64,000 nucleotides of DNA from Ricordea florida (Eukaryota > Cnidaria > Anthozoa > Corallimorpharia > Ricordeidae). Below, one piece after another: positions 1 to 64,000 of this stretch (positions are counted from its first letter, which is position 1; each line of letters starts with the position of its first letter). The position numbers and the translations under genes are program-made. The DNA lies in contig OX453287.1 of NCBI GenBank assembly GCA_949710005.1, positions 14,439,366 through 14,503,365 on the forward strand, written 5' to 3'. The notes beneath the pieces are model-generated. The model was given only the letters and a program-made list of their open reading frames with translations. It was not told where the DNA came from and did not search any database.

Positions 1-1804
1 ACCCTAAGCGAACGTAAGGAACTTTCGATGAGCGGGAAAATCTCCATGTGATGATAGCCTGGTGATGTATGACACTTGCATACTGCAGATTACATTTAGG
101 CCTAATTATCGCTCCAGTTAGCCTGAATATCACTCCGAATCCGAATATCAGCCTGTTTACTGTTTGCTATCGATAATGAAAATGGGAATACGATATAAGT
201 TAAGAATTCTGCAGTCTGCATGTCATACATCGATGCACCAGGCAGCATATGCATTATGCGTAATTTACTCATTCGAGAGGCCCAGGGTCCTGGAAGGGTT
301 TTCCGATGTGGTTAGAATCCACTGAGCAAGTAAGTGCAGGCGCATGGATTGCTCTCCGACTGAACGAAACAGAGGGAAGAACAGTTGCTTTGGACGCTTC
401 TGTACTTTCATGCTAAAAGAAACCGCAAACAAGTTGTGAACAGGAGATGGATGGGTGGAGCAGAGGATAAGTTTCGTGTCTTGGTTTCCAAAAGTGTTAC
501 CCACCGAAAGTGGAGTGTTCATCGCAGTTACAGTGTACCCGGGTGTACGAAATTATGCACAATGTCTTCAGAAAGGGTTAGCTTATGTTATTTACTGTAT
601 TCAATTGTCTTAATTATTTGCATTAGGTTAGGCTTAATACCGGTCAATGCAAAGCAAAATGTAATGTGACCCATAGAAGCGAAGGGGGTAAGAGTTTTAA
701 ATCAAGTTTAATAAACATTTAAGGAACTAAATTGCTCCTTTGATTACAGGGTGTGTCTGGTTAATTTTCAGCGAGTCTCAATGTGTACAGTTTCCGTAAA
801 ATGAGATTTTTTCTCGAAAAAAAAAGACGTTCAAGAGTGAGGAACAAAGTCCTTCACAGGAGGAACGTATATCACTACATAGGAGAAACGGTATACTGCG
901 CAAAACAAGGAAAAAATATGCCCATTTTCTGAAAGTGGGAAACTTAGCGTGCTTTTGATGAAAAAGAGGAACCAGTTTTGTATAAAATTTTGCATAATAA
1001 TCCTTTCTTTTTCTCATTTCAAAGACTAATAAACCTTTGAAGAGGAAACAAGTTGACTATTTACAACAGTCATTAAATTCTTTAAATTGCAAAGTAAAGA
1101 TAGTTGACACAAGTAAACCAGGTGATATTGCATGTGCAAAATTAACTTTTAATTTCAAATCATTATTACTTCCCTGTGAAACTACCAACATATAAATCAG
1201 TGACTGAATATTTTGGGCTCCATGCATATTGGTCATCATCAAATTATATACAGACAGGAGCAAATCACCCCTGATACAGATTTAAGTTAGTTAATTAATC
1301 CTACTTTCATTTAAACTTCGAACCTAACGAAATCATACTGATAATCATATTGACGATATAGATTGTTATAGACTCTAATGATGTTCAATGTAGGAATGAA
1401 AAATACGAACGAAAACTAAATCACACATAAACTGTGAAAGAAAAAGAGCTAGGACTAAGTAACTGCCGATGGAACTTTATAAATACCAAAGTTAAGCTTT
1501 CTGGAGTCAGCATAATTTTTTTTAGAGACATCTTAAGATAATCTGCATTTCATATCAATACTTTTTCGTTTGAAAAGGAAGCTATTATGATAGAGAATAA
1601 AGACAGTGATTTTGCTGATTATTAGATACTTATTACGAGTGTTTATTATATTGTACCAAAGTTTCTAAGTCAACATGCAATTTTATTTTGTCAATGTACG
1701 TTATTTTACTGATATGATATTTTAATTATTTATTTTCGTTTTGATCAATTATATATTTCAATACCATAGGTTAACTTATCTGTGCTACAAATGACACGTT
1801 CTGC

Positions 1805-2035
1805 CCACGATCGGATTTTGATTTTGATTTTGATTCTGCTCTGTGGGATTTGCTTGGAGTTGTCGAGTTTTCTTATGATTTGATTTTGGGATTTTGATTT
1901 TTATTTTTTGGGATTTTTTTGATCCGATTTTTGGGATTTTGGATCCGATTTTGGTGGTTTTTGATCCGATTTTGGGGGTTGGTTTGATTTTGGTGGTTTT
2001 TACTGTTTTTTTTTCGGTGTGATTTGATTTTAAGG
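1805..2035. repeat. GATTTTG-type low-complexity tract
   Basis: A run of imperfect GATTTTG, GATTTTGG and GATCCGATTTTG units lies inside the foldback element. It is a degenerate short tandem repeat with no coding signal. Confidence 0.7.
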
Positions 2036-2210
2036 GGTGCCCCAGGGTCGGCGAAGATCTCCTACTTCTCGCGTTTTCTTAAACGAAGAAGGAATGCCTA
2101 CAGTCTACTAAAGGCAGACAATAATTTTTTTTGACTGTGCTGAAAAAACCTGATGCTCCCACGATAAGAACTTTCATTATATTGTAATTTTTGTATTTTT
2201 TCTTCGTGCA

Positions 2211-2387
2211 TTCTGCCAACCACATAATCTTAGGAAATCTAGGACGTTTGCAGTTCCACTAGCATATGGGTCTTAATAATTATTTTTTCTTTCTTTCTTT
2301 CTGTCTTTCTGTCTGTCTTTCTTAAAGAGGAGCCTCGATTATAAAAACGAACCTCAATCGAATGATCGAGCCTCGAATGTCGAATGC
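2211..2387. repeat. Duplicated module, short copy
   Basis: The order of blocks is TGCCAACCACATAATCTTAG, a CTTT/CTGT tract (2284-2330), then GAGCCTCGATT...GAATGTCGAAT. The same order recurs at 2602-3370 in an expanded form. This copy lies inside the foldback element and abuts its right arm. Confidence 0.6.
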
Positions 2388-2601
2388 GTAAATTACGCGT
2401 AATGCATATGCTGCCTGGTGCATCGATGTATGATATGCAGACTGCAGAATTTTTAACTTATATCGTATTCCCATTTCCATTATCGATAACTAACAGTAAA
2501 CAGGCTGATATTCGGATTCGGAGTGATATTCAGGCTAACTGGAGCGATAATTAGGCCTAAATGTAATCTGCACTATGCAAATGTCATACATCACTGGTGT
2601 A

Positions 2602-3370
2602 TACTGCCAACCACATAATCTTAGAAAATATAGGAAGTTTGCAGTTCCATCTAATAGAGCGGAGAGATTCTCTCAGATTTACTCATTACCAGAACCCCAC
2701 TAGCATATGGGGTGTAATAGTGATTCTCTTTCAACTTGCAGTATTATTCTGTAAGGATGAGGCAGAATGTAATACTTTAGAGTGGTGCTAGCATTCAAAG
2801 TATTTTGAGAAATATGCAAAAAATCTCAAGACATTAACAACTTTTTAGTAAATCGTGAGTTGCAAACTAGCGGCAGTGACCTTCATGTAATAAATTTATG
2901 TATCCCTCCCTTCCTTCCTCCTTACCTTCAAACCTCCATCCCTCCCTTCCTTCCACCCTATCTTACTTTCCACCTTCCTTCCTACCTGCCTGCCCGGCTA
3001 CCTGCGCATGTCATTCTTCCTTACTTACTTCCTTCCTTCTTTCCTTCCTTATTTCCTTCCTTGGCTTGCTTCCTTTCTTCTTCCTTACCTGCCACCCTAT
3101 CTTACTTTCCATCTTCGAATTCCTTCCTTCCTTCCACTCTGGGCTTACTTACTCCCTGCCTGCCTGCCTGGCCACCTTCCATCCTTCCTGTCTTACTTCA
3201 CTTCCTTCCTGCCTGCTTAGCTTTCTTCCCCTCTTTCTTTCCTCGATACCCGGAGCCTCGGATTGTACAAACGAACCTCAATCGAATGATCGAGCCTCGA
3301 TTAAAGAAACGAGCCTCGATTAAAGAAACGAGCATCGAATGTCGAATCGAGCCTCGTATGTCGTGGAGTG
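2602..3370. repeat. Duplicated module, long copy with expanded pyrimidine microsatellite
   Basis: It starts with the same CCAACCACATAATCTTAG block as 2211-2387, has about 50 extra bases within that block, then a long TTCC/CTTAC pyrimidine tract (about 2890-3245). It ends with repeated CGAGCCTCGATTAAAGAAA-type units. The long open frames across the tract encode only Pro/Leu/Ser/Phe low complexity and are not genes. Confidence 0.65.
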
Positions 3371-3780
3371 GCAGAACGTGGTATCGTGGTCATTTTGTAT
3401 CGAGAGCTTTTGACCTGGTTTACCAGAAACCGTGAATGATCCGACACTTTCATCTTCCGCTTCCATAACCAAATAATTATCATTAAAAAATAACTACACC
3501 TTGTTTGTCCCGTCTGATCTAGTCAATTTAAAGCTGGAGGAGGCTCCTGTTGGGCTATCGCTGGACAGGCAGAGAGCCAGGGCCCGCGTTTATCGCAAGC
3601 GAAAAAACTGCCCATATCGGGACAACGAACCCTAAACGTGGAGGGCACAAGCTTACCTATCTATAGATAGGCAAGTATTATCTCGTCTTTCTCAAACAAT
3701 GTTCAATGAACACTCAAGAGGTAACAGCAGATAAAACTTCAATTCTTGTATCTTAAAGGGAAGGCATTTTCAATTATGAT
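3371..3780. other. Non-coding spacer before the outer transposon
   Basis: No convincing gene or repeat was seen. The TTAA target of the outer transposon begins at 3781. Confidence 0.4.
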
Positions 3781-4130
3781 TTAAGACTGAGTCCACGAGA
3801 GGACCAGGCAGGTGTGACACAAGCTATCTCTCCAATTTGGATGAAACTTGCTCAGATTGAAGGTCCCACCAAATAACCCAAGAATACAAAGTGGGTGCGA
3901 TTTTTAAATTTTCTCTTGGGAGTTAGACCACCCCCCCTGTATTTTTGCCCCAAATCCCCAAAATTTCACAAAAACAAACATAAAAAGTAGAGATTGCTCC
4001 TGGTTACAAAATACAATGAATTTCAATCCCCTTTCACAGAAATAAAGGCCAACCCTATATCTATCGATAGCAGTAGTTTCAAGTCATTTGGAACGGCAGG
4101 TGCCAATCAATAGATGTCAGCGTCCACCCA
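3781..4130. repeat. Left terminal inverted repeat of the outer transposon
   Basis: It mirrors 43093-43442. By eye there is no difference in about the first 280 bases and only a few after that. Beyond about 4130 the two sides remain alignable to about 4322, but with many differences. Confidence 0.9.
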
Positions 4131-5334
4131 TGTCACGAAAAATTGTGCAATGATACAAATTAGGCCATTTTCCGACTCCAATATCTGTGAAATGCAACTT
4201 TCTTTTTTAGAGCTGTTTGCATCACGATTCAGACCCATCCTGGGGCTGCTGAAATAGAGAATAAAATGTTTGGCATCCATTATGTTTTGTTTTCAAAAGT
4301 CGTCTGAAACACGTGACTTGAACTGGTTCTGTCAATGACAGAAACATCAACTTTAAGAAATAAAATATTTCTTGATAAGCTTATGAACGTAATTTCCAAG
4401 ATAATGTACTTAAGAATGTCTACAGTATTATTTGTAGGCTTTAAATCAGGCTGGACGCCACAGTATTCACAAGAGTATTCCTGAAAGTAATGAATTAAAA
4501 ATAACAGCTGAATTTGACTCGTAGTATCAGTGTACGAGAAGGAACGGCCCAGTATTTTTAATTCTAGATGTACAATGAGCGCCGAAATGAACGATCGTGG
4601 CTATTCTTGTGTTTTTAAATTACACTTGAATAGCGACTGGATGATTTCGGGTCACATACTTGACCTTTGATAAATACTAAAATAAAACACTTACACCAAA
4701 CTTTGCATGTCAGTACATCGATTGTCACAGGATTTCTTCCCTCAGATTTATGTTTTTGGCCTTAGCAATGAAGTCCTGCATTCGTAAAATGTATGACATT
4801 CCATTTAAGCCCAAATAAACTCTAAATTATCGCGGGAATATGGCTGCATCAAGTATGTGCTGTAATTAATTAAAAGTAAACATGTTTACTTAGTCTGAGA
4901 ACATGAGCCCGGAGATTTAGCCATTTTCAGTCAGCGGTAAATTGAAAACGTACGTGGTCGCATACCACGCAGTATGGGTCGCTGTAGGGAACTTTTGCAT
5001 GTTTGATCGTATACATTTTAACATTAACTATGTTTTAGTGCTTTTTATAAAATCCTTCAAGAGATAAGCCACGGCTGTATGGGCGATACTTTGCTTGTGA
5101 TGACGATGCGATTTTTTGGTACAAATTGTTGCGTAGCCGGCGCGCGGTCAATATCGTACGTGTAGCCACTGTTACGCAAGTGATGTGATGGCACCAGCAG
5201 AAAATATCGCAGAAAGAAATCACGAGAAATTCAATGAGTTGGATTTTTCGCGACAAAATCACGAACTCTGTTACTCTTGTAGCCACCTCCGCGCGTCGTG
5301 CAACTAAAGCACCACTGTTCATACCCTACAGTTC
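4131..5334. other. Subterminal and 3' flank of the outer transposase gene
   Basis: Up to about 4322 this is the diverged inner part of the terminal repeat. The rest is non-coding apart from a minus-strand open frame of 95 codons at 5035-5322, just after the transposase stop. That frame has basic and hydrophobic stretches and no recognised domain, so I do not call it a gene. Confidence 0.4.
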
Positions 5335-7134
5335 TCACTGTCTCCTTATTTCACGCCTCGTGCACATCTCTGCTGCCTCTGCAAAAAAGTCCTCCTCCTC
5401 ATCCTGAACAGTACTCGGATCAGCCTGTTCTATGTCTAGTCGGCCACTCCTATACAACACAGACAATCTGCTGAAGTATCGGGCTATTTGCTCTGTAGAA
5501 AGCCATTCTTCTTTGTTAAATACTTTCTTGCCAGCTTCATCTCGAAGAGTTCTCATCTTACTGCACACATCCACTGCACTTGCCTTTCTTCCTGTCTCTT
5601 CACCTTCCAGGAAAATCCGTTTCAAATATGCCTTTACTTTATCGGTAAGGCGTGTTGCCTTTCGGGATGTCTTTAATGCCCATCCCTTTGAGATCTGACA
5701 AGTGGCATCAGTAACAGCTGTTTGTGAGCTAGAAGCTGTTTCTTTGTGTAAGTAGCGCCCCGTAACCTCTTTGCACATACCAGCCCATTTCTTCTTTACG
5801 ACGTCATAGATCGTTTCTCTCTCTAATTTAACAAGATGTTTCCCCGCATCGAGGTGTTTCTGCAGATTTGTAAAAGACTGGTATGTCTTTGTACATCCTT
5901 CTTCAGGGCAGGTGAAATAGTTCTGCGTGGCTTCATCAGTGGATGAATCTTCAACAGACTGTTGAGTGCTTTTTTGGGGGTGCTCGCACTCAACCCTCCC
6001 TGTCACGGACCTAAACACACCAACATCCTCTCGTGGTGTACTGAAGGGCTGCACGACGTGGAGACCGGTAGGTCCCTGGAGGGTCCCAAATCGCTTCACC
6101 TGCGTTGATGTTAAAAACTTTCCAGGGCCCACATTATAAGCCCTCCACATTCGCAGACCTCCATCTTCAAAGCTAAAATTGTTCAGAGCCTGAATACCGG
6201 ACATCGTGTGCTTCTTCATTGTTTGGTTAGACTCCTGTACCTTCACAACTGCTGCATGGCACCCTTTAACACCACCATAGGAGTCAATCGCAGCCTTCAT
6301 ATCCCTTGCACTTGTGATGTCGTGACCTTCATTTATATAACGTCGCATATGGCCTTTTAATGCAGCGATTCTTCTATCACAGATGTCCTTTCCAGCCTGC
6401 GGATCACTGAAGTCATATCTGGAGATCGCAATGCCTGTACGCTCTCCAATGCCAGAGAGGGACAGAATGAGATAAGCACAGTGATAGCATCCTGCATTAT
6501 CACTTCTTAAAAAGGCCTCTTGGATGTTTGGATTTGCCGCTTTAAGCATTGTTAGTGTGTGCTCTATCACAGAAGCCACAGCGAACCAATTCTGAGTACA
6601 TTCCTCCAACAAATGGATGTAGGTTCTGGCCTGGAAAAGAAAGAAAAACACGAACTCAGTAATGCAGTATGACGTGTTTGTCCTAGTCCTAGATACAGCC
6701 ATGCACCGATGTTTTAACCCAAATAAGGTTTCGTAGGAGACTGCTGGTGTTGCTAATTTTCTTCCATTCTGGTACCCTTTCCCCGCCCCCCTCATCCTTC
6801 GACTTCATTAAATTTAAAACCAAACCAGACGGGCCTACACTTTTAGTTGGTCACCTCTATGTCGTTACAATCCCTTTTTGTCACTGCAACTGTGACATGC
6901 CATGATTTGCCTTTTTTACCAAACCAGTCACGCTGTGTTTCTCTGAAACTGGCTGGCAAAAATTTCATGGCCCAATCCATAATCAGCAAGACCTGGCTTG
7001 GCAACAAATTTTCGATGATGGCACTCTTAGCGGCGTCCTGGTGGGCAGCTCGAAGGATGTGGGCTTTCCATTCATCAATGTTAGGGACAGCAGTGTCTAC
7101 CTTGTGTCTTATTTCTTCTTCTTGGTCATTACCA
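5335..7134 (-). CDS. Outer-transposon DDE-like transposase, 3' exons 6 and 7 (catalytic region and C2H2 finger)
   Basis: Exon 6 is 6855-7134 and exon 7 is 5335-6630. They continue the gene whose first five exons are at 38433-42003. Exon 6 opens in phase 2, which matches the end of exon 5; the exon 6/7 junction is phase 0. Exon 6 has a DWAMKF block (Asp near residue 656 of the joined protein) and a QRDWFGKKG block. Exon 7 has SDNAGCYH (Asp near 740) and GKDICDR (Asp 778/781), an arrangement typical of an RNase-H-fold DDE/D nuclease, then a C2H2 finger near 937-960 and a basic C-terminal region. I recall very similar uncharacterised proteins as multicopy families in cnidarians and molluscs. There is no frameshift or internal stop. 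The superfamily name is uncertain. Confidence 0.8.
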
Positions 7135-7393
7135 CTTTGAAACAAAATAAAAAAGATAATCAAACGACAATAAGTCATGGGTGGAGGAGAAAAATGACGC
7201 ACGTAGCTAGCTTTTGTAACCTTTCAAGATCGAGAAATATAGGCAGAATGACTGCTATGACAGACAGGGCACGCACACTCCGTGATATCAATATAAGGGC
7301 TTCTTAGCTTGTTTGATAATAGAGTCGACGTGACAATTCCATTTCAAATCAATGGAACATTAAGGCGTGATATTTTTGCTCTGGTCACTAAAT

Positions 7394-7401
7394 GAATTTT
7401 A
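7394..7401. repeat. Target-site duplication GAATTTTA, left copy
   Basis: This octamer immediately precedes the left terminal repeat (GGATCACTCACC, from 7402). It is repeated exactly after the right terminal repeat at 38222-38229. Confidence 0.92.
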
Positions 7402-7527
7402 GGATCACTCACCGTTTCTGGGAACGGAGTCATCTTTCTACCGACGCTCAAAAATAAATGAATAGGATCACTCACCGTTTCTGGGAACGGAGTCATCTTT
7501 CTACCGACGCTCAAAAATAAATGAATA
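7402..7527. repeat. Left terminal inverted repeat, tandemly duplicated
   Basis: Two direct copies of the 63-bp terminal repeat stand head to tail: 7402-7464 and 7465-7527. Each begins GGATCACTCACC and ends AAATAAATGAATA. The right end of the element has one copy only. Confidence 0.9.
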
Positions 7528-7559
7528 GAGACTCGAATTTTCAAGCGGCACTTCAACAT

Positions 7560-7835
7560 TCCGGAGGAGGACGACTCGATTTTCACTCCAGGACTTGACG
7601 AGGAATCGATGATTCTGCGAGGATGACTCGATAAGGCACCACAACTACACGAGGATGACTCACTGGGACACGGTTGACTCGACGACGACAACGAGGATGA
7701 CTCGATAAGGCACCACAACTACACGAGGATGACTCACTGGGACACGGTTGACTCGACGACGACAACGCAACGAGGCGATGACTCCACGAGGACGACTCGA
7801 CGAGGCAAGATGTGTCGACGAAAACTACTCGATGA
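7560..7835. repeat. Left subterminal minisatellite of the inner element
   Basis: Irregular units built on GAGGATGACTCG and GACGACTCGACGAGG. A 74-bp block (about 7618-7691) is repeated exactly at about 7692-7765. The GAGTCATC core also occurs in the terminal repeat itself. The open frames across it (Ser-rich) are spurious. Confidence 0.85.
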
Positions 7836-9171
7836 GTCACGGCAAGGGATACTTGAACCTAGTAGTCAGGGTTGTTGACAATTGAAAGGGACATTAGTTT
7901 TGCGATATTTCTTTTTTTATATTATTTTAAATGTTAAATCTATATTGAAATTATGGTCACTTATCCAATTTTTATTCGGCTGTTTTATTTCACTCATCAA
8001 TCCATTGTTCTGAATACTAAAGTTTCATTTCATTTTCATCTACATAATTATTATATGTATAAGTTAGTCAGCCTTTTGACTTTCTATAGTTCAGGAATAG
8101 ACAGTACTAACGGTATTGGCGGTCCCATAAGCGCGTCAACACGTTGGATCAGCCTGTAAACCCAACATTATTTTTTCTCGTTTCAAAGAAATATGTTCTA
8201 GTGTTTCCAATGTACATGTTGCAGAGGGTTACCTATTTTCTGTAAGGAGTACAAGATTGGGAAGATTATCATTCAGAAAATACCTGCATGCAAGAATCTA
8301 GTGGTTTACGGACTTTATGGCGGAAATTTGCCACCCTAATACTCACAAATATACTGAATATATAACAACCTTTTTAGTCCAAAAAACGAAAGAAATGAAG
8401 CAGGTTCTTAAAAAAGGAGTTTGAAGTTTGCAAATTGATAAGACAAGAAAATACTGTACCAAACTGTACCAATGTGAGTCGTGTAATTCCAGAAAAAAAA
8501 CAGGGTTATAAAAACTACAGATTGTAATTGTCTTCATGGACCTTACTGAAAGGCACCAAACTCAAGTTCCTTTATAATTACTTCAAAGGTGTAGGTTCTT
8601 ACACGCAGATTTGTAATGTAACCGATATGATTTTCTATAAAAGCTTATACATTTTTAAATAGTATTGAAAAATCCACATACCATAATAATTAGTGTAATT
8701 ATTGAAACAAGGCTGTGCTCTAGTTTATATTGAAGGGAAACCCAGAGCTCTGAAACTGTGAAATCCAGAGTGATTTCGTCATTGCTCAAGAGCAAAAAGA
8801 GGGTGCCAGGGGCTTTTGGGTACTGCTAGAGCACCCCTGAATATTTATATAATATGAAAAGAAACTACTCAACTTCGTCAACTTTTTTTTTTATTTACAA
8901 TTGTCTTCTATTTTTTTTTGACAAATTATCCTTAATACTTTAACAGCACCCTGGGAGCACTTGTGAGGCAAAACTGACATTCCAGCACTAACCATATCAG
9001 ATAGGTTTACATGGAGTATTTAGTCATAAATAATATTTAATACAGTGAACAATTTATTTTTTGACTAATAATAAAGGGGGAGAGGAGAGTAATTTATAGT
9101 GGGAGAGTTAGTTGAAATGCCGGGGGTGGGGCAGGGGGTAGAAAAGGATTTACAGTAACAAAAGCTATTTT
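7836..9171. other. AT-rich non-coding interior of the inner element
   Basis: No convincing coding exon, RNA gene or repeat boundary was seen. Short open frames do not show splice signals or recognisable motifs. Confidence 0.35.
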
Positions 9172-12100
9172 TCATTTTTTTGGATGTTTTATGTTCTGCT
9201 GGCCTCTGCTCTCCTCCTGCTCTGTTGTGTTTTGCTCTGTAAGAGAAAAAAAAAAGATACACATAGTTGCTTGTTGTGTTATGTTCCTTGCCATATTACA
9301 ACCACAACCTTTTTTTCTGAAGTATTCATGTAGCTGAACCAATCCCCCACCCTCTTTTACACTTCTTGCTCACCTTCCACAGAACCTTTACTTACATGAG
9401 AGGAGAACAGGAGAGTGACTTCTATACTTTTTGTGGGTCAATACTACACCTCTTTTCAGCTTTTTCAACGATAATTTTACCATTTTATTAAGTGAATGTT
9501 AAATAATTTTACCATTAATTTTATTATTACTCGAGTATATTTTCCAGTGGTTATTGAAGCTTCAATTGCTTATGTCTTGAGGGACAAGTTTGAAGGCCAT
9601 CAATTCTGAATCATATTTTACTGCTTGTTTTCTTATTCTTCTTTTTTTTTTTTAACTTCCAACTATGTTGAGAGTTATTTCACTTCTTGGAAGTTCCCTA
9701 CGCTTGCTATATGTGTAATTATATACAACACGCTGTGAAGTGAAAACTGATTTTTCAACGCACCTTTAGACATTACTTTGAAAATTCAACTCCTTAAATG
9801 CTTCCTGCATACACCTGAAATGAAGAAAAAAAAAGGTGGAAGTATGTCTTTCTAGAAAGACATACTCCCACCACCGCAACAAGTGCTCATGGAAAGAATC
9901 CTACGCGAGGTTTTTTATTCCCGTAAATTTGCTTTCCTGTGTGAAACTTTCTTTTTTATTATTCGAATTTCAATTAATTTACTCCTCCTACAATCTCTCT
10001 TAGCAAATGGTCCAGTTTGCATTTTTGGAAGAACACAATCAGTATCCTCAGCGAGTCAAGACCCAGAATCCTCAGCGAGCCAAAGACCAGAATCTTCAGC
10101 GAGTCAGAATCCAGAATCCTCAGCGAGTCAAAGCCCAGTTCCAAAAACCCAGACTCATTCTCAGCGAACCAACCAGATTCATTCTCAGCGAGTCAACTAG
10201 ACTTACTCTCAATGAGCCATCCAAACCTATTCTCAGCGAGCCAACCAATCATGTTCTTGGCCAGTCAAGACCCAGAATCCTCAGCGAGTCAAGGCTTAGA
10301 ATCCTCAGCGAGTCAAGACCCAGAATCCTCAGCGAGTCAAGACCCTGAATTCTCAGCGAGTCAAAGCCAGGCTTATTCTCAGCGAGTCATCAGGACCTAT
10401 TCTCAGCAAGCCATCTGAACCTATTCTCAGCAAGCCATCCAAACCCATTCTCAGCGAGTCATCATGAGCTATCACTGCCTGCCAATCAGACCTTTTTCTA
10501 AACAATTGTCATTTTTTTCGTTATTTTTGCTGACAGAGTATCTTTTCGTAAACAAAAAGATGCACAAAGTCATCTTAGATAAAAAAATACATGCAATGAG
10601 ACGAGAGGTGCAAAAAAGCCTTTTTGTTGAGTATTGTTCCTTTTTTGATAGTATTTTCCTAACTAGTCCTCAATAATCAGAGTCATACATATTTCATAAT
10701 CTTACATGTACATGTAACCAAGCAGAATATTAAGACAGTCAGTTTAGGCATTTAAACTTATTTTGTTGTAATTAACCCTTTAGTTCAAACTCAGGTTCTA
10801 CTGTATCAGCTGCTTAATTTATTTAGAATTTATTTGAAAGTAAATTTGATGATAAATGATGAAAGGAAGACTTTGCCTACTCATTTGAAATCAGAAAAGT
10901 GAGGGTCTTCATTAACTTTTTTCCTTCAGGCAATTAAGTCCTTTGAGAGCACATGTCTTTGCATTCTCTAGATGGTTCACTCTTTGGCTTTAACTTCAGT
11001 TTTCTTCTATAATATATCTGTCACTGGACTTCTGGTGTCTGGAATTTTCTTTCTAGGAGAACTTCGATAAGCCTGTATATAGTATCCTTTCATCTACTTG
11101 CTTTCTTCTTAGACATGTTTGTATGTCTGTAATAACTTCATCTGTTTTCTGATTAGTTCACTCATTTTCTTCACACTTGATACACATGGTTTCTTCACCA
11201 AGAGGAGATTGTTTTTCTTGATTCGCAAGGTTTCTCCACCCTGTTGTATTCCTCTAGATAATTGCATTATTGTTTCTTTTCTGCTGTTAACTTTTTTTTA
11301 ATTCTCTTCTCTTGTTCCTCTTGTGTTTTCCATAATATTGTGAAAAAGAAGACACACTGAACTATCAGCACAACATATTTTACTACTCCATAGAGTATGT
11401 ATGCATTGTATTGCTACCAGTGATGCTGATGTCTTTGTGTTTCCATTTGGTGTCCTAAGCTTTAATTATAATAATATTGACTGTTATAAGTTTGTCTGGC
11501 TTTCGGATATCTTTATGAGAATCTTGAAAGTACCCTCATTGGTCTGGACTTCCGTGACAGTGCTAGAAATACTAGTATGCAATATTTATCCAACATTATA
11601 AGATTGTATTGGTTATGTTTTTGCAATTTAGGACTAAAAATGGTTTAAATTTCATCAATTTAACTTTAATATGAACATTAATTTTCATTTTATGTTAAGT
11701 TTGCCATTGTACATGTACATGTAAGTGGTGCTATTACAATAAAAGAGAACAAAAAATAGGTATGAAAACTCCTCAATGGGCACCTTTTCGCTCTATCTCA
11801 GTTTCTTCTATCACCTCCTTTTTTTTATTTGCAGGAAAAAAGATTGATTACAGACCTTTCTTCAGGAAATGCAAGAATTTCAGTCCAAACACACCCAACA
11901 AATTATTCTAAATAGATTTAAATATTAAAATTTTCTTTGTTTGAGAAATGGCGGTACTATAAAACTGCATTTTCCCCTTTAGTCTATAGTATGTCCTTAT
12001 ACAATGAATTGGTCTCTTTGTGGGTTAATCAGCACTTAAAAAGAAATAATAATACTAATACAGTCTGTAATAATTAAGAGATTTCATCCATGAAGCACTC

Positions 12101-13387
12101 ACCTATGCATGGCTGCTTCAAAACCATTGTCCTAATGTTGCCTCCATAACAAACTTCTTGTCTATCAGTCTGTAAAAAGAAAAAAAAGTAATTCACCTGT
12201 TATCACATTTACATTATTAGTCGGGCAACCGACTATAGGTTTACACTCGAGTTTCATCGCAAATCGCAGTCACGTGCAATGGGAAATACCGCAGACACAT
12301 AATACGGGCGCAAACTTCTTTCTACGATGTCGAAGTCGATGGCGAATATGTTGAAAACAAATGGTGTCATCTTTTCTACGCTCAAACATACAGACCCACA
12401 AACCGTTCGCGGTAGGCCCACTCTAAAAGATGGCGTGTGTAATGAGCGTATATTTCGAAACGGGTCGTTCCGTGAACTGAACATAAAAGAATCAAATGAT
12501 CTAGCGAATGTCTCACTAGAATCAAACCAGAAATCAAACGAGTTACCAGTGAACAGAAAATGTGGACAGAGTGATGGCTCGCGAGTGGTGCCTCGCGATG
12601 AAACTCGAGGAAATGACAACAAAGATGCCACGTTGGAAACCAGGACCTTGGTACCCTTAGCATTTCTTTTTTGGACCACTCCGCACCATAAGTGGTCAAC
12701 ACTCATAACAGCACGTCTACCTGTTGCCCGACTTACGATCTTAGATCGTCTTGTTTGTAATAAAGACATTGACCCTTTATTTACATTTAATCCCATCTTG
12801 GTAGACTCTTTCTTTTTATCTATATCTTCACTTTTGTACTCTCCCTCGTAGCATTTCTATCTTGTATGGCACTCATCCCCAAGAAATGGTTGCTCACATT
12901 TGAACCACATTGTTTTCCTGATTTCAGCCAATCACAGCTACTGTTCTTTATTCTATTACACTATCGAAGATGAACTTAACATCGATGTCGGTAAGCATGT
13001 TAGCTATGTTTATCAACTAAGAATTATTTTGAATGAATAATGAACCAATTCATGGGCTCCTTTACGGCTAGACTTCAGAATACCCGGCCACTTATTTACA
13101 TACTGATGAATAACAAAAGAGTCCATTGTGATATACCTCGTTCTTCAAAAGCCCCCGACACATGTAAATGAAGTGGACGGGTATTCTGAAGTTAAAATGT
13201 AGTTGAATGCTGATATGTAGCGAGTATTACATAGGATCGAGGAAACGATTAACACCTTAGTGTTATGCGCTGACCTTTACTTGATTATGAATGAACTTAC
13301 CTTAAACCCCTGGTGCGAATTTTCTGTACTAGTTTTCTGTAAAAAAGTCTTCGTATTATAACCCTTCCACAATAGTGACGCCGCCAT
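9172..13387 (-). CDS. Small multi-exon candidate gene, function unknown
   Basis: A first exon (13301-13387) starts MAASLLWK and ends at a perfect GTAAGT donor. Exon 2 (12737-12856, 40 codons, Lys/Glu-rich) ends at GTAAGT. Exon 3 (12103-12169) ends at GTGAGT in phase 1. A phase-compatible terminal exon lies at 9172-9236 (acceptor TCTTACAG), giving about 113 residues with a Gln/Glu-rich tail. Further exons may lie in between, for example an open Lys-rich stretch near 11.1-11.3 kb. The gene is divergent from the Merlin transposase, with starts about 320 bp apart, so the two may share a promoter region. I do not recognise the protein. It may be host cargo or part of the element. Confidence 0.35.
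10040..10466. repeat. Internal minisatellite with CAGCGAGTCA core
   Basis: About 17 imperfect units of roughly 24 bp (CCTCAGCGAGTCAAGACCCA and variants). All three frames are open across most of it, which reflects the unit composition rather than coding. The CGAGTCA core is shared with the terminal arrays of the same element. Confidence 0.85.
13072..13192. repeat. Hairpin-forming inverted repeat
   Basis: 13072-13100 and 13163-13192 are inverted copies of about 29 bp (ACTTCAGAATACCCG...) with two or three mismatches and a 62-base loop. It lies between exons 1 and 2 of the minus-strand candidate gene. Confidence 0.75.
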
Positions 13388-13708
13388 GCTAAGCCAGAGA
13401 GGACGCGAATTCGATATCCACGTTGTACACGTGAGATGCCCATAAATGGATTTTAACGTTACAAGGGATGTCACCAAAGTCTTGATCGAACAATGGGAGC
13501 ACAGAACTCATTTCCGGCGGTATATTTTTGACAGGGTTGTTAAAGATTACATGACACGGTCACAGCAAAGGTTCATATAAAACCATTTCAATATTTCATC
13601 AATTTGCCCCAAAAAAGGCTGTTCGTTTATGGGTAATTGACCTGTAGGCCCTCTGCTGGAAACATGTGCCATCAAATCCTCATAACAGCTGCTCGAGTAC
13701 TGTGAAAT

Positions 13709-16211
13709 ATGTCACAAAAAAGGAAATCAATTATTCGCTGTTATACCGGAAGTTACTTATTAAATACACCAGAAAATTTAAAGCCATTCTATTTCGCTCG
13801 GTCGACGCATCTCGCAGACGCTATAAATTGTAAGGAAACTTATCCATCAAATCCGTTGGAAATGGACCTGGATTATTTTACTAGGTTAAGGCAGGGCCCT
13901 GTAGCTCGACTTATCAGTTGGCTGCAACATCGCAGTTTGCTGGCGAATCCTCTCCACTGCTCTGGTTGCAACAAGGATATGGAGTTCGTTGAACGCGAAG
14001 CAGGACACGTTGACGGTTATCAATGGTTTGTTCCATCTCTTTTACTATTGTTATTTATTTTGTTCTCGCCTTTCGGGAAACTGCCGCGAAAGCGTTACTC
14101 TGGTCGGCCCCAGAGGTTTTTCTCGATTTTTTTTTTCCGCATGAGAGAGCAGCGTTGAAAAATCAAGAAAAAACTTTTGTTGACCAGGGTACAAAAGCGT
14201 CCGCTTTGTCTGATAAATTTACCAAATTCAACATTGCTTGATCAACATTGTTCTTTGACATCAATGGGCAGGAAAATTTTTAAGAAATCTATCTTTCTAT
14301 TTCACGTTTATCAAGAGTCTAGATGCTATGATTGTAAGAGACGAAAGAGTCCAAAAACGTGGGCACGTGGCAATCAGTCCAAACAAAGGGGTGTGGCAAC
14401 CGAGAAAGTGGAGACAGGCGAAATGTCGTAGATTTTTTGGAGGGATAGGGGTTTTTGAGAGAATTGAGAAAGGGAGTTCCACTGTTTGATTGTTTGTTTG
14501 TTTCTAAAGGGGCTCACAACAGTCCCGTTCATTTTGTTTAATTTTGCCAATTACTCGCCCTCAATCGCTATGGAACTTAAACTAAGCAAAGAAATTACAT
14601 GTAAATGACAAAATCAGAGATCCGACACAAACAAATACTTATCCTGAGCATTATTTTTGAAGTTGCAATCAGCAGGGATCAACTTTGAAAAACTGTTAGG
14701 CTGAACAGTTTCAAAAACCTTAATTTCAATCCGTTTCCATCCTCTTCAGTTTTGCCCATCCCTGGCATCTCTTGTTTCTGTTATGTTATTTGAATCTTCC
14801 TTTAAAGATCTAAGTGGTTATTTTTATGTTTCTCTTAATTTAACGGGCATTTTGGAATTTCCTAATTTGGCTGAATTTCGTGACACAGCTCCTTTAATTT
14901 CTCCTTTTCACCCGTTTTTCCCCTGCGAGGCCGGTAAAAAACGATCTCGCGGGGACTTAGTTTTTTTTAACCTTTTCTATAACCTTTTCTTTTAGGAGAT
15001 GTAAAACATGTAAGAAAAGGCGCAGTCTGAGGACAAATAGTTTTCTTGGAGAATTTCCAAAAATAAGCTTGGGTGAACTCCTTCTCTTGATTTATTTCTG
15101 GTCGATGGACGTGACCAGGGAAAAGACGGCCAGAATGATGTCAGTCAACGTAAATCTCGTGTGCCGGGTCTTTCGGCGCTTAGAAGATGCATGCTCCCTT
15201 GACATAGAGCGGAATCCCTTTATCCCTTTTGGAGGGACATCAGTGATCAAGTGCGATGAAAGCAAATTTAATCACAAAGCTAAGGTGAGGAAAAACAGAA
15301 ATAAGGTCAAAGGAAAGCTTGGTAGAATCGGTATCCGGGGGCCTTGGCTTTAACTATAAACAAGAGCTCTTAGTATAGAGTATCCTGATGCAGCGTTAGA
15401 AGACGTTACACAATTATCAAAGTCAGTCACATAACAAAACAAAAATAACAACTTATATCATATGAATGCGCAATTTCAAACGACATCTCGAAAAGCGCAG
15501 TATAGCAATGGTAAATTAAATAACTCTATCAATTGATTCCATTAGTTTTTATATTCCTGAAAAATGAACGCTAGAAATAAAGAAGGGGAAAAAAGAACAC
15601 CCAATTTTACACGTGACAAGAATTCAATAGCCGTTTTGTAGTGCTCTATAATCAGAAACAAGAATTTATCTCATAATTCATTTTTCCCGTTTCCTTTTTA
15701 AGCTCAGTCCTTTTCTGCGATTAAGAAAAATAATATTCGCGATCTTGATCCGATCTTTGATGTGGTCAATTAAAGGACAGGTCTCAAAGCAAATCATGGT
15801 CGACAAACTCCCCAACCAGCTAAAGATAATTGATTTCAGTGACGTTTTTGGTAAAGTCTTTTTATTTTCTCATAACAGTACAATAGAGGACGTCATGCAC
15901 CAGACTCATGGGTTTTTGGTGTGATCAACACCGAAATGAGGCCTTCCCGGGGATTTTTTCAAGTCGTGGACAGACGCGATCGTGCGACTCTTTTGCCGAT
16001 TCTGGAGAGGTGCCTCCAACCTGGAAGCGTGGTATACACCGACGATTGGGGAGCGTACAGCAATCTCGAACGCCACCTTCCTAATCATGTCGGCCATCAT
16101 CACGTTGTGGTCCACCGTGACAACTTTGTTGATCCGGCTACTGGGGTCCACACACAGGAAGCGGAGTCTGCCTGGGCTACCCTGAAGTTGCCAATCAAAG
16201 GTCGAAGTTAA
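13709..16211 (+). CDS. Merlin/IS1595-type DDE transposase, probably C-terminally frameshifted
   Basis: Three exons join in phase: 13709-14025, 14996-15284 and 15879-16211, giving 312 residues from the ATG at 13709. An N-terminal zinc ribbon is formed by CSGC in exon 1 and CKTC in exon 2, split across the first intron just before the GYQWRC motif. The catalytic triad is visible as CDES (Asp193), YTDDW (Asp257) and QEAES (Glu298), the spacing and motifs of the ISXO2-like/IS1595 fold used by Merlin transposases. The reading frame stops at 16209. A family-like C-terminal stretch (GIERRDLQ...) resumes in another frame at 16214-16342, which suggests a 5-base insertion near 16208-16212. The enzyme would cut and paste the inner element by binding its ends. 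Confidence 0.8.
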
Positions 16212-16213
16212 GG

Positions 16214-16342
16214 GGGATCGAGCGTCGTGATCTGCAGTCCTACTTGGATGACAGAATGTGGAGACAGTGGAGAGGGCTGGATAATATCATCGCCAATTTT
16301 TTGCCTGTTATTGCTTCACAGTATAGGGACTATTCAGTGTGA
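16214..16342 (+). pseudogene. Out-of-frame C-terminal remnant of the Merlin transposase
   Basis: This frame reads GIERRDLQSYLDDRMWRQW and continues to a TGA at 16340-16342. It matches the usual C-terminal extension after the catalytic Glu in this family, but it is shifted relative to the upstream exon by the bases around TTAAG at 16208-16212. Confidence 0.65.
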
Positions 16343-16508
16343 CTGGAGCAATCGATTAATACTTAAGCCGAGGTTTATTAGTTATGTGCCAACTACATGT
16401 TAAGGTGTTTCAAGAAGAGTTTGTATATATCGTACAACAAATTCAACCAATTTCAAAATCTTAATAGATGTCAAAACAAAATTATTTATCAGGCAGGAAT
16501 TATATCAC

Positions 16509-17160
16509 CTTTAAGGTGTTCCGATATAGTTTCAGAGGCCATACCGATATTTTTCAATCGCTTTCAAAGTGATTTCATCCTTGACTGATCGCTATAACAT
16601 TTTCACCAATGATTGACTATAGATTGAAATTTGTCAAAATGTAGGTTTTAGTAAATCGATATTACTATGACAACAATATAAATGACTCAAAGCGTCATAG
16701 TGCTGCTTAATATTATATTTCGATGCTAGGAAATTTTGGAGTGTTTTCGTTCTTGCGATCTTAGAAACTAGCCCGTTTTCTCACCACCCGCTGTATAAAA
16801 TTTGGACGTTTAGCGCTTTTTGGTATTTCTCTGAAACGAAAATCTCTTCAGATAATCTTCTTCTTCTTCTTCTTCTTCTTTGCTTAACAGCAAACTTAAA
16901 ATTGCTAGTGTTGGTTTTTTAGTAGCAGGTCTAGATCGCGCAAATTTCGCTTTTCTCAATTTCAAAGTTTGTTGTTTAGTGTTGTCATAGTAATATCGAT
17001 TTTACTTAAACTACATTTTCAAAACTTTCAATCCATTACCCAATAACTGGTGAAAATTCTATAGCGATCGGACAAAGAAAAATTAAAACCACTTGTAAGG
17101 CGATTGAAAAATATCGGTATGGCCTCTGAAAAACTGTATCGAAACACCTTCATTGAGCCT
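16509..17160. mobile_element. Foldback/MITE-like element, ~650 bp
   Basis: About 165 bp at each end (16509-16675 and 16978-17158) are diverged inverted copies beginning AAGGTGTTYCGATA. A TTC microsatellite lies at about 16856-16880. There is no coding capacity and no clear target duplication. Confidence 0.65.
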
Positions 17161-17746
17161 TAAAGTTAGAAATTTAAATCTTAGATCAGTTGCATTGGTA
17201 GAAATCTGAATCGCTTGATTAAAATTGCTTTGTTAAGTTTGTAGATAAGTGTACTAGAAGATCACATGTTGAATAAGAAAAATCAAACGGAAAACAGAGA
17301 AGAAGAAAAGAACAAAGGGAAATGGCGATAATAATACTCACAAATACCTAAAGGGTTATATCGTTTAGTTGTTAATAAGTATACCGAGCCTTACCGAGTG
17401 TCCTTTTTTCCGTCTCATTGTAATAATAGAAGCCTACATTGATTAAATGTGATCAATGTGGAATCTGTCTGTTTTTTTTAGTTACGTTTGCCTTAATAAG
17501 CGAGTGGTAAGGGGTCCGGTTTCCGTATTACTTTTCGATTCAACACCGGCATGGAATAAAAGCAGGCTCTTATACGTGAAGTTGTTAACAGCCCCCCCTC
17601 CCCTCCCCCGCCACGGGCGAGCCACAGTTGCTCGGCAACTTTTGACAACTTCTACCACTTTTAGCATAGTGAGCAACTTCTTAGGTTTTTGACAACTTTG
17701 TTTAAAAAAACAAAAATCGGCTAACTCAAAAAAACCCAGTCAGGAA

Positions 17747-17800
17747 CATCCCGTAAGCGACCGCCAAAAATGTCAAGCCCAGTTGGTTGCTTACGGGATT
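17747..17800. repeat. Short inverted repeat CCCGTAAGCGACC / GGTTGCTTACGGG
   Basis: Stems of about 13 bp surround a loop of about 25 bases. It may be the tip of an old foldback repeat. The surrounding 17161-20559 contains poly-C (about 18713-18729) and short exon-like frames but no gene I can support. Confidence 0.5.
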
Positions 17801-20559
17801 TGGTCGCGTAGCAGAGTTCAAACATGATAGGTATCGTGTTTTTCGATTGTGCTACGTCTACAAAAATGGTGCTTTTTTAAACTGAAACGGACGCAAAATT
17901 AACCGAAGTCAAAAATGAACGAACCTTAACGGCTAGTGTACATGTGGTTTCAAGAGGAGCAAGGTTCGTGTCTTGTAACTTAAACTGCAGTAGATACAAA
18001 ATTAATGTACCTCCTTTTTTGGTAAAGAAGAAGTCAAGAGATGATTGCTCGAGCTACTTTAGATACGAAATACACAGCACAATACAATTTTCCCCTCTAT
18101 TATCTGTCAAGTGATCGCTTACGAGTATAGAATCAGTATAGAAATGTAAACTTAAAACAATTTGGAAAACTGGTTGCTTAAAAGAGGTGGACGCAACTGA
18201 AGGCTCCACTATACCAAGAAAGCCGTTTGAACACCTGGCTTATTAACGTTTTAGTAAAGCAAGCGAAGCAGAATGCTAGATAGTTTAATAACGTTAACCT
18301 TTTTCTGTTGCCGGTCAGCGCCGCTGGCCCAGCGGGACGACAATATTTCCAAAATGGTGGCCACGAAATGTAAAAGCTCGTTAAAGGAAAAACGTTTTTC
18401 TAACTCTGAAGTCGACCCGTGGTCAAAGGAAGCTGAAAACCCTGTCAGATATGCAAAAAGGATGGGAGCAAATTTACAAGAGCCAGAGAAATCTGCAATA
18501 ATAAGAAAAAAGGAGCAACGTTTAAGCAACTCTTAACTGATAAAGGCAGAACATGGGCTTTCAAGATAAAGGCATTTGAACTCAAGTTTTCTTGAACAGA
18601 GAAGATGGATTAATAAGCCCCTCCACGTAAAACCCCTCGACATATAAGCCACCCAAAGTCATAACGAAAAAAAATCCTCCGTCAAATAACCCTTCCAAAT
18701 ATAAGCCCCCCTCCCCCCCCCCCCCCCAGCTCAAGGGACTTGTACTTGGAAGTTTCCCTCAAAGGCTAAGGCTAGCCCAATCGATTTTTGAAACGCAAAT
18801 TTCCTTCATAGATAAGCTAATCCAAAGATTAACCCCTCCATAAACCCCTCAAAAAGTGCCTTTGAAAAATATAGGCCGCAGGACTTATTTCACGGTATTT
18901 GCAAAGAGCAGCAAATTTGTGCAAATCCACTTTCTCGTCCAGTGATAGAACAATCTCTACCAGTCAGTAAATTGAAGTAAGAGAATGAAGATAAATCCCT
19001 TTTAATGAGACAATACATAACATGTACTTCTACTTCAGTGTAGACCCGCGTGCACGTGATAAGGGATTTGCCGTAACATATTATGCATGCAACCAACAAT
19101 AGGCCCAAAATACAGGCCACACCCACCAATGACAAACACCTTATTTACCTTTAAAAATAAAAAAAAATCCCAGAAAGCAACATTTTTATAAGAACCTTCT
19201 TAGCCTAGCTTGGAAAAACTTAAGCTCTTATACGCATGTTTTTACTGTAAACTCGGGATCGAGAAAATACGTTATACTCAATCAGAATGCGAGTTTAAGT
19301 GGGTAAGAAAAATATTTTTACGGAAATTTTCAGGTCAGTGTAACATGGTTATTTTTTTTGTCTTGCGCCCTTGACTGAATTGTACTCATTTTGGTTGGGT
19401 TTGAAAGATCTCTTCACTCTGCACAAGTCAACGTACAAAACGTGATGACATTACAAGTGGAAGAAGCGATGTGGATCCGCACTGGCGATTACGAGCGGCT
19501 CCTGGGCAAATGGGTAAAAGGAAAGCAAAAACGTTGTTTTGTGTGAAGTTTTTGAGGCCATATGGACCGCGTGCGTACTTGTCAGCTAAATGGTCACTCT
19601 AGGTCCCTGAGTGTTAGGGCCACAATAATAGTAACAATAATATTGATGGTGGTGGTGATAATGATTGTGTTGTTCTCTGAGTTTGTGTGGTTTGATGAAA
19701 CACTACAATAGCGCTTTTTCCTGGCAATAACCACTAAAATCTTGTTAAATCTCTGGTCATACCATCACAGGTTATGAAATCGGATTTCTTCGTTACCCGT
19801 GCTACTAGTAAAATCTTAAAAATGTTTTTCTCATACAATCACCTTGTGCCTGAAGGAGACTACTTTTATGGGCAATTAACCCGATAATACGGATGGCAGC
19901 TAAATGGTAGTATCAAAATTACAGAAAATGTATGGAAAAATTGAGGTTTTCTAAAAACCGATCACGGACTTCTTTGCACTCCAGATTTAGTGTATTGTTT
20001 CTTTGAACTCGTAAGTTACTCTTTTCACAGAGAAATCATCAAACACATAAATTAAGAAAGAATTAGCTGGCTTTGAATTCTAATACAAATCTCGATTTCC
20101 CACCATCTTGCCGTGATTACCCAGTGGTGACGGTTGTATTGCTAAGCCTGAGCTTTTTCGATGCATTTCTCTTAGGTAATCAGTGTAAGCATTCACCTGG
20201 TTGAAATGGCAACTATGCTTTAACTTAAGAAATTCATTCTGCTTGTGGCTTGTGTTTAGTACCCGGCTGGCCTTTCACAGCTATCTCTGACAACAGAATA
20301 ATCAGATTCCTGTTCGACAATTAATCAATATGCCCTAACTGGCCCTGAATGCATTTTCATCGAGTTTGCGAATGTTTTGATGGCTTGAAATCGATAAATG
20401 AGGGTGGTGCAGATTTGTGAAGCAGTGAAAACGTTGTAGCATGTATTGATATGTTCGAAAGCGTACAATAAATCGCGAATGTATGAATTCGCGCTGATAT
20501 ACATTTTAAAAGAGAGACCACGTTTCTGTTGGAGTAAGAATTAAAAAATCTAGTATATT

Positions 20560-21140
20560 ACGTAGCTAATTCATATTTAAAAACTAAACGATTAATAAAA
20601 GAGTTTTTAAAACGCATATTGTTAACCTTAGATTTGAAACAAGATTTTGATTATAACTGGATAGTTTAACACGAGGCATAATAGATAAAAGTGCATGGAT
20701 GTTCTTTAGCATTAGAATCTTGTTTTTGGTAATTTTACAGTCTTGCCTTTCTAAGAAATCTTAAACACTTACGGGCTTAGACGAATATTTCATTTCTAAA
20801 TAGCGGTCTAAGAAACATTGTACAGGTGTAAGATCGGACTCGGACGCGACGTAGACAGATAATGCGTAATTGATATTAGGCAGGACTATTGCATTAAAGA
20901 GAAGGTTTATTTCTGACTGATTGTACCCCTGTCACATCTGGAAGGCGACGCCCAAAATCTCTACTTCTTTGCAGCTTGGTATCATCCCAATAGATGAATA
21001 GAGATCGCGATTGCCTGTCTTTTTGATCGTCAACTCTTTACATTTGCTTGAATTGCAACACATTCCTTCTGTATTTCTTGTACAAAAGAAATGCCAAGAG
21101 TCTTTCGTGGTCTCATTATCAGTATTCAAAATAGAGGACA
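20560..21140 (-). pseudogene. Decayed CR1/L2-like LINE reverse transcriptase fragment
   Basis: On the minus strand the C-terminal half of a non-LTR reverse transcriptase can be read: KCKELTIKK, EILGVAFQ, then, after a break, FNAIVLPNINYALSVY, followed by stops. These blocks lie downstream of the YADD centre in CR1/L2-like enzymes. Internal stops and shifts show it is dead. Confidence 0.65.
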
Positions 21141-21419
21141 TGCCGCCTTATATTATATTCAGTTGTAATACCGTACTTGTATTTGGTCTTTATTGTTCTC
21201 TGTATAGATGTGTGTGTGTCTGTATCTGTTAAATTTATGCACTAATCAAATCAAGTCCCCCCCCCCTTACCAGCCCCCGTAATAGAACAGGAATTAAGGC
21301 GTCTATGCCGGGGATTTAACGCGTATATTACCGGTGTGAAGTCTCCGGGGGAATAATTTAACACCTAATTTTAGCAGGGATTTTAATAATGCATCGGAAG
21401 TTACCTTTAGTTATTACCC

Positions 21420-21570
21420 GGGAGTAGTCCTTTATATAAGTCACATAGGTATGTGCCGGCCCAAAGGGTATGGTGTTTGGGTCTTGGTGTGAAAACGGGT
21501 ATACACTTTGCCCATTTTGGTCTGGAATCGGGTATGCTTTTCAAGGAAACTACGGGAGTGTATCCTACAA
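21420..21570 (+). repeat. Dispersed repeat with CCAAAGGGTATGG block
   Basis: The text GTATGTGCCGGCCCAAAGGG and CATTTTGGTCTGGAATCGGG resembles a dispersed repeat I recall from coral genomes. This assignment is from memory only. It abuts the LINE fragment that follows. Confidence 0.4.
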
Positions 21571-22130
21571 CCGAGCCCGCAGCGAATAGCTATGCAACCC
21601 GACAAGTTAAACAATTTCTTTGCATCCCCGGCCGAATGCACCATTGGCACCCACGCCCACCATGTTGATGAGTACGCCTCGATTATAAACTTGATTCAAT
21701 CACTCCTTGCAAACTTTGATGAAGGGTTTCAAATCAGGACCATTACTTCTAGGAGCCATCCATGAGTTACGCAATATTCGATCAGACCGTTGACTGGTCG
21801 TGATAACATCCCTGCAAACATGATTACGACCTTTATCAATACTACTAGTGCTTTCAAAGGTTTATGAACGATTGGTTTTCCGTAAGCTATCTGATTTTAT
21901 TGATAAGAGCAATGTTTCGCAACAGTAACATTTCTGCCTATCAAAAGGACGTAAAAGGGACAATCGACCACTACTGTACTTCAAGCTATACGAGATGACA
22001 TATATAGTAAAAGCCATGAAATGTTCGGAGGCAACTATGATGATCTTAGCCGACTTCTCCAAAGCCTTCGATACGATCTGTTTCAGAAATCTTATCACCA
22101 AGATGAGTAAAAATAGGTTTCTCTAGAAAC
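21570..22130 (+). pseudogene. Decayed CR1-like LINE reverse transcriptase fragment
   Basis: Plus-strand pieces in shifting frames read LNNFFASPAE, then a degraded GRDNIPA region, KVYERLV and ILADFSKAFDT. That is the order of the N-terminal half of a CR1-like reverse transcriptase, up to the first catalytic Asp block. It has several frameshifts. Confidence 0.65.
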
Positions 22131-22849
22131 TTCCTGGTATGGACACTCAATTATGTTACGTATCATTAAAAATTCGTACAGCATGACACTAGTACAACTC
22201 GGTTCTAGACCTCGAATTTATTAAGGCTAATTTAGCAACTGAACGGGAACGTCATTTGACTACGGCGCGCGCAAATCAAACAGCTGGTTTAGCCTATGGC
22301 AGAGGACCAAATTGGGCACCGGAAGTCGTGTTTAGTCAGGAGCCCACTCTTGCCTGGTTTAGTCTTTTCCGCGCGCTTGCCGATCGTCAACTGACTTTCC
22401 CGTCCTTTTGCTAAATCAGTCGCATTTGCCGAAAGCCCAACACAAAAATAAAGAAACGGTTAAGGAAACTGCCAAGTGTATTCTAAGGTATTCATAATCT
22501 ATGAATTGAGTTCGGCACGGCAGTAGCACGGCGTTTGAAAAGGGCCTAAGCAACCTCGCTGGAGATATTGTCCACGATGCCTTTCTTTAATATTAAAACC
22601 TTTCCCTGTTCAGTGTCAACTAGATAAAGAGCCGTTATTTTTTGTTCTCCCAACCGTTTCTTTTCCCTTCAAAACTAAACACAACACAATGTTAAACTTC
22701 TTCATAAGTTTAATTTGCCTTTGAAAATATCTTTACTGTATTGACAGTACCGCTCCCTTGATTGATAAATAGACGCACTTTTATATCATAGATACTGAGA
22801 TTTCCTCACGAAAGAAAGAGTGCGTAAAAATGATACGTAAAATGCATTA

Positions 22850-22955
22850 GCCAATAGGAAACGCGAACGATGAAAACTCACTAGTGAAAAAACGTCGTTC
22901 GTCCAATCACAAACGCGAACGACGAAAACTCACTAGTGAACAACATCGCATCGCG
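22850..22955. repeat. Two tandem ~58-bp units
   Basis: The text CCAATAGGAAACGCGAACGA...CTCACTAGTGAA is followed by a second, slightly changed copy CCAATCACAAACGCGAACGA...CTCACTAGTGAA. Confidence 0.6.
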
Positions 22956-23224
22956 ATTTCGATTAAATTTGAACCTATAAGCCTCAGTCAGGTTTTTTTT
23001 TTTCAGTTCAAAAATGTTTATAAAAGTTGTGAAGGTATACTGACTGACGTTTTATTTCTTGTGTTCCTTCATTAAATATTTGATTTTGAAAGAGAAACTG
23101 ATGTTTTAGTTATTCTAGTTTTACACGCATACATTGCAGTTGAATGGGTTCCCTAAACACGCGCGTAAGATTGACAAAATTTGGCTTTTCAAAAATCTCA
23201 GTTTCTATAAAATAAACAAATTAC

Positions 23225-23370
23225 ACCATGGAGAATGTTTTGTACGATTTTTAATTCACTCGTTGAGTTGTATCAGAAAACTCACTCGTTCGCTCCGCTC
23301 ACTCGTTCGTATTCTGATACTACTCAACTCGTGAATAAAAATCCGGTACGCGCGCATTTTCCATGGAGTA
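23225..23370. repeat. Foldback repeat (ACTCGTTGAGTTGTATCAGA stems)
   Basis: About 23227-23280 and 23312-23366 are inverted, imperfect copies running from CCATGGAG to TATCAGA. The centre contains CACTCGTTCGCTCCGCTCAC. It has the form of a small MITE. Confidence 0.6.
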
Positions 23371-23767
23371 ATCTCTATATATCCTGTCCCTTAAAAATTG
23401 AAATACAAGCAGTGGTAGGCTTCTGCAATTCGGTCTCATCTTTTCATTTTCTGTTACATAAGAGTACTAGTCCTGGACTGTTTAGGTACAAAAAGATCAT
23501 TTTATTTGTGACATGCCTGTGTTGAAGTGCCCATACCCTGAAAATGTGTATTTTTTAATTATAAGTACATATTGCTTCAAGAGAAAAAATCTATTTGAAC
23601 CGAACGTTTTCTTGAAATGTACGATCAGCGGAACGGTTGTACTAAGTCTTAAAAAAATTCTTAAAATAAGGTCAGGTAGAAATGTGTTGTTAATGGTAAT
23701 ATAATAAACATTTTTAGTTTATTGGCACTTTCTGTAAGTGGTAGTCCAGGAACATAAAGAAACACCG

Positions 23768-24655
23768 TCACTCGTGTTTAAACTCAATAATAATAATGTG
23801 AATGACGACGTCCTGGCCATGCACGGTATCCACGCTAGTCTCCACAATCTGCCCTTCACAAAGGGTCAACGGTGATGGGGTTGGAAATACACTTATTTTC
23901 CCTCCTGACAGGAATGCAAACCTGTAGATGAAAGTTAATGTTAAGGTGTTAATATCCCTACTATAAATAGTCGTTTCTTAAAGGAAGAAGGTCAATTGAG
24001 TTTAGTAGCTTCAGTTCACTGCTTCTTTCTGACAATACCAAAGCATAACGCCTGCATCCAAGTGATAAACAGAATGATACAAATTTATGGTCAATAACGC
24101 ACAAGTATCAGGCTTTATCGACAAGAAAGTAGTAGTAAAAGAGATAACGCTTTCCTAAGTTATGATCTTAAGGTTACGATCTCTCTTTCTTTTACAGCAT
24201 GTTCTGTAGAAGTATTTTGCAAAGCATCTTATTATCTGTAAACCCCTTTGACAAGAAGACTTACCTTGCTTTCACAGTGATAGGTCTCAAACCAGTGACT
24301 TTGTGAAGGTAGATTTTTCTGCCTCTCTGGTCCCACCTGCAGACAAATTGGTTTCGGTCGAAACCAAACACTGGACAGGCCACTGCTTTAAGCTCTCCCG
24401 TTTTCACTTCCCCCACTTCCCACTTGAATACTTGTATTTGTTTGATCACGCGCCTAGTGTCGACAGTCACCTTTGATAGAAAAACTAAGTTAGTGGTCTA
24501 TCATCCATATTTGATCAGTTCCCATAACCTACCACATATTCAACATTTGAAGTTGACCTTACCAAATCAATACCGTTAAAAACTTTCCTAAGCGAGCACC
24601 TCTTTTTCGCGACCACTTTTGGGGAGTTACGTGGTTTTGATATCGGCCGTGTTCG
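23768..24655 (-). CDS. Three-exon gene (possibly 5'-partial), function unknown
   Basis: Exons 24563-24655, 24265-24470 and 23768-23921 join in matching phases (0, then 2) with donors GTAAGG and GTAAGT and acceptors CAAAG and CTACAG. The joined reading is about 150 residues: a basic start (RTRPISKPRN), a middle with WEVGEVKTGELK, FDRNQFVCRWDQ and KIYLHKVTG, and a tail ending IIIIEFKHE before TGA. No start codon is certain, because the first exon begins at an acceptor, so an upstream exon is probably missing. It points away from the UAS-UBX gene, with starts within about 360 bp. I do not recognise the family. Confidence 0.5.
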
Positions 24656-25018
24656 CTGCTACTAGTATACGACATGCAACTATATCCATCTCGTAATTTA
24701 TTTCTCGCTGTAAAATCGCGTCCAACAGAGGCATTACAGTACCTCTACTAGAGACAGACAGCAAGCGACAACTGAATCATCGCATCTGGGATGGTCACTT
24801 AATATTGGGCGATTTAATCCACTTAATTTGTTTTGTATTAAAATTTTGTATCGAGATGGCCATGAGAGATTTTAAAATTGAGAAAAACTTTATTTGATCT
24901 GATGTTATGAAATCATACTGTAACTAAGATTATCAACAACTTTAAAGCTTTAACACATGTATATATTATTTTTCTTCTTAGAATTCGATGCTACAAATCC
25001 AAAAAAAAAGGGCACGAC

Positions 25019-28000
25019 ATGGAAAAGATAATGGCTGGCAGAGTGCCGGGTGGCAGGGAGTTTTTTAGGATCTTCGCCCAGTCCCGGAGTAAAAAGTTTT
25101 ATTTCCGATTCGGGCAAACTTCTTCAAGTAAGAGTTCGTCCCTTTTGGTACTTATCTTTAACTAAAAGATAAATCGATAACAAGTCATTATGGACCTACC
25201 ATTGACACAGTGCACTGGTAGACATTTTATCATAAACTTTTATATTCAAAATATATGTGATGACCAAAATTCTAATTTTGCAATTTTCACGGAGCCACTA
25301 GGCAATTAAGGTGCCCTGCATTTCTTTGATTATGTTTTTGATCTTGGGGGCTGGTGAATTTGAAATTCTGTTCCAATCATTTCTCTTCCCCCCCCCCCCC
25401 CCCCCCCCCACTGCTTATCGCCTTTTGTTCCAAAGGCCACTAGCACCTCGAGATCATGTGACCAAAGCTTCTTTTAACCGTTTAAGTCCCAATAGTGACC
25501 AACACCAATTTTCTCTTAACAGGATACATACATTATCAAGAGATAAGCTAGGTTGTGAGAATTAATGAATTGATCACAAAAGAGAGAATACTTATATCTT
25601 TTATGCCCTTGTTTTAGGTACTCTCTGTAAGACAAGAACTTTCAAGATGTATATGGGTTGAAATGTTAGGTCTTAATAATTTTATTATTATTATTTTAAA
25701 TGCATTACTTTTTTAATTTTTTTTTGTCTTTAATTGGTGTTAAATCCTCTTGACAGAAGTGACTTAATAGCTACTTAGTGACAGAGTGGAATAAACATTT
25801 GCTTGATTGGCCAACAGAATCACTTAAATATAACTGGTTTCTTTCTGTGTAAGTTTATATGACAATATTACTTATTCTTGGTTTTAATGGATTTTATTTC
25901 AGGCACTTTACCTACTGGCATATCAACAGCTACAGCTACATCAACAGCTAGAGCTACAGCTTCATCAACAGCTACAGCAACAACAGCTTCATCAACTCAT
26001 CCCAATGTCCCACCGTCTATTGTTGTCTCATCAGTTGTGACTACTGTTTTACCACCTGTTTCCACACATGTTGTGCCTTCTGTTTTTTCTGTTTCATCAA
26101 GTTTTATTCCCTCTTTTGTCACTACTTGTGCTCCACCAATTATTGTCCCATCTGTTGTCACCAGTGTTGGTACGTCTTTGTCAACTACCACCGTTGTAAC
26201 CAGTGCTGTGTTACCTGTTATAAGTGTTGCTATGTGTAGGTCTGTTTCCACAAGTGTAATCCCATCTGTTTCTAGTACCAGTGTTGTGTCATCAGCTCTG
26301 TCATCTATTTCAAGTATCTTACCAGTTACTTCAGGTAAATATTGTAAAATTGGCTATAAATATTAGGTTCATGTTATTGGAATATCAGCTGTTATGAAAA
26401 ATGTGGTCAGTTTATTTATACAATAATATCTAGTAGCTATAAACTGTGAAGTACAAGTACACAATTTACGAGACATTCCTAATGGGCATTATCTAAAGCG
26501 AAAAATTTAATGCGAGGCTGTTTCAAGTCTTGCAGTGCTTGCTGACCTGAAAGCAAGCAGCTTTCTTGCTCACCTCTAGCCCCACCAATTCTAGCTTTTA
26601 AGAAACTTTAAGGTACCCACATTTTTTTATACACTTAATATTAATTTTGTTTATTTCTTTTCTACAAAAAAAGTGAAATTTATCTTATTATGCTGGACCA
26701 CCAAAATGTCACTGGGAGGAGAGCACCAGGCTCATACCACTTTCTCCTGGAGCACATTTTTTAAATATTAAGTCACATTATCAAACTTATTAGTCAGTAG
26801 TTGTTATTTAAAAAAAAAATATTAAAGAGAGACAGTTTTGGCAATAAATTTGGGATCTTATATTGACATGTGTAGCTACATCCAGTGCAGCTGTCTTATG
26901 AGTAGAAAACCACTGCCTTATATAGTGACCATGTACTGATTACACCTAGCATTGCAATCCTACATGTGGAAGAAAAAGGTAGCCTCTGTTCCAAAATCAT
27001 TTGTTATAATTCTGTACATGTTATAGTTTTGGTCTTTTACAAAATGTATAATATTATACTTGGTCTCATATAGCATTGACGTCAGCTGACCCATCTCGCG
27101 AAGAGGATTGGGAAACAGGTACATGTATCTTTTGATATATCCTTCCCCCACCCCCTGCCTCTGTTAAGACCCAAAAGTATCTCTGTGAAAGGGGTAAACA
27201 GGGAGTTGAGAGTGAACCAAATGCAAGTAATACATAATAATATGTTTGCTTTATTTTCTCCTCGTATTAATTCACATTTGTTGTCTTTTCAGTGGGAACA
27301 GTGAGTCGTAATACCAGTCAAGTTGGTCTTCTTGAAGATGGATTGTCCCTTAACAATGGTACTAGGCTGATAATAATATTGTTCTCTGTAATCTTTGAAA
27401 TTCACATTCAATTTAAAAAAAGGTTTTGACATCAAAATGTGTGCTTACTTCTGTGCTATAGCTGTAAGAGTATAGCCTTCTTCTTTTCTACCTTTGTCAT
27501 GGAGACCAAGGGTCTTTTAAGGAGATTTGATACATGCTGGATCATGATCAAAGCAGTTACAATGTACTGAGGTGTAGTCAACATTTCATGTACTTGTGTG
27601 AATTAGCAGATCAATGTTCGTTACTAAACCAGACGCAAAAATCTATAAAGATCACTTTTAGAATGTTGGGAATCTGTAATAAATTGACCTTAAGTTAATC
27701 TTTGCAATTTTCAGCAATTACAGAATTAGAACGAACGGGGGAACAGATGATCTGTGAGAGAACCCTCAGGCAACAGAACATGGGAGGTTTGCCCGTGTTT
27801 TTGAATATGTCTTTCGAAGAGGTTTGTTAATACTTAACATCACTCAATGGTGCTTGGTTGTTATTGTTTTAATCAGCATATATTTTTTACCTAGAAATAA
27901 CAGAATCCAATATTATAATCACATGGTGTAAGATTAAATGATAAAATAAAAACATGAACAAGAGAAAAAATGATGTCGACCTCCACCTTCAATTGACAAC

Positions 28001-31000
28001 AAATTAGTTGAGACACTTTTCTTTGTCCTAAAGGGCCTTCCTGGCATTTTACTGACTTCAAAAGGAGAAAATAAAGCCTTCCCTTCCCTTCCCCCCCATG
28101 CAATGTTGTGCTGCAGTTCAAGGTACCATAGGCAAAGCATCAAACACCCAAATTTTGAATGGAGCCCAGGAGGAGTGTGGATTGTTCTGTTCTTTGAAGT
28201 TATGCTACTTAAAATAAGTATAATGTCTCAACAATTTTGTCAACGATTATTGGTTTTGTTTCCAGCACTGGTCAGTCAAGATTCACTTTTCCCGAGTGTG
28301 TTGTCGTATGTTTCACTATTATTATAGTGCAAAAATTGATTTCCCTTGAGGTGAACAAAGAAGGCAAGGGCTAGTTAAACTATATTAATATTATTTTTTT
28401 TATTCAATTTGTAATCATGTAGATATGCCATCAAGCTTCTCAAGATGGAAAGATAATTGTTTTAGTGGTAATGTCACGTCAAGGAAATGATAGTCATCTT
28501 GCAAGGTCACTACAAACACTAATTCTAATTGAAAATTTTAGTCTTTTTATAAACTAGAATGTTGAGGGTATCACTGCATAAATTTAAAACCCATACCACA
28601 TATAGAGATATAAAACAGAAGGCGTGACTTTTATGGTGGGCATCACTACTTGGATGGTGTGAGGCGAAGCCCATTTATAGAAATAGACGTAAAATTTTTG
28701 GTTACACTACATTGAATAATATCTAGCAAGTTCACTGTTTGAATGAAAAAAAATTGATCCATTTGGAATGATAATGGCTTTGTCATTCTTTCTGAATAAC
28801 TTGGCTAAGAATTTCAACTTGAGAGTGGTTTTGATTAAGATACCTAGTCATCCAACCTCATGCAAGTACTGCAAAGTATTTTTCTAAATAATTAAAATTT
28901 ACTATATTATAAGTTAAACGAATAACACCTTGCACTGCTAGAGTAACTATTCTTGCATTGTTTATTTGTTATTGTTTATTTATTCGTAAAGAGAATTTAT
29001 AGTTCCTTATAGTTAGTAAGCGCAAATAAAAAATACAAATTCAACATGTGTACATAACATCTAAGGTTTCTTGTTTTCCCAAAGGCTTCTTAGTGGCATC
29101 TCCGAAGCTAGTGATGTTTATTTTTGGTTGGGGATGGCAGAGTCAAGTAATGGAAGACAAGGTGATTAGTATAGTTGTGATCAAGTCGTCAAGAAACAAT
29201 GTTAAATTTTTGTGCCTCTGCATTTTGTATTACATTAACATCATTGATGTACCTGTTTGCAATTGTATTTACCAGGTGAAAAATAGAACAAATAATTCTT
29301 CAGATCATAAGTATATAAATCTATGTTAAATAATGCATGTAAAACTGTAAATGTATGGCTGCCATTTTTAGTTAAAGAGAGATGATCGAAAGAGGGTTTT
29401 TTTGTGTCTTACCTATTCATGGCTTTGTCTATAGGTTCTATGCATGAAAAAAAATTGATTTTATATAAGTGAAAAAAAATGAGAAGAAGAATAACAGAGA
29501 TCTTCAGCATGATCAAATGCTCACTTGACCATAGACTTGACTACTTAATAATTTGTACTGTCAAGTGATAGTTTAGTTTATATATTATTTGGAACTTGAT
29601 CACTATGTAATATTTTTGATGTGGACGATTTTGTATTTCTTTCCAGTGAAACAAAAATTTGGGGACAACAATAAGGATTCTGAGGTGTTTGTTGTTGCCC
29701 CCTCAACGTCACCTCTGAATCCAGTTCTTGTGGATCGCTTCTCAGGTGAGATTTAAGAAAAATTCCTCAACAAAAGATTTTATTTTTTACCCTGCACAAG
29801 GCATAATACATTGGTATTCTGTCTTGTCTTACTGATCAAAAGCTTGCTCCTTCAAAAAAAATATACATTATAAAGAATGTAGGTAAATAGTAAACTAAGA
29901 AAAGGCAACCAGGTTACATGGCATCTTGATAAATGTAATAAATTACTACACGTATATAAATTAATATTGAATTTTTGAGCTGTTTTTTTCACAGACCATG
30001 ACTAGTTTATAATATTTTCTGCTACTAAACAGCATAGCTTACACATCATTTTAATTTCTCCATAACAAGGGAATCCAGGAAAGAAAGGATGATAACGATT
30101 GTAAGTCAATTTCCTTTATGCAATTACAGGGCAGTCCCTTCAAGATTTAGGAGCAATAAGAGAAGCGTTAGAGAGGGGAGAGGCAGCATTGGGCTCACTA
30201 AGATCCTACCGGTTTGTTGTTGATCATTGTTATTGTTGTTGTTGTTATTATTATTATTTTTGTTATTTTTATCTTTGACAGTGTTAAAAGCTCAAGTTTA
30301 CAAACATACATGTACATCGAATAAGAAGATGCAATGGGTGGTACAGTCACTGGAGAATTTTGATTCCATTTACAATCCAGAGCTAATGATATTTGTCAAG
30401 AGTAATTTTTATCTCATCCTTATTACAGTGACAGAGAATATCAGAGAAGAGACCTTCTCCTGCAACAGAAGAAGGAGCTGGATGAATCGTTGAGGAGGGA
30501 CAAAGAGAAGAAGGTTAATGAAATAGCTTCTTTTGAAATTTTTACCACCTCTTAGTTCCAACTAGTGGAGCCTAGAGCATGAATACTGTACATATAGTAA
30601 TCAGTTCTTCAGTTATATAATTGCACTTTATATACTACTACACGAGAAATTTCTGCAATTTGATTGGCTTTGAGCAGTGACATTTCAGCTTAATTTTAAA
30701 TACCTACATGTGAATTTAAATTACAAAACATTTTGTGGATAGTAATATAAACAAGCAATAGCATGATATGTGATATTTTACATCATACACGTTAATACCA
30801 CTTGTGATATTTCAAAATTGTCTCAAATTTCACCCACCTAACAGCTTGTGAAATTACGTATAATAATAAAATATCACTCGTGGTATTTATGCCAAATATC
30901 ATTACAAATCATGAAATTATCTATACAAACTATTCTTATGTTTACCTGTTGTTTTATTTTCCCAATTAATTTTTCTTTTAGAATGAAAAGGAGAACATTC

Positions 31001-34000
31001 ATGAGGTCAGTGAGTCTCCATACGACCTGTTGTATTTTTTCTTTTTGAAGTTGTTTTTTCTGTTGACCTGCTGCATATCAGAAAATGGAATCCCTGTGGA
31101 TAAAATATCGAAATGCCTAAAATTTAATAACTATGGTGTGGTGTCTGCCAAACACTGGAACTAATAGTTTTGGTAAAGGCTTCACTACTATTTAACTAGA
31201 GTACTATACAGTGATGCATCATTTCTTTTTACTTGTTGTGGCATCCCAAACAAGTGCACCTCTGTTGGCTAAGCCGAGTTCACAAGTGGAGATACAAACA
31301 AACAAAAACAAATAAAATACAAAAAGGGTCACTCTTACTTGTCTTTTTATTACTTTTAGAAGGAAAAATCACAATGAGACATTAATTCAATAAGACCATC
31401 AAATTCAGTTTGTGACTGTGTCAACCACAGTCAATATATATCTTGACCAGAAGTTGATTCCATCAATGAAAAGTTAGTACGTACCAATATCTGTGGAATT
31501 AAGACAAAGAAAGTGGCCTTGTTGTCTGCTGTCTATCTATTGCAACCCAAAATGGAAGAAAAGGTTTAACTCTGTTGTTACCTTGAAAGGGAAGCTTTAG
31601 GACCTCAAAATTGATGAAAAAAATGTTATACATTGTAGTAATATTTTAACTTTCTATTTATTTCCAGCAAGAAGATGATGAGACTAGAACTAGTGAGGTA
31701 AAACAATATCATGCATACAATATACAAAGGTTGAAAAATTCAAGTCATTTTCAATCCAAGGCTTAAAATTAATCATTTTGGAATTGGTGCAGAAAAATGC
31801 TCCTTCTTAAGGAATCCAGCTATCATAAACTAGCAGCTGGGACTGACAAAGCTACAACAGTGCATGTTTGAGTCCCAGATGTAGGGTTTTGAACCCAGCA
31901 CTTTTCTTTGATAAGAAATCAACCTGGCAATATAGACATTGTTTGATCCCCCTTAGCCTGTTCCAGACAGGGGAAGAGCAGGCGAAGCTGGGCATGGACT
32001 AATAATTGACGAGGGAAAAAATGCCCCAGTTTCCCCTCCTTTTTGTTTCCCCTCATGTTTCTTTTGCACTTATTGCTTACAATTTAACTTGCTCCCCACT
32101 ATCTAAATGCCTGGAACAGGTTAGATCACATAACTAACATGAGTTTCTTTCCGTCTTTTCTTTTTTTTAGATGGAAGATATGAGTAAAGAGGTAAGTAAA
32201 ATATTCGTATATTCATTTTTTAAAACTAGGAATTCAATTTTTCATTTAAGAATATAATGGGCATGGAAAGCTGTATTTTCAAAATTAAGGTATTTTTATT
32301 TCAATGAGTTTGCCTGTAGAACGCTCTGCTCTCTTTTAAAAAATGTTCCGTGAGTAGAAACTCTCTCAAAACTGTAAGAATATTAGAATATTATACTTTT
32401 TATTTCCATTGCAGCGGGCTATTAGAGAGGCAAGGCACAAAAGAGTGTTAAAAGAAGACGAAAGTGGTTGGCACATAATTGTCAAAATGCCAAATAATGA
32501 GCGCATTAGCCGCTACATCAAGAAGAAATCATGTTACCAGGTACAAGCTCTTGCTAATCTGAAGTGTTCATATGTATCTCTGGGTATATAACTTTTAAAA
32601 TATAGAAAATACAGGCACTGTTACATGTTACTCTGCCTCCTGTCAAATCAATCCACCATGTATGTTGTATGACCATCATTTCAACTTAAAAGAGATAGAT
32701 TCTTTTAATTTCCTTAAAAAACCTTCCATTGAGATAAATTGCTAAAATACTTTTTTTGTTGTTGTTGTCTTTTTAGGCAGTCTATGACTGGGTTGGCCAC
32801 TCGGATGACCGGCCCCTCTTTTTTACCCTGCATGGAGGGGGAGGGGTGAAAAGACTAGAGGATCCTGTTGAAGGACACTGTGTGCTCCACTTATAGGAGC
32901 GAGTGAGTGTATTAATATTAAACAAGGAATCGAGACAATCATGAAGAGTGAAATTACAAACCAGTATTTCTGGGAAGAGTAACTATAGTCTGGACACAAA
33001 CAACCCTTTTAACAAGTTACCCACTTATGTATATATTGCTTGAGATACATGGAGCAATAATCGTAGACAATTATTGTAAATAATGTAATAATACAATAAT
33101 ATAATATCCAAAGCCAATGATGTTACAGAGCCATATCCTGCGTCACAAATGTAATCAAAGCGTGGTGTGTTAAGCGCTGATAATTTCTTTATCCTTCCTC
33201 CTTATTTATTTAACGAGTTGTTTACCAGAAATGCATTGGAAATTTTCCTTCGACCTGAATGACAGATTGACAATAGTTCTTTTTAAAGTTACTCGCACTT
33301 ATTCAAAGATACCCAAATCCTGGTACACAGTAGGGGGCCAAGCATAAGGGTTTTGGTGCCGTTTCACAGATGGACTTGTTTTAAAATAGAAGATCCAGGC
33401 TAATAGGTTAATAGGCCCGTAAGGCTTAACAAGTCCCACCCAGTGTATCTACCCTATCTACATGGACAGTGTTCAGTGCACATATCTTCACATGAAAAAA
33501 TTATAATTATTATTGTTGTTTTTTGCCCCAATGGAGGACATGAGCACCGTCAGAAAATGAAGATGCGGGTGACATTAAATGCTAGAGGGTAGCAAGAGAA
33601 CAATAATAATTTAAGCCAAGTAAAGTATCATTAAATGATCTCCTGATTCCACAGAAAGATATATTTCACGTTTCTAACCCTTACACAAAAATTATGTATC
33701 ATCCAAAAGAACAGTCCATGTCTTAACTGTAAGTGTTTTGATTATTATCTTGTACAGGAAGAGGAAGAAATGCTTTCGCTCCTTGGTTCTGAGGTAATAA
33801 ATTATTATTGCTTTAAGGCCTATGGAGTACAGCACCACTGTACTCAGAAAAGTCTCTGAGTTGTCTTCCCCAATGCACGTTAACTGTCCGTTGGACAAAA
33901 AATGTAATATTTAAATTAATAATAATAATAGTAATAATAATGTAACATTAATAGCAAATGTGAAATTTGGCAACTTGCTTTCCATGATTACAACAATATC

Positions 34001-35463
34001 ATGATATATTAGAAAGCCTTCTAGTATTTGTCCAATTTATGTTTACATTATGAAACATCACATAGAAATTATGCGGTGTGTACATGTACAATGGGCTGAT
34101 GTTGCGTCCTTGTTTTGCACAGGTGTCCTTAAGAGGATCATTGCCTAAGGGCACTGAGGATTTGTCCTCGACCTTACCCGGTAGGACTTCCAAAGTTAAC
34201 GTTTGTATACGTGATGTGAAGTGGTGACGGGGAAATTAATGAAATCTTCAAGTCCCACGCATGAAATGACTCCGTGATAAATTACAAAGTTCTTAGTTAC
34301 CCAGCTTTGAGCTTGCGCAAAAAAACAACATCTCTCATTACTTTAAAGCAATCCCAGATCAATAATAATAAACAGGTTGTCAAAAGATGAAGGTTCATAA
34401 AAGTCAATGAGCCATTTAATTTTCGTCTGATATTTCGGTTGGAGCTGAATTTGGACAATCTACTCATGCACATTACATTTCTTTATTACGTGACGTGTAT
34501 TTTTAAAAATTCTGGTTACTTGATTTTCTTTGGACTTTTTTTTATGTTGTCCATTTAAATGAACTTGTAGATGAAAGAAGGGATGATGATGCCATCCGAG
34601 ATGTAGGTATGGACTTAAGTTAATACAACTTTCTGTATACCTTTGACTGTCATTCCCACGGTACAACAAAACAAGTCAAACCATTTTCCTCATCATAACG
34701 TTTTTTGAAATGCTAACGTTACCTAGTAAAGAAACCGAATATGTAGTTTTTGGTGATAGTAATTTTTTTTTGGGTATGAAACATTAAGGTCCATCTGAGG
34801 CAAAGAGGCCAAAGTGGGAAGCAGATGTCACAGAAAAAGGTACAGTACATGTTACTGGGAATTTGTTGCTAGAATTTTTTTTATTTCTCTTCCGTGCAAA
34901 AATAGCACATTCGTTAGAATATTGTTTTTGTTTACGCTGTAGCTGGTTGTTGATGATCACAGTCAAGAGCCATAATAGTATAGGTGCTTAGGCCACGAAA
35001 TGAGCGATTTATAAAAAAATAAAAATAAAATGAGTTTCTGTACTTCGTGTCTAGGATTTCCTTCTTTCATTCTTACGTTTTCCAATGTGATGCACACCTA
35101 CCATATGCAGTCTCGAAAATCAATATTTACTGGTACTTTAGATTAATAAATTACAGTAATTTTTATAGCGGTAGTCACCTATAACCCCTTTCATAGGACA
35201 GTCATCATTTTATTTATCAAAAGTACTAGACCAAATAAATTGAGAATAAGGCAAGAACACGCAAAAGAGCCGTTAAGCACTCCCCTTGAATTTTCCAAAC
35301 CAGAAAGCTGGTTTGGAAACAACCCGTGCCTTGGCGGTTAAATATGGCGATGTAAGATTAATTTTTTTTATTTTTCATAGGGGAAAACAACGAAAAAACA
35401 AAGAAGAAGCGAAAAAGGAGGAAGAAGGCAAAGAATGTAGCGGGCAATGATGGAAAAGAATGA
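25019..35463 (+). CDS. UAS / coiled-coil / UBX protein (FAF1/FAF2-like), 20 exons, with an in-frame TAG before the last five
   Basis: Exons: 25019-25127, 25903-26334, 27074-27118, 27293-27358, 27715-27821, 28423-28505, 29085-29161, 29647-29745, 30130-30211, 30429-30513, 30982-31005, 31668-31697, 32171-32191, 32415-32540, 32777-32896, 33758-33793, 34123-34180, 34571-34606, 34789-34839, 35381-35463. Phases agree at every junction through exon 15. Order: a short start, a Ser/Thr/Val-rich region (37-180), a thioredoxin-like UAS-type region (about 219-345, with KIIVLVVMS and YFWLG), a charged helix (YQRRDLLLQQKKELDESLRRD), then a UBX-like beta-grasp fold (about 421-501). This order is that of FAF1/FAF2 proteins, which tether ubiquitinated clients to p97/VCP. 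Exon 15 ends in TAG (32894-32896), giving about 501 aa. Five further phase-compatible exons end in a Lys/Arg-rich tail. Confidence 0.7.
25389..25410. repeat. Poly-C tract in intron 1
   Basis: An uninterrupted run of about 20 C lies in the first intron of the UAS-UBX gene. Confidence 0.9.
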
Positions 35464-35527
35464 TGCTTGGCAGTTTTTTAATTATGGAAAGAAACATTCC
35501 AATTTCTTAAGTGATTAATTTGTAATA

Positions 35528-35795
35528 GGAAGAGGACCGAGCGGAGTCCAATTCGGTCTGTTATTGTACATTCAACTCACAATCTCATTTCTGATTGGCC
35601 GAAAGCGTGCAGTGAGATTTCGAAATCAGCGCCTGAGATGTCATCTACAGGCAACGTCACGGGTAATCATGTCATGTATGACCGCGGTGTATGATTTTTA
35701 CCTCGACCTTGATTATTCTGGATGTTACAAAAACCTCATCCAATAATTGTTAAGTATGATTACAGACCGAATTAGACTACATGAAGGTCTCCTAC
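35528..35795. repeat. Foldback repeat with GTCCAATTCGGTCTGT ends
   Basis: GGAGTCCAATTCGGTCTGTT near 35544 is mirrored by ACAGACCGAATTAGACTAC near 35763-35781. It resembles a small MITE I associate with anthozoan genomes and lies just after the last exon of the UAS-UBX gene. Confidence 0.55.
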
Positions 35796-36344
35796 CGATT
35801 AATCATAACTTTAACAAAATTTGTGATAATATAAGGCTCTATTTTTAAATCAAAACACAAGAAATTCCAAGACCTTTTTTTTGCCAGCTGTGAAAAAAGG
35901 CCATTTAAGTGCGCGTGTACTGTCCTATTGGTGCTGAAATCATGGCAGTTGATTGCCAATCCGATTTGAGAATTTTGTTGTAGTTATGATTAACTAAAAT
36001 AGAAAATAGAAGAAACAAATGAACAAATTGTGCGCTTAAATAGTCTAATTAGTTAACGCAAAGAAGCGGTTCCATTTTTCCACTGTGACAATGAGCCAAC
36101 GGCTTTGCCCGTCGTTATTTCTCGTTTTGATGACGACTGATTCCTAGATTGTGTTATACACTATGATGTCGAGAACTTTGCTGAGCTTGTTTTCTTTTTA
36201 CCTCAAAGTATCGGGCTTTGATGATTATGTCACTACTACTGTGAAACTCACAAAGCAGAAATTTTTATGGAATGTTAATGTGTTGCAATAAAATTTCCAA
36301 TAAGGCGCGTGCGAAAATATCCAGGCTTCACCTTTTTCTGAGTT

Positions 36345-36580
36345 TGACAGTACATGGAGGTGGGGGACCCCAAGTAGGTGGGGTTAGAAAAGAACCCTCC
36401 TCTACATGCAATCTTACTACCCGCTTAACATGTGAACAACAAAAATGTTGGCAAACCACATGTTTTGGCTTTTCTGCACTCACTTGCTGCTCTTGCTGCA
36501 ACTTTAAGTCCTGTGGCTTTCTATTGTTAATCAAATTAGAATGAGAGATTATATGGACAAGCGGGTTACATCACCTTCCT
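36345..36580. repeat. Probable dispersed repeat (GGTGGGGGACCCC / AGCGGGTTACATC)
   Basis: The left text TGGAGGTGGGGGACCCCAAG and the right text GAGATTATATGGACAAGCGG resemble the ends of a dispersed anthozoan repeat I remember. The open frames on both strands look incidental. Confidence 0.35.
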
Positions 36581-37829
36581 GGAGTCCCCCAACTTCATGA
36601 AAAAGGCCCTAAGAGTTCAAATTTGAAATTTCGCATGTTGCCTTTCATGATAACAACGTTACAGTATAATGCGTTTCTGATTTTAAGTGGAAATTTTGCA
36701 AAGTTTACATCGTAGTTTTCGAATGCACAGCTAATGCCATCTGTATGATCAACGTGAAATAAAATAGAAAATGTATATATTTAAATACATGGTTAGTATC
36801 ATGGCGAAAGAGCTTTCCCCATTAGGTTCTTAGCTAATTTTAACTTGCCGATTAATTTAAGGCAAGCTTAGTGCTAAATAAAGGAAAAACAAATTATACC
36901 GTCTATGCGTCTATTCTGAATTTAATTCACAAATGCGACGAGGAAAGCCCATTACCCGAGAGTAGAAACTGAATAGATTGGGGTTCTATATATTATAGTA
37001 AGGGTAATTTTTCAGTTTTATTTGGAGAATGGAATAAGTTAAAAATATATAACTGTACTCCATGTTTTAAACCACAAAATTTTATCTTTCTCAAAGTCTC
37101 AGCCAGGGGTTTAGGTTTAACATATTCTTCAGCTCGATATTCTTATAAACACCTGTATAAAGTGTATTGTTATAGGAAAAAAGTGTAATCCTAATCCGTC
37201 GACAATGTCAGACCCTTATCTCACAGATATTCTCTGGTGCAGAAGCAATCGATAAAAACCTTCCTGCCTTCTGTATAAATGTTTTTCAACTTTCTCCATC
37301 TGTTCCTCTACTCCATATGTTATAGCTTTGTTATTTACACCCGCTTTTTCATGTTTTGAGCAGTTAATGTTTTTTTGTTTCACTCATTTGGCGTTAAATT
37401 TAGCGACACAGCTCTTTTAAATAGTGACTCTAACTCATCCAGTTTTTCGGGGCTCCCATAACCGTTACTACTCTCTATCCCTCTTTATGAATAGTCTTTT
37501 GTAAACATTAAAAGGTGGAAAAATAAATTTGAACACAAGGAGAGAAAGCGCATGAATGTTTATGCCTGTAGTTAGTTGCATTAAACTCGTGATCTTGAAA
37601 TAAAATGGAGAAAACCATCAACACCATTATCATTCAGGTTACAAAATTGGCAGGCAAGAAGGTTGACAATATAATTATACTAAATGAAATGAAATGTGTC
37701 TATAATAATAAGATTGGATATAAATGTCATAAACAATAGACTGAACATTTCAAATGATTGAAAAAAAAAATAAAATAAACTCGTCAACACAATGCGCAAA
37801 ATGTCCCTCACAAACAACCCGACTACTTA
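36581..37829. other. AT-rich non-coding interior, right part of the inner element
   Basis: No convincing exon, RNA gene or repeat was seen here. Confidence 0.4.
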
Positions 37830-38150
37830 TGGGTAGTCTCGTCGAATCATCTTGCCCCGTCGAGTGATCCTCGCTTAGTCGTCCTCTTCGAGTCATCCCC
37901 TCATCGTCGAGTCACCCTCATTGAGTCGTCCTCGTCGAGTCACCCTCATTGAGTCGTCCTCGTCGAGTCACCCCTCGTTGAGTCGTCCTCGTCGAGTCAC
38001 CCTCGTTGTGTCGTCCTCTTCGAGTCAACGCGTCTCGCCAAGTAATGCTGCCTCATCGAGTCACATTCGGCGAGTCATCGTGTGTTATAGAGTAATCCTC
38101 GTAGGGTCATAAAGTGAAGTCGAGAGGTCCTCGTCGAGTCTTGAGCAGCC
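37830..38150. repeat. Right subterminal minisatellite of the inner element
   Basis: Irregular 18-20 bp units CGTCGAGTCACCCTCATTGA and variants. It is the mirror-orientation counterpart of 7560-7835, sharing the GAGTCAYCCTC core. Confidence 0.85.
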
Positions 38151-38156
38151 TTCGCG

Positions 38157-38221
38157 TCTATTTATTTATTTTTGAGCGTCGGTAGAAAGATGATTCCGTT
38201 CCCAGAAACGGTGAGTGATCC
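38157..38221. repeat. Right terminal inverted repeat of the inner element
   Basis: It is an inverted copy of 7402-7464 with about two substitutions, ending GGTGAGTGATCC directly before the duplicated octamer. Confidence 0.92.
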
Positions 38222-38229
38222 GAATTTTA
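38222..38229. repeat. Target-site duplication GAATTTTA, right copy
   Basis: Exact repeat of 7394-7401, next to the right end of the inner element. Confidence 0.92.
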
Positions 38230-38432
38230 AGCATGCGGTTAAGAACAACTAGATCGAATGAAGCGGTGTTGGTGCTAAAGTTGATACAGTAAAACACGCA
38301 GCGAGCACGACGAGTGAAGGATGCGAGTAGGGAGCATAGGGACGTGTACACTCACTTTGTGCCTTCCTCAAATAGAAGAACAATAAAATAGAGATCAGTG
38401 AACAATCTAACTCCGCGGGAGCATAGACGCAC

Positions 38433-41400
38433 CTATACTTAGCCGCAGAAGACAGGGACAGTTGAAGGTCTGCAAGAGCATTTCTATAGTCGTCACACCT
38501 GTCACAGACTATATTGTGCTCATGGTCACAACAGCCTTGGTATTCGGGTACATCAGTACTTAACGCAAATACACTGCAGTGATCAGGGCACGGATCAGCT
38601 TTGGACACATGTATTTTATAATCAGTCTTCATATACGTTTTTGCCGCCTGTAGACGAGAATTGATGTCCTTGGCTGTTTGCTCATCCAAACCTGGATAAC
38701 AATACAAACAATAAAAAACGTTACGATTTCTTTTCTTAACGCAGTAGTTTCTACATAATTTTTTATACTGTTTCTCTAGCTTAACCTGCCCGCCATAGCC
38801 TTCACAGCTATGTTGGTAGAGCATCGCACTGGCCCCTCGAGGTCGCGGGTTCACACCCCTTTGAAGTCCCGAATATTTTTTTTTTCAGGCTTCTTTACGC
38901 AATTGCATAAATTGCGTTGACAACTTCCAGGATCACTCTTCATTGCATCACAAATGCGAAGAAATATAAATTCTTTATTGGAAAGCACAAACCTAATGTA
39001 GAAAGTTTGTTCGTTGCCTCGTTGAGAGTAGCAAATCCTGCAACTCCGTCGGTTTGTATACTATCCAATCCAGACAGCGATTTCTTCTGAGATGCTGCAC
39101 ATATCTATGAAGAGAAAAATAGTTGTTCATTTTGTTCGAATGTTTGCTAAGTGAAAGGTTTTTTGACGTCGTACCCAATCATCACATTTTTTTTAATATC
39201 ACATTTAGATCATATATACTTCATCCTGTCATCCTTTTCATGTAAAGTGAGAATCGCGAAACGAATCAGCATTTCTTCTTACCTTTATGATGTTGAAGAG
39301 AGTAGAACGTCCTATAGGTTCAAAACCAGATTCACTGCAATAGAACTGGTACAGATGGATAAGTCGGGATGCTACGACTGTCCTCACAACGCTTGGTATT
39401 TCTATTTTATGGCCATCAGACAGTTTCAGGATTTTTGTTCCGAAGGCTACATCCTGGAGAAATGATGGGCTTGAGATAAAATCCAGAGAGTGGTCCACTT
39501 TAACTGGGTCAAGGCGACACCGCTTCAAGATAGGGGGATCAATTACCTGACCTGGGCCGTTAAGGTAAGCTTGTTTCCTGGCTTCATCAATTTTCCATTT
39601 ACTCAGCCCTGGGAAATAGTTCAATAACTCTGTCTTAGAGTAGTCGTCCACAAAGACTGAGAGGGTCTGTTGCCTGGTGTACCAGTTTGAAGCCTCATTG
39701 TAAAGGGTAATAAGCCTGGAGAGCAGTGTCTGTTCAGGAGCGTTCGCGTTTGAGTCACTGGAATGGCTGAACTTTTCAAATACTTGCTGCAGAAGCCATT
39801 TAGACTGCCCCGGTGCTATAACCTCTAAAACTACCTCTAGTGCTTGTATTCCTTTGCGTCTATAATAGCGAGTACTGGACGATGAGATGTTGTCCACGTT
39901 TGTGCTGAGTTGAGATCGTACTGGGCTTACTCTGCCGTCGGCATGCCTTAAGAAATTGTTCAGTGCGTGGAGTTTCATCTGTATTTGTGGCGTTGGCTGC
40001 CATTCCATGGATGTTTCCACACCAGTCAAGGATTCCTGAGACCCGAACAAATAATTGTCTGAGCCATCGTCGCTTGGTTGGACTTCACCTTGGTTGGACT
40101 CCGCCAAAGACAGGTCACTACTGGGATCAGTTTTTATTCGAAACTAGAAAATAGCAACGAATTAATTTAGTCGATCAGCCAACTGAAATAATAAGTTACG
40201 GATCGAACCAAACAATCTGCAAAGTGGTTGATAACAACCTCACGAAGAAATCGCTTTTTCGGTGAAGATCAGTGAAGCCCGCATTGTCTACACAGGAACC
40301 CAGATTTTGCGGATAAAACCCTCTTACACGCTCAATCTAAATAGTGCGAAGAGACTAAGTTCTTCCTGTAACTGTAAGTTTTCTTTTACGCCCTGCATGT
40401 TCAAAAGCTCTTATATCGCTATCCACTGGATTAATCTGTATCCACTTGGATAGCACTGTCCGCTCCTTTTGAACAACTGGGGCCTGGTATGAGTTAGATT
40501 GTATCCAGTTTTAGTAAAAATTCACAGTTATAATCTTGGTACACTTTCGCATTGCACATGCAGCCATTTATCTAAGCTCTGGATAAGCCCCTACCCATTT
40601 TAAGCGCCTTTGCAAAAAATATTACTCCCTAACGGTAAATGAGAACATCGTGGTGGGTGAAGTTCAACTCCGCTAGCTGCCGTAAGAACGGCTTTCCTGG
40701 AGAGCGTGCTCAGTCGTTGGTTAGCACAAAAAGGCGCAAACCTTCAATTCTTTTTAAAGCAGATTTTCTTTGGCACGAATCTCAGCTTTTATACAGTACG
40801 ATAATGATAAGGGTAATGAGAATGGTAATAACAACAAAAATAATAATAATAATAACAATAATAATAATAATAATAATAATAATAAGCGAACGTTTATTCG
40901 TAATAATCACTAAACTCATCAGTACTAATAGTATTGCTATCAAAGAGGTCCTGTAAGACTTAATGTAAAATTCATAAGCAGCAGTACACCAGTGCAAGGT
41001 ACGTATAAAAACCACAAATGGTTATGTTCGTGAATTCCTTGCCTAAATAACTATCTGGAGTTCAAACTTCGTATCTCTATTAATTGGTAAGTAGTTGTAT
41101 AAATTGAAGCACCTAAAAAGAAAAGCTTTGCCGGCCAAACTCCAGTTTCGTTTTTGTAAGCTCAACTAATGAAATCCATCCGTTGTGTTCCTTTTCATTT
41201 TCGCAGTCGAACTTCGGTTCTTTTTTCTGATTCTCCTGGTAATCAAACAAGGTCGACAGAACAAAATTTAGCACAGTTTTATACCTCCTCAGGGCTTCCA
41301 GGATCGTCTGATTCATGTGGTACTGGGGAGAGGGAGTCCGGCAAGTGGTCCGAGAAACTGGACAAATCGTCAGCTTTGTTTGACTGCTCAGATTGCTCTC

Positions 41401-42003
41401 GGCAAAAATCCTCCACTGGTTTCTCTATTGCTATTGTTTCAAAGCGACCAATTCTGCAACGTTTACAAATTCCTGCAACAGATTTATCACATCATTTTCT
41501 CTTTAAGATAAAATTCAGCATTTGAGGTTTGACCAATCGTTACTGAAAAATTAACAATAGGTCTTGCCTTTAAGCAGTCCTTGCGTTGAAATAACTTCAC
41601 GGGTTGCGTCCTTACCTGCTCCGATTGGAATAAGTGTTCTCCACTTTTTCATAATTCCTTTGCATATTTCCAGGTTCGCTCCTCTCTCCGGCTTACCTCT
41701 GTGATCCCCATGAAGCGGGTGGGCGCATTTTCTTCCTGGTCGCCAAAATGTTCCAAGTTCAGCTCGGTATCTTGGACATATTGTCATTTTATTACCATCT
41801 TCGTTAAAATGACCGGTTCGAGCGAGGATCAAATCTTTCTCTGTTAAAACACTAGTCTGAGACACTTTCACTGTTCTTAGATGAGCCTTGATATCTTTTT
41901 GACATGACGACAGGGGGAAAAATTCGGTGATCCCTGGAAAGCGACGTGGAATGTCACACCTGCTTGTTGAAAAAGCTTCAAAAGAGCAAGAAAGTGAAGC
42001 CAT
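38433..42003 (-). CDS. Outer-transposon DDE-like transposase, 5' exons 1 to 5
   Basis: Exon 1 41616-42003 (true ATG, MASLSCSFEAF), exon 2 41285-41472, exon 3 39283-40143, exon 4 38993-39104, exon 5 38433-38691. Donors are GTAAGG, GTATAA, GTAAGA, GTTTGT and GTGCGT; the phases (1, 0, 0, 1, 2) match throughout and run on into exon 6 at 7134. Residues 1-192 hold a Cys/His-rich N-terminus (ICPRYRAELGTFWR, then a GICKRC knuckle across the first splice) and an acidic linker. Exon 3 is an alpha-helical, DNA-binding-like region. Exons 4-5 hold a Cys/His cluster (CPDHC, CCDHEHNIVCDRCDD) just before the catalytic part. Its place between terminal repeats points to the mobilising enzyme of the outer transposon. 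The joined protein is about 1127 aa without a stop. Confidence 0.8.
38790..38950 (+). mobile_element. tRNA-derived SINE
   Basis: An A-box-like TTGGTAGAGC and a B-box-like GGTTCACACCC lie about 35 bases apart, followed by TTGAAGTCCCGAA, a T run and an AATTGCATAAATTGCG body, the form of a tRNA-derived SINE common in cnidarians. It sits in the intron between exons 4 and 5 of the outer transposase gene. Confidence 0.7.
40835..40884. repeat. (AAT)n microsatellite
   Basis: An ATA/ATT-type trinucleotide run in an intron of the outer transposase gene. The surrounding 40144-41284 is otherwise intronic. Confidence 0.9.
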
Positions 42004-43092
42004 AGTTCGATTTGATATGTTGCACCAGAAAAGGTCTCATCAATAAGAAATGCAAAACGTAATCTGTTGTGAAATCTATGAAACGAGAAATCACGTGCAT
42101 TCCAAAGTAACTACATCACGCTAGATCATCTTGTGTCTTACATTGCTGATGTATAAAAACAAGGCAATGTACAATGAAGTACAAAACTTATCTGAAGGTT
42201 GAATTATTAAGTTATTCAATAAACGTTTCCAGTTATCAAAAAATAAATTCAAGGAGGTATTTGCTACAAACGATTTCAACTTAAGCTGAAGTACATTTAC
42301 CGCTGACAAAGATCTCGGGCTGATGTTCCCACGATCAAACAGTCAATTTGTACCTGAGCAAGATGCAGCTTTAAACAACATGTTTAAATTCAATTTGATT
42401 TTTCGGTGAGAAATTGCAATAGATAAACCAGTTTGTAAGTTTGGGGGACTTCGTCAGTTCATATAATAATTTCTGTTGAAGTTTACCGCTGAGGATCGAT
42501 GTAGTCCAAAAGGCAGATCGTGGACTACGTGCAAGACTGATGCAAGTTCTTGTTCATTTTACAAATTATATGAGGTAAAAATGTGGCCCTTGATCATTCA
42601 GTCGGCATTCAAATGTAATCTACTAAACACAAGATGTTCATCTTGGGTGCATTATTCCCTTTAAATTAAAATATCTTGATCATTCTTTTTTGCATATGGT
42701 TAATTCGAGTCCAATTTACCTGCTATTCACCATCAATTAGAGGGATATTTGGATGCATATTTCCTTCAGGTTGACTTAAATGCTGCAAGTAATAACTGCA
42801 TGCAATATTATTTTAATTTTCTTGGACTTAACGTTCATTTACTGATCATTTGATGTCTTTTTTTCATAGTTTTCTTGTTTCCACCTTATCTGGAAATAGT
42901 TTCAAAACACATGGTTCAAACGGTTTTTGAGGGGAAAATATAACAGATGCCAAAAATGTTATTTTCAATTTTAGCAGTCCATGGACATGTGTGAACCGTG
43001 ATGAAAAAATTTCTGAAAAAGAAGGTTGGACTTTATAGATATTGGGATCGCAAAACAACTTAATTTGTATGACTGCATAATTGGTTGTGACA
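42004..43092. other. 5' flank of the outer transposase gene
   Basis: Upstream of the ATG at 42003, so it should hold the promoter, but I see no definite TATA or initiator motif. From about 42885 it is the diverged inner part of the right terminal repeat. Confidence 0.4.
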
Positions 43093-43442
43093 TGGGTGGA
43101 CGCTGACATCTCTTGATTGGCACCTGCCGTTCCAAATGGCTTGAAACTACTGCTATCAATAGATATAGGGTTGGCCTTTATTTCTGTGAAAGGGGATTGA
43201 AATTCATTGTATTTTGTAACCAGGAGCAATCTCTACTTTTTATGTTTGTTTTTGTGAAATTTTGGGGATTTGGGGCAAAAATACAGGGGGGGTGGTCTAA
43301 CTCCCAAGAGAAAATTTAAAAATCGCACCCACTTTGTATTCTTGGGTTATTTGGTGGGACCTTCAATCTGAGCAAGTTTCATCCAAATTGGAGAGATAGC
43401 TTGTGTCACACCTGCCTGGTCCTCTCGTGGACTCAGTCTTAA
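43093..43442. repeat. Right terminal inverted repeat of the outer transposon
   Basis: Mirror of 3781-4130, ending CTCAGTC-TTAA. Confidence 0.9.
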
Positions 43443-43654
43443 TGACTTGCCATTCAACAAAATTCCATATATGTCCTATTTTACGGGAGTTAATTAAACA
43501 CTGTTATGATCACTATACAGGACAGTTTTTTCAGTTCAGTACGATTTTTCAGTTTGCAATGAGATTTTCAATAAAGTAAATCAATTGGCGAACAACGAAG
43601 CTTTCAAAGAAAGACCGATACTTATATTTTGTTTTACCTGTCAGGCCATTCATA

Positions 43655-44786
43655 ATGACAGCAAAGACAACAATGACGTTTGATTTCGTTCTATTGTTCT
43701 TGGTGATATTTGGTAAATCATAAATTTAAAGACCTATTTATTGTAAATTTATAATTACCTGGCTTGATAACAATGGCTTGATGTCACGATGACTTGATAT
43801 TGGCCTAGTTAGTCTTTTTGCGCTTCTATGGTCCGACATTGTAATCTTTAAAATTGATGAAAGTTTCCTTCCCGGCTACCTGTACGGTCGAACGGAATGA
43901 ATACAATTGAACTGAATTGAAAGCAATTTGTCTAGTTCTTCCTTTCATTCACCAACTCGTTTTCGTCAGGTTCCAGCTCACCTCAGCTATTGTTGAGCTA
44001 ATTCAATAATCCCAGAATAAAGACGTTGTTTCACTTTTTATTTCACTACTAAAATACTACCTTGAGTGCACGTTAAATGTCTAACGTCAGAGATCGATGA
44101 CTTCAACTTGCTGGGTATGAAGAACTGATTATAGTCAAGACTGTCACAAGACTAAAGGAATATGATGATAATAAAAAACAACACGTGATTTGATTTGATT
44201 TGGGCTTTACAGTGTCCCCAATTAGTACGTCAGCGCTAGATATAGTTGACACTCAAACAAAGCCATTATTATTAGAATATTACTAAATCTTATCAATCTC
44301 ATTATCTTGGACATAGAGAGACAACAGTTTTTAGTTTAATTCATATTATTACTTTATTTGGTTAACAACGTTCTCTTTATTGCTCCAAGGTATTAGCAAG
44401 CGAACATTCAACTGTTGTGTTATTGTCTCGACAGTTGGGAAAGTGGAACTCATGTTTAAAGCGACTTTTTTACTTGTTTTTTATGTAACATCGATAGACA
44501 TCGGGATCGCCCATTTGTCCATGGAAAGTTGCCAGAAGCAAATTATGATCTCTGCGGTCGTTATCAGGTGTGATGGAAGATTCCACAAGGTGTTACCTTT
44601 AAGGTAAGACAAAAAGTATCCATCAAAAGCTTGTTAATTCCAAATTGTTCTGGAATCTGGTTTGTTGTTTCGTATATCACGCCTGCTTCTTTTTACAGGT
44701 TGGTAACCCTCCATGTTTGGATGAGCCCTACAAAACTGAACGATCTGGGAAAGAGTATATATTAAAGAATTGAAGGGAAGACCAGG
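43655..44786 (+). pseudogene. Decayed inverted copy of the small secreted Cys-rich gene
   Basis: Exon 1 (43655-43712) encodes an intact hydrophobic signal peptide starting MTAKTT and ends at a normal GT donor (GTAAAT). Exon 2 (44435 to about 44607) aligns at the DNA level with exon 2 of the two paralogues at 47.2 and 53.0 kb, but it has frameshifts, and a TGA stands where a conserved cysteine of the CC pair is expected (around 44570). Exon 3 (about 44700-44786) keeps PPCLDEP, then diverges. The 3' flank up to about 44945 also matches the paralogues. Lies just outside the outer transposon. Confidence 0.7.
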
Positions 44787-44945
44787 CGGAAAAGCTCTTT
44801 TTCCACCTCAAGACGCCGTGATTAAGAGCCTTATGCACGAACCTTAAACCATATATTGAACGCAATAAAACCGCTGAGATTTGCGATACATGAATGTGAT
44901 TATTGTATCTTTTGCTAGTCCTGTTCCTAACTATGGAGACTGTAG

Positions 44946-45964
44946 CGAAAATGTAATGAACGCAAAGATTCATAAACCTCATTCATTCATCATTTATTAC
45001 TTCTTTACCTCCTTTGGAATCTCCTCATAGCTCGTTCAACCCTTTTTTGATAACGGGTGCATTTCGATGTCTTTCAGAGAATCAGTTAAAAAAAAAACTG
45101 GCAATCCTTTTTTTCTATCCAATTTTGGTGATCGGCAGCCGCCCCAAGAAGGTTAAATCTATGACCTTCAGAGCTGAATTCAATCACAGAAACCGTTGCA
45201 GTAGTGTGCCTTCAATGAACAACAAAAATAACCAACCTAAGTAAGACCTTGATCCAGAAATTTACAAATGATCGACAGAGCACAATTTGACACCTGTTGC
45301 TGTCACTGCTCTTTAGAAATACAGCGGTTTGATGGAATTTTCTCTATAAATTGTAACTCGCTGTGACTTATTTTACACGCTTAGCATGAGCCATAAGCGG
45401 AAATATTTTGATGATCTGTAAGGACGCTCGTATTAGAGGTTGCCAATTAGAATAATAAAATTTTTATTTATCAGTGACCAAAAGTAGGAATATTTTGATG
45501 ATCAGTATGGGCGTTCGTGTCAGAGCCTGTAATATGTGGATCATTCTAGGTACTTACGTCGACTATCTCAATAAAAAGCCATTTCAGTTGTCAATGATTA
45601 AGCCTTGAATAATAAAATTTCAATGGAAAACGCGAGCACGGTTGTACACGTAAGTAACCTCTTATTTAAGTATCCTTGAAGCATTTCTGCTCCTCTTAGT
45701 AGTAACGTGAAATCAACTGAATTTCCACTTCAACGCTTCTTCTATATCAAGTAAAATCTCTGATCACGCAACATATCCTCACAGCAGGACAAGACAGGTA
45801 CGATAAAGATCCTGATTAAAGATTGATATTGGGTAATACAAAGACTTTAACACCCCAATTATCTAATAGAGCCCTAAAAGAACAAAATTCCTTTCTACAG
45901 AATTAACGTTTTTACATTTTGAGCAAGAAAACTGGCGTTATCCTTTTGGCTGTTACGGTTTACG
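44946..45964. other. Non-coding, AT-rich spacer
   Basis: One open frame of 76 codons at 45014-45244 (plus) has no recognised motif. A block around AAATATTTTGATGATC appears twice (about 45400 and 45490), suggesting a small local duplication. Confidence 0.3.
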
Positions 45965-46220
45965 GAGGCAGGATGGCCGAGTGGTCTAGGGCGCGGTATT
46001 GCAATGCGGTGACCCGGGTTCAAATCCCGCTCTGGCCACTACCTGGTGTTGTTCTGGGTAAGTACCTGGTTCAACTCCTCGATCATCCTTGTAAATAACC
46101 AACTGGTCTGCCTCCCGCCAGTTGGGATTCTTAACTATGTTGTATGTTGTATGTAAAAAAGTGACTCTGAAAAGCCCCTGTGAGGACTAGCCACTATATG
46201 TATGTATGTATGTATGTTAA
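45965..46220 (+). mobile_element. tRNA-derived SINE with (TATG)n tail
   Basis: The head GGCAGGATGGCCGAGTGGTC carries an A box and GGTTCAAATCCC is a B box, in tRNA-like spacing. A non-tRNA body of about 150 bp follows, ending in ATGTATGTATGTATG. The tRNA-like head does not fold as a complete tRNA, so it is not called a tRNA gene. Confidence 0.75.
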
Positions 46221-46947
46221 CCCGAATGAAATAATTCAAACTTCCCTCGATTTCAAACTTAATGGTGTTTTTTCTTCGACAAGATGGGATAATAAAAATG
46301 TCATTGTTTTAGTGGCCATAGGGTAATATTCGAAGAACCAATAATGCGAGGTCCCTTAAGTGTCATCAAAAATTTTCCGTCATTTCTCCATGTTCAGTTG
46401 GTATAATAACTCACCGAGAGCCAAAGTTCAAATACGAAATTTTATCAACTCGCTGGATTTTTGCAGAGCGACGATAGCAACAGGTGTCACTTATGTCACT
46501 TAGGTGTCCGTCATTTGTGAATTTCTAGTCTGAGGTCTTACTAAGGTTCGTCATTTCTGTTCTTCATTAAATGAAAATCAGTGCAGTGATTTTAGATCAG
46601 AATGTAATGGATTTAGCCTAGATTGAAGGCCTTCGACGATTTCGTTTTTGTCCCAGAGGAATCAGACTTCCCTAAAGCGGGTGATGATCATGCAAATTAA
46701 AAAAAAAAGCGAGTTGCCGATTGTTGCTAAAATGCCTTTCTACAAGATATCGCAATGCACCAGTTATGAAAAAATTACTTAAAGACCTTGGAAAAGAAAA
46801 CAGTGGGTAAATCTTTCCTCTCAATTAGCCTGTGCTACAGTTTCCGCAGTTACGAGCAGGACAATGATTATATTCATACATTTTTAATCTCTGAAGGTTT
46901 TATTGAGTTCAATCTATGGTTTAAATTAAAGTGCTTGCGGATATATC
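46221..46947. other. Spacer and 3' flank of the next gene
   Basis: About 46840-46947 matches the 3' flank of the paralogue at 52640-52751 and is part of the duplicated unit. The rest has no gene I can support. Confidence 0.4.
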
Positions 46948-47698
46948 TTAATCATGGCGTTTTGAGGAGGTAAGAAGAGCTCCCAGAATGCTTCCCCGCC
47001 TTGTCTTCTCTTCTTTACTCTTTCCCAGATCGTTATCGCAGGGCTCATCCAAACATGGAGAGTCAACGACCTGCAAAAAGAACCAGGCGTGATAAATGAA
47101 ACAGCAAAACAGAGTCAAGAACAAATTGGGATTATCAAGCTTTTGACGGATACGTTTTGTCATACCTTCAATGTAACGTCTTGTGGAATCTTGCAACACA
47201 CTTGCAATTTACCACAGTAGTCGTAATACTTCTCCGACAACTTTTGATAACTAAATGGGCAATTCCCGTTTTCATCTTGAGAGAAACAAGAAAAAACGTC
47301 GCTTTGAATTATACTTCCACATCCTCCATTCACTTTTCCAACTGTTGAGGCAATAACGTATCATGTGAGAATTCGTTTACAAATAACTTGGTGGCAAGAA
47401 AGATGATGGCAATGTTTTCAAATTAAATGCGTTATTTAATAATTCACTGCAAAATCAAAGTGACACCGTGATTTTGGGATTATGGACTTTTCGCAACACA
47501 GCTGTAGTCAACAGGAAAATGGCTAACTGCAAGTTTGAATTGTTGAATAAGGAGGAAATGCCCGAAACGCCAGGAACGACTGGTTTTCCTCAATTTTGAA
47601 GAGTACAATCTGGAGGGGAACATCCTAAACCGCATCGCCTGCTCTGAAATATTTTGTATAAAAATAATTATTAGATTTGGCGTTAGTAAAAGCGCTAT

Positions 47699-47746
<48 letters not shown>

Positions 47747-48813
47747 CGAGAGACAGAGTGAGTGAGTGAGTGAGTGACACTTTATTTAAACTCGGAATTC
47801 CATCAATTAATATTGGTTTTCATGAAAGCCGAGTAAGATTAAAAATTTAAACAGAGATTAAAAAGTGGGACAAACTATCAATAACAAGATAATAACATAT
47901 CAAAGTCAAAAATATTATTATCTTCCAGTCCTCTCTTGAAGGCTGCAAGAGTTTTAGCCGACTTAATTGAATTAGGCAAGGAATTCCACAATTTAGGACC
48001 AGCGTAAAGAAAACTCCTTTTCATAAAATCGGTTTTCGGTAATGGTAAATTAATATTTAATTCACTGTTCCTAATATTGTAAGGATTTCTTGCCTCGACT
48101 TTGAAAAATCTGTCAATTAAATAGTTTGGGGCTGCACCAGTAGAAATTTTAAACATTTGGGTGGCCTTATGCTGAGCTCTTCGGGTTTTTAAATCAGACC
48201 ATCCAAGTTCCCTTAAAACATCCTCTGAGCTTACATCATAGGCAGCCCTTAAAATAACCCTACCAGCCCTATTCTGTAATTTTTGTAATCTGGTTGCTAG
48301 ACCTTTAGATAAATTATCCCATACCAAATCACAATAGTCAAAAGATGGCTGGATAAGGGAATTATAAATAGTTATAAGAGTATCATCATTAACAAATTGC
48401 CTTATTTGTCTTAAGCCCCCGATTGCAGATGAGACCTTTTTTGCCACATGGTTAATATGAGTGGACCATGATAAACGATCATCAATATAAACACCAAGAG
48501 ATTTAGCAGAGTAGACTCGTTTTATACTTGTATCACCTAATCTGATCTCAGGAGAATAGCCAAGATTGGCGAGATTGTAATTAGAGCCAATAATCAAAAA
48601 TTCTGTTTTAGTGGTGTTTAAACTCAATTTGTTTGCTAAGAGCCACTGTCTAATATTTTCCAGGTCATGATTTGTACCATTCTGTAATTCAAAATAATTT
48701 TTACCAGAAACGGTTAAATTAGTGTCATCTGCAAACATTCTTGGGGTTGAGAAATTTAAGCAATTGGGTAAATCATTGATATATATTAAAAATAACAGAG
48801 GAAGAGAGAGAGA

Positions 48814-48889
<76 letters not shown>

Positions 48890-49191
48890 GAGAGAGTAAA
48901 AGACAAATGACAAAAGACAACTAGGTTAATATTCACAATAATCTTATGGTAGATCCGAGCTTCTGATTGGTTCTTTTTAGTCAACGTTTTGCCACACGGA
49001 CAGTTTTCACAACCTAGGGCCAATATTTCCTAGTATGGCCCTCATCCTTGATTAGAAAGATGTAAATATCAAGCAAACTCTAAGTCAATAAGCTATACAA
49101 ATATGTTACCATAGAATAATTAAAATAACTTGCCAAAACTCATGAAGGAGAAAAATGTGAAAGCCACAGCCAACTTTGTCTTTTCCTTCAT
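46948..49191 (-). CDS. Small secreted eight-cysteine protein, paralogue 1
   Basis: Exons 49134-49191, 47166-47341 and 46948-47070 give 118 residues. Exon 1 encodes a signal peptide (start MKEKTKLAVAF). Exon 2 holds six cysteines in GGCGS, FSCFS, NGNCPF, YDYCG and QVCCK contexts. Exon 3 holds SPCLDEPC and a basic/amphipathic tail ending SSKRHD. The first intron appears to begin with GC (GCAAGT), as in paralogue 2; the decayed copy has GT. Intron 1 holds a LINE fragment. Eight cysteines with one CC pair recall coral small cysteine-rich proteins (SCRiPs), a group that includes toxins, but the match is not established. A clip-like or other defence role is also possible. Confidence 0.7.
47701..47745. 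repeat. (GA)n microsatellite, 3' side of the LINE
   Basis: A GAGAGA run on the plus strand next to the 3' tail of the minus-strand LINE fragment. Confidence 0.9.
47757..48800 (-). mobile_element. 5'-truncated LINE with reverse transcriptase 3' half
   Basis: One open minus-strand frame (to the stop at 47878) reads LIYINDLPNCL, MFADDTNLTV, LSLNTTKTEFLI, KSLGVYIDD, LIQPSFDYCDLVWDN and LQNRAGRVI, then a C-terminal GPKLWNSLPNSIK. This is the catalytic palm to C-terminus of a CR1/Jockey-type enzyme. The 3' end has AATAAAGTG and a (TCAC)n tail. It lacks its 5' half. It lies in intron 1 of the Cys-rich gene, in the same orientation, and is still open, so it is fairly young. Confidence 0.8.
48803..48897. 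repeat. (GA)n microsatellite, 5' side of the LINE
   Basis: A long GAGAGA run directly at the 5' truncation point. It explains the LSLSLPLSL tail-in of the LINE frame, which is not real protein. Confidence 0.9.
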
Positions 49192-50949
49192 TATGAACGG
49201 TCTGAAAATGTAAAACATAACATAGGTATCTTTGCTTTTAAATAAAACATGTTAAAGGCACCTAAACAGTCAGTTAGGGATTTTTCCAAATTTCCTCAAA
49301 ACGTTTTGTATTAAGAGGTTTAAGATTGCAGGAAGGCAATCGAAAACAGTGGATAGAAAAACTTACCACCTTATTGCGATCAAGTCACAGCAATTTCCTG
49401 AACCAACAGTTTCTAGTTATTACAACTTGAATCGGCTGGTAATTAGGTCTTTTTATAATCCACCATCAATAATTAATCAGGATCTCAGCCGTACCTGTCT
49501 TGTCGTGCTGTGCTGTTAAGCTGTGTTGTCGGAGTTATTAGCTAATACATTTTTTTTGTCATATGGACGGGAGCGTTTTAGTGGGGAACTGAAATAATAA
49601 AATACGTTTATCTACCGTGCTACTGAGAACAGAAATGCTTCAATGTTAAGTCGACTACAGGTTACCAAAGTATGAAAACGACTACCCATTGTGTTTGATT
49701 TTTTTCCGTTTTAAAAAATGAATGACTTTATTATTCAAGTCATTGAAACTGACTAGAGTATCTCTTAAGTTGCTATCGCAGTTATCCTAAATAGAATGAT
49801 GCTCGTATGACAACCTCTGAAGCTAGGTAACTTTCTTTAATACATACCATTATAAAACTCTTGTCATTCTTTTGTGTTTAGCGGGTAAAATAACTGAATG
49901 AATAATGAAACATAACAAAGAAATACTTAAACGTAGTAGAGTTTTGCGGAGCGGTGAAATGAGAATATATAGATTGGTACACTTCGCAAGACAAAACACT
50001 CAGTGTGAAAACATGGATGCCTCGGCTGGGCTATTTAACGTGATAAAAGGATCAAATTTTTTACATTTTCTTACAAGAGTTAAGGATTGAATAATTTATA
50101 CTGCCAGGGACAACGTTTTTATTTTTTAAGTTTATGGATAAGCATTGGCATGAGGAACTAGGGGCCTATCGCACCTGTATTATAGTTAATTTTTAACGTA
50201 TTTTGAATCTTATTGCTTTATTGATTTTAACAGTTGCTGCTGATTAACTAAGTTTTCTGGCGACACCTTGGCACTCAAACAGGATCTGCGAATATTATTC
50301 CTGGCTTTAACTTCGTTTTAATCATTACAGAAGTGTGGGCCCCATACCACGACAGTCATTCGGATGCTCTTATTCTAAAATTTCCGTTTAGTGGCCAATA
50401 GTCTTACCAATCTTTTGTAAGAAGGAATCCAAAACTACATTGACCTTAAGCCAGCAGAGACGCACTGTTAATAGGGAAAGAGACAACAAGAAAATGGTCT
50501 TCCAATTGATTGTAAGAAAAACCAACTCACGCACCGATCAAGTGGACTCTAATTGACTCTAATTGCAGGCTTTCTTAATTCAGGAAGCTTAAGTTTTCTT
50601 AGCAGTATAAAATTATATAATATTACGTTCGGCTTCGCAACGTTATTAATAATAAATTTCCTTCTCCTTATCATTTTTTAATGGACAAAACCTCATCCAA
50701 CTAAATCTCGTCTTCAATTCCTACCTACAATTTGACCTTTGCAATGTTCGTTGACCATTGCAAAGCGCGGTATTTCGGTCTTTGGGTACCTGACAACGAT
50801 CATATTGCACAGCCATGAAATATAATGTTCATTGATTTTTTCTTCTGTTGGTGATAATTTGTGTAAATCTGTAACGCTTTTAAAAGAGCCACACCAGGAC
50901 CAAGGAGTCGGTCCCAGCAAGTCCCAGTCCAGTTTCAGTTGACATGCCC
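49192..50949. other. 5' flank of Cys-rich paralogue 1, upstream copy of a segmental duplication
   Basis: About 49200-50670 matches 54005-55085 piece by piece (for example GATCAGGATC, CTGTCTTGTCGTGCTGTG, GTGTGGGCCCC). It presumably contains the promoter, as the similarity starts right at the ATG. No further gene is seen. Confidence 0.55.
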
Positions 50950-51370
50950 AGTTGAGACAAGTAGACAAGTTCCAGTCTAGTTTCAGTCGCCCAGTTGAAC
51001 ATACTACGCAAGATTCTGTTAAACCGGCATCCTCAGATATATGTCTTGATCAAAGGTCTGTGGAATCATCGTCTCAACCAACTGAACGCTTATCTGAAGG
51101 TACTATTGTGCCCAGGCAAGAACGTGGACAAGAAATTGTGCAATCATTACGTCAGGTCATTTCTTCACCGAAGGTTGAGTATAAGCGCTTTGATGGGAAC
51201 CCAATGAAGTATATTTAGCTTATGTAGAACTTTGAAGCTTGTTAAGAGAAAGACAATTCTGACAATTTCAGGAGGCGTCTGATTCAGCACGAATCAGGTA
51301 CGATAGGAAATTGAAAGCTATTTGAACTTAGATGTGGATGAAGGTTATTACGTTGGAAATTAAAGAACAC
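50950..51370 (+). pseudogene. BEL/Pao-like gag remnant
   Basis: A plus-strand frame of 88 codons ends SPKVEYKRFDGNPMKYI then a stop. After shifts, a block DSARIRYDRKLKAI and LDVDEGY follows. In BEL/Pao elements the gag carries this FDGNP block and a later LxPDEGY block. No LTRs were found nearby, so this is a fragment. Confidence 0.55.
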
Positions 51371-51590
51371 GCTGCGACAGAGCGGACAAAGACAAATACA
51401 AAGAGAAAAGCAAGGGCAGAGTCGCAGAAATCGACTTCCTCACAGGTTTACAACCTTGGCCACACGCGGACAAAATGATCGAAAGTGAAACTCTCAGCAT
51501 AGAGGTTTACAAGCAACAAATGGTGCGGCGCAAGGCTGTCCAGAGCCACTGAGCTCAATTGCTCAATCGCTCAATTGCTGAGGTCCAAGA

Positions 51591-52230
51591 TTGAACACAG
51601 CTGATAGTTCAAGCTCCGAAATGAACAATCAAGATGGAGATAAGGTAACTGCTTTAACAAGGGCCGGTGAGAGAGTACGCTTAAGGGTTATTCCTCTCAA
51701 AGTCCATGTAAAAGAACTGAATACAAGGCTTTATGCAAAACGGCCTTACTATCTCTCCAAAGGCAAGAACAAATTATTGAACATTCATTATCATGTTCCA
51801 AGGTCCAACAGTATATGGAATTCTATTGATGAAGATATTAAATCATCTTCATTGTCTTTGTTTAAAAGGAAAATGAAACAGCTCTCTATCAAAGATTACT
51901 AGACATCTGTGCATTGACTTTGTAATTTTAAGATAAGAAATAATGTTGTTTTGCAATGTAAGAATTTTAGTCACTTAAATATACTGGTAGTTTACCTAAC
52001 TTTGTTTATTCATATGCTGTACTTTTTTGTGTGTCTCTATGTCTGTTTTTGCCTGTGTCTCTGATCTGCACATTTAAACACCTTTTCTTTTAACCGGGTT
52101 GTCTGGAATTTTTAACTTTAAGGTTATTTCGGGCAACTAGCACCCCTACAATCTGCAGTAATACTATTATTATTTTTATTCTTTGTAGTAATCATGGGGT
52201 GAAATAAATTATTCTTGTTGTTGTTGCTGG
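51591..52230 (+). mobile_element. LINE 3' end fragment with (TTG)n tail
   Basis: A 103-codon frame (51591-51902) ends NSIWNSIDEDIKSSSLSLFK and KQLSIKDY, the typical C-terminal end of a Jockey/CR1-type reverse transcriptase (SIWNSL...I..A.SL..FKR). A 3' untranslated region of about 320 bp follows, with AAATAAATTATTC and TTGTTGTTGTTG. Confidence 0.65.
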
Positions 52231-52751
52231 GTCAGTATCTACCCAGTGTCTCTACTTACTAAGCTGGAATAAGAAAGCAAGACAATGGATATGACAGTGA
52301 TACGTGGAAACCTAGCAATATCACTTAAGTATATGGACTTCAGCAACTTATAACGGAACCAACTGGAATACTTCCGACGTCTTCGATGTTAATTGATATA
52401 ATCTTCACTAATTGGCACAAGAGGACTTCGGTGTGGCACCAAACTGGTTGGGATCAACAATCTCCAAAATAGCAGGGCCAACATAAGCATGACCAACAAA
52501 TTTTTCAGCTACCTTCGATAGCATAATAGGAGTAAGCTATATTGGTCTAATATGCTTCGAGACAACAGTAACGAATGAAGAAGAATGAAAGCAGGAATGA
52601 AATGTGGACATGTTTGTGTTCAATAATTGTTCCCTACAGTCTTCGCGGTTACGAAGACGGCTAACTAAAGATGAAATAATTACATTCATATCTCAAATTT
52701 CAGCAGTTTTATTGAGTTCAATTTATGGTTTAAAGGGCTTGCGTATAGCTT

Positions 52752-54004
52752 TTAATCATGACGCCTTGAGGAGGCAAGAAGAGCTCCCAGAATGCTTTTA
52801 CGCCTGGACTTCCCTTCTTTACTCTTTCCCAGATCCTTATTGCAGGGCTCATCCAAGCATGGAGAGTTAACAACCTGTAAAAAATAGCAGGCGTGGTATA
52901 TTCAAACAGCAAAACAGACTCAAGAACAAATTTGGATTATCAAGCTTTTTATGGATATGATTTTTCTTACCCTCATGGTTACGTCTTGTGGAATCTTGCA
53001 ACACACTTGATACCTGCCGCAGTAGTCGTAATTGTCCTCCGCCAACTTTTGATAACCAAATGGGCAATTCCCGTTGTCGACTTCAGAGAAACAAGCAAAA
53101 AGGTCGCTTTGAGCAATACTTCCACATTTTCCATTCACTTTTCCAACTGTTGAGGTAATAACCCATCACGTGAGAATATGTTTACTAGTATCTTGGTGGG
53201 TTATTCTTTATGGCCAGCCGGATAACGTCAATGATCTCAAATTAAATGCGTCATTTTATAGCTTACAGTAAAAGTTATTAGCATAAATAGTCAGGTGATT
53301 ATACAAAATCGCTTGCTCTGATTGGTTCGCTATTTCGGATTATCAGCCGATAATCACCTCGTCAAACTCAGTGTTAATCGGTGAATATTCAAATAACATC
53401 ATGATTTTGGGATTATTGACTTGACGCAACAATAGCTGAAATGAATGGGAAAATGGCTGACTACAAATTTGAATTGTTGAATGAGGTTTCTTCAATTTTG
53501 AAGATTGCAATCCGGAGGGAAGCATCGTCAAAAATTTCTGTTTTAAAGAATAAAACAATTCTTGGATTTGGCTTAGTATGATATGAAGAATTACGCGGAT
53601 CTCGGAGGATAACACCAACTCAATATGCCCTGCCTTGTAAGCAGTTAAGATAAACCAAGCCTGCATTTTGATTGGCTACCCGACAAGCACGGGTACAATA
53701 AACCCGTTATCGAAAGTTTCACATCCAGAGTTTAGTTATTATATGGTAAAGGAGTCTTGAGGTAAATCCGAGCTTCTGATTGGCTCTTTTTAGTCGAAGT
53801 TTTGCCATGCGGACCGCTTTCACCACCTCGGGCCAATATTGCCTACTATAGCCCTCGCCCTTGATTAGAAAGATGTAAATATCAAGCCCACTCTTAGTCA
53901 ATAAGCCATACAAATACGCTACTATAAAATAATTAAAATAACTTGCCAGATATCATCAAGGAGAAGAATGTGAAAGCCACAACCCATTTTGTCTTTGCTC
54001 TCAT
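52752..54004 (-). CDS. Small secreted eight-cysteine protein, paralogue 2
   Basis: Exons 53947-54004, 52971-53146 and 52752-52874 have exactly the sizes of paralogue 1 (58, 176 and 123 bases) and give 118 residues. The signal peptide starts MRAKTKWVVAF. Cysteines are at about 27, 38, 47, 62, 68, 69, 84 and 89. The tail after SPCLDEPC is rich in Lys, Arg and Ser and ends SSRRHD. Intron 1 again begins GCAAGT. Without the LINE, intron 1 is only 800 bases. Secretion is inferred from the signal peptide. A toxin or defence role is possible, by analogy with coral small cysteine-rich proteins, but not shown. Confidence 0.72.
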
Positions 54005-55085
54005 TATGAAAGGCCTAAAAAGGTAAAACATAACATAGGTATCTTTCCTTTAAAGAGAACATTGTAAAAGTACCGAATTAATGAGAAATTTTTACAAATT
54101 TCCTTAAGACGATTCATATTAAGGGGTTTAAGTTTGCAGGAAGGCAAATTAAAACAGCGGATAGAGAAACTTGCCCACCTCAATATGATCGAGTCACAAC
54201 AGCTTCCTGAATCAACAGTTCCTTTTGTGATTGTCTTCTTATATTTCACCATCAATAATTGATCAGGATCGTTACCGTACCTGTCTTGTCGTGCTGTGCA
54301 GTTAAACTGTGTGATCGGAGCATTAGTTGTTAAGAATTTTTTTGTCATATGGAGGGAGCATTTAAGTGGAGAACTGAATACGTTTATCCACCGTACTACT
54401 GAGAACAGATCGCTAATGCTTTTTTGTTAAGTGAGAGGATACCAAAGTATAAAATTTCTACACTTTGCACTTGGTTTAATTTTCTCCATTTTAAATAATG
54501 AATTAAGATCCATTATTCAACGCTCTTCAACTGCTTTAACTCTTAAGATTTATGGATAAGCATTAGTATGATTAACATGGGGCCAACTTCCCCTGAATTA
54601 TAGTTAATTCTTAAGGTACATTGAATCTTATTTCCTTACCGATTTTTATAGTTGTTGCTGATTAAGTTTTCTGGCGTCATCTTGGCACGAAAGCGGGATC
54701 ATCGAATATTATGGCTGACTTTAATTATAACTTCCTTTTAATCATTATAGAAGACAGAGTGTGGGCCCCTTACCACGACTGCCATTCTGACCCTCTCATT
54801 CTAACATTTCCGTATAGAGGCAGATAGTCCTACCCATCATTAATAAGTTCGGATCCGAAACTAGATAGACTTCAGGACAGAATAGATGTTCGATAAATAG
54901 GGAAAGAGACTATTAATTGATTGTAAGAAAAACCAGCTTGCACACCGATCAAGCTCACTCCAACGGCAGTTTTTATTAACTTGATCAGGAGGCTTGAATT
55001 TTCTGGACAGCGTAAAATTATATAATATTTTGGTCAGCGTCGCAAATTCTTAACCATATAAATAATAAATTTCGTTCTCGTTATC
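54005..55085. repeat. Second copy of the segmental duplication upstream of Cys-rich paralogue 2
   Basis: Collinear with about 49192-50670, with small indels. It ends near the ATAATAAATTTC / TTCTCGTTATCA block that matches the text near 50650-50670. Confidence 0.65.
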
Positions 55086-55249
55086 ACGAAGGGAGAAGGC
55101 GAAGTTTCTATCACCAGGAGCCATGGGCTCCGGCTATCACCCGTTCCAAAACGAGCCCAAAATCATGACTTGGTTCAAGCAGTAGGGAATGGCCGTTTCT
55201 AGCCCATCGAATTTATTTCGATATTTTTTATAATTTTTTTTTATTCTCT

Positions 55250-55440
55250 TCTGCAGTACATTCTGGATATCTAATCAGCGAGGTCCGCACCCACAGTGCA
55301 TTCTGGGTAGCTAGTCGGCTTGGCTATGGTTATATCTGAGCCGGTGGGGCATTCTGGACGAATATTCAGCGAGGCTTTGACGATATCCGGGCCTGCAGTG
55401 CATTCTAGGTAAATTGTCAGCGAGGCGTTGGTGATACTAA
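55250..55440. repeat. Minisatellite, four ~47-bp units
   Basis: Each unit carries CAGTGCATTCTGGGTA (or a variant) and then CAGCGAGGC. Starts near 55258, 55298, 55345 and 55396. Confidence 0.75.
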
Positions 55441-55597
55441 TAAATTATTTTTCTTTTACCATCTTCGACTGACTCACGCGTGGCTCGTCTGGCATTATAT
55501 TCCTGTCTCACTAGCGTAAAGATTTTTATGCAGAGTATTCGATTGCTGTGAGAATCAGTCATTATCACATTTGAGGTACGAAAGCCAAGGAGGGCCT

Positions 55598-55695
55598 ACA
55601 GACTTCAGGCTTCAAACTTCGGACTTCAGACTTCAGACTACAGACTTCAAACTTCGGACTTTAAATTTCGGATATCAGATTTCAGATTTTAGACC
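55598..55695. repeat. Heptamer repeat (ACTTCRG)n
   Basis: A run of GACTTCA/GACTTCG heptamers that decays towards the right. Confidence 0.85.
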
Positions 55696-56214
55696 TGGCA
55701 GCTCAGATTTCAAGTATTTTCGGGGTAGTTTCTAAAGAAACTGGTGCTGCGTTGGTGGGAATTGAAACACAAGAAGTAAAAGATAATTACTGAAGGCGAG
55801 CAGCATTATATCCAATAATGCTACTCGCCTAGGTAATTATCTATTACATTTTACACTGTTTCTGCTCTCCGTCCCATTGAACGAGATTTACATGGAATCA
55901 GCTCATAGTCGCTTAAGGGCACTCCGCCTTAAATTTATCTACTAGGTCGTTCGACAATCTCTATGATAACTGTCCTTGGTTTTTTTAATATGGTTATTTT
56001 TTCCTTTTAAATGCCTGCTTAAGTCACCTCTTACAACAAAATGCAGTCAAGTCGAAGTTCTATTCTAAACCTGGGACCCACAAGGGGATTTTTTAAATTA
56101 ACAGCACTCTTTCCAAAGTCTCATGTCATACTTCCATCCTGTGGGTGTTTCCTCGCAGACTATTTCTTAACGTGCGGGCGCGGCCGTGAGGAGGTCTTTC
56201 ATGATAATATAAAT

Positions 56215-57530
56215 TAGTTCTATGGTCTCACGACGGAGTCACTTGGGTGGTGATCGCGACGTTTCGACTGCTTACTGCTAGAATTCTTCAGGCGATGGGG
56301 CCGACTGTTCCAGTGCAGCATTATATATCACGTTGGTCTGCTGTGATTGGTTCGTGTTGATCTGACCATTGTTTTCGTTAACCATGTTTTCCTCCGGCGT
56401 CCACTGGTTTGCCGGGCGCTTGTTATGATGTTTCCTGGTTGTCAGCATCCACGCTTCCGGTATTTCGATTCCATTTTCCCTGTTGATGTTGTTAGGGCTA
56501 CGTTTTATGTGGATTGCCTCCTTTACCTTTCTTGTATACCAGTGAGTGTCCCGATCAATAAACTTCACATCTTCCCACATCGTCCGGTCCCGTTGGCGTG
56601 TTCAGAAACGACGGAGCTCTGAGTGCGTGCTAAGCATGTATCTCTGTTGCGTTCTTTAATGCTCTCTTGTATGGGTCGGTCTGTTTCTCCGATATAAACT
56701 TTACCGCATTCGCAAGGTATCCTGTAAACTACACCATCTTGTTTCTTTGGTTCGGCAAGATCTTTTGGTTTGACTAGTCGAGATCTCAATGTCGTGTTGG
56801 ACTTGAAGACAGTTGTTGTGGGTTGCGGGGGAGAGTTTCCGAAATTCCTTTGATGTATGGTAGCACAGCAATGGACTTGAATTCTGGTGCTTCTCTCAGT
56901 GGTGCTGGATTCTTGGTTTTGGTTACTTTCTGAAGGAAGGCTGCAGGGCAACCGTTGGCAACGAGAGCTGTAAATATGTGTTTCTGCTCCTCGGTTGTTC
57001 CTGATGGTTTGGTAATGATTCGTTTAGCCCGATCGTGTAAACACTTGACAATAGCGCGTTTTACTGACTGTGGATGGTACGAATCATACGCTAGGTACCG
57101 GTCAGTGTGTGTGGGCGTTCTGCGGACGCTGGTGTATAAAATTCCGTCTGGTTCCCTAGTTACTTGTGAGTCGAAGAAGGCGATCTTGTTAATATTCTTG
57201 GTCCCCATGGTGAAATGGATAGACGGGTGTTGTTGATTGAGTTGGTTTAGGAAATTATCCACGCTATTTTGTTTCATGATGGTAAAGGTGTCGTCTACGT
57301 GGCGTTTTCATATTCGTGGTTGTACCGGGTTGTTGCCAGGGCTTTTTCTTCCAACACTTCCATGCACAGGTCAGCAATAACGGCGGAAACAGGACTCCCA
57401 ATCGGTGCTCCTTCTTGTTGTTCGTAGAGTGCTCCGTTGTTCATGAAGTATGTGGATCGCAGGACGAAATTAAGGAGGTCTGTAATTTGGATGGGGGTGA
57501 GCGTTGTATGGTCTCATCTCTTGCACTTCT
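56215..57530 (-). pseudogene. Decayed Penelope-like retroelement with GIY-YIG endonuclease
   Basis: Minus strand, 5' truncated. From about 57530 the frame reads LLNFVLRSTYF and EGAPIGSPVSAVIADL (reverse transcriptase), and the catalytic block HVDDTFTIM follows in a shifted frame near 57295. Next come the thumb region (57277-56786) and a linker. After a further shift near 56830, the GIY-YIG module reads GVVYRIPCECGKVYIGETD, with IKERNRD and SEHA. The C-terminus NNINRENG...ENGIEIPEAW ends at 56278. At least three frameshifts make it non-functional. The 3' end carries GCAGTCGAAACGTCGCGATC, typical of these elements. Confidence 0.8.
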
Positions 57531-58420
57531 GATAGGATCAAGGACACAAGATGCCTTCCCCTTTCTAACCCATTTCTTCTGTCACGTTGACGTATCTCGA
57601 GCTTGGGTTCCTCAAACGTATCCACTTCAGCCAAGATGAGCTCGAACTCTTGGAACTCTTCGACCTCTCCTCTATGAGTTTGGATCCCAGGTTGCGTATG
57701 GTATTCGTTTTAGCATTGGCTAGTGCGACAGTCGGCTCATGTTTACTTATATACTTTGGTGGAACGATGCTTGAAAGCCAACCCGCATCCTACTGAGATG
57801 GCCCCTAAGAGGCCTCTAGCAGCAACTAAGGGAGCCCTTACGACCACGGCCAATCCAGTCAGGTTTGTTTCTAGGGAACTATTAACAGTGCACAGATAGG
57901 AACCCGCACCCTGCCCCTAGTTTGATACATAAGCCCCTAGCTTGGGTATATTTTTTCCTAACATCGTTATAATGTTTAATATCCTCATCCAAGTATTTCA
58001 AAGCCTCGTAGTTCAAATGGTAGTATTTTGCTAACCTGCTGAGGATGCTGATCCATTGCCAGGCTACCCTAACGTGCATTAAATTTGCCAGTAGCCATTC
58101 ATACATGTTTGTCGTATGAGACGAAATAAGAGCCAGTCAGGTGCATTGTCCAACAACACAACAACATGAACCGATTGGTTCAACCCAGACCTCCCTTCTC
58201 TAAATCTAGTGCAAACATTTAGTTAGCTAGCATAACCCCAAATTAATGCAGATGACTGCACCTAAATAAATGTATAAGAGCTACTTCCTGTATGTATAAA
58301 AAAGTAGGAATACTTTTTTGCCATCCCAAAAGCTGAAGTTAAGCAATAAACACAGGGAGATACAGCTTAAAAATACTTAAAAAGTGCGTATTTTAAACTG
58401 CTGCTATTATCATTCACCAG
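57531..58420. other. Spacer without a supported gene
   Basis: A 69-codon plus-strand frame at 57587-57796 contains a hydrophobic stretch (VFVLALASATVGSCLLIYFG) but has no further support. No repeat is obvious. Confidence 0.3.
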
Positions 58421-59160
58421 TCTGTTCCTGCTGGAAAGCAAAAGCTTTTTTCACCATCACTAGCGAAGCTGGATTTAGAGCCTCTTAAGCGGGATATTCC
58501 AAAATACCACCAAAATATGCCAAAAACAGCATCGGATTCCAAGGAACAGTGGCTTGACAAAGTTGATTTGTTGACACACGTCCCTGGTGATTACGAATGG
58601 CCAGTCAAGCAATTGAGGAATGCAAAACGAACTAACCCAGCTGCTCCTGCAGTGCTGACCAAATCTCACCCGAGTTAATGGAGATGAGAGACAGGGAGGC
58701 CTGCAAAAAAGTATGTTAAAACCCCCCACTACTGCAAAAGTGTTTTGACATGATATATGACTCCTAACCATTACCATGAATTGGGTATTCTGGTTCATGT
58801 TGCCCTTTATGAACTTGATTGTTAAAGTTTTAATACATGTATTCTGTCGAATCCACTTGACAGCTTTTATGATTTTCCGTAATTTTTCAAAAAGAACACT
58901 ATTGTTATCTATTTAATGAAGTACTTAAACAGAAACATCCTACTAATCAAAGTATAGCGGTAAACCACTCTTTAGTATACTGCAGTTCATTTTTTTAATT
59001 GTTGATTACTAAAATGAACAGCAGTGTACTCTATACAATGCACAGCACTAAATAGTTATTGCTTGATTTCTTGTAGATTTATCCTGGGTGTTATCGAACT
59101 CCAAGAGAAAGTGAGGCACCCGTCCAGATGACGGATGACTTCTTGGAAGAGCTAGAACTG
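58421..59160 (+). pseudogene. Two-exon coding remnant, family unknown, with a frameshift
   Basis: Exon 58421-58710 follows an acceptor (TCATTCACCAG). It reads SVPAGKQKLFSP, DIPKYHQNMPKT, WLDKVDLLTHVPGDYEWP and NPAAPAVLTKSHP, then needs a one-base shift (about 58675) to continue ELMEMRDREACKK up to a GTATGT donor. A second, phase-compatible exon starts at 59079 (acceptor TTCTTGTAG): IYPGCYRTPRESEAPVQMTD, DFLEELEL. The long frame and splice sites argue it was a real gene. I do not recognise it. Confidence 0.45.
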
Positions 59161-61039
59161 ATTGTTTTGTCGATTTTTATTTTGATGATTTTGACAAGAC
59201 ACTAGTGATTGGTAAACTAAGGTTGATTGAGGAAAATTCCTTCCAAGTACATTATCGGAAGGGATCATATTGTGGTCACCGCAAAATCTTCTAAGGAGAA
59301 AAGGGGAGGTACAGGTATAGGGTTTTAAGAACCCACCATGGTGAAGATAGCTGAGAAAAGCGTTTTTTGTTTTCAAACAGATGGTCAAAACGTTCTTCAG
59401 TGTTTTGTCTTAATTAACGCTATGACACAAAACTAGAAATTTCTCCAATATATACATCTGGCTCCACAAGGTTGACTACAATGTGCAACGCAGCATGCAA
59501 ATTCTACGTTTTTGTATTCTTATCTTCAGTGCTCTACATTAAACAGCATGTGCAGGCATGAAGATTAGGATTGTGAGCCCGTCTTGGGCGCCCGAAATGA
59601 TATAGTTTTACTGCGACTTCATATCGGGTGTTGCAGAATTTCATCAGCCGTATTCATCGGGAGTTGCAGAATTTCTGAAGCGCTAAGTTCAGCGTGGTTT
59701 TCAGTGACCTCTCTCCTTTAAAATCGAATTTTTGCAAACTTTCAAGGAAACGTATGATATCTTGGTTGTTTCATGTCATTTTTATTTGAACTGAAAAATT
59801 TTCCGCAAAAGTTAAAGAAATATAACAAACTCAATGGTCATGATGACAAATGTTGCCTCCATCGGCTTTTAAAATCTATCTTGGAAAAAGATATAATACC
59901 TTGGAGATCGTTTTCGAAAACAGTAGCTGGATACTAGCTAGGGGTAGGCTTGTTAATTTGCAAGCTCTCTCGCCTCAAGAGAAAATGGAGCTGGTTCGTA
60001 AAGAAAATGGTGCTACGTCGGTGGGAGACTGAAACATGAAAATGGCCAGGTTTATCTGAAATCTGAATAAAATGAAAACGATAACAATTGACCAATTCTA
60101 AAGTTTGAAAAATATATGGAAGCAAAGTGAAAGAGGCTTGCCAATTTCATTTTTACACTTGTGCTCTTCTCGGCGTCTTCGTGTTTGCTAAATTATAAAT
60201 GCCTTTTTAGCAAACGTAAGCAAATACTTCGAGGATGGCACCGGCAATCTTAAAAAAACTTTTTCTCTTATAATATCTTTGGTGACAGGATCCTACTGTT
60301 CGCGCTACATTCCAGTTTTTTTTTTAAATTGCCGTCGCCAGCAGAAAACTTGATGTTCTGAAAGGTTCCGTTACCATTTGAACCAAGGACAGTGCACAAC
60401 TGCGGCTGTTTTCATGTTAAGTTCTAATATTTGTTTTTCTTTAACGCTGTTGTTTAGCGTGTTCTCGATGCGCTCGTTTTGCTAAGGTTTTGCTTCAGTT
60501 CACTGAGCGTATGATTTTTTTTAACCATTTCATTTTGCCTGGTGCCATATCCGGCTCGCAAAGCTATTTTATGATCGAGTGTTTCCTATGGCTATTAACA
60601 ATTCGTTTGTTTTTATGCTTCTGCAATATAATCATCTTGCATGTTTCGAACTTTCGTGAAACGAGATAGCAAAAGGCGGTATTATATCTAAACCTGCCAT
60701 AATTAGAACTTTTGGAAAGGTCTGGGTGTCTAAGAATGCCAAAAGTAAAGCCAGTTGGGCAATTCTTGGGATAACCACAAGTTATCCTTGAAAGTTGAAA
60801 GTTTCAATTTTTCTTAAGAAAGCTACCGCAAGGGTGTTTTACGGTATTTTTCTTAATACATGTTACCCGTAAAATTTCTCGTTTTTCATTATTCCCAGTC
60901 AATTTTTTAAAAATCTTTTAAAAACTTCGGTAGGTACCCTTTCTTGTAGTTCCTCTGCCCCCCACCCCCACCCACCCCCCCTCCATTTCTTCCTTCTCGG
61001 CGGTCTGTTGCTTTTGCATTTGAAAAAACATCGCCACTG
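59161..61039. other. Non-coding
   Basis: No supported gene. GC-poor DNA with a C-rich tract near 60956-60981. Confidence 0.35.
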
Positions 61040-61165
61040 TCCTCTGTGACCCAGGTTCGGTTCCCGTGGTCTCATGTGGGATGAGTTTGTGGTCGTTTCC
61101 CTCCCTGCATGAAACGTTTTTTCTACGGTTTTCCTCCATCTGTAGAAAAACACCCGCAACTGAAA
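61040..61165 (+). mobile_element. SINE fragment (tRNA-derived type)
   Basis: A B-box-like GGTTCGGTTCCC is followed by TCTCATGTGGGATGAGTTTG and a pyrimidine-rich body. This resembles the 3' part of a tRNA-derived SINE I recall from anthozoans. The A box is not clear. Confidence 0.45.
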
Positions 61166-64000
61166 AATTCAACGACAATTAATTCATCACAACTTTACCC
61201 AGTCTGAGATTCACCTACCACATAGCGAAACTAATTACCTTCATCTTCAAATAGCTTACTGTGAACTCCGATCCAAAGGTAGCATCTCATTTTCGCAAGA
61301 TTAAATGTACTCCTACTTAAATTCCATTATTTGAATTATTTGTTCCGCGTTTTAATTTAAGGAGTCGATCGATGTGTGTCGCTAAAGATATCCCAAAGCT
61401 AAATTAACGCGAGATATGTTTTATTCTTGGCTATTCCCTTAATTCTACATATGGGTGAACACAAACGCAAAATCGAAAGAACGGAAACATGTAACGTTAC
61501 TGATTTTAATCCTCAGTTTTATCCCCTTAAGAAAAGTTTCAAAGCGTATTCATTGCGAGCTCGGTAGGATGTGTGAAAAATTACGTAGTGTCAAATACTT
61601 TTAAAACTGGTGTTACATTGTGCCGCGATCCTTCTCCTGAATCTGTAATTAGATTTAGAATCTCTAGCGAAATTAAGAAAAAGGGCAAAATGAAGCTCAA
61701 CAGGTGGGTCATTTTGGGTTGTAGTTTCATTGTTATGATGGTTATTCAGTCTTGCTTTTGGGTTCATTTTAGCATGCGAAATTTCCAAACTTAGGATCTA
61801 AATCCTCCACCTTAAATCTCAAAATCTTAGTTGTCGTCTAGAGGAACTTTCAAGGGATGTTAATTGAATCCTTAATTAGTATTTGCAAAACAATGATCTA
61901 ATGCCAGAAATGTTTAAAATGGTGCTACTTTGTTTCGAAATTCGTAGCCTTCCAATTTTCAAAATCAAATTTTAGTATCCATTTACCTTTGAATAAGCAT
62001 TTATAAGATGCTCGCTTAGACGGGGTTACCTTGAGTGCTTTTCTGTCTGGTTTGCACGATAAGGTTTAGCCATCCAGTAAACTGTAAGTTTTAAAATTCC
62101 TATTTGATTTCATTGTAAAGGAATTAACTAACCTCACAAAGGTTCAAATTGGAATCAGATTAAGAATCATTCAATGTTTCCAGCGTACATAAACAGGAGA
62201 TATATTGTAGCTCAACAGGTGGACATGTTGGTGTTAAAGATGTTTCAGATGTTCTTGAATATGTTATTAAGCAAACATAGAATTTAACATAGCACTGAAA
62301 TTTCAAAAGGGTACTTTGAAAGGCATGTCAATATCAGATGAAACTACCAAATTGTTAAAATGTATAAAACTTGTGTCAAAACCGAATTGCAAGCCATTCA
62401 CGCTATTAATATCTAATTTAAAATAATTCAACGATACACCCCGGATACGTTCTGGGTGGCAGTTTTCCTGTTGTAGCATTTAATTATGAATTTGGTATTC
62501 ACGGAGCCTTCAAGTTTTTCCATTGTCAAACCAAAGATTCCAGCATAGATGTGAATTCACCTAACCAGATTTTTCAAATCCCTTTTAGTCTGTTTGAAAT
62601 GTATCCATTCAGTTTTTGCGACAATACAGCAATTAGTGCGGGTATTGCCAAATTACAGAAATGTTCGAAATGGTGGCGCATTGTCTTGACATTCTTTACC
62701 TTCCTTTCTACTAAGAGGAGATTTTATCGCCACGTGCCAATTCCTCCCTATATACAATGGGGGCATTATTGCTCAGTAGGAGAGAGCTCCATGGGGCTCC
62801 ATTTCTATTGTTAAGGAATCTCGTAGTTTCTGGATTCATTGTCACTTTAACATGCCAAATATGCATACATTTGAAATTATTATTTAAAAAAGGGAATATC
62901 AATGTTTTTGGGAGGATATTTGATGACACCACAGGCAGGCAAAGATCGTTAGCTTTAAGTAAGTGGTATCATTATACGTCTTACATGACCAAGTGGGACA
63001 TCCTAACAGGTAAGGGTTCAATGAAACTCTGGGCTGGTTTCTGATATCAAATGGAATTTAAGGTATCATTTTCCTTCGCTGCACTTGGACTAAAATAGCG
63101 ATATGCTCACAAAAGGTAATAGGTTGACATCGATTTTTGTTAAATGAAGATATGCTCCTTTATTATATGCAAGGGGGTAAGAAAGTCTCTTCTCGTGTAT
63201 TACCTTTCAGATGAGTTGCAGTTTCCGCAATGAGACTGTGGCCATTGCTTGCAATTCTTAAAATGTTGGAGAAACATTTCATATAGCCACTATCCCCCAA
63301 AAAATTCAGAAACCGTCTCGTGGCGGTTAAACTTGTTATCGCGAGTACACGGTACTTTGAAATAGGTAAAATGAAGCTCTTAGCAATCCACACATCAGAG
63401 ATCTTAGGGAAATTACTATCTTAAAATATTTCGGTCAAATGAGTGAAGTGCCCCATAGATTCGTTAGCTGAATTTTACTGTTACTGAATTATCCATTCCA
63501 TCCTGAGAGGTTGATCGAAATTAAGAAGACCACTTCTCATGTAGTGCCTTTAAAATGAACTTTTTTTTCTCATCGTGAAACGGTGGCCTTCACTAACAAT
63601 TTTAGGATACCGGCAAAACATCTAAAATAGCATAACCATGAGCAAGGTGTTTATTGTCGGGCGTTATTGGGAGTACTCAGCATTTGGAAATAATACAAAT
63701 TACAGGGAAAACAGCAAAAACACTTCCGTCATAATTATGAGTAAAAAGGCCAATAGATCATTGTTTTTCTTCTTCTTCTTCTTCTGATTCACCTAACCTT
63801 TGACAGAATTGTCCTTTCCATTCTGAAGAAGGATAGTAGGAGCAACTGAAGTCAAACTGAATCATCGTATCTACTTTCACACACTGCGTCACAGGTTTAA
63901 TTCCATGGTAAGCTGTCAGGGTTTAACACCGTTGTTCTGTCACAGGTTTGGCTTAGGACAATGAAAGGGCTCAACAGAAGCTTGATTTGGTTTCTCTTCC
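61166..64000. other. Non-coding, right end of window
   Basis: Short frames only (for example 61573-61794 plus, with a hydrophobic stretch WVILGCSFIVMMVIQSC) and a TTC microsatellite near 63764-63786. Nothing I can support as a gene. Confidence 0.3.

Follow-up and report, generated by a model that had tools for sequence, protein, structure and literature searches.

A family of giant Merlin-type DNA transposons in Ricordea florida that moved as whole units, with a possible TRAF-like second gene

Merlin elements make 8-9-bp duplications and are usually, although not by definition, a few kilobases in size. Among larger DNA elements, Polintons/Mavericks measure 15-20 kb, make 6-bp duplications, have AG ends and carry genes for a protein-primed DNA polymerase, an integrase and a capsid. 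The sections of one source that treat Merlin describe 8-bp duplications, GG-starting ends, inverted ends of 24-462 bp and a DDE transposase of the IS1595 type; they include a family of 2.57 kb and a red-algal family with a transposase of 319 aa, and among the families described there none is giant and the N-terminal Zn_Tnp_IS1595 domain is absent (PMC8101967). Teratorn, a piggyBac-herpesvirus element of 41-182 kb, is presented as a giant animal DNA transposon in the relevant part of PMC6431247. Pack-TIR and Pack-MULE elements hold host-like gene fragments between inverted ends, in an account that makes no mention of Merlin (PMC8277862), and the fungal Starships, giant carriers of cargo, are classed by their tyrosine recombinase (PMC12134995). 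Among the matches listed from the open-access PMC literature, no giant or TRAF-bearing Merlin is in print.

The window analyzed here is a 64,000-nt stretch of Ricordea florida (assembly GCA_949710005.1, contig OX453287.1, positions 14,439,366-14,503,365, forward strand). Its positions 7402-38221 form an element of about 30.8 kb that starts GGATCACTCACC and finishes GGTGAGTGATCC, and we are highly confident that it belongs to a family of giant DNA transposons of the Merlin type (IS1595-related), with the ancestor and TRAF-like second gene proposed below. In common with Merlin, the element has 8-bp duplications, GG ends, arms of about 64 bp, a PF12762 domain and a transposase of similar size. 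It departs from Merlin in the length of its units (22.1-63.1 kb rather than a compact few kilobases), in a transposase gene with two predicted introns and, at the N-terminus, cysteines resembling a zinc ribbon, and in the TRAF-like exons found in three sister copies. With Teratorn it shares giant size, a DDE transposase and short inverted ends, as far as that account goes (PMC6431247); however, the transposase belongs to another superfamily and no viral domain passed the Pfam threshold in 8600-13596 and 17101-36997. Like Polintons, it is a large animal DNA element with inverted ends, but its 8-bp duplications and GG ends differ from theirs, and polymerase, packaging and capsid domains were not found in 8600-13596 and 17101-36997. 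The sister copies resemble Pack-type elements in holding host-like TRAF exons between inverted ends, whereas the giant element is far larger, has its own transposase and carries TRAF DNA for which no host parent was found in the genome. Starships are likewise giant and cargo-carrying, with a tyrosine recombinase in place of the DDE transposase and inverted ends of the giant Merlin. The features of the window are as follows.

3781..43442, no strand: outer transposon that received the giant element (inverted repeats; empty site)
5335..7223, minus: outer-element gene frames left of the insertion, downstream part (ORFs)
7394..7401, no strand: target-site duplication, left copy, GAATTTTA (sequence; empty site)
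7402..7465, plus: left terminal inverted repeat, L type (inverted-repeat and end searches)
7526..7860, plus: left subterminal array of CGAGGATGACTCGA-like units, inferred transposase-binding region (repeat and motif counts)
12214..12756, no strand: old nested high-copy repeat of about 550 bp, MITE-like (genome search)
13709..14025, plus: transposase exon 1, zinc-ribbon-like cysteines, alternative start at 13862 (splice signals, copy comparison)
14996..15284, plus: transposase exon 2, first catalytic D (splice signals, copy comparison, alignment)
15879..16211, plus: transposase exon 3, second D and E, PF12762 (Pfam, splice signals, copy comparison)
16508..17152, no strand: nested MITE-like element with inverted ends, borders by eye (in blocks common to four sisters)
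21818..22110, plus: possible reverse-transcriptase remnant (PF00078, E 0.018, 15.2 bits against a cut-off of 29.6)
22785..23377, no strand: 593-bp insertion, marker of serial transposition (copy alignment)
24833..24840, no strand: site of an absent stretch of about 4.83 kb that includes TRAF-like exons (copy alignment)
about 25903..26334, plus: Ser/Thr/Val-rich frame resembling an exon, bordered by AG and GT (frame also kept in an older copy)
37810..38150, minus: right subterminal array, inverted relative to the left (repeat and motif counts)
38158..38221, minus: right terminal inverted repeat, R type (inverted-repeat and end searches)
38222..38229, no strand: target-site duplication, right copy, GAATTTTA (sequence; empty site)
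38249..40143, minus: outer-element gene frames right of the insertion, upstream part (ORFs)

The inverted arms are 67 nt long and 96% identical when 3 nt of flank are counted, which leaves about 64 bp within the element, and they lie 30.7 kb apart. At the left end the first 63 bp stand in exact tandem (7400-7462 and 7463-7525, the second copy being listed from 7465), and therefore the outer copy alone abuts the 8-bp duplication. With up to 3 mismatches allowed, GACTCGACGAGGA-like motifs number 10 forward and 1 reverse in the left 600 bp; the right 600 bp hold 16, all of them reverse, and of those in the remaining 29.6 kb of the element 3 are forward and 13 reverse. The left array is a likely transposase-binding region. 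A sequence-only reading of the window had already described inverted ends, an exact 8-bp duplication outside both, inverted subterminal arrays and a DDE transposase of the IS1595/Merlin type; the first two are present as described, the opposite orientation of the motifs bears out the third, and a PF12762 match to the last exon agrees with the fourth.

The predicted transposase gene spans 13709-16211, with splicing predicted from splice signals, and most full-length homologues start level with the methionine at 13862. Exon 3 of the window matches PF12762 on its own (49.7 bits, 5.3e-13), while the protein of the sister copy C12 reaches 58.3 bits (1.1e-15; cut-off 27), and the catalytic D/D/E is present in the alignment. 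The N-terminus holds C-x2-C ... C-x2-C, for which all zinc-ribbon Pfam matches stay below cut-off, the best being 23.9 bits against 25.3 in the relative P0004. An AlphaFold model of a relative from Oculina (pLDDT 85) suggests an RNase-H-type fold: its 42 PDB matches at E<=0.001 are retroviral integrases, at low TM-scores of about 0.3. In the window the frame is damaged, stopping at 16211 with the C-terminal tail in another frame. All three exons are open in two of the five copies (C9 and C12); C5 lacks exon 1 and C2 part of it. Few changes separate the copies, and between them there is no sign of purifying selection on the transposase, the nonsynonymous to synonymous counts against C12, at approximate exon borders, being 2:0 (window), 3:1 (C9), 2:0 (C5) and 3:1 (C2).

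The sequence-only reading had proposed looking in the genome for further copies of the ends and for the empty site, and both exist. The 61-nt left end has 31 matches in the 537.8-Mb genome, and five long pairs of ends were found, comprising the window and the sisters C9, C12, C5 and C2; the lengths of the four sisters, in ascending order and not in that of their names, are 22.1, 38.6, 49.9 and 63.1 kb. Each of the five is flanked by an exact 8-bp duplication that differs from the others (GAATTTTA, AAAGTAAC, AGCCGGGA, TCAACATT and AACCTGGT), which is far beyond chance. The five bodies are collinear, at 96-100% per block, and differ by substitutions at 0.20-0.77% over 20.8-33.5 kb per pair. When 500 bp of joined window flanks with one GAATTTTA served as query, they drew 13 matches: the window's own two halves and 11 uninterrupted sites, of which three are 100% identical, seven 99% and one 94%. 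The 593-bp insertion is common to the window and C2 only, and these two agree against the other three copies at 26 sites. Units of 22-63 kb with a Merlin/IS1595 transposase have thus moved whole, recently and serially: each landed at a site of its own, where an 8-bp duplication marks the event, and one lineage transposed once more when it already carried an added insertion. The earlier claims that the block moved as a single unit and that it is a giant Merlin are upheld.

Other accounts of the size of this block fare poorly against the same comparison. It is very unlikely that an ordinary Merlin of a few kilobases merely looks giant here from unrelated repeats inserted one by one. The window does contain nested repeats (the high-copy repeat, MITE-like inverted repeats and a weak reverse-transcriptase match), and other copies have gained insertions of 1.25-16 kb with short direct repeats at their borders. 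Nevertheless, since five copies at different sites share tens of kilobases at below 1% divergence, the enlarged form itself must have moved, and the insertion common to the window and C2 means that movement continued after enlargement. Growth in place is thereby refuted for the window copy alone; as the origin of the ancestor's size, stepwise repeat insertion is likely. Practically no credence can be given to two unrelated short Merlin-like elements in facing orientation that happen to enclose 30 kb of host DNA. Solo ends that lack a partner do occur in the genome, as does one short L/R pair (C7, 210 bp) without an 8-bp duplication; yet every long pair consists of one left-type and one right-type end with the duplication outside the outer borders, the inner left end at 7465 is preceded by AATGAATA, which has no match to the right flank, and the interiors are the same in all five copies. 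The five pairs refute such facing elements, a case that the sequence-only reading had named as one that would overturn its own claim; nor do they support an element composite in the sense of two joined elements, which that reading had offered as an option. A segmental duplication or assembly artefact is just as improbable: nothing was found in its favor, and against it stand the exact duplications, the 11 empty sites, 500-bp flanks that show no match to each other, and the location of the copies on five different contigs of 24.7-47.9 Mb with 0 N in the window or the copies.

As far as can be told, the interior of the giant element is mostly non-coding. A six-frame Pfam scan of 8600-13596, 17101-32102 and 32100-36997, with stops read as Gly, returned no cargo domain above cut-off in 8600-13596 and 17101-36997, the segments 7402-8599, most of 13597-17100 and 36998-38221 lying outside the scan. 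Weak matches below cut-off were RVT_1 (0.018), DUF5527 (0.085) and EXOC6 (0.038), and single-frame Pfam gave further names, all sub-threshold. A 2.6-kb query over the high-copy repeat drew 2159 first-look candidates, and of the 40 that were scored most fell on the repeat. Window positions 25600-28600 have 22 genome matches, of which 12 are at 75-82% and at most 218 bp; the ten at 90% or above belong to the five-copy family, to copies adjoining its ends or to a stretch on C1. The C1 stretch, whose ends were searched for and not found, is taken for the remains of an older element and covers 12,138 of 34,845 ruler positions. Against this older copy the Ser/Thr/Val-rich exon shows N13:S3, with no sign of selection, and none of 195 comparable ORFs is significant for purifying selection after correction. 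No host donor of the cargo DNA was recognized in the genome. The spliced cargo genes and captured host-like genes attributed to the block on first reading are hence not borne out for the window copy, where one exon-like frame is all that was seen; among the five copies, the TRAF-like exons occur in sisters only.

Those exons, which encode RING and zinc-finger parts, are found in C12, C5 and C2 within the 4.8-kb stretch absent from the window, which is present in C12 and C5 and in good part in C2. The RING matches Pfam at E 4.9e-6, and no stops interrupt the three copies that hold both exons. The gene resembles animal immune-signalling genes. In the giant family it is recognized by two exons only, and searches for a first exon and a C-terminal domain did not locate them. 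When the exon stretch without a neighboring 380-bp repeat was used as DNA query, all four scored genome candidates lay inside elements. At the protein level there are 80 TRAF-like matches genome-wide, and 36 of them have a Merlin transposase match no farther than 10 kb away, counted among the 150 listed of 158. About 0.3 would be expected, giving a binomial probability of 1e-64 if the matches were independent, but many are copies of one another. For the other 44, the nearest listed transposase match is over 10 kb away. Once merged, the transposase matches form 105 loci, of which 34 have a TRAF match inside the same 10-kb limit and 71 have none. Identities are 50% for TRAF and 74% for transposase in the C6 pair, 41-42% and 57-59% in the pairs at C16:14.72, C8, C11 and C14:9.76 Mb, and 38% and about 59% in a second TRAF-Merlin family. 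Across pairs the two divergences fall together, as expected of genes travelling together. In the second family a stretch of 11.3 kb that contains both genes recurs at two loci with 99.6% identity and has a Merlin-type end at one side, the family's right end being reached and its left end not.

From these comparisons, the TRAF-like gene seems to have long belonged to a coral Merlin lineage as its second gene, and not to be recently acquired cargo. We lean slightly towards a two-gene Merlin lineage of reef-coral-like animals, in which a putative TRAF-like ubiquitin ligase beside the transposase is retained because it manipulates the host's silencing or its innate or apoptotic signalling; from this lineage would have come giant, autonomous cut-and-paste units of 22-63 kb that carry tens of kilobases of passenger DNA. 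A less likely reading, though one with some weight, accepts the giant Merlin and treats the TRAF-like exons as functionless passenger DNA of Pack-type capture, with their proximity to transposases due to copies of a few families or to insertion into TRAF-rich regions. It would fit the two internal exons of the giant family and their N:S counts against C12 (4:0 in C5, 3:1 in C2), in which purifying selection is not seen; several of the 36 nearby pairs are indeed copies of one family, and with one end of the second family reached, a TRAF gene inside both ends is not strictly demonstrated. It accounts less well for pairs that span a wide divergence with both identities falling together, and for the near-identical two-gene stretch of the second family.

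Under the proposed two-gene lineage, the ancestral form would have been about 33-35 kb long and would have had its spliced DDE transposase towards the left, TRAF-like exons and, next to its inverted ends, subterminal arrays in opposite orientation. The transposase may bind the ends and arrays, excise the whole unit and join it at an 8-bp staggered cut. Copies with a damaged transposase, such as the window, may have decayed after arrival or been mobilized in trans by intact copies. At a guess, the TRAF-like gene may act on ubiquitin or innate signalling of the host to the benefit of the element. A Merlin system with otherwise ordinary ends and transposase has moved 22-63-kb units several times at less than 1% divergence, so a single genome, with its natural copies and exact empty sites, offers a direct test of the size limit. 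If borne out, the pairing of TRAF-like genes with Merlin transposases across the genome would mean that a simple DNA transposon has a host-interaction gene of its own and serves to spread TRAF genes.

The copies C12 and C2 contain Polinton-like insertions, a label taken from end letters, duplication and size alone. In the window, the gene frames of the outer transposon on both sides of the insertion have no Pfam domain above cut-off, and the outer transposon is bounded by inverted repeats of 542 nt at 3781-4322 and 42901-43442.

The inverted ends, 8-bp duplication, subterminal arrays and transposase that the sequence-only reading described in the window copy (7402-38221) are all in place. At the left end the first 63 bp are doubled exactly, leaving two candidate left ends, and the right-hand duplication is matched by the outer candidate only. 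A genome search (537.8 Mb, 48 contigs) for further terminal repeats, as that reading had proposed, returned 31 matches to the 61-nt left end (27 candidates, all scored). The ends are of two types, left (L) and right (R), with divergence beginning at about position 59. Five long facing L/R pairs were found, each with an exact 8-bp duplication of its own.

Long L/R pairs: location, spacing and copy-specific insertions
C9: 22.1 kb
C16 (window copy): 30.8 kb
C5: 38.6 kb; insertions of 3.76 and 1.25 kb
C2: 49.9 kb; insertions of 2.5 and 15.4 kb
C12: 63.1 kb; insertions of 12.0 and 16.2 kb

A sixth L/R pair, 210 bp on C7 without a duplication, looks like a deletion derivative. The remaining left-end matches are solo or doubled ends, or come from a related Merlin family on C11 and C32 (L027 and L028), whose ends have approximately the first 39 bp in common with the giant family and then differ. 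Several ends lead into element body, at 99-100% for C9:21125905 and at 91-94% for C4:17749942, C3:12420726, C16:10213727 and C5:10104503. Together with additional body near C9:21125905, they reveal further copies, damaged or incompletely recognised.

Blast comparison of the five copies with one another gave collinear blocks. On a 34,845-bp ruler, the C12 copy without its two large insertions, 16797-21626 is missing from the window copy, and 17342-29456 plus some smaller pieces from the C9 copy. The C5 and C2 copies also lack smaller pieces, and C2 lacks 21220-24319. Pairwise substitution divergence, over 20,753-33,525 aligned bases per pair, runs from 0.20% (window-C2) to 0.77% (C9-C5). The five long pairs with duplications and collinear bodies bear out the proposal that the block moved as one unit. 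Movement was also serial. Of the five copies, only the window copy and C2 have a 593-bp insertion, which is absent from C12, C5 and C9, where the junction is clean. At 26 sites these two copies share a state that sets them apart from the other three (against 9 such sites for C9 and C5, 6 for C12 and C5 and 1 for C12 and C9). A giant copy that had already acquired the insertion therefore transposed anew at giant size.

The copy-specific insertions are flanked by short direct repeats. Those bordering the 1.25-kb insertion of C5, which has Merlin-type ends itself, match at 7 of 8 positions. Nested insertions of 12-16 kb (28115-40098 and 42261-58488 of the C12 copy, 21917-37341 of the C2 copy) have inverted ends AGTAG... 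and 5-6-bp duplications, and by these two features only may be termed Polinton-like.

The window copy lies between two minus-strand frame blocks of another transposon, which spans 3781-43442 and has inverted repeats of 542 nt, a site inferred to be an intron of that outer element. The empty site anticipated by the earlier reading was recovered: the flanks joined by a single GAATTTTA gave 13 matches. At 11 of them the full 500 bp run through without interruption, with three matches at 100%, seven at 99% and one at 94%. The remaining two correspond to the halves on either side of the window copy itself, which overlap by precisely 8 bp, so the insertion is exact. Compared with one another, the five copies' 500-bp flanks gave no match. 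The outer transposon belongs to a young family, to judge from those 11 uninterrupted matches (10 at 99-100%, 1 at 94%); its multi-frame gene has no Pfam domain above cut-off. Elsewhere in the window, the intervals 47661-48935 and 47878-49029 (minus strand) contain long GA microsatellites as well as a frame that matches reverse transcriptase (1.6e-5; 25.2 bits, below the cut-off of 29.6).

The transposase is predicted to have three exons with GT/AG introns, and its best named protein matches are from Montipora, Oculina, Acropora, Actinostola, Pocillopora, Exaiptasia and Nematostella, which makes a hexacoral host very probable. The DDE domain of the C12-type version scores 1.1e-15. D142, D206 and E247 are visible in an alignment with 12 relatives, E247 being nearly invariant, with one relative stopping short of it. 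The AlphaFold model of an Oculina relative, P0003 (pLDDT 85), matches 42 PDB entries with E no higher than 0.001, every one a retroviral integrase, at TM-scores of about 0.3; this supports an RNase-H fold but no finer detail. All three exons are open in the C9 and C12 copies, the frame of the window copy is broken beyond the catalytic E, and exon 1 is absent in C5 and partly absent in C2. To judge from the anatomy and duplications, the transposase would cut and paste the unit at its inverted ends and arrays. Damaged copies could be mobilised in trans, yet the damage may postdate their arrival.

Six-frame Pfam searches of the window copy over 8600-13596 and 17101-36997 gave no domain above cut-off. 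One exon-like frame with splice signals (25903-26334) remains open in a C1 stretch of diverged element-like DNA at 5.8% divergence, with 13 nonsynonymous and 3 synonymous differences, as neutrality gives. Among 195 ORFs tested for selection, none was significant after correction (lowest p 0.0066). At 90% or more, interior 25600-28600 matches only copies, partial copies adjoining family ends, or the C1 stretch. A search of the C1 stretch for ends found none, but it has further matches to the left of the transposase (ruler 3243-3579), which make it look like the remnant of an element and not a donor. Most of the interior is probably non-coding passenger DNA, in part old repeats. At C16:10193466-10213727, a copy has interior DNA (95-96%) and a right end (91%) of the giant family, and nearby transposase exons only 54-63% identical; this may reflect module exchange between families or a nested relative.

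In the C12, C5 and C2 copies, two adjacent minus-strand exons encode a RING (RING_UBOX 4.9e-6) together with zinc fingers of the TRAF type (zf-TRAF 0.022, below cut-off). Neither stops nor gaps interrupt them in any of the three copies. The pair is located in the stretch absent from the window copy; since C2, the sister nearest to the window copy, retains it, loss from the window copy is the simplest account. When 1041 bp of this stretch were searched at DNA level, no further genomic place was found, all four candidates being elements. A second TRAF-Merlin family has 11.3 kb at 99.6% in common between two loci and 9.0 kb at 99.5% at a third.

Loci of the second TRAF-Merlin family (L052-L056)
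C9:19546501-19559000
C16:2406501-2419000
C15:4309501-4319000

Both genes are represented in the shared stretch, TRAF by a frame that scores above cut-off (zf-TRAF 1e-8) and the transposase by exons matching PF12762 (1.6e-16). The unit is at least 11.3 kb, with a boundary seen on the right side only, where it terminates in the Merlin-type end ...AAAAACTGATCC (reverse complement beginning GGATCAGTTTTTGCTTCTGG) and CGAGCTCGATAA arrays are present. Among the open-access literature matches listed, including PMC8101967, PMC8277862 and PMC6431247, neither a giant Merlin nor a TRAF gene in a Merlin appears.

Protein-level genome searches gave 80 TRAF-like and 158 transposase matches. Within 10 kb of a transposase match, among the 150 listed, lie 36 of the 80 TRAF-like matches, against 0.3 expected by chance with 105 merged transposase loci. 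By TRAF rank, the fractions are 2/3 for the giant copies, 22/30 (ranks 4-33), 6/17 (34-50) and 6/30 (51-80); seen from the transposase side, 34 of the 105 loci have a TRAF match at this distance or closer, and the other 71 do not. The binomial figure of 1.2e-64 for 36/80 (without the giant copies, 1.8e-58 for at least 33/77, with 34 observed) exaggerates the association, since several of the pairs are copies of a single family, including the six loci of the second family. On C20, TRAF matches at 6945, 35450 and 63988 and Merlin transposase matches at 26079 and 54584 recur at a spacing of about 28.5 kb, the pattern that tandemly arrayed units of this length would give.
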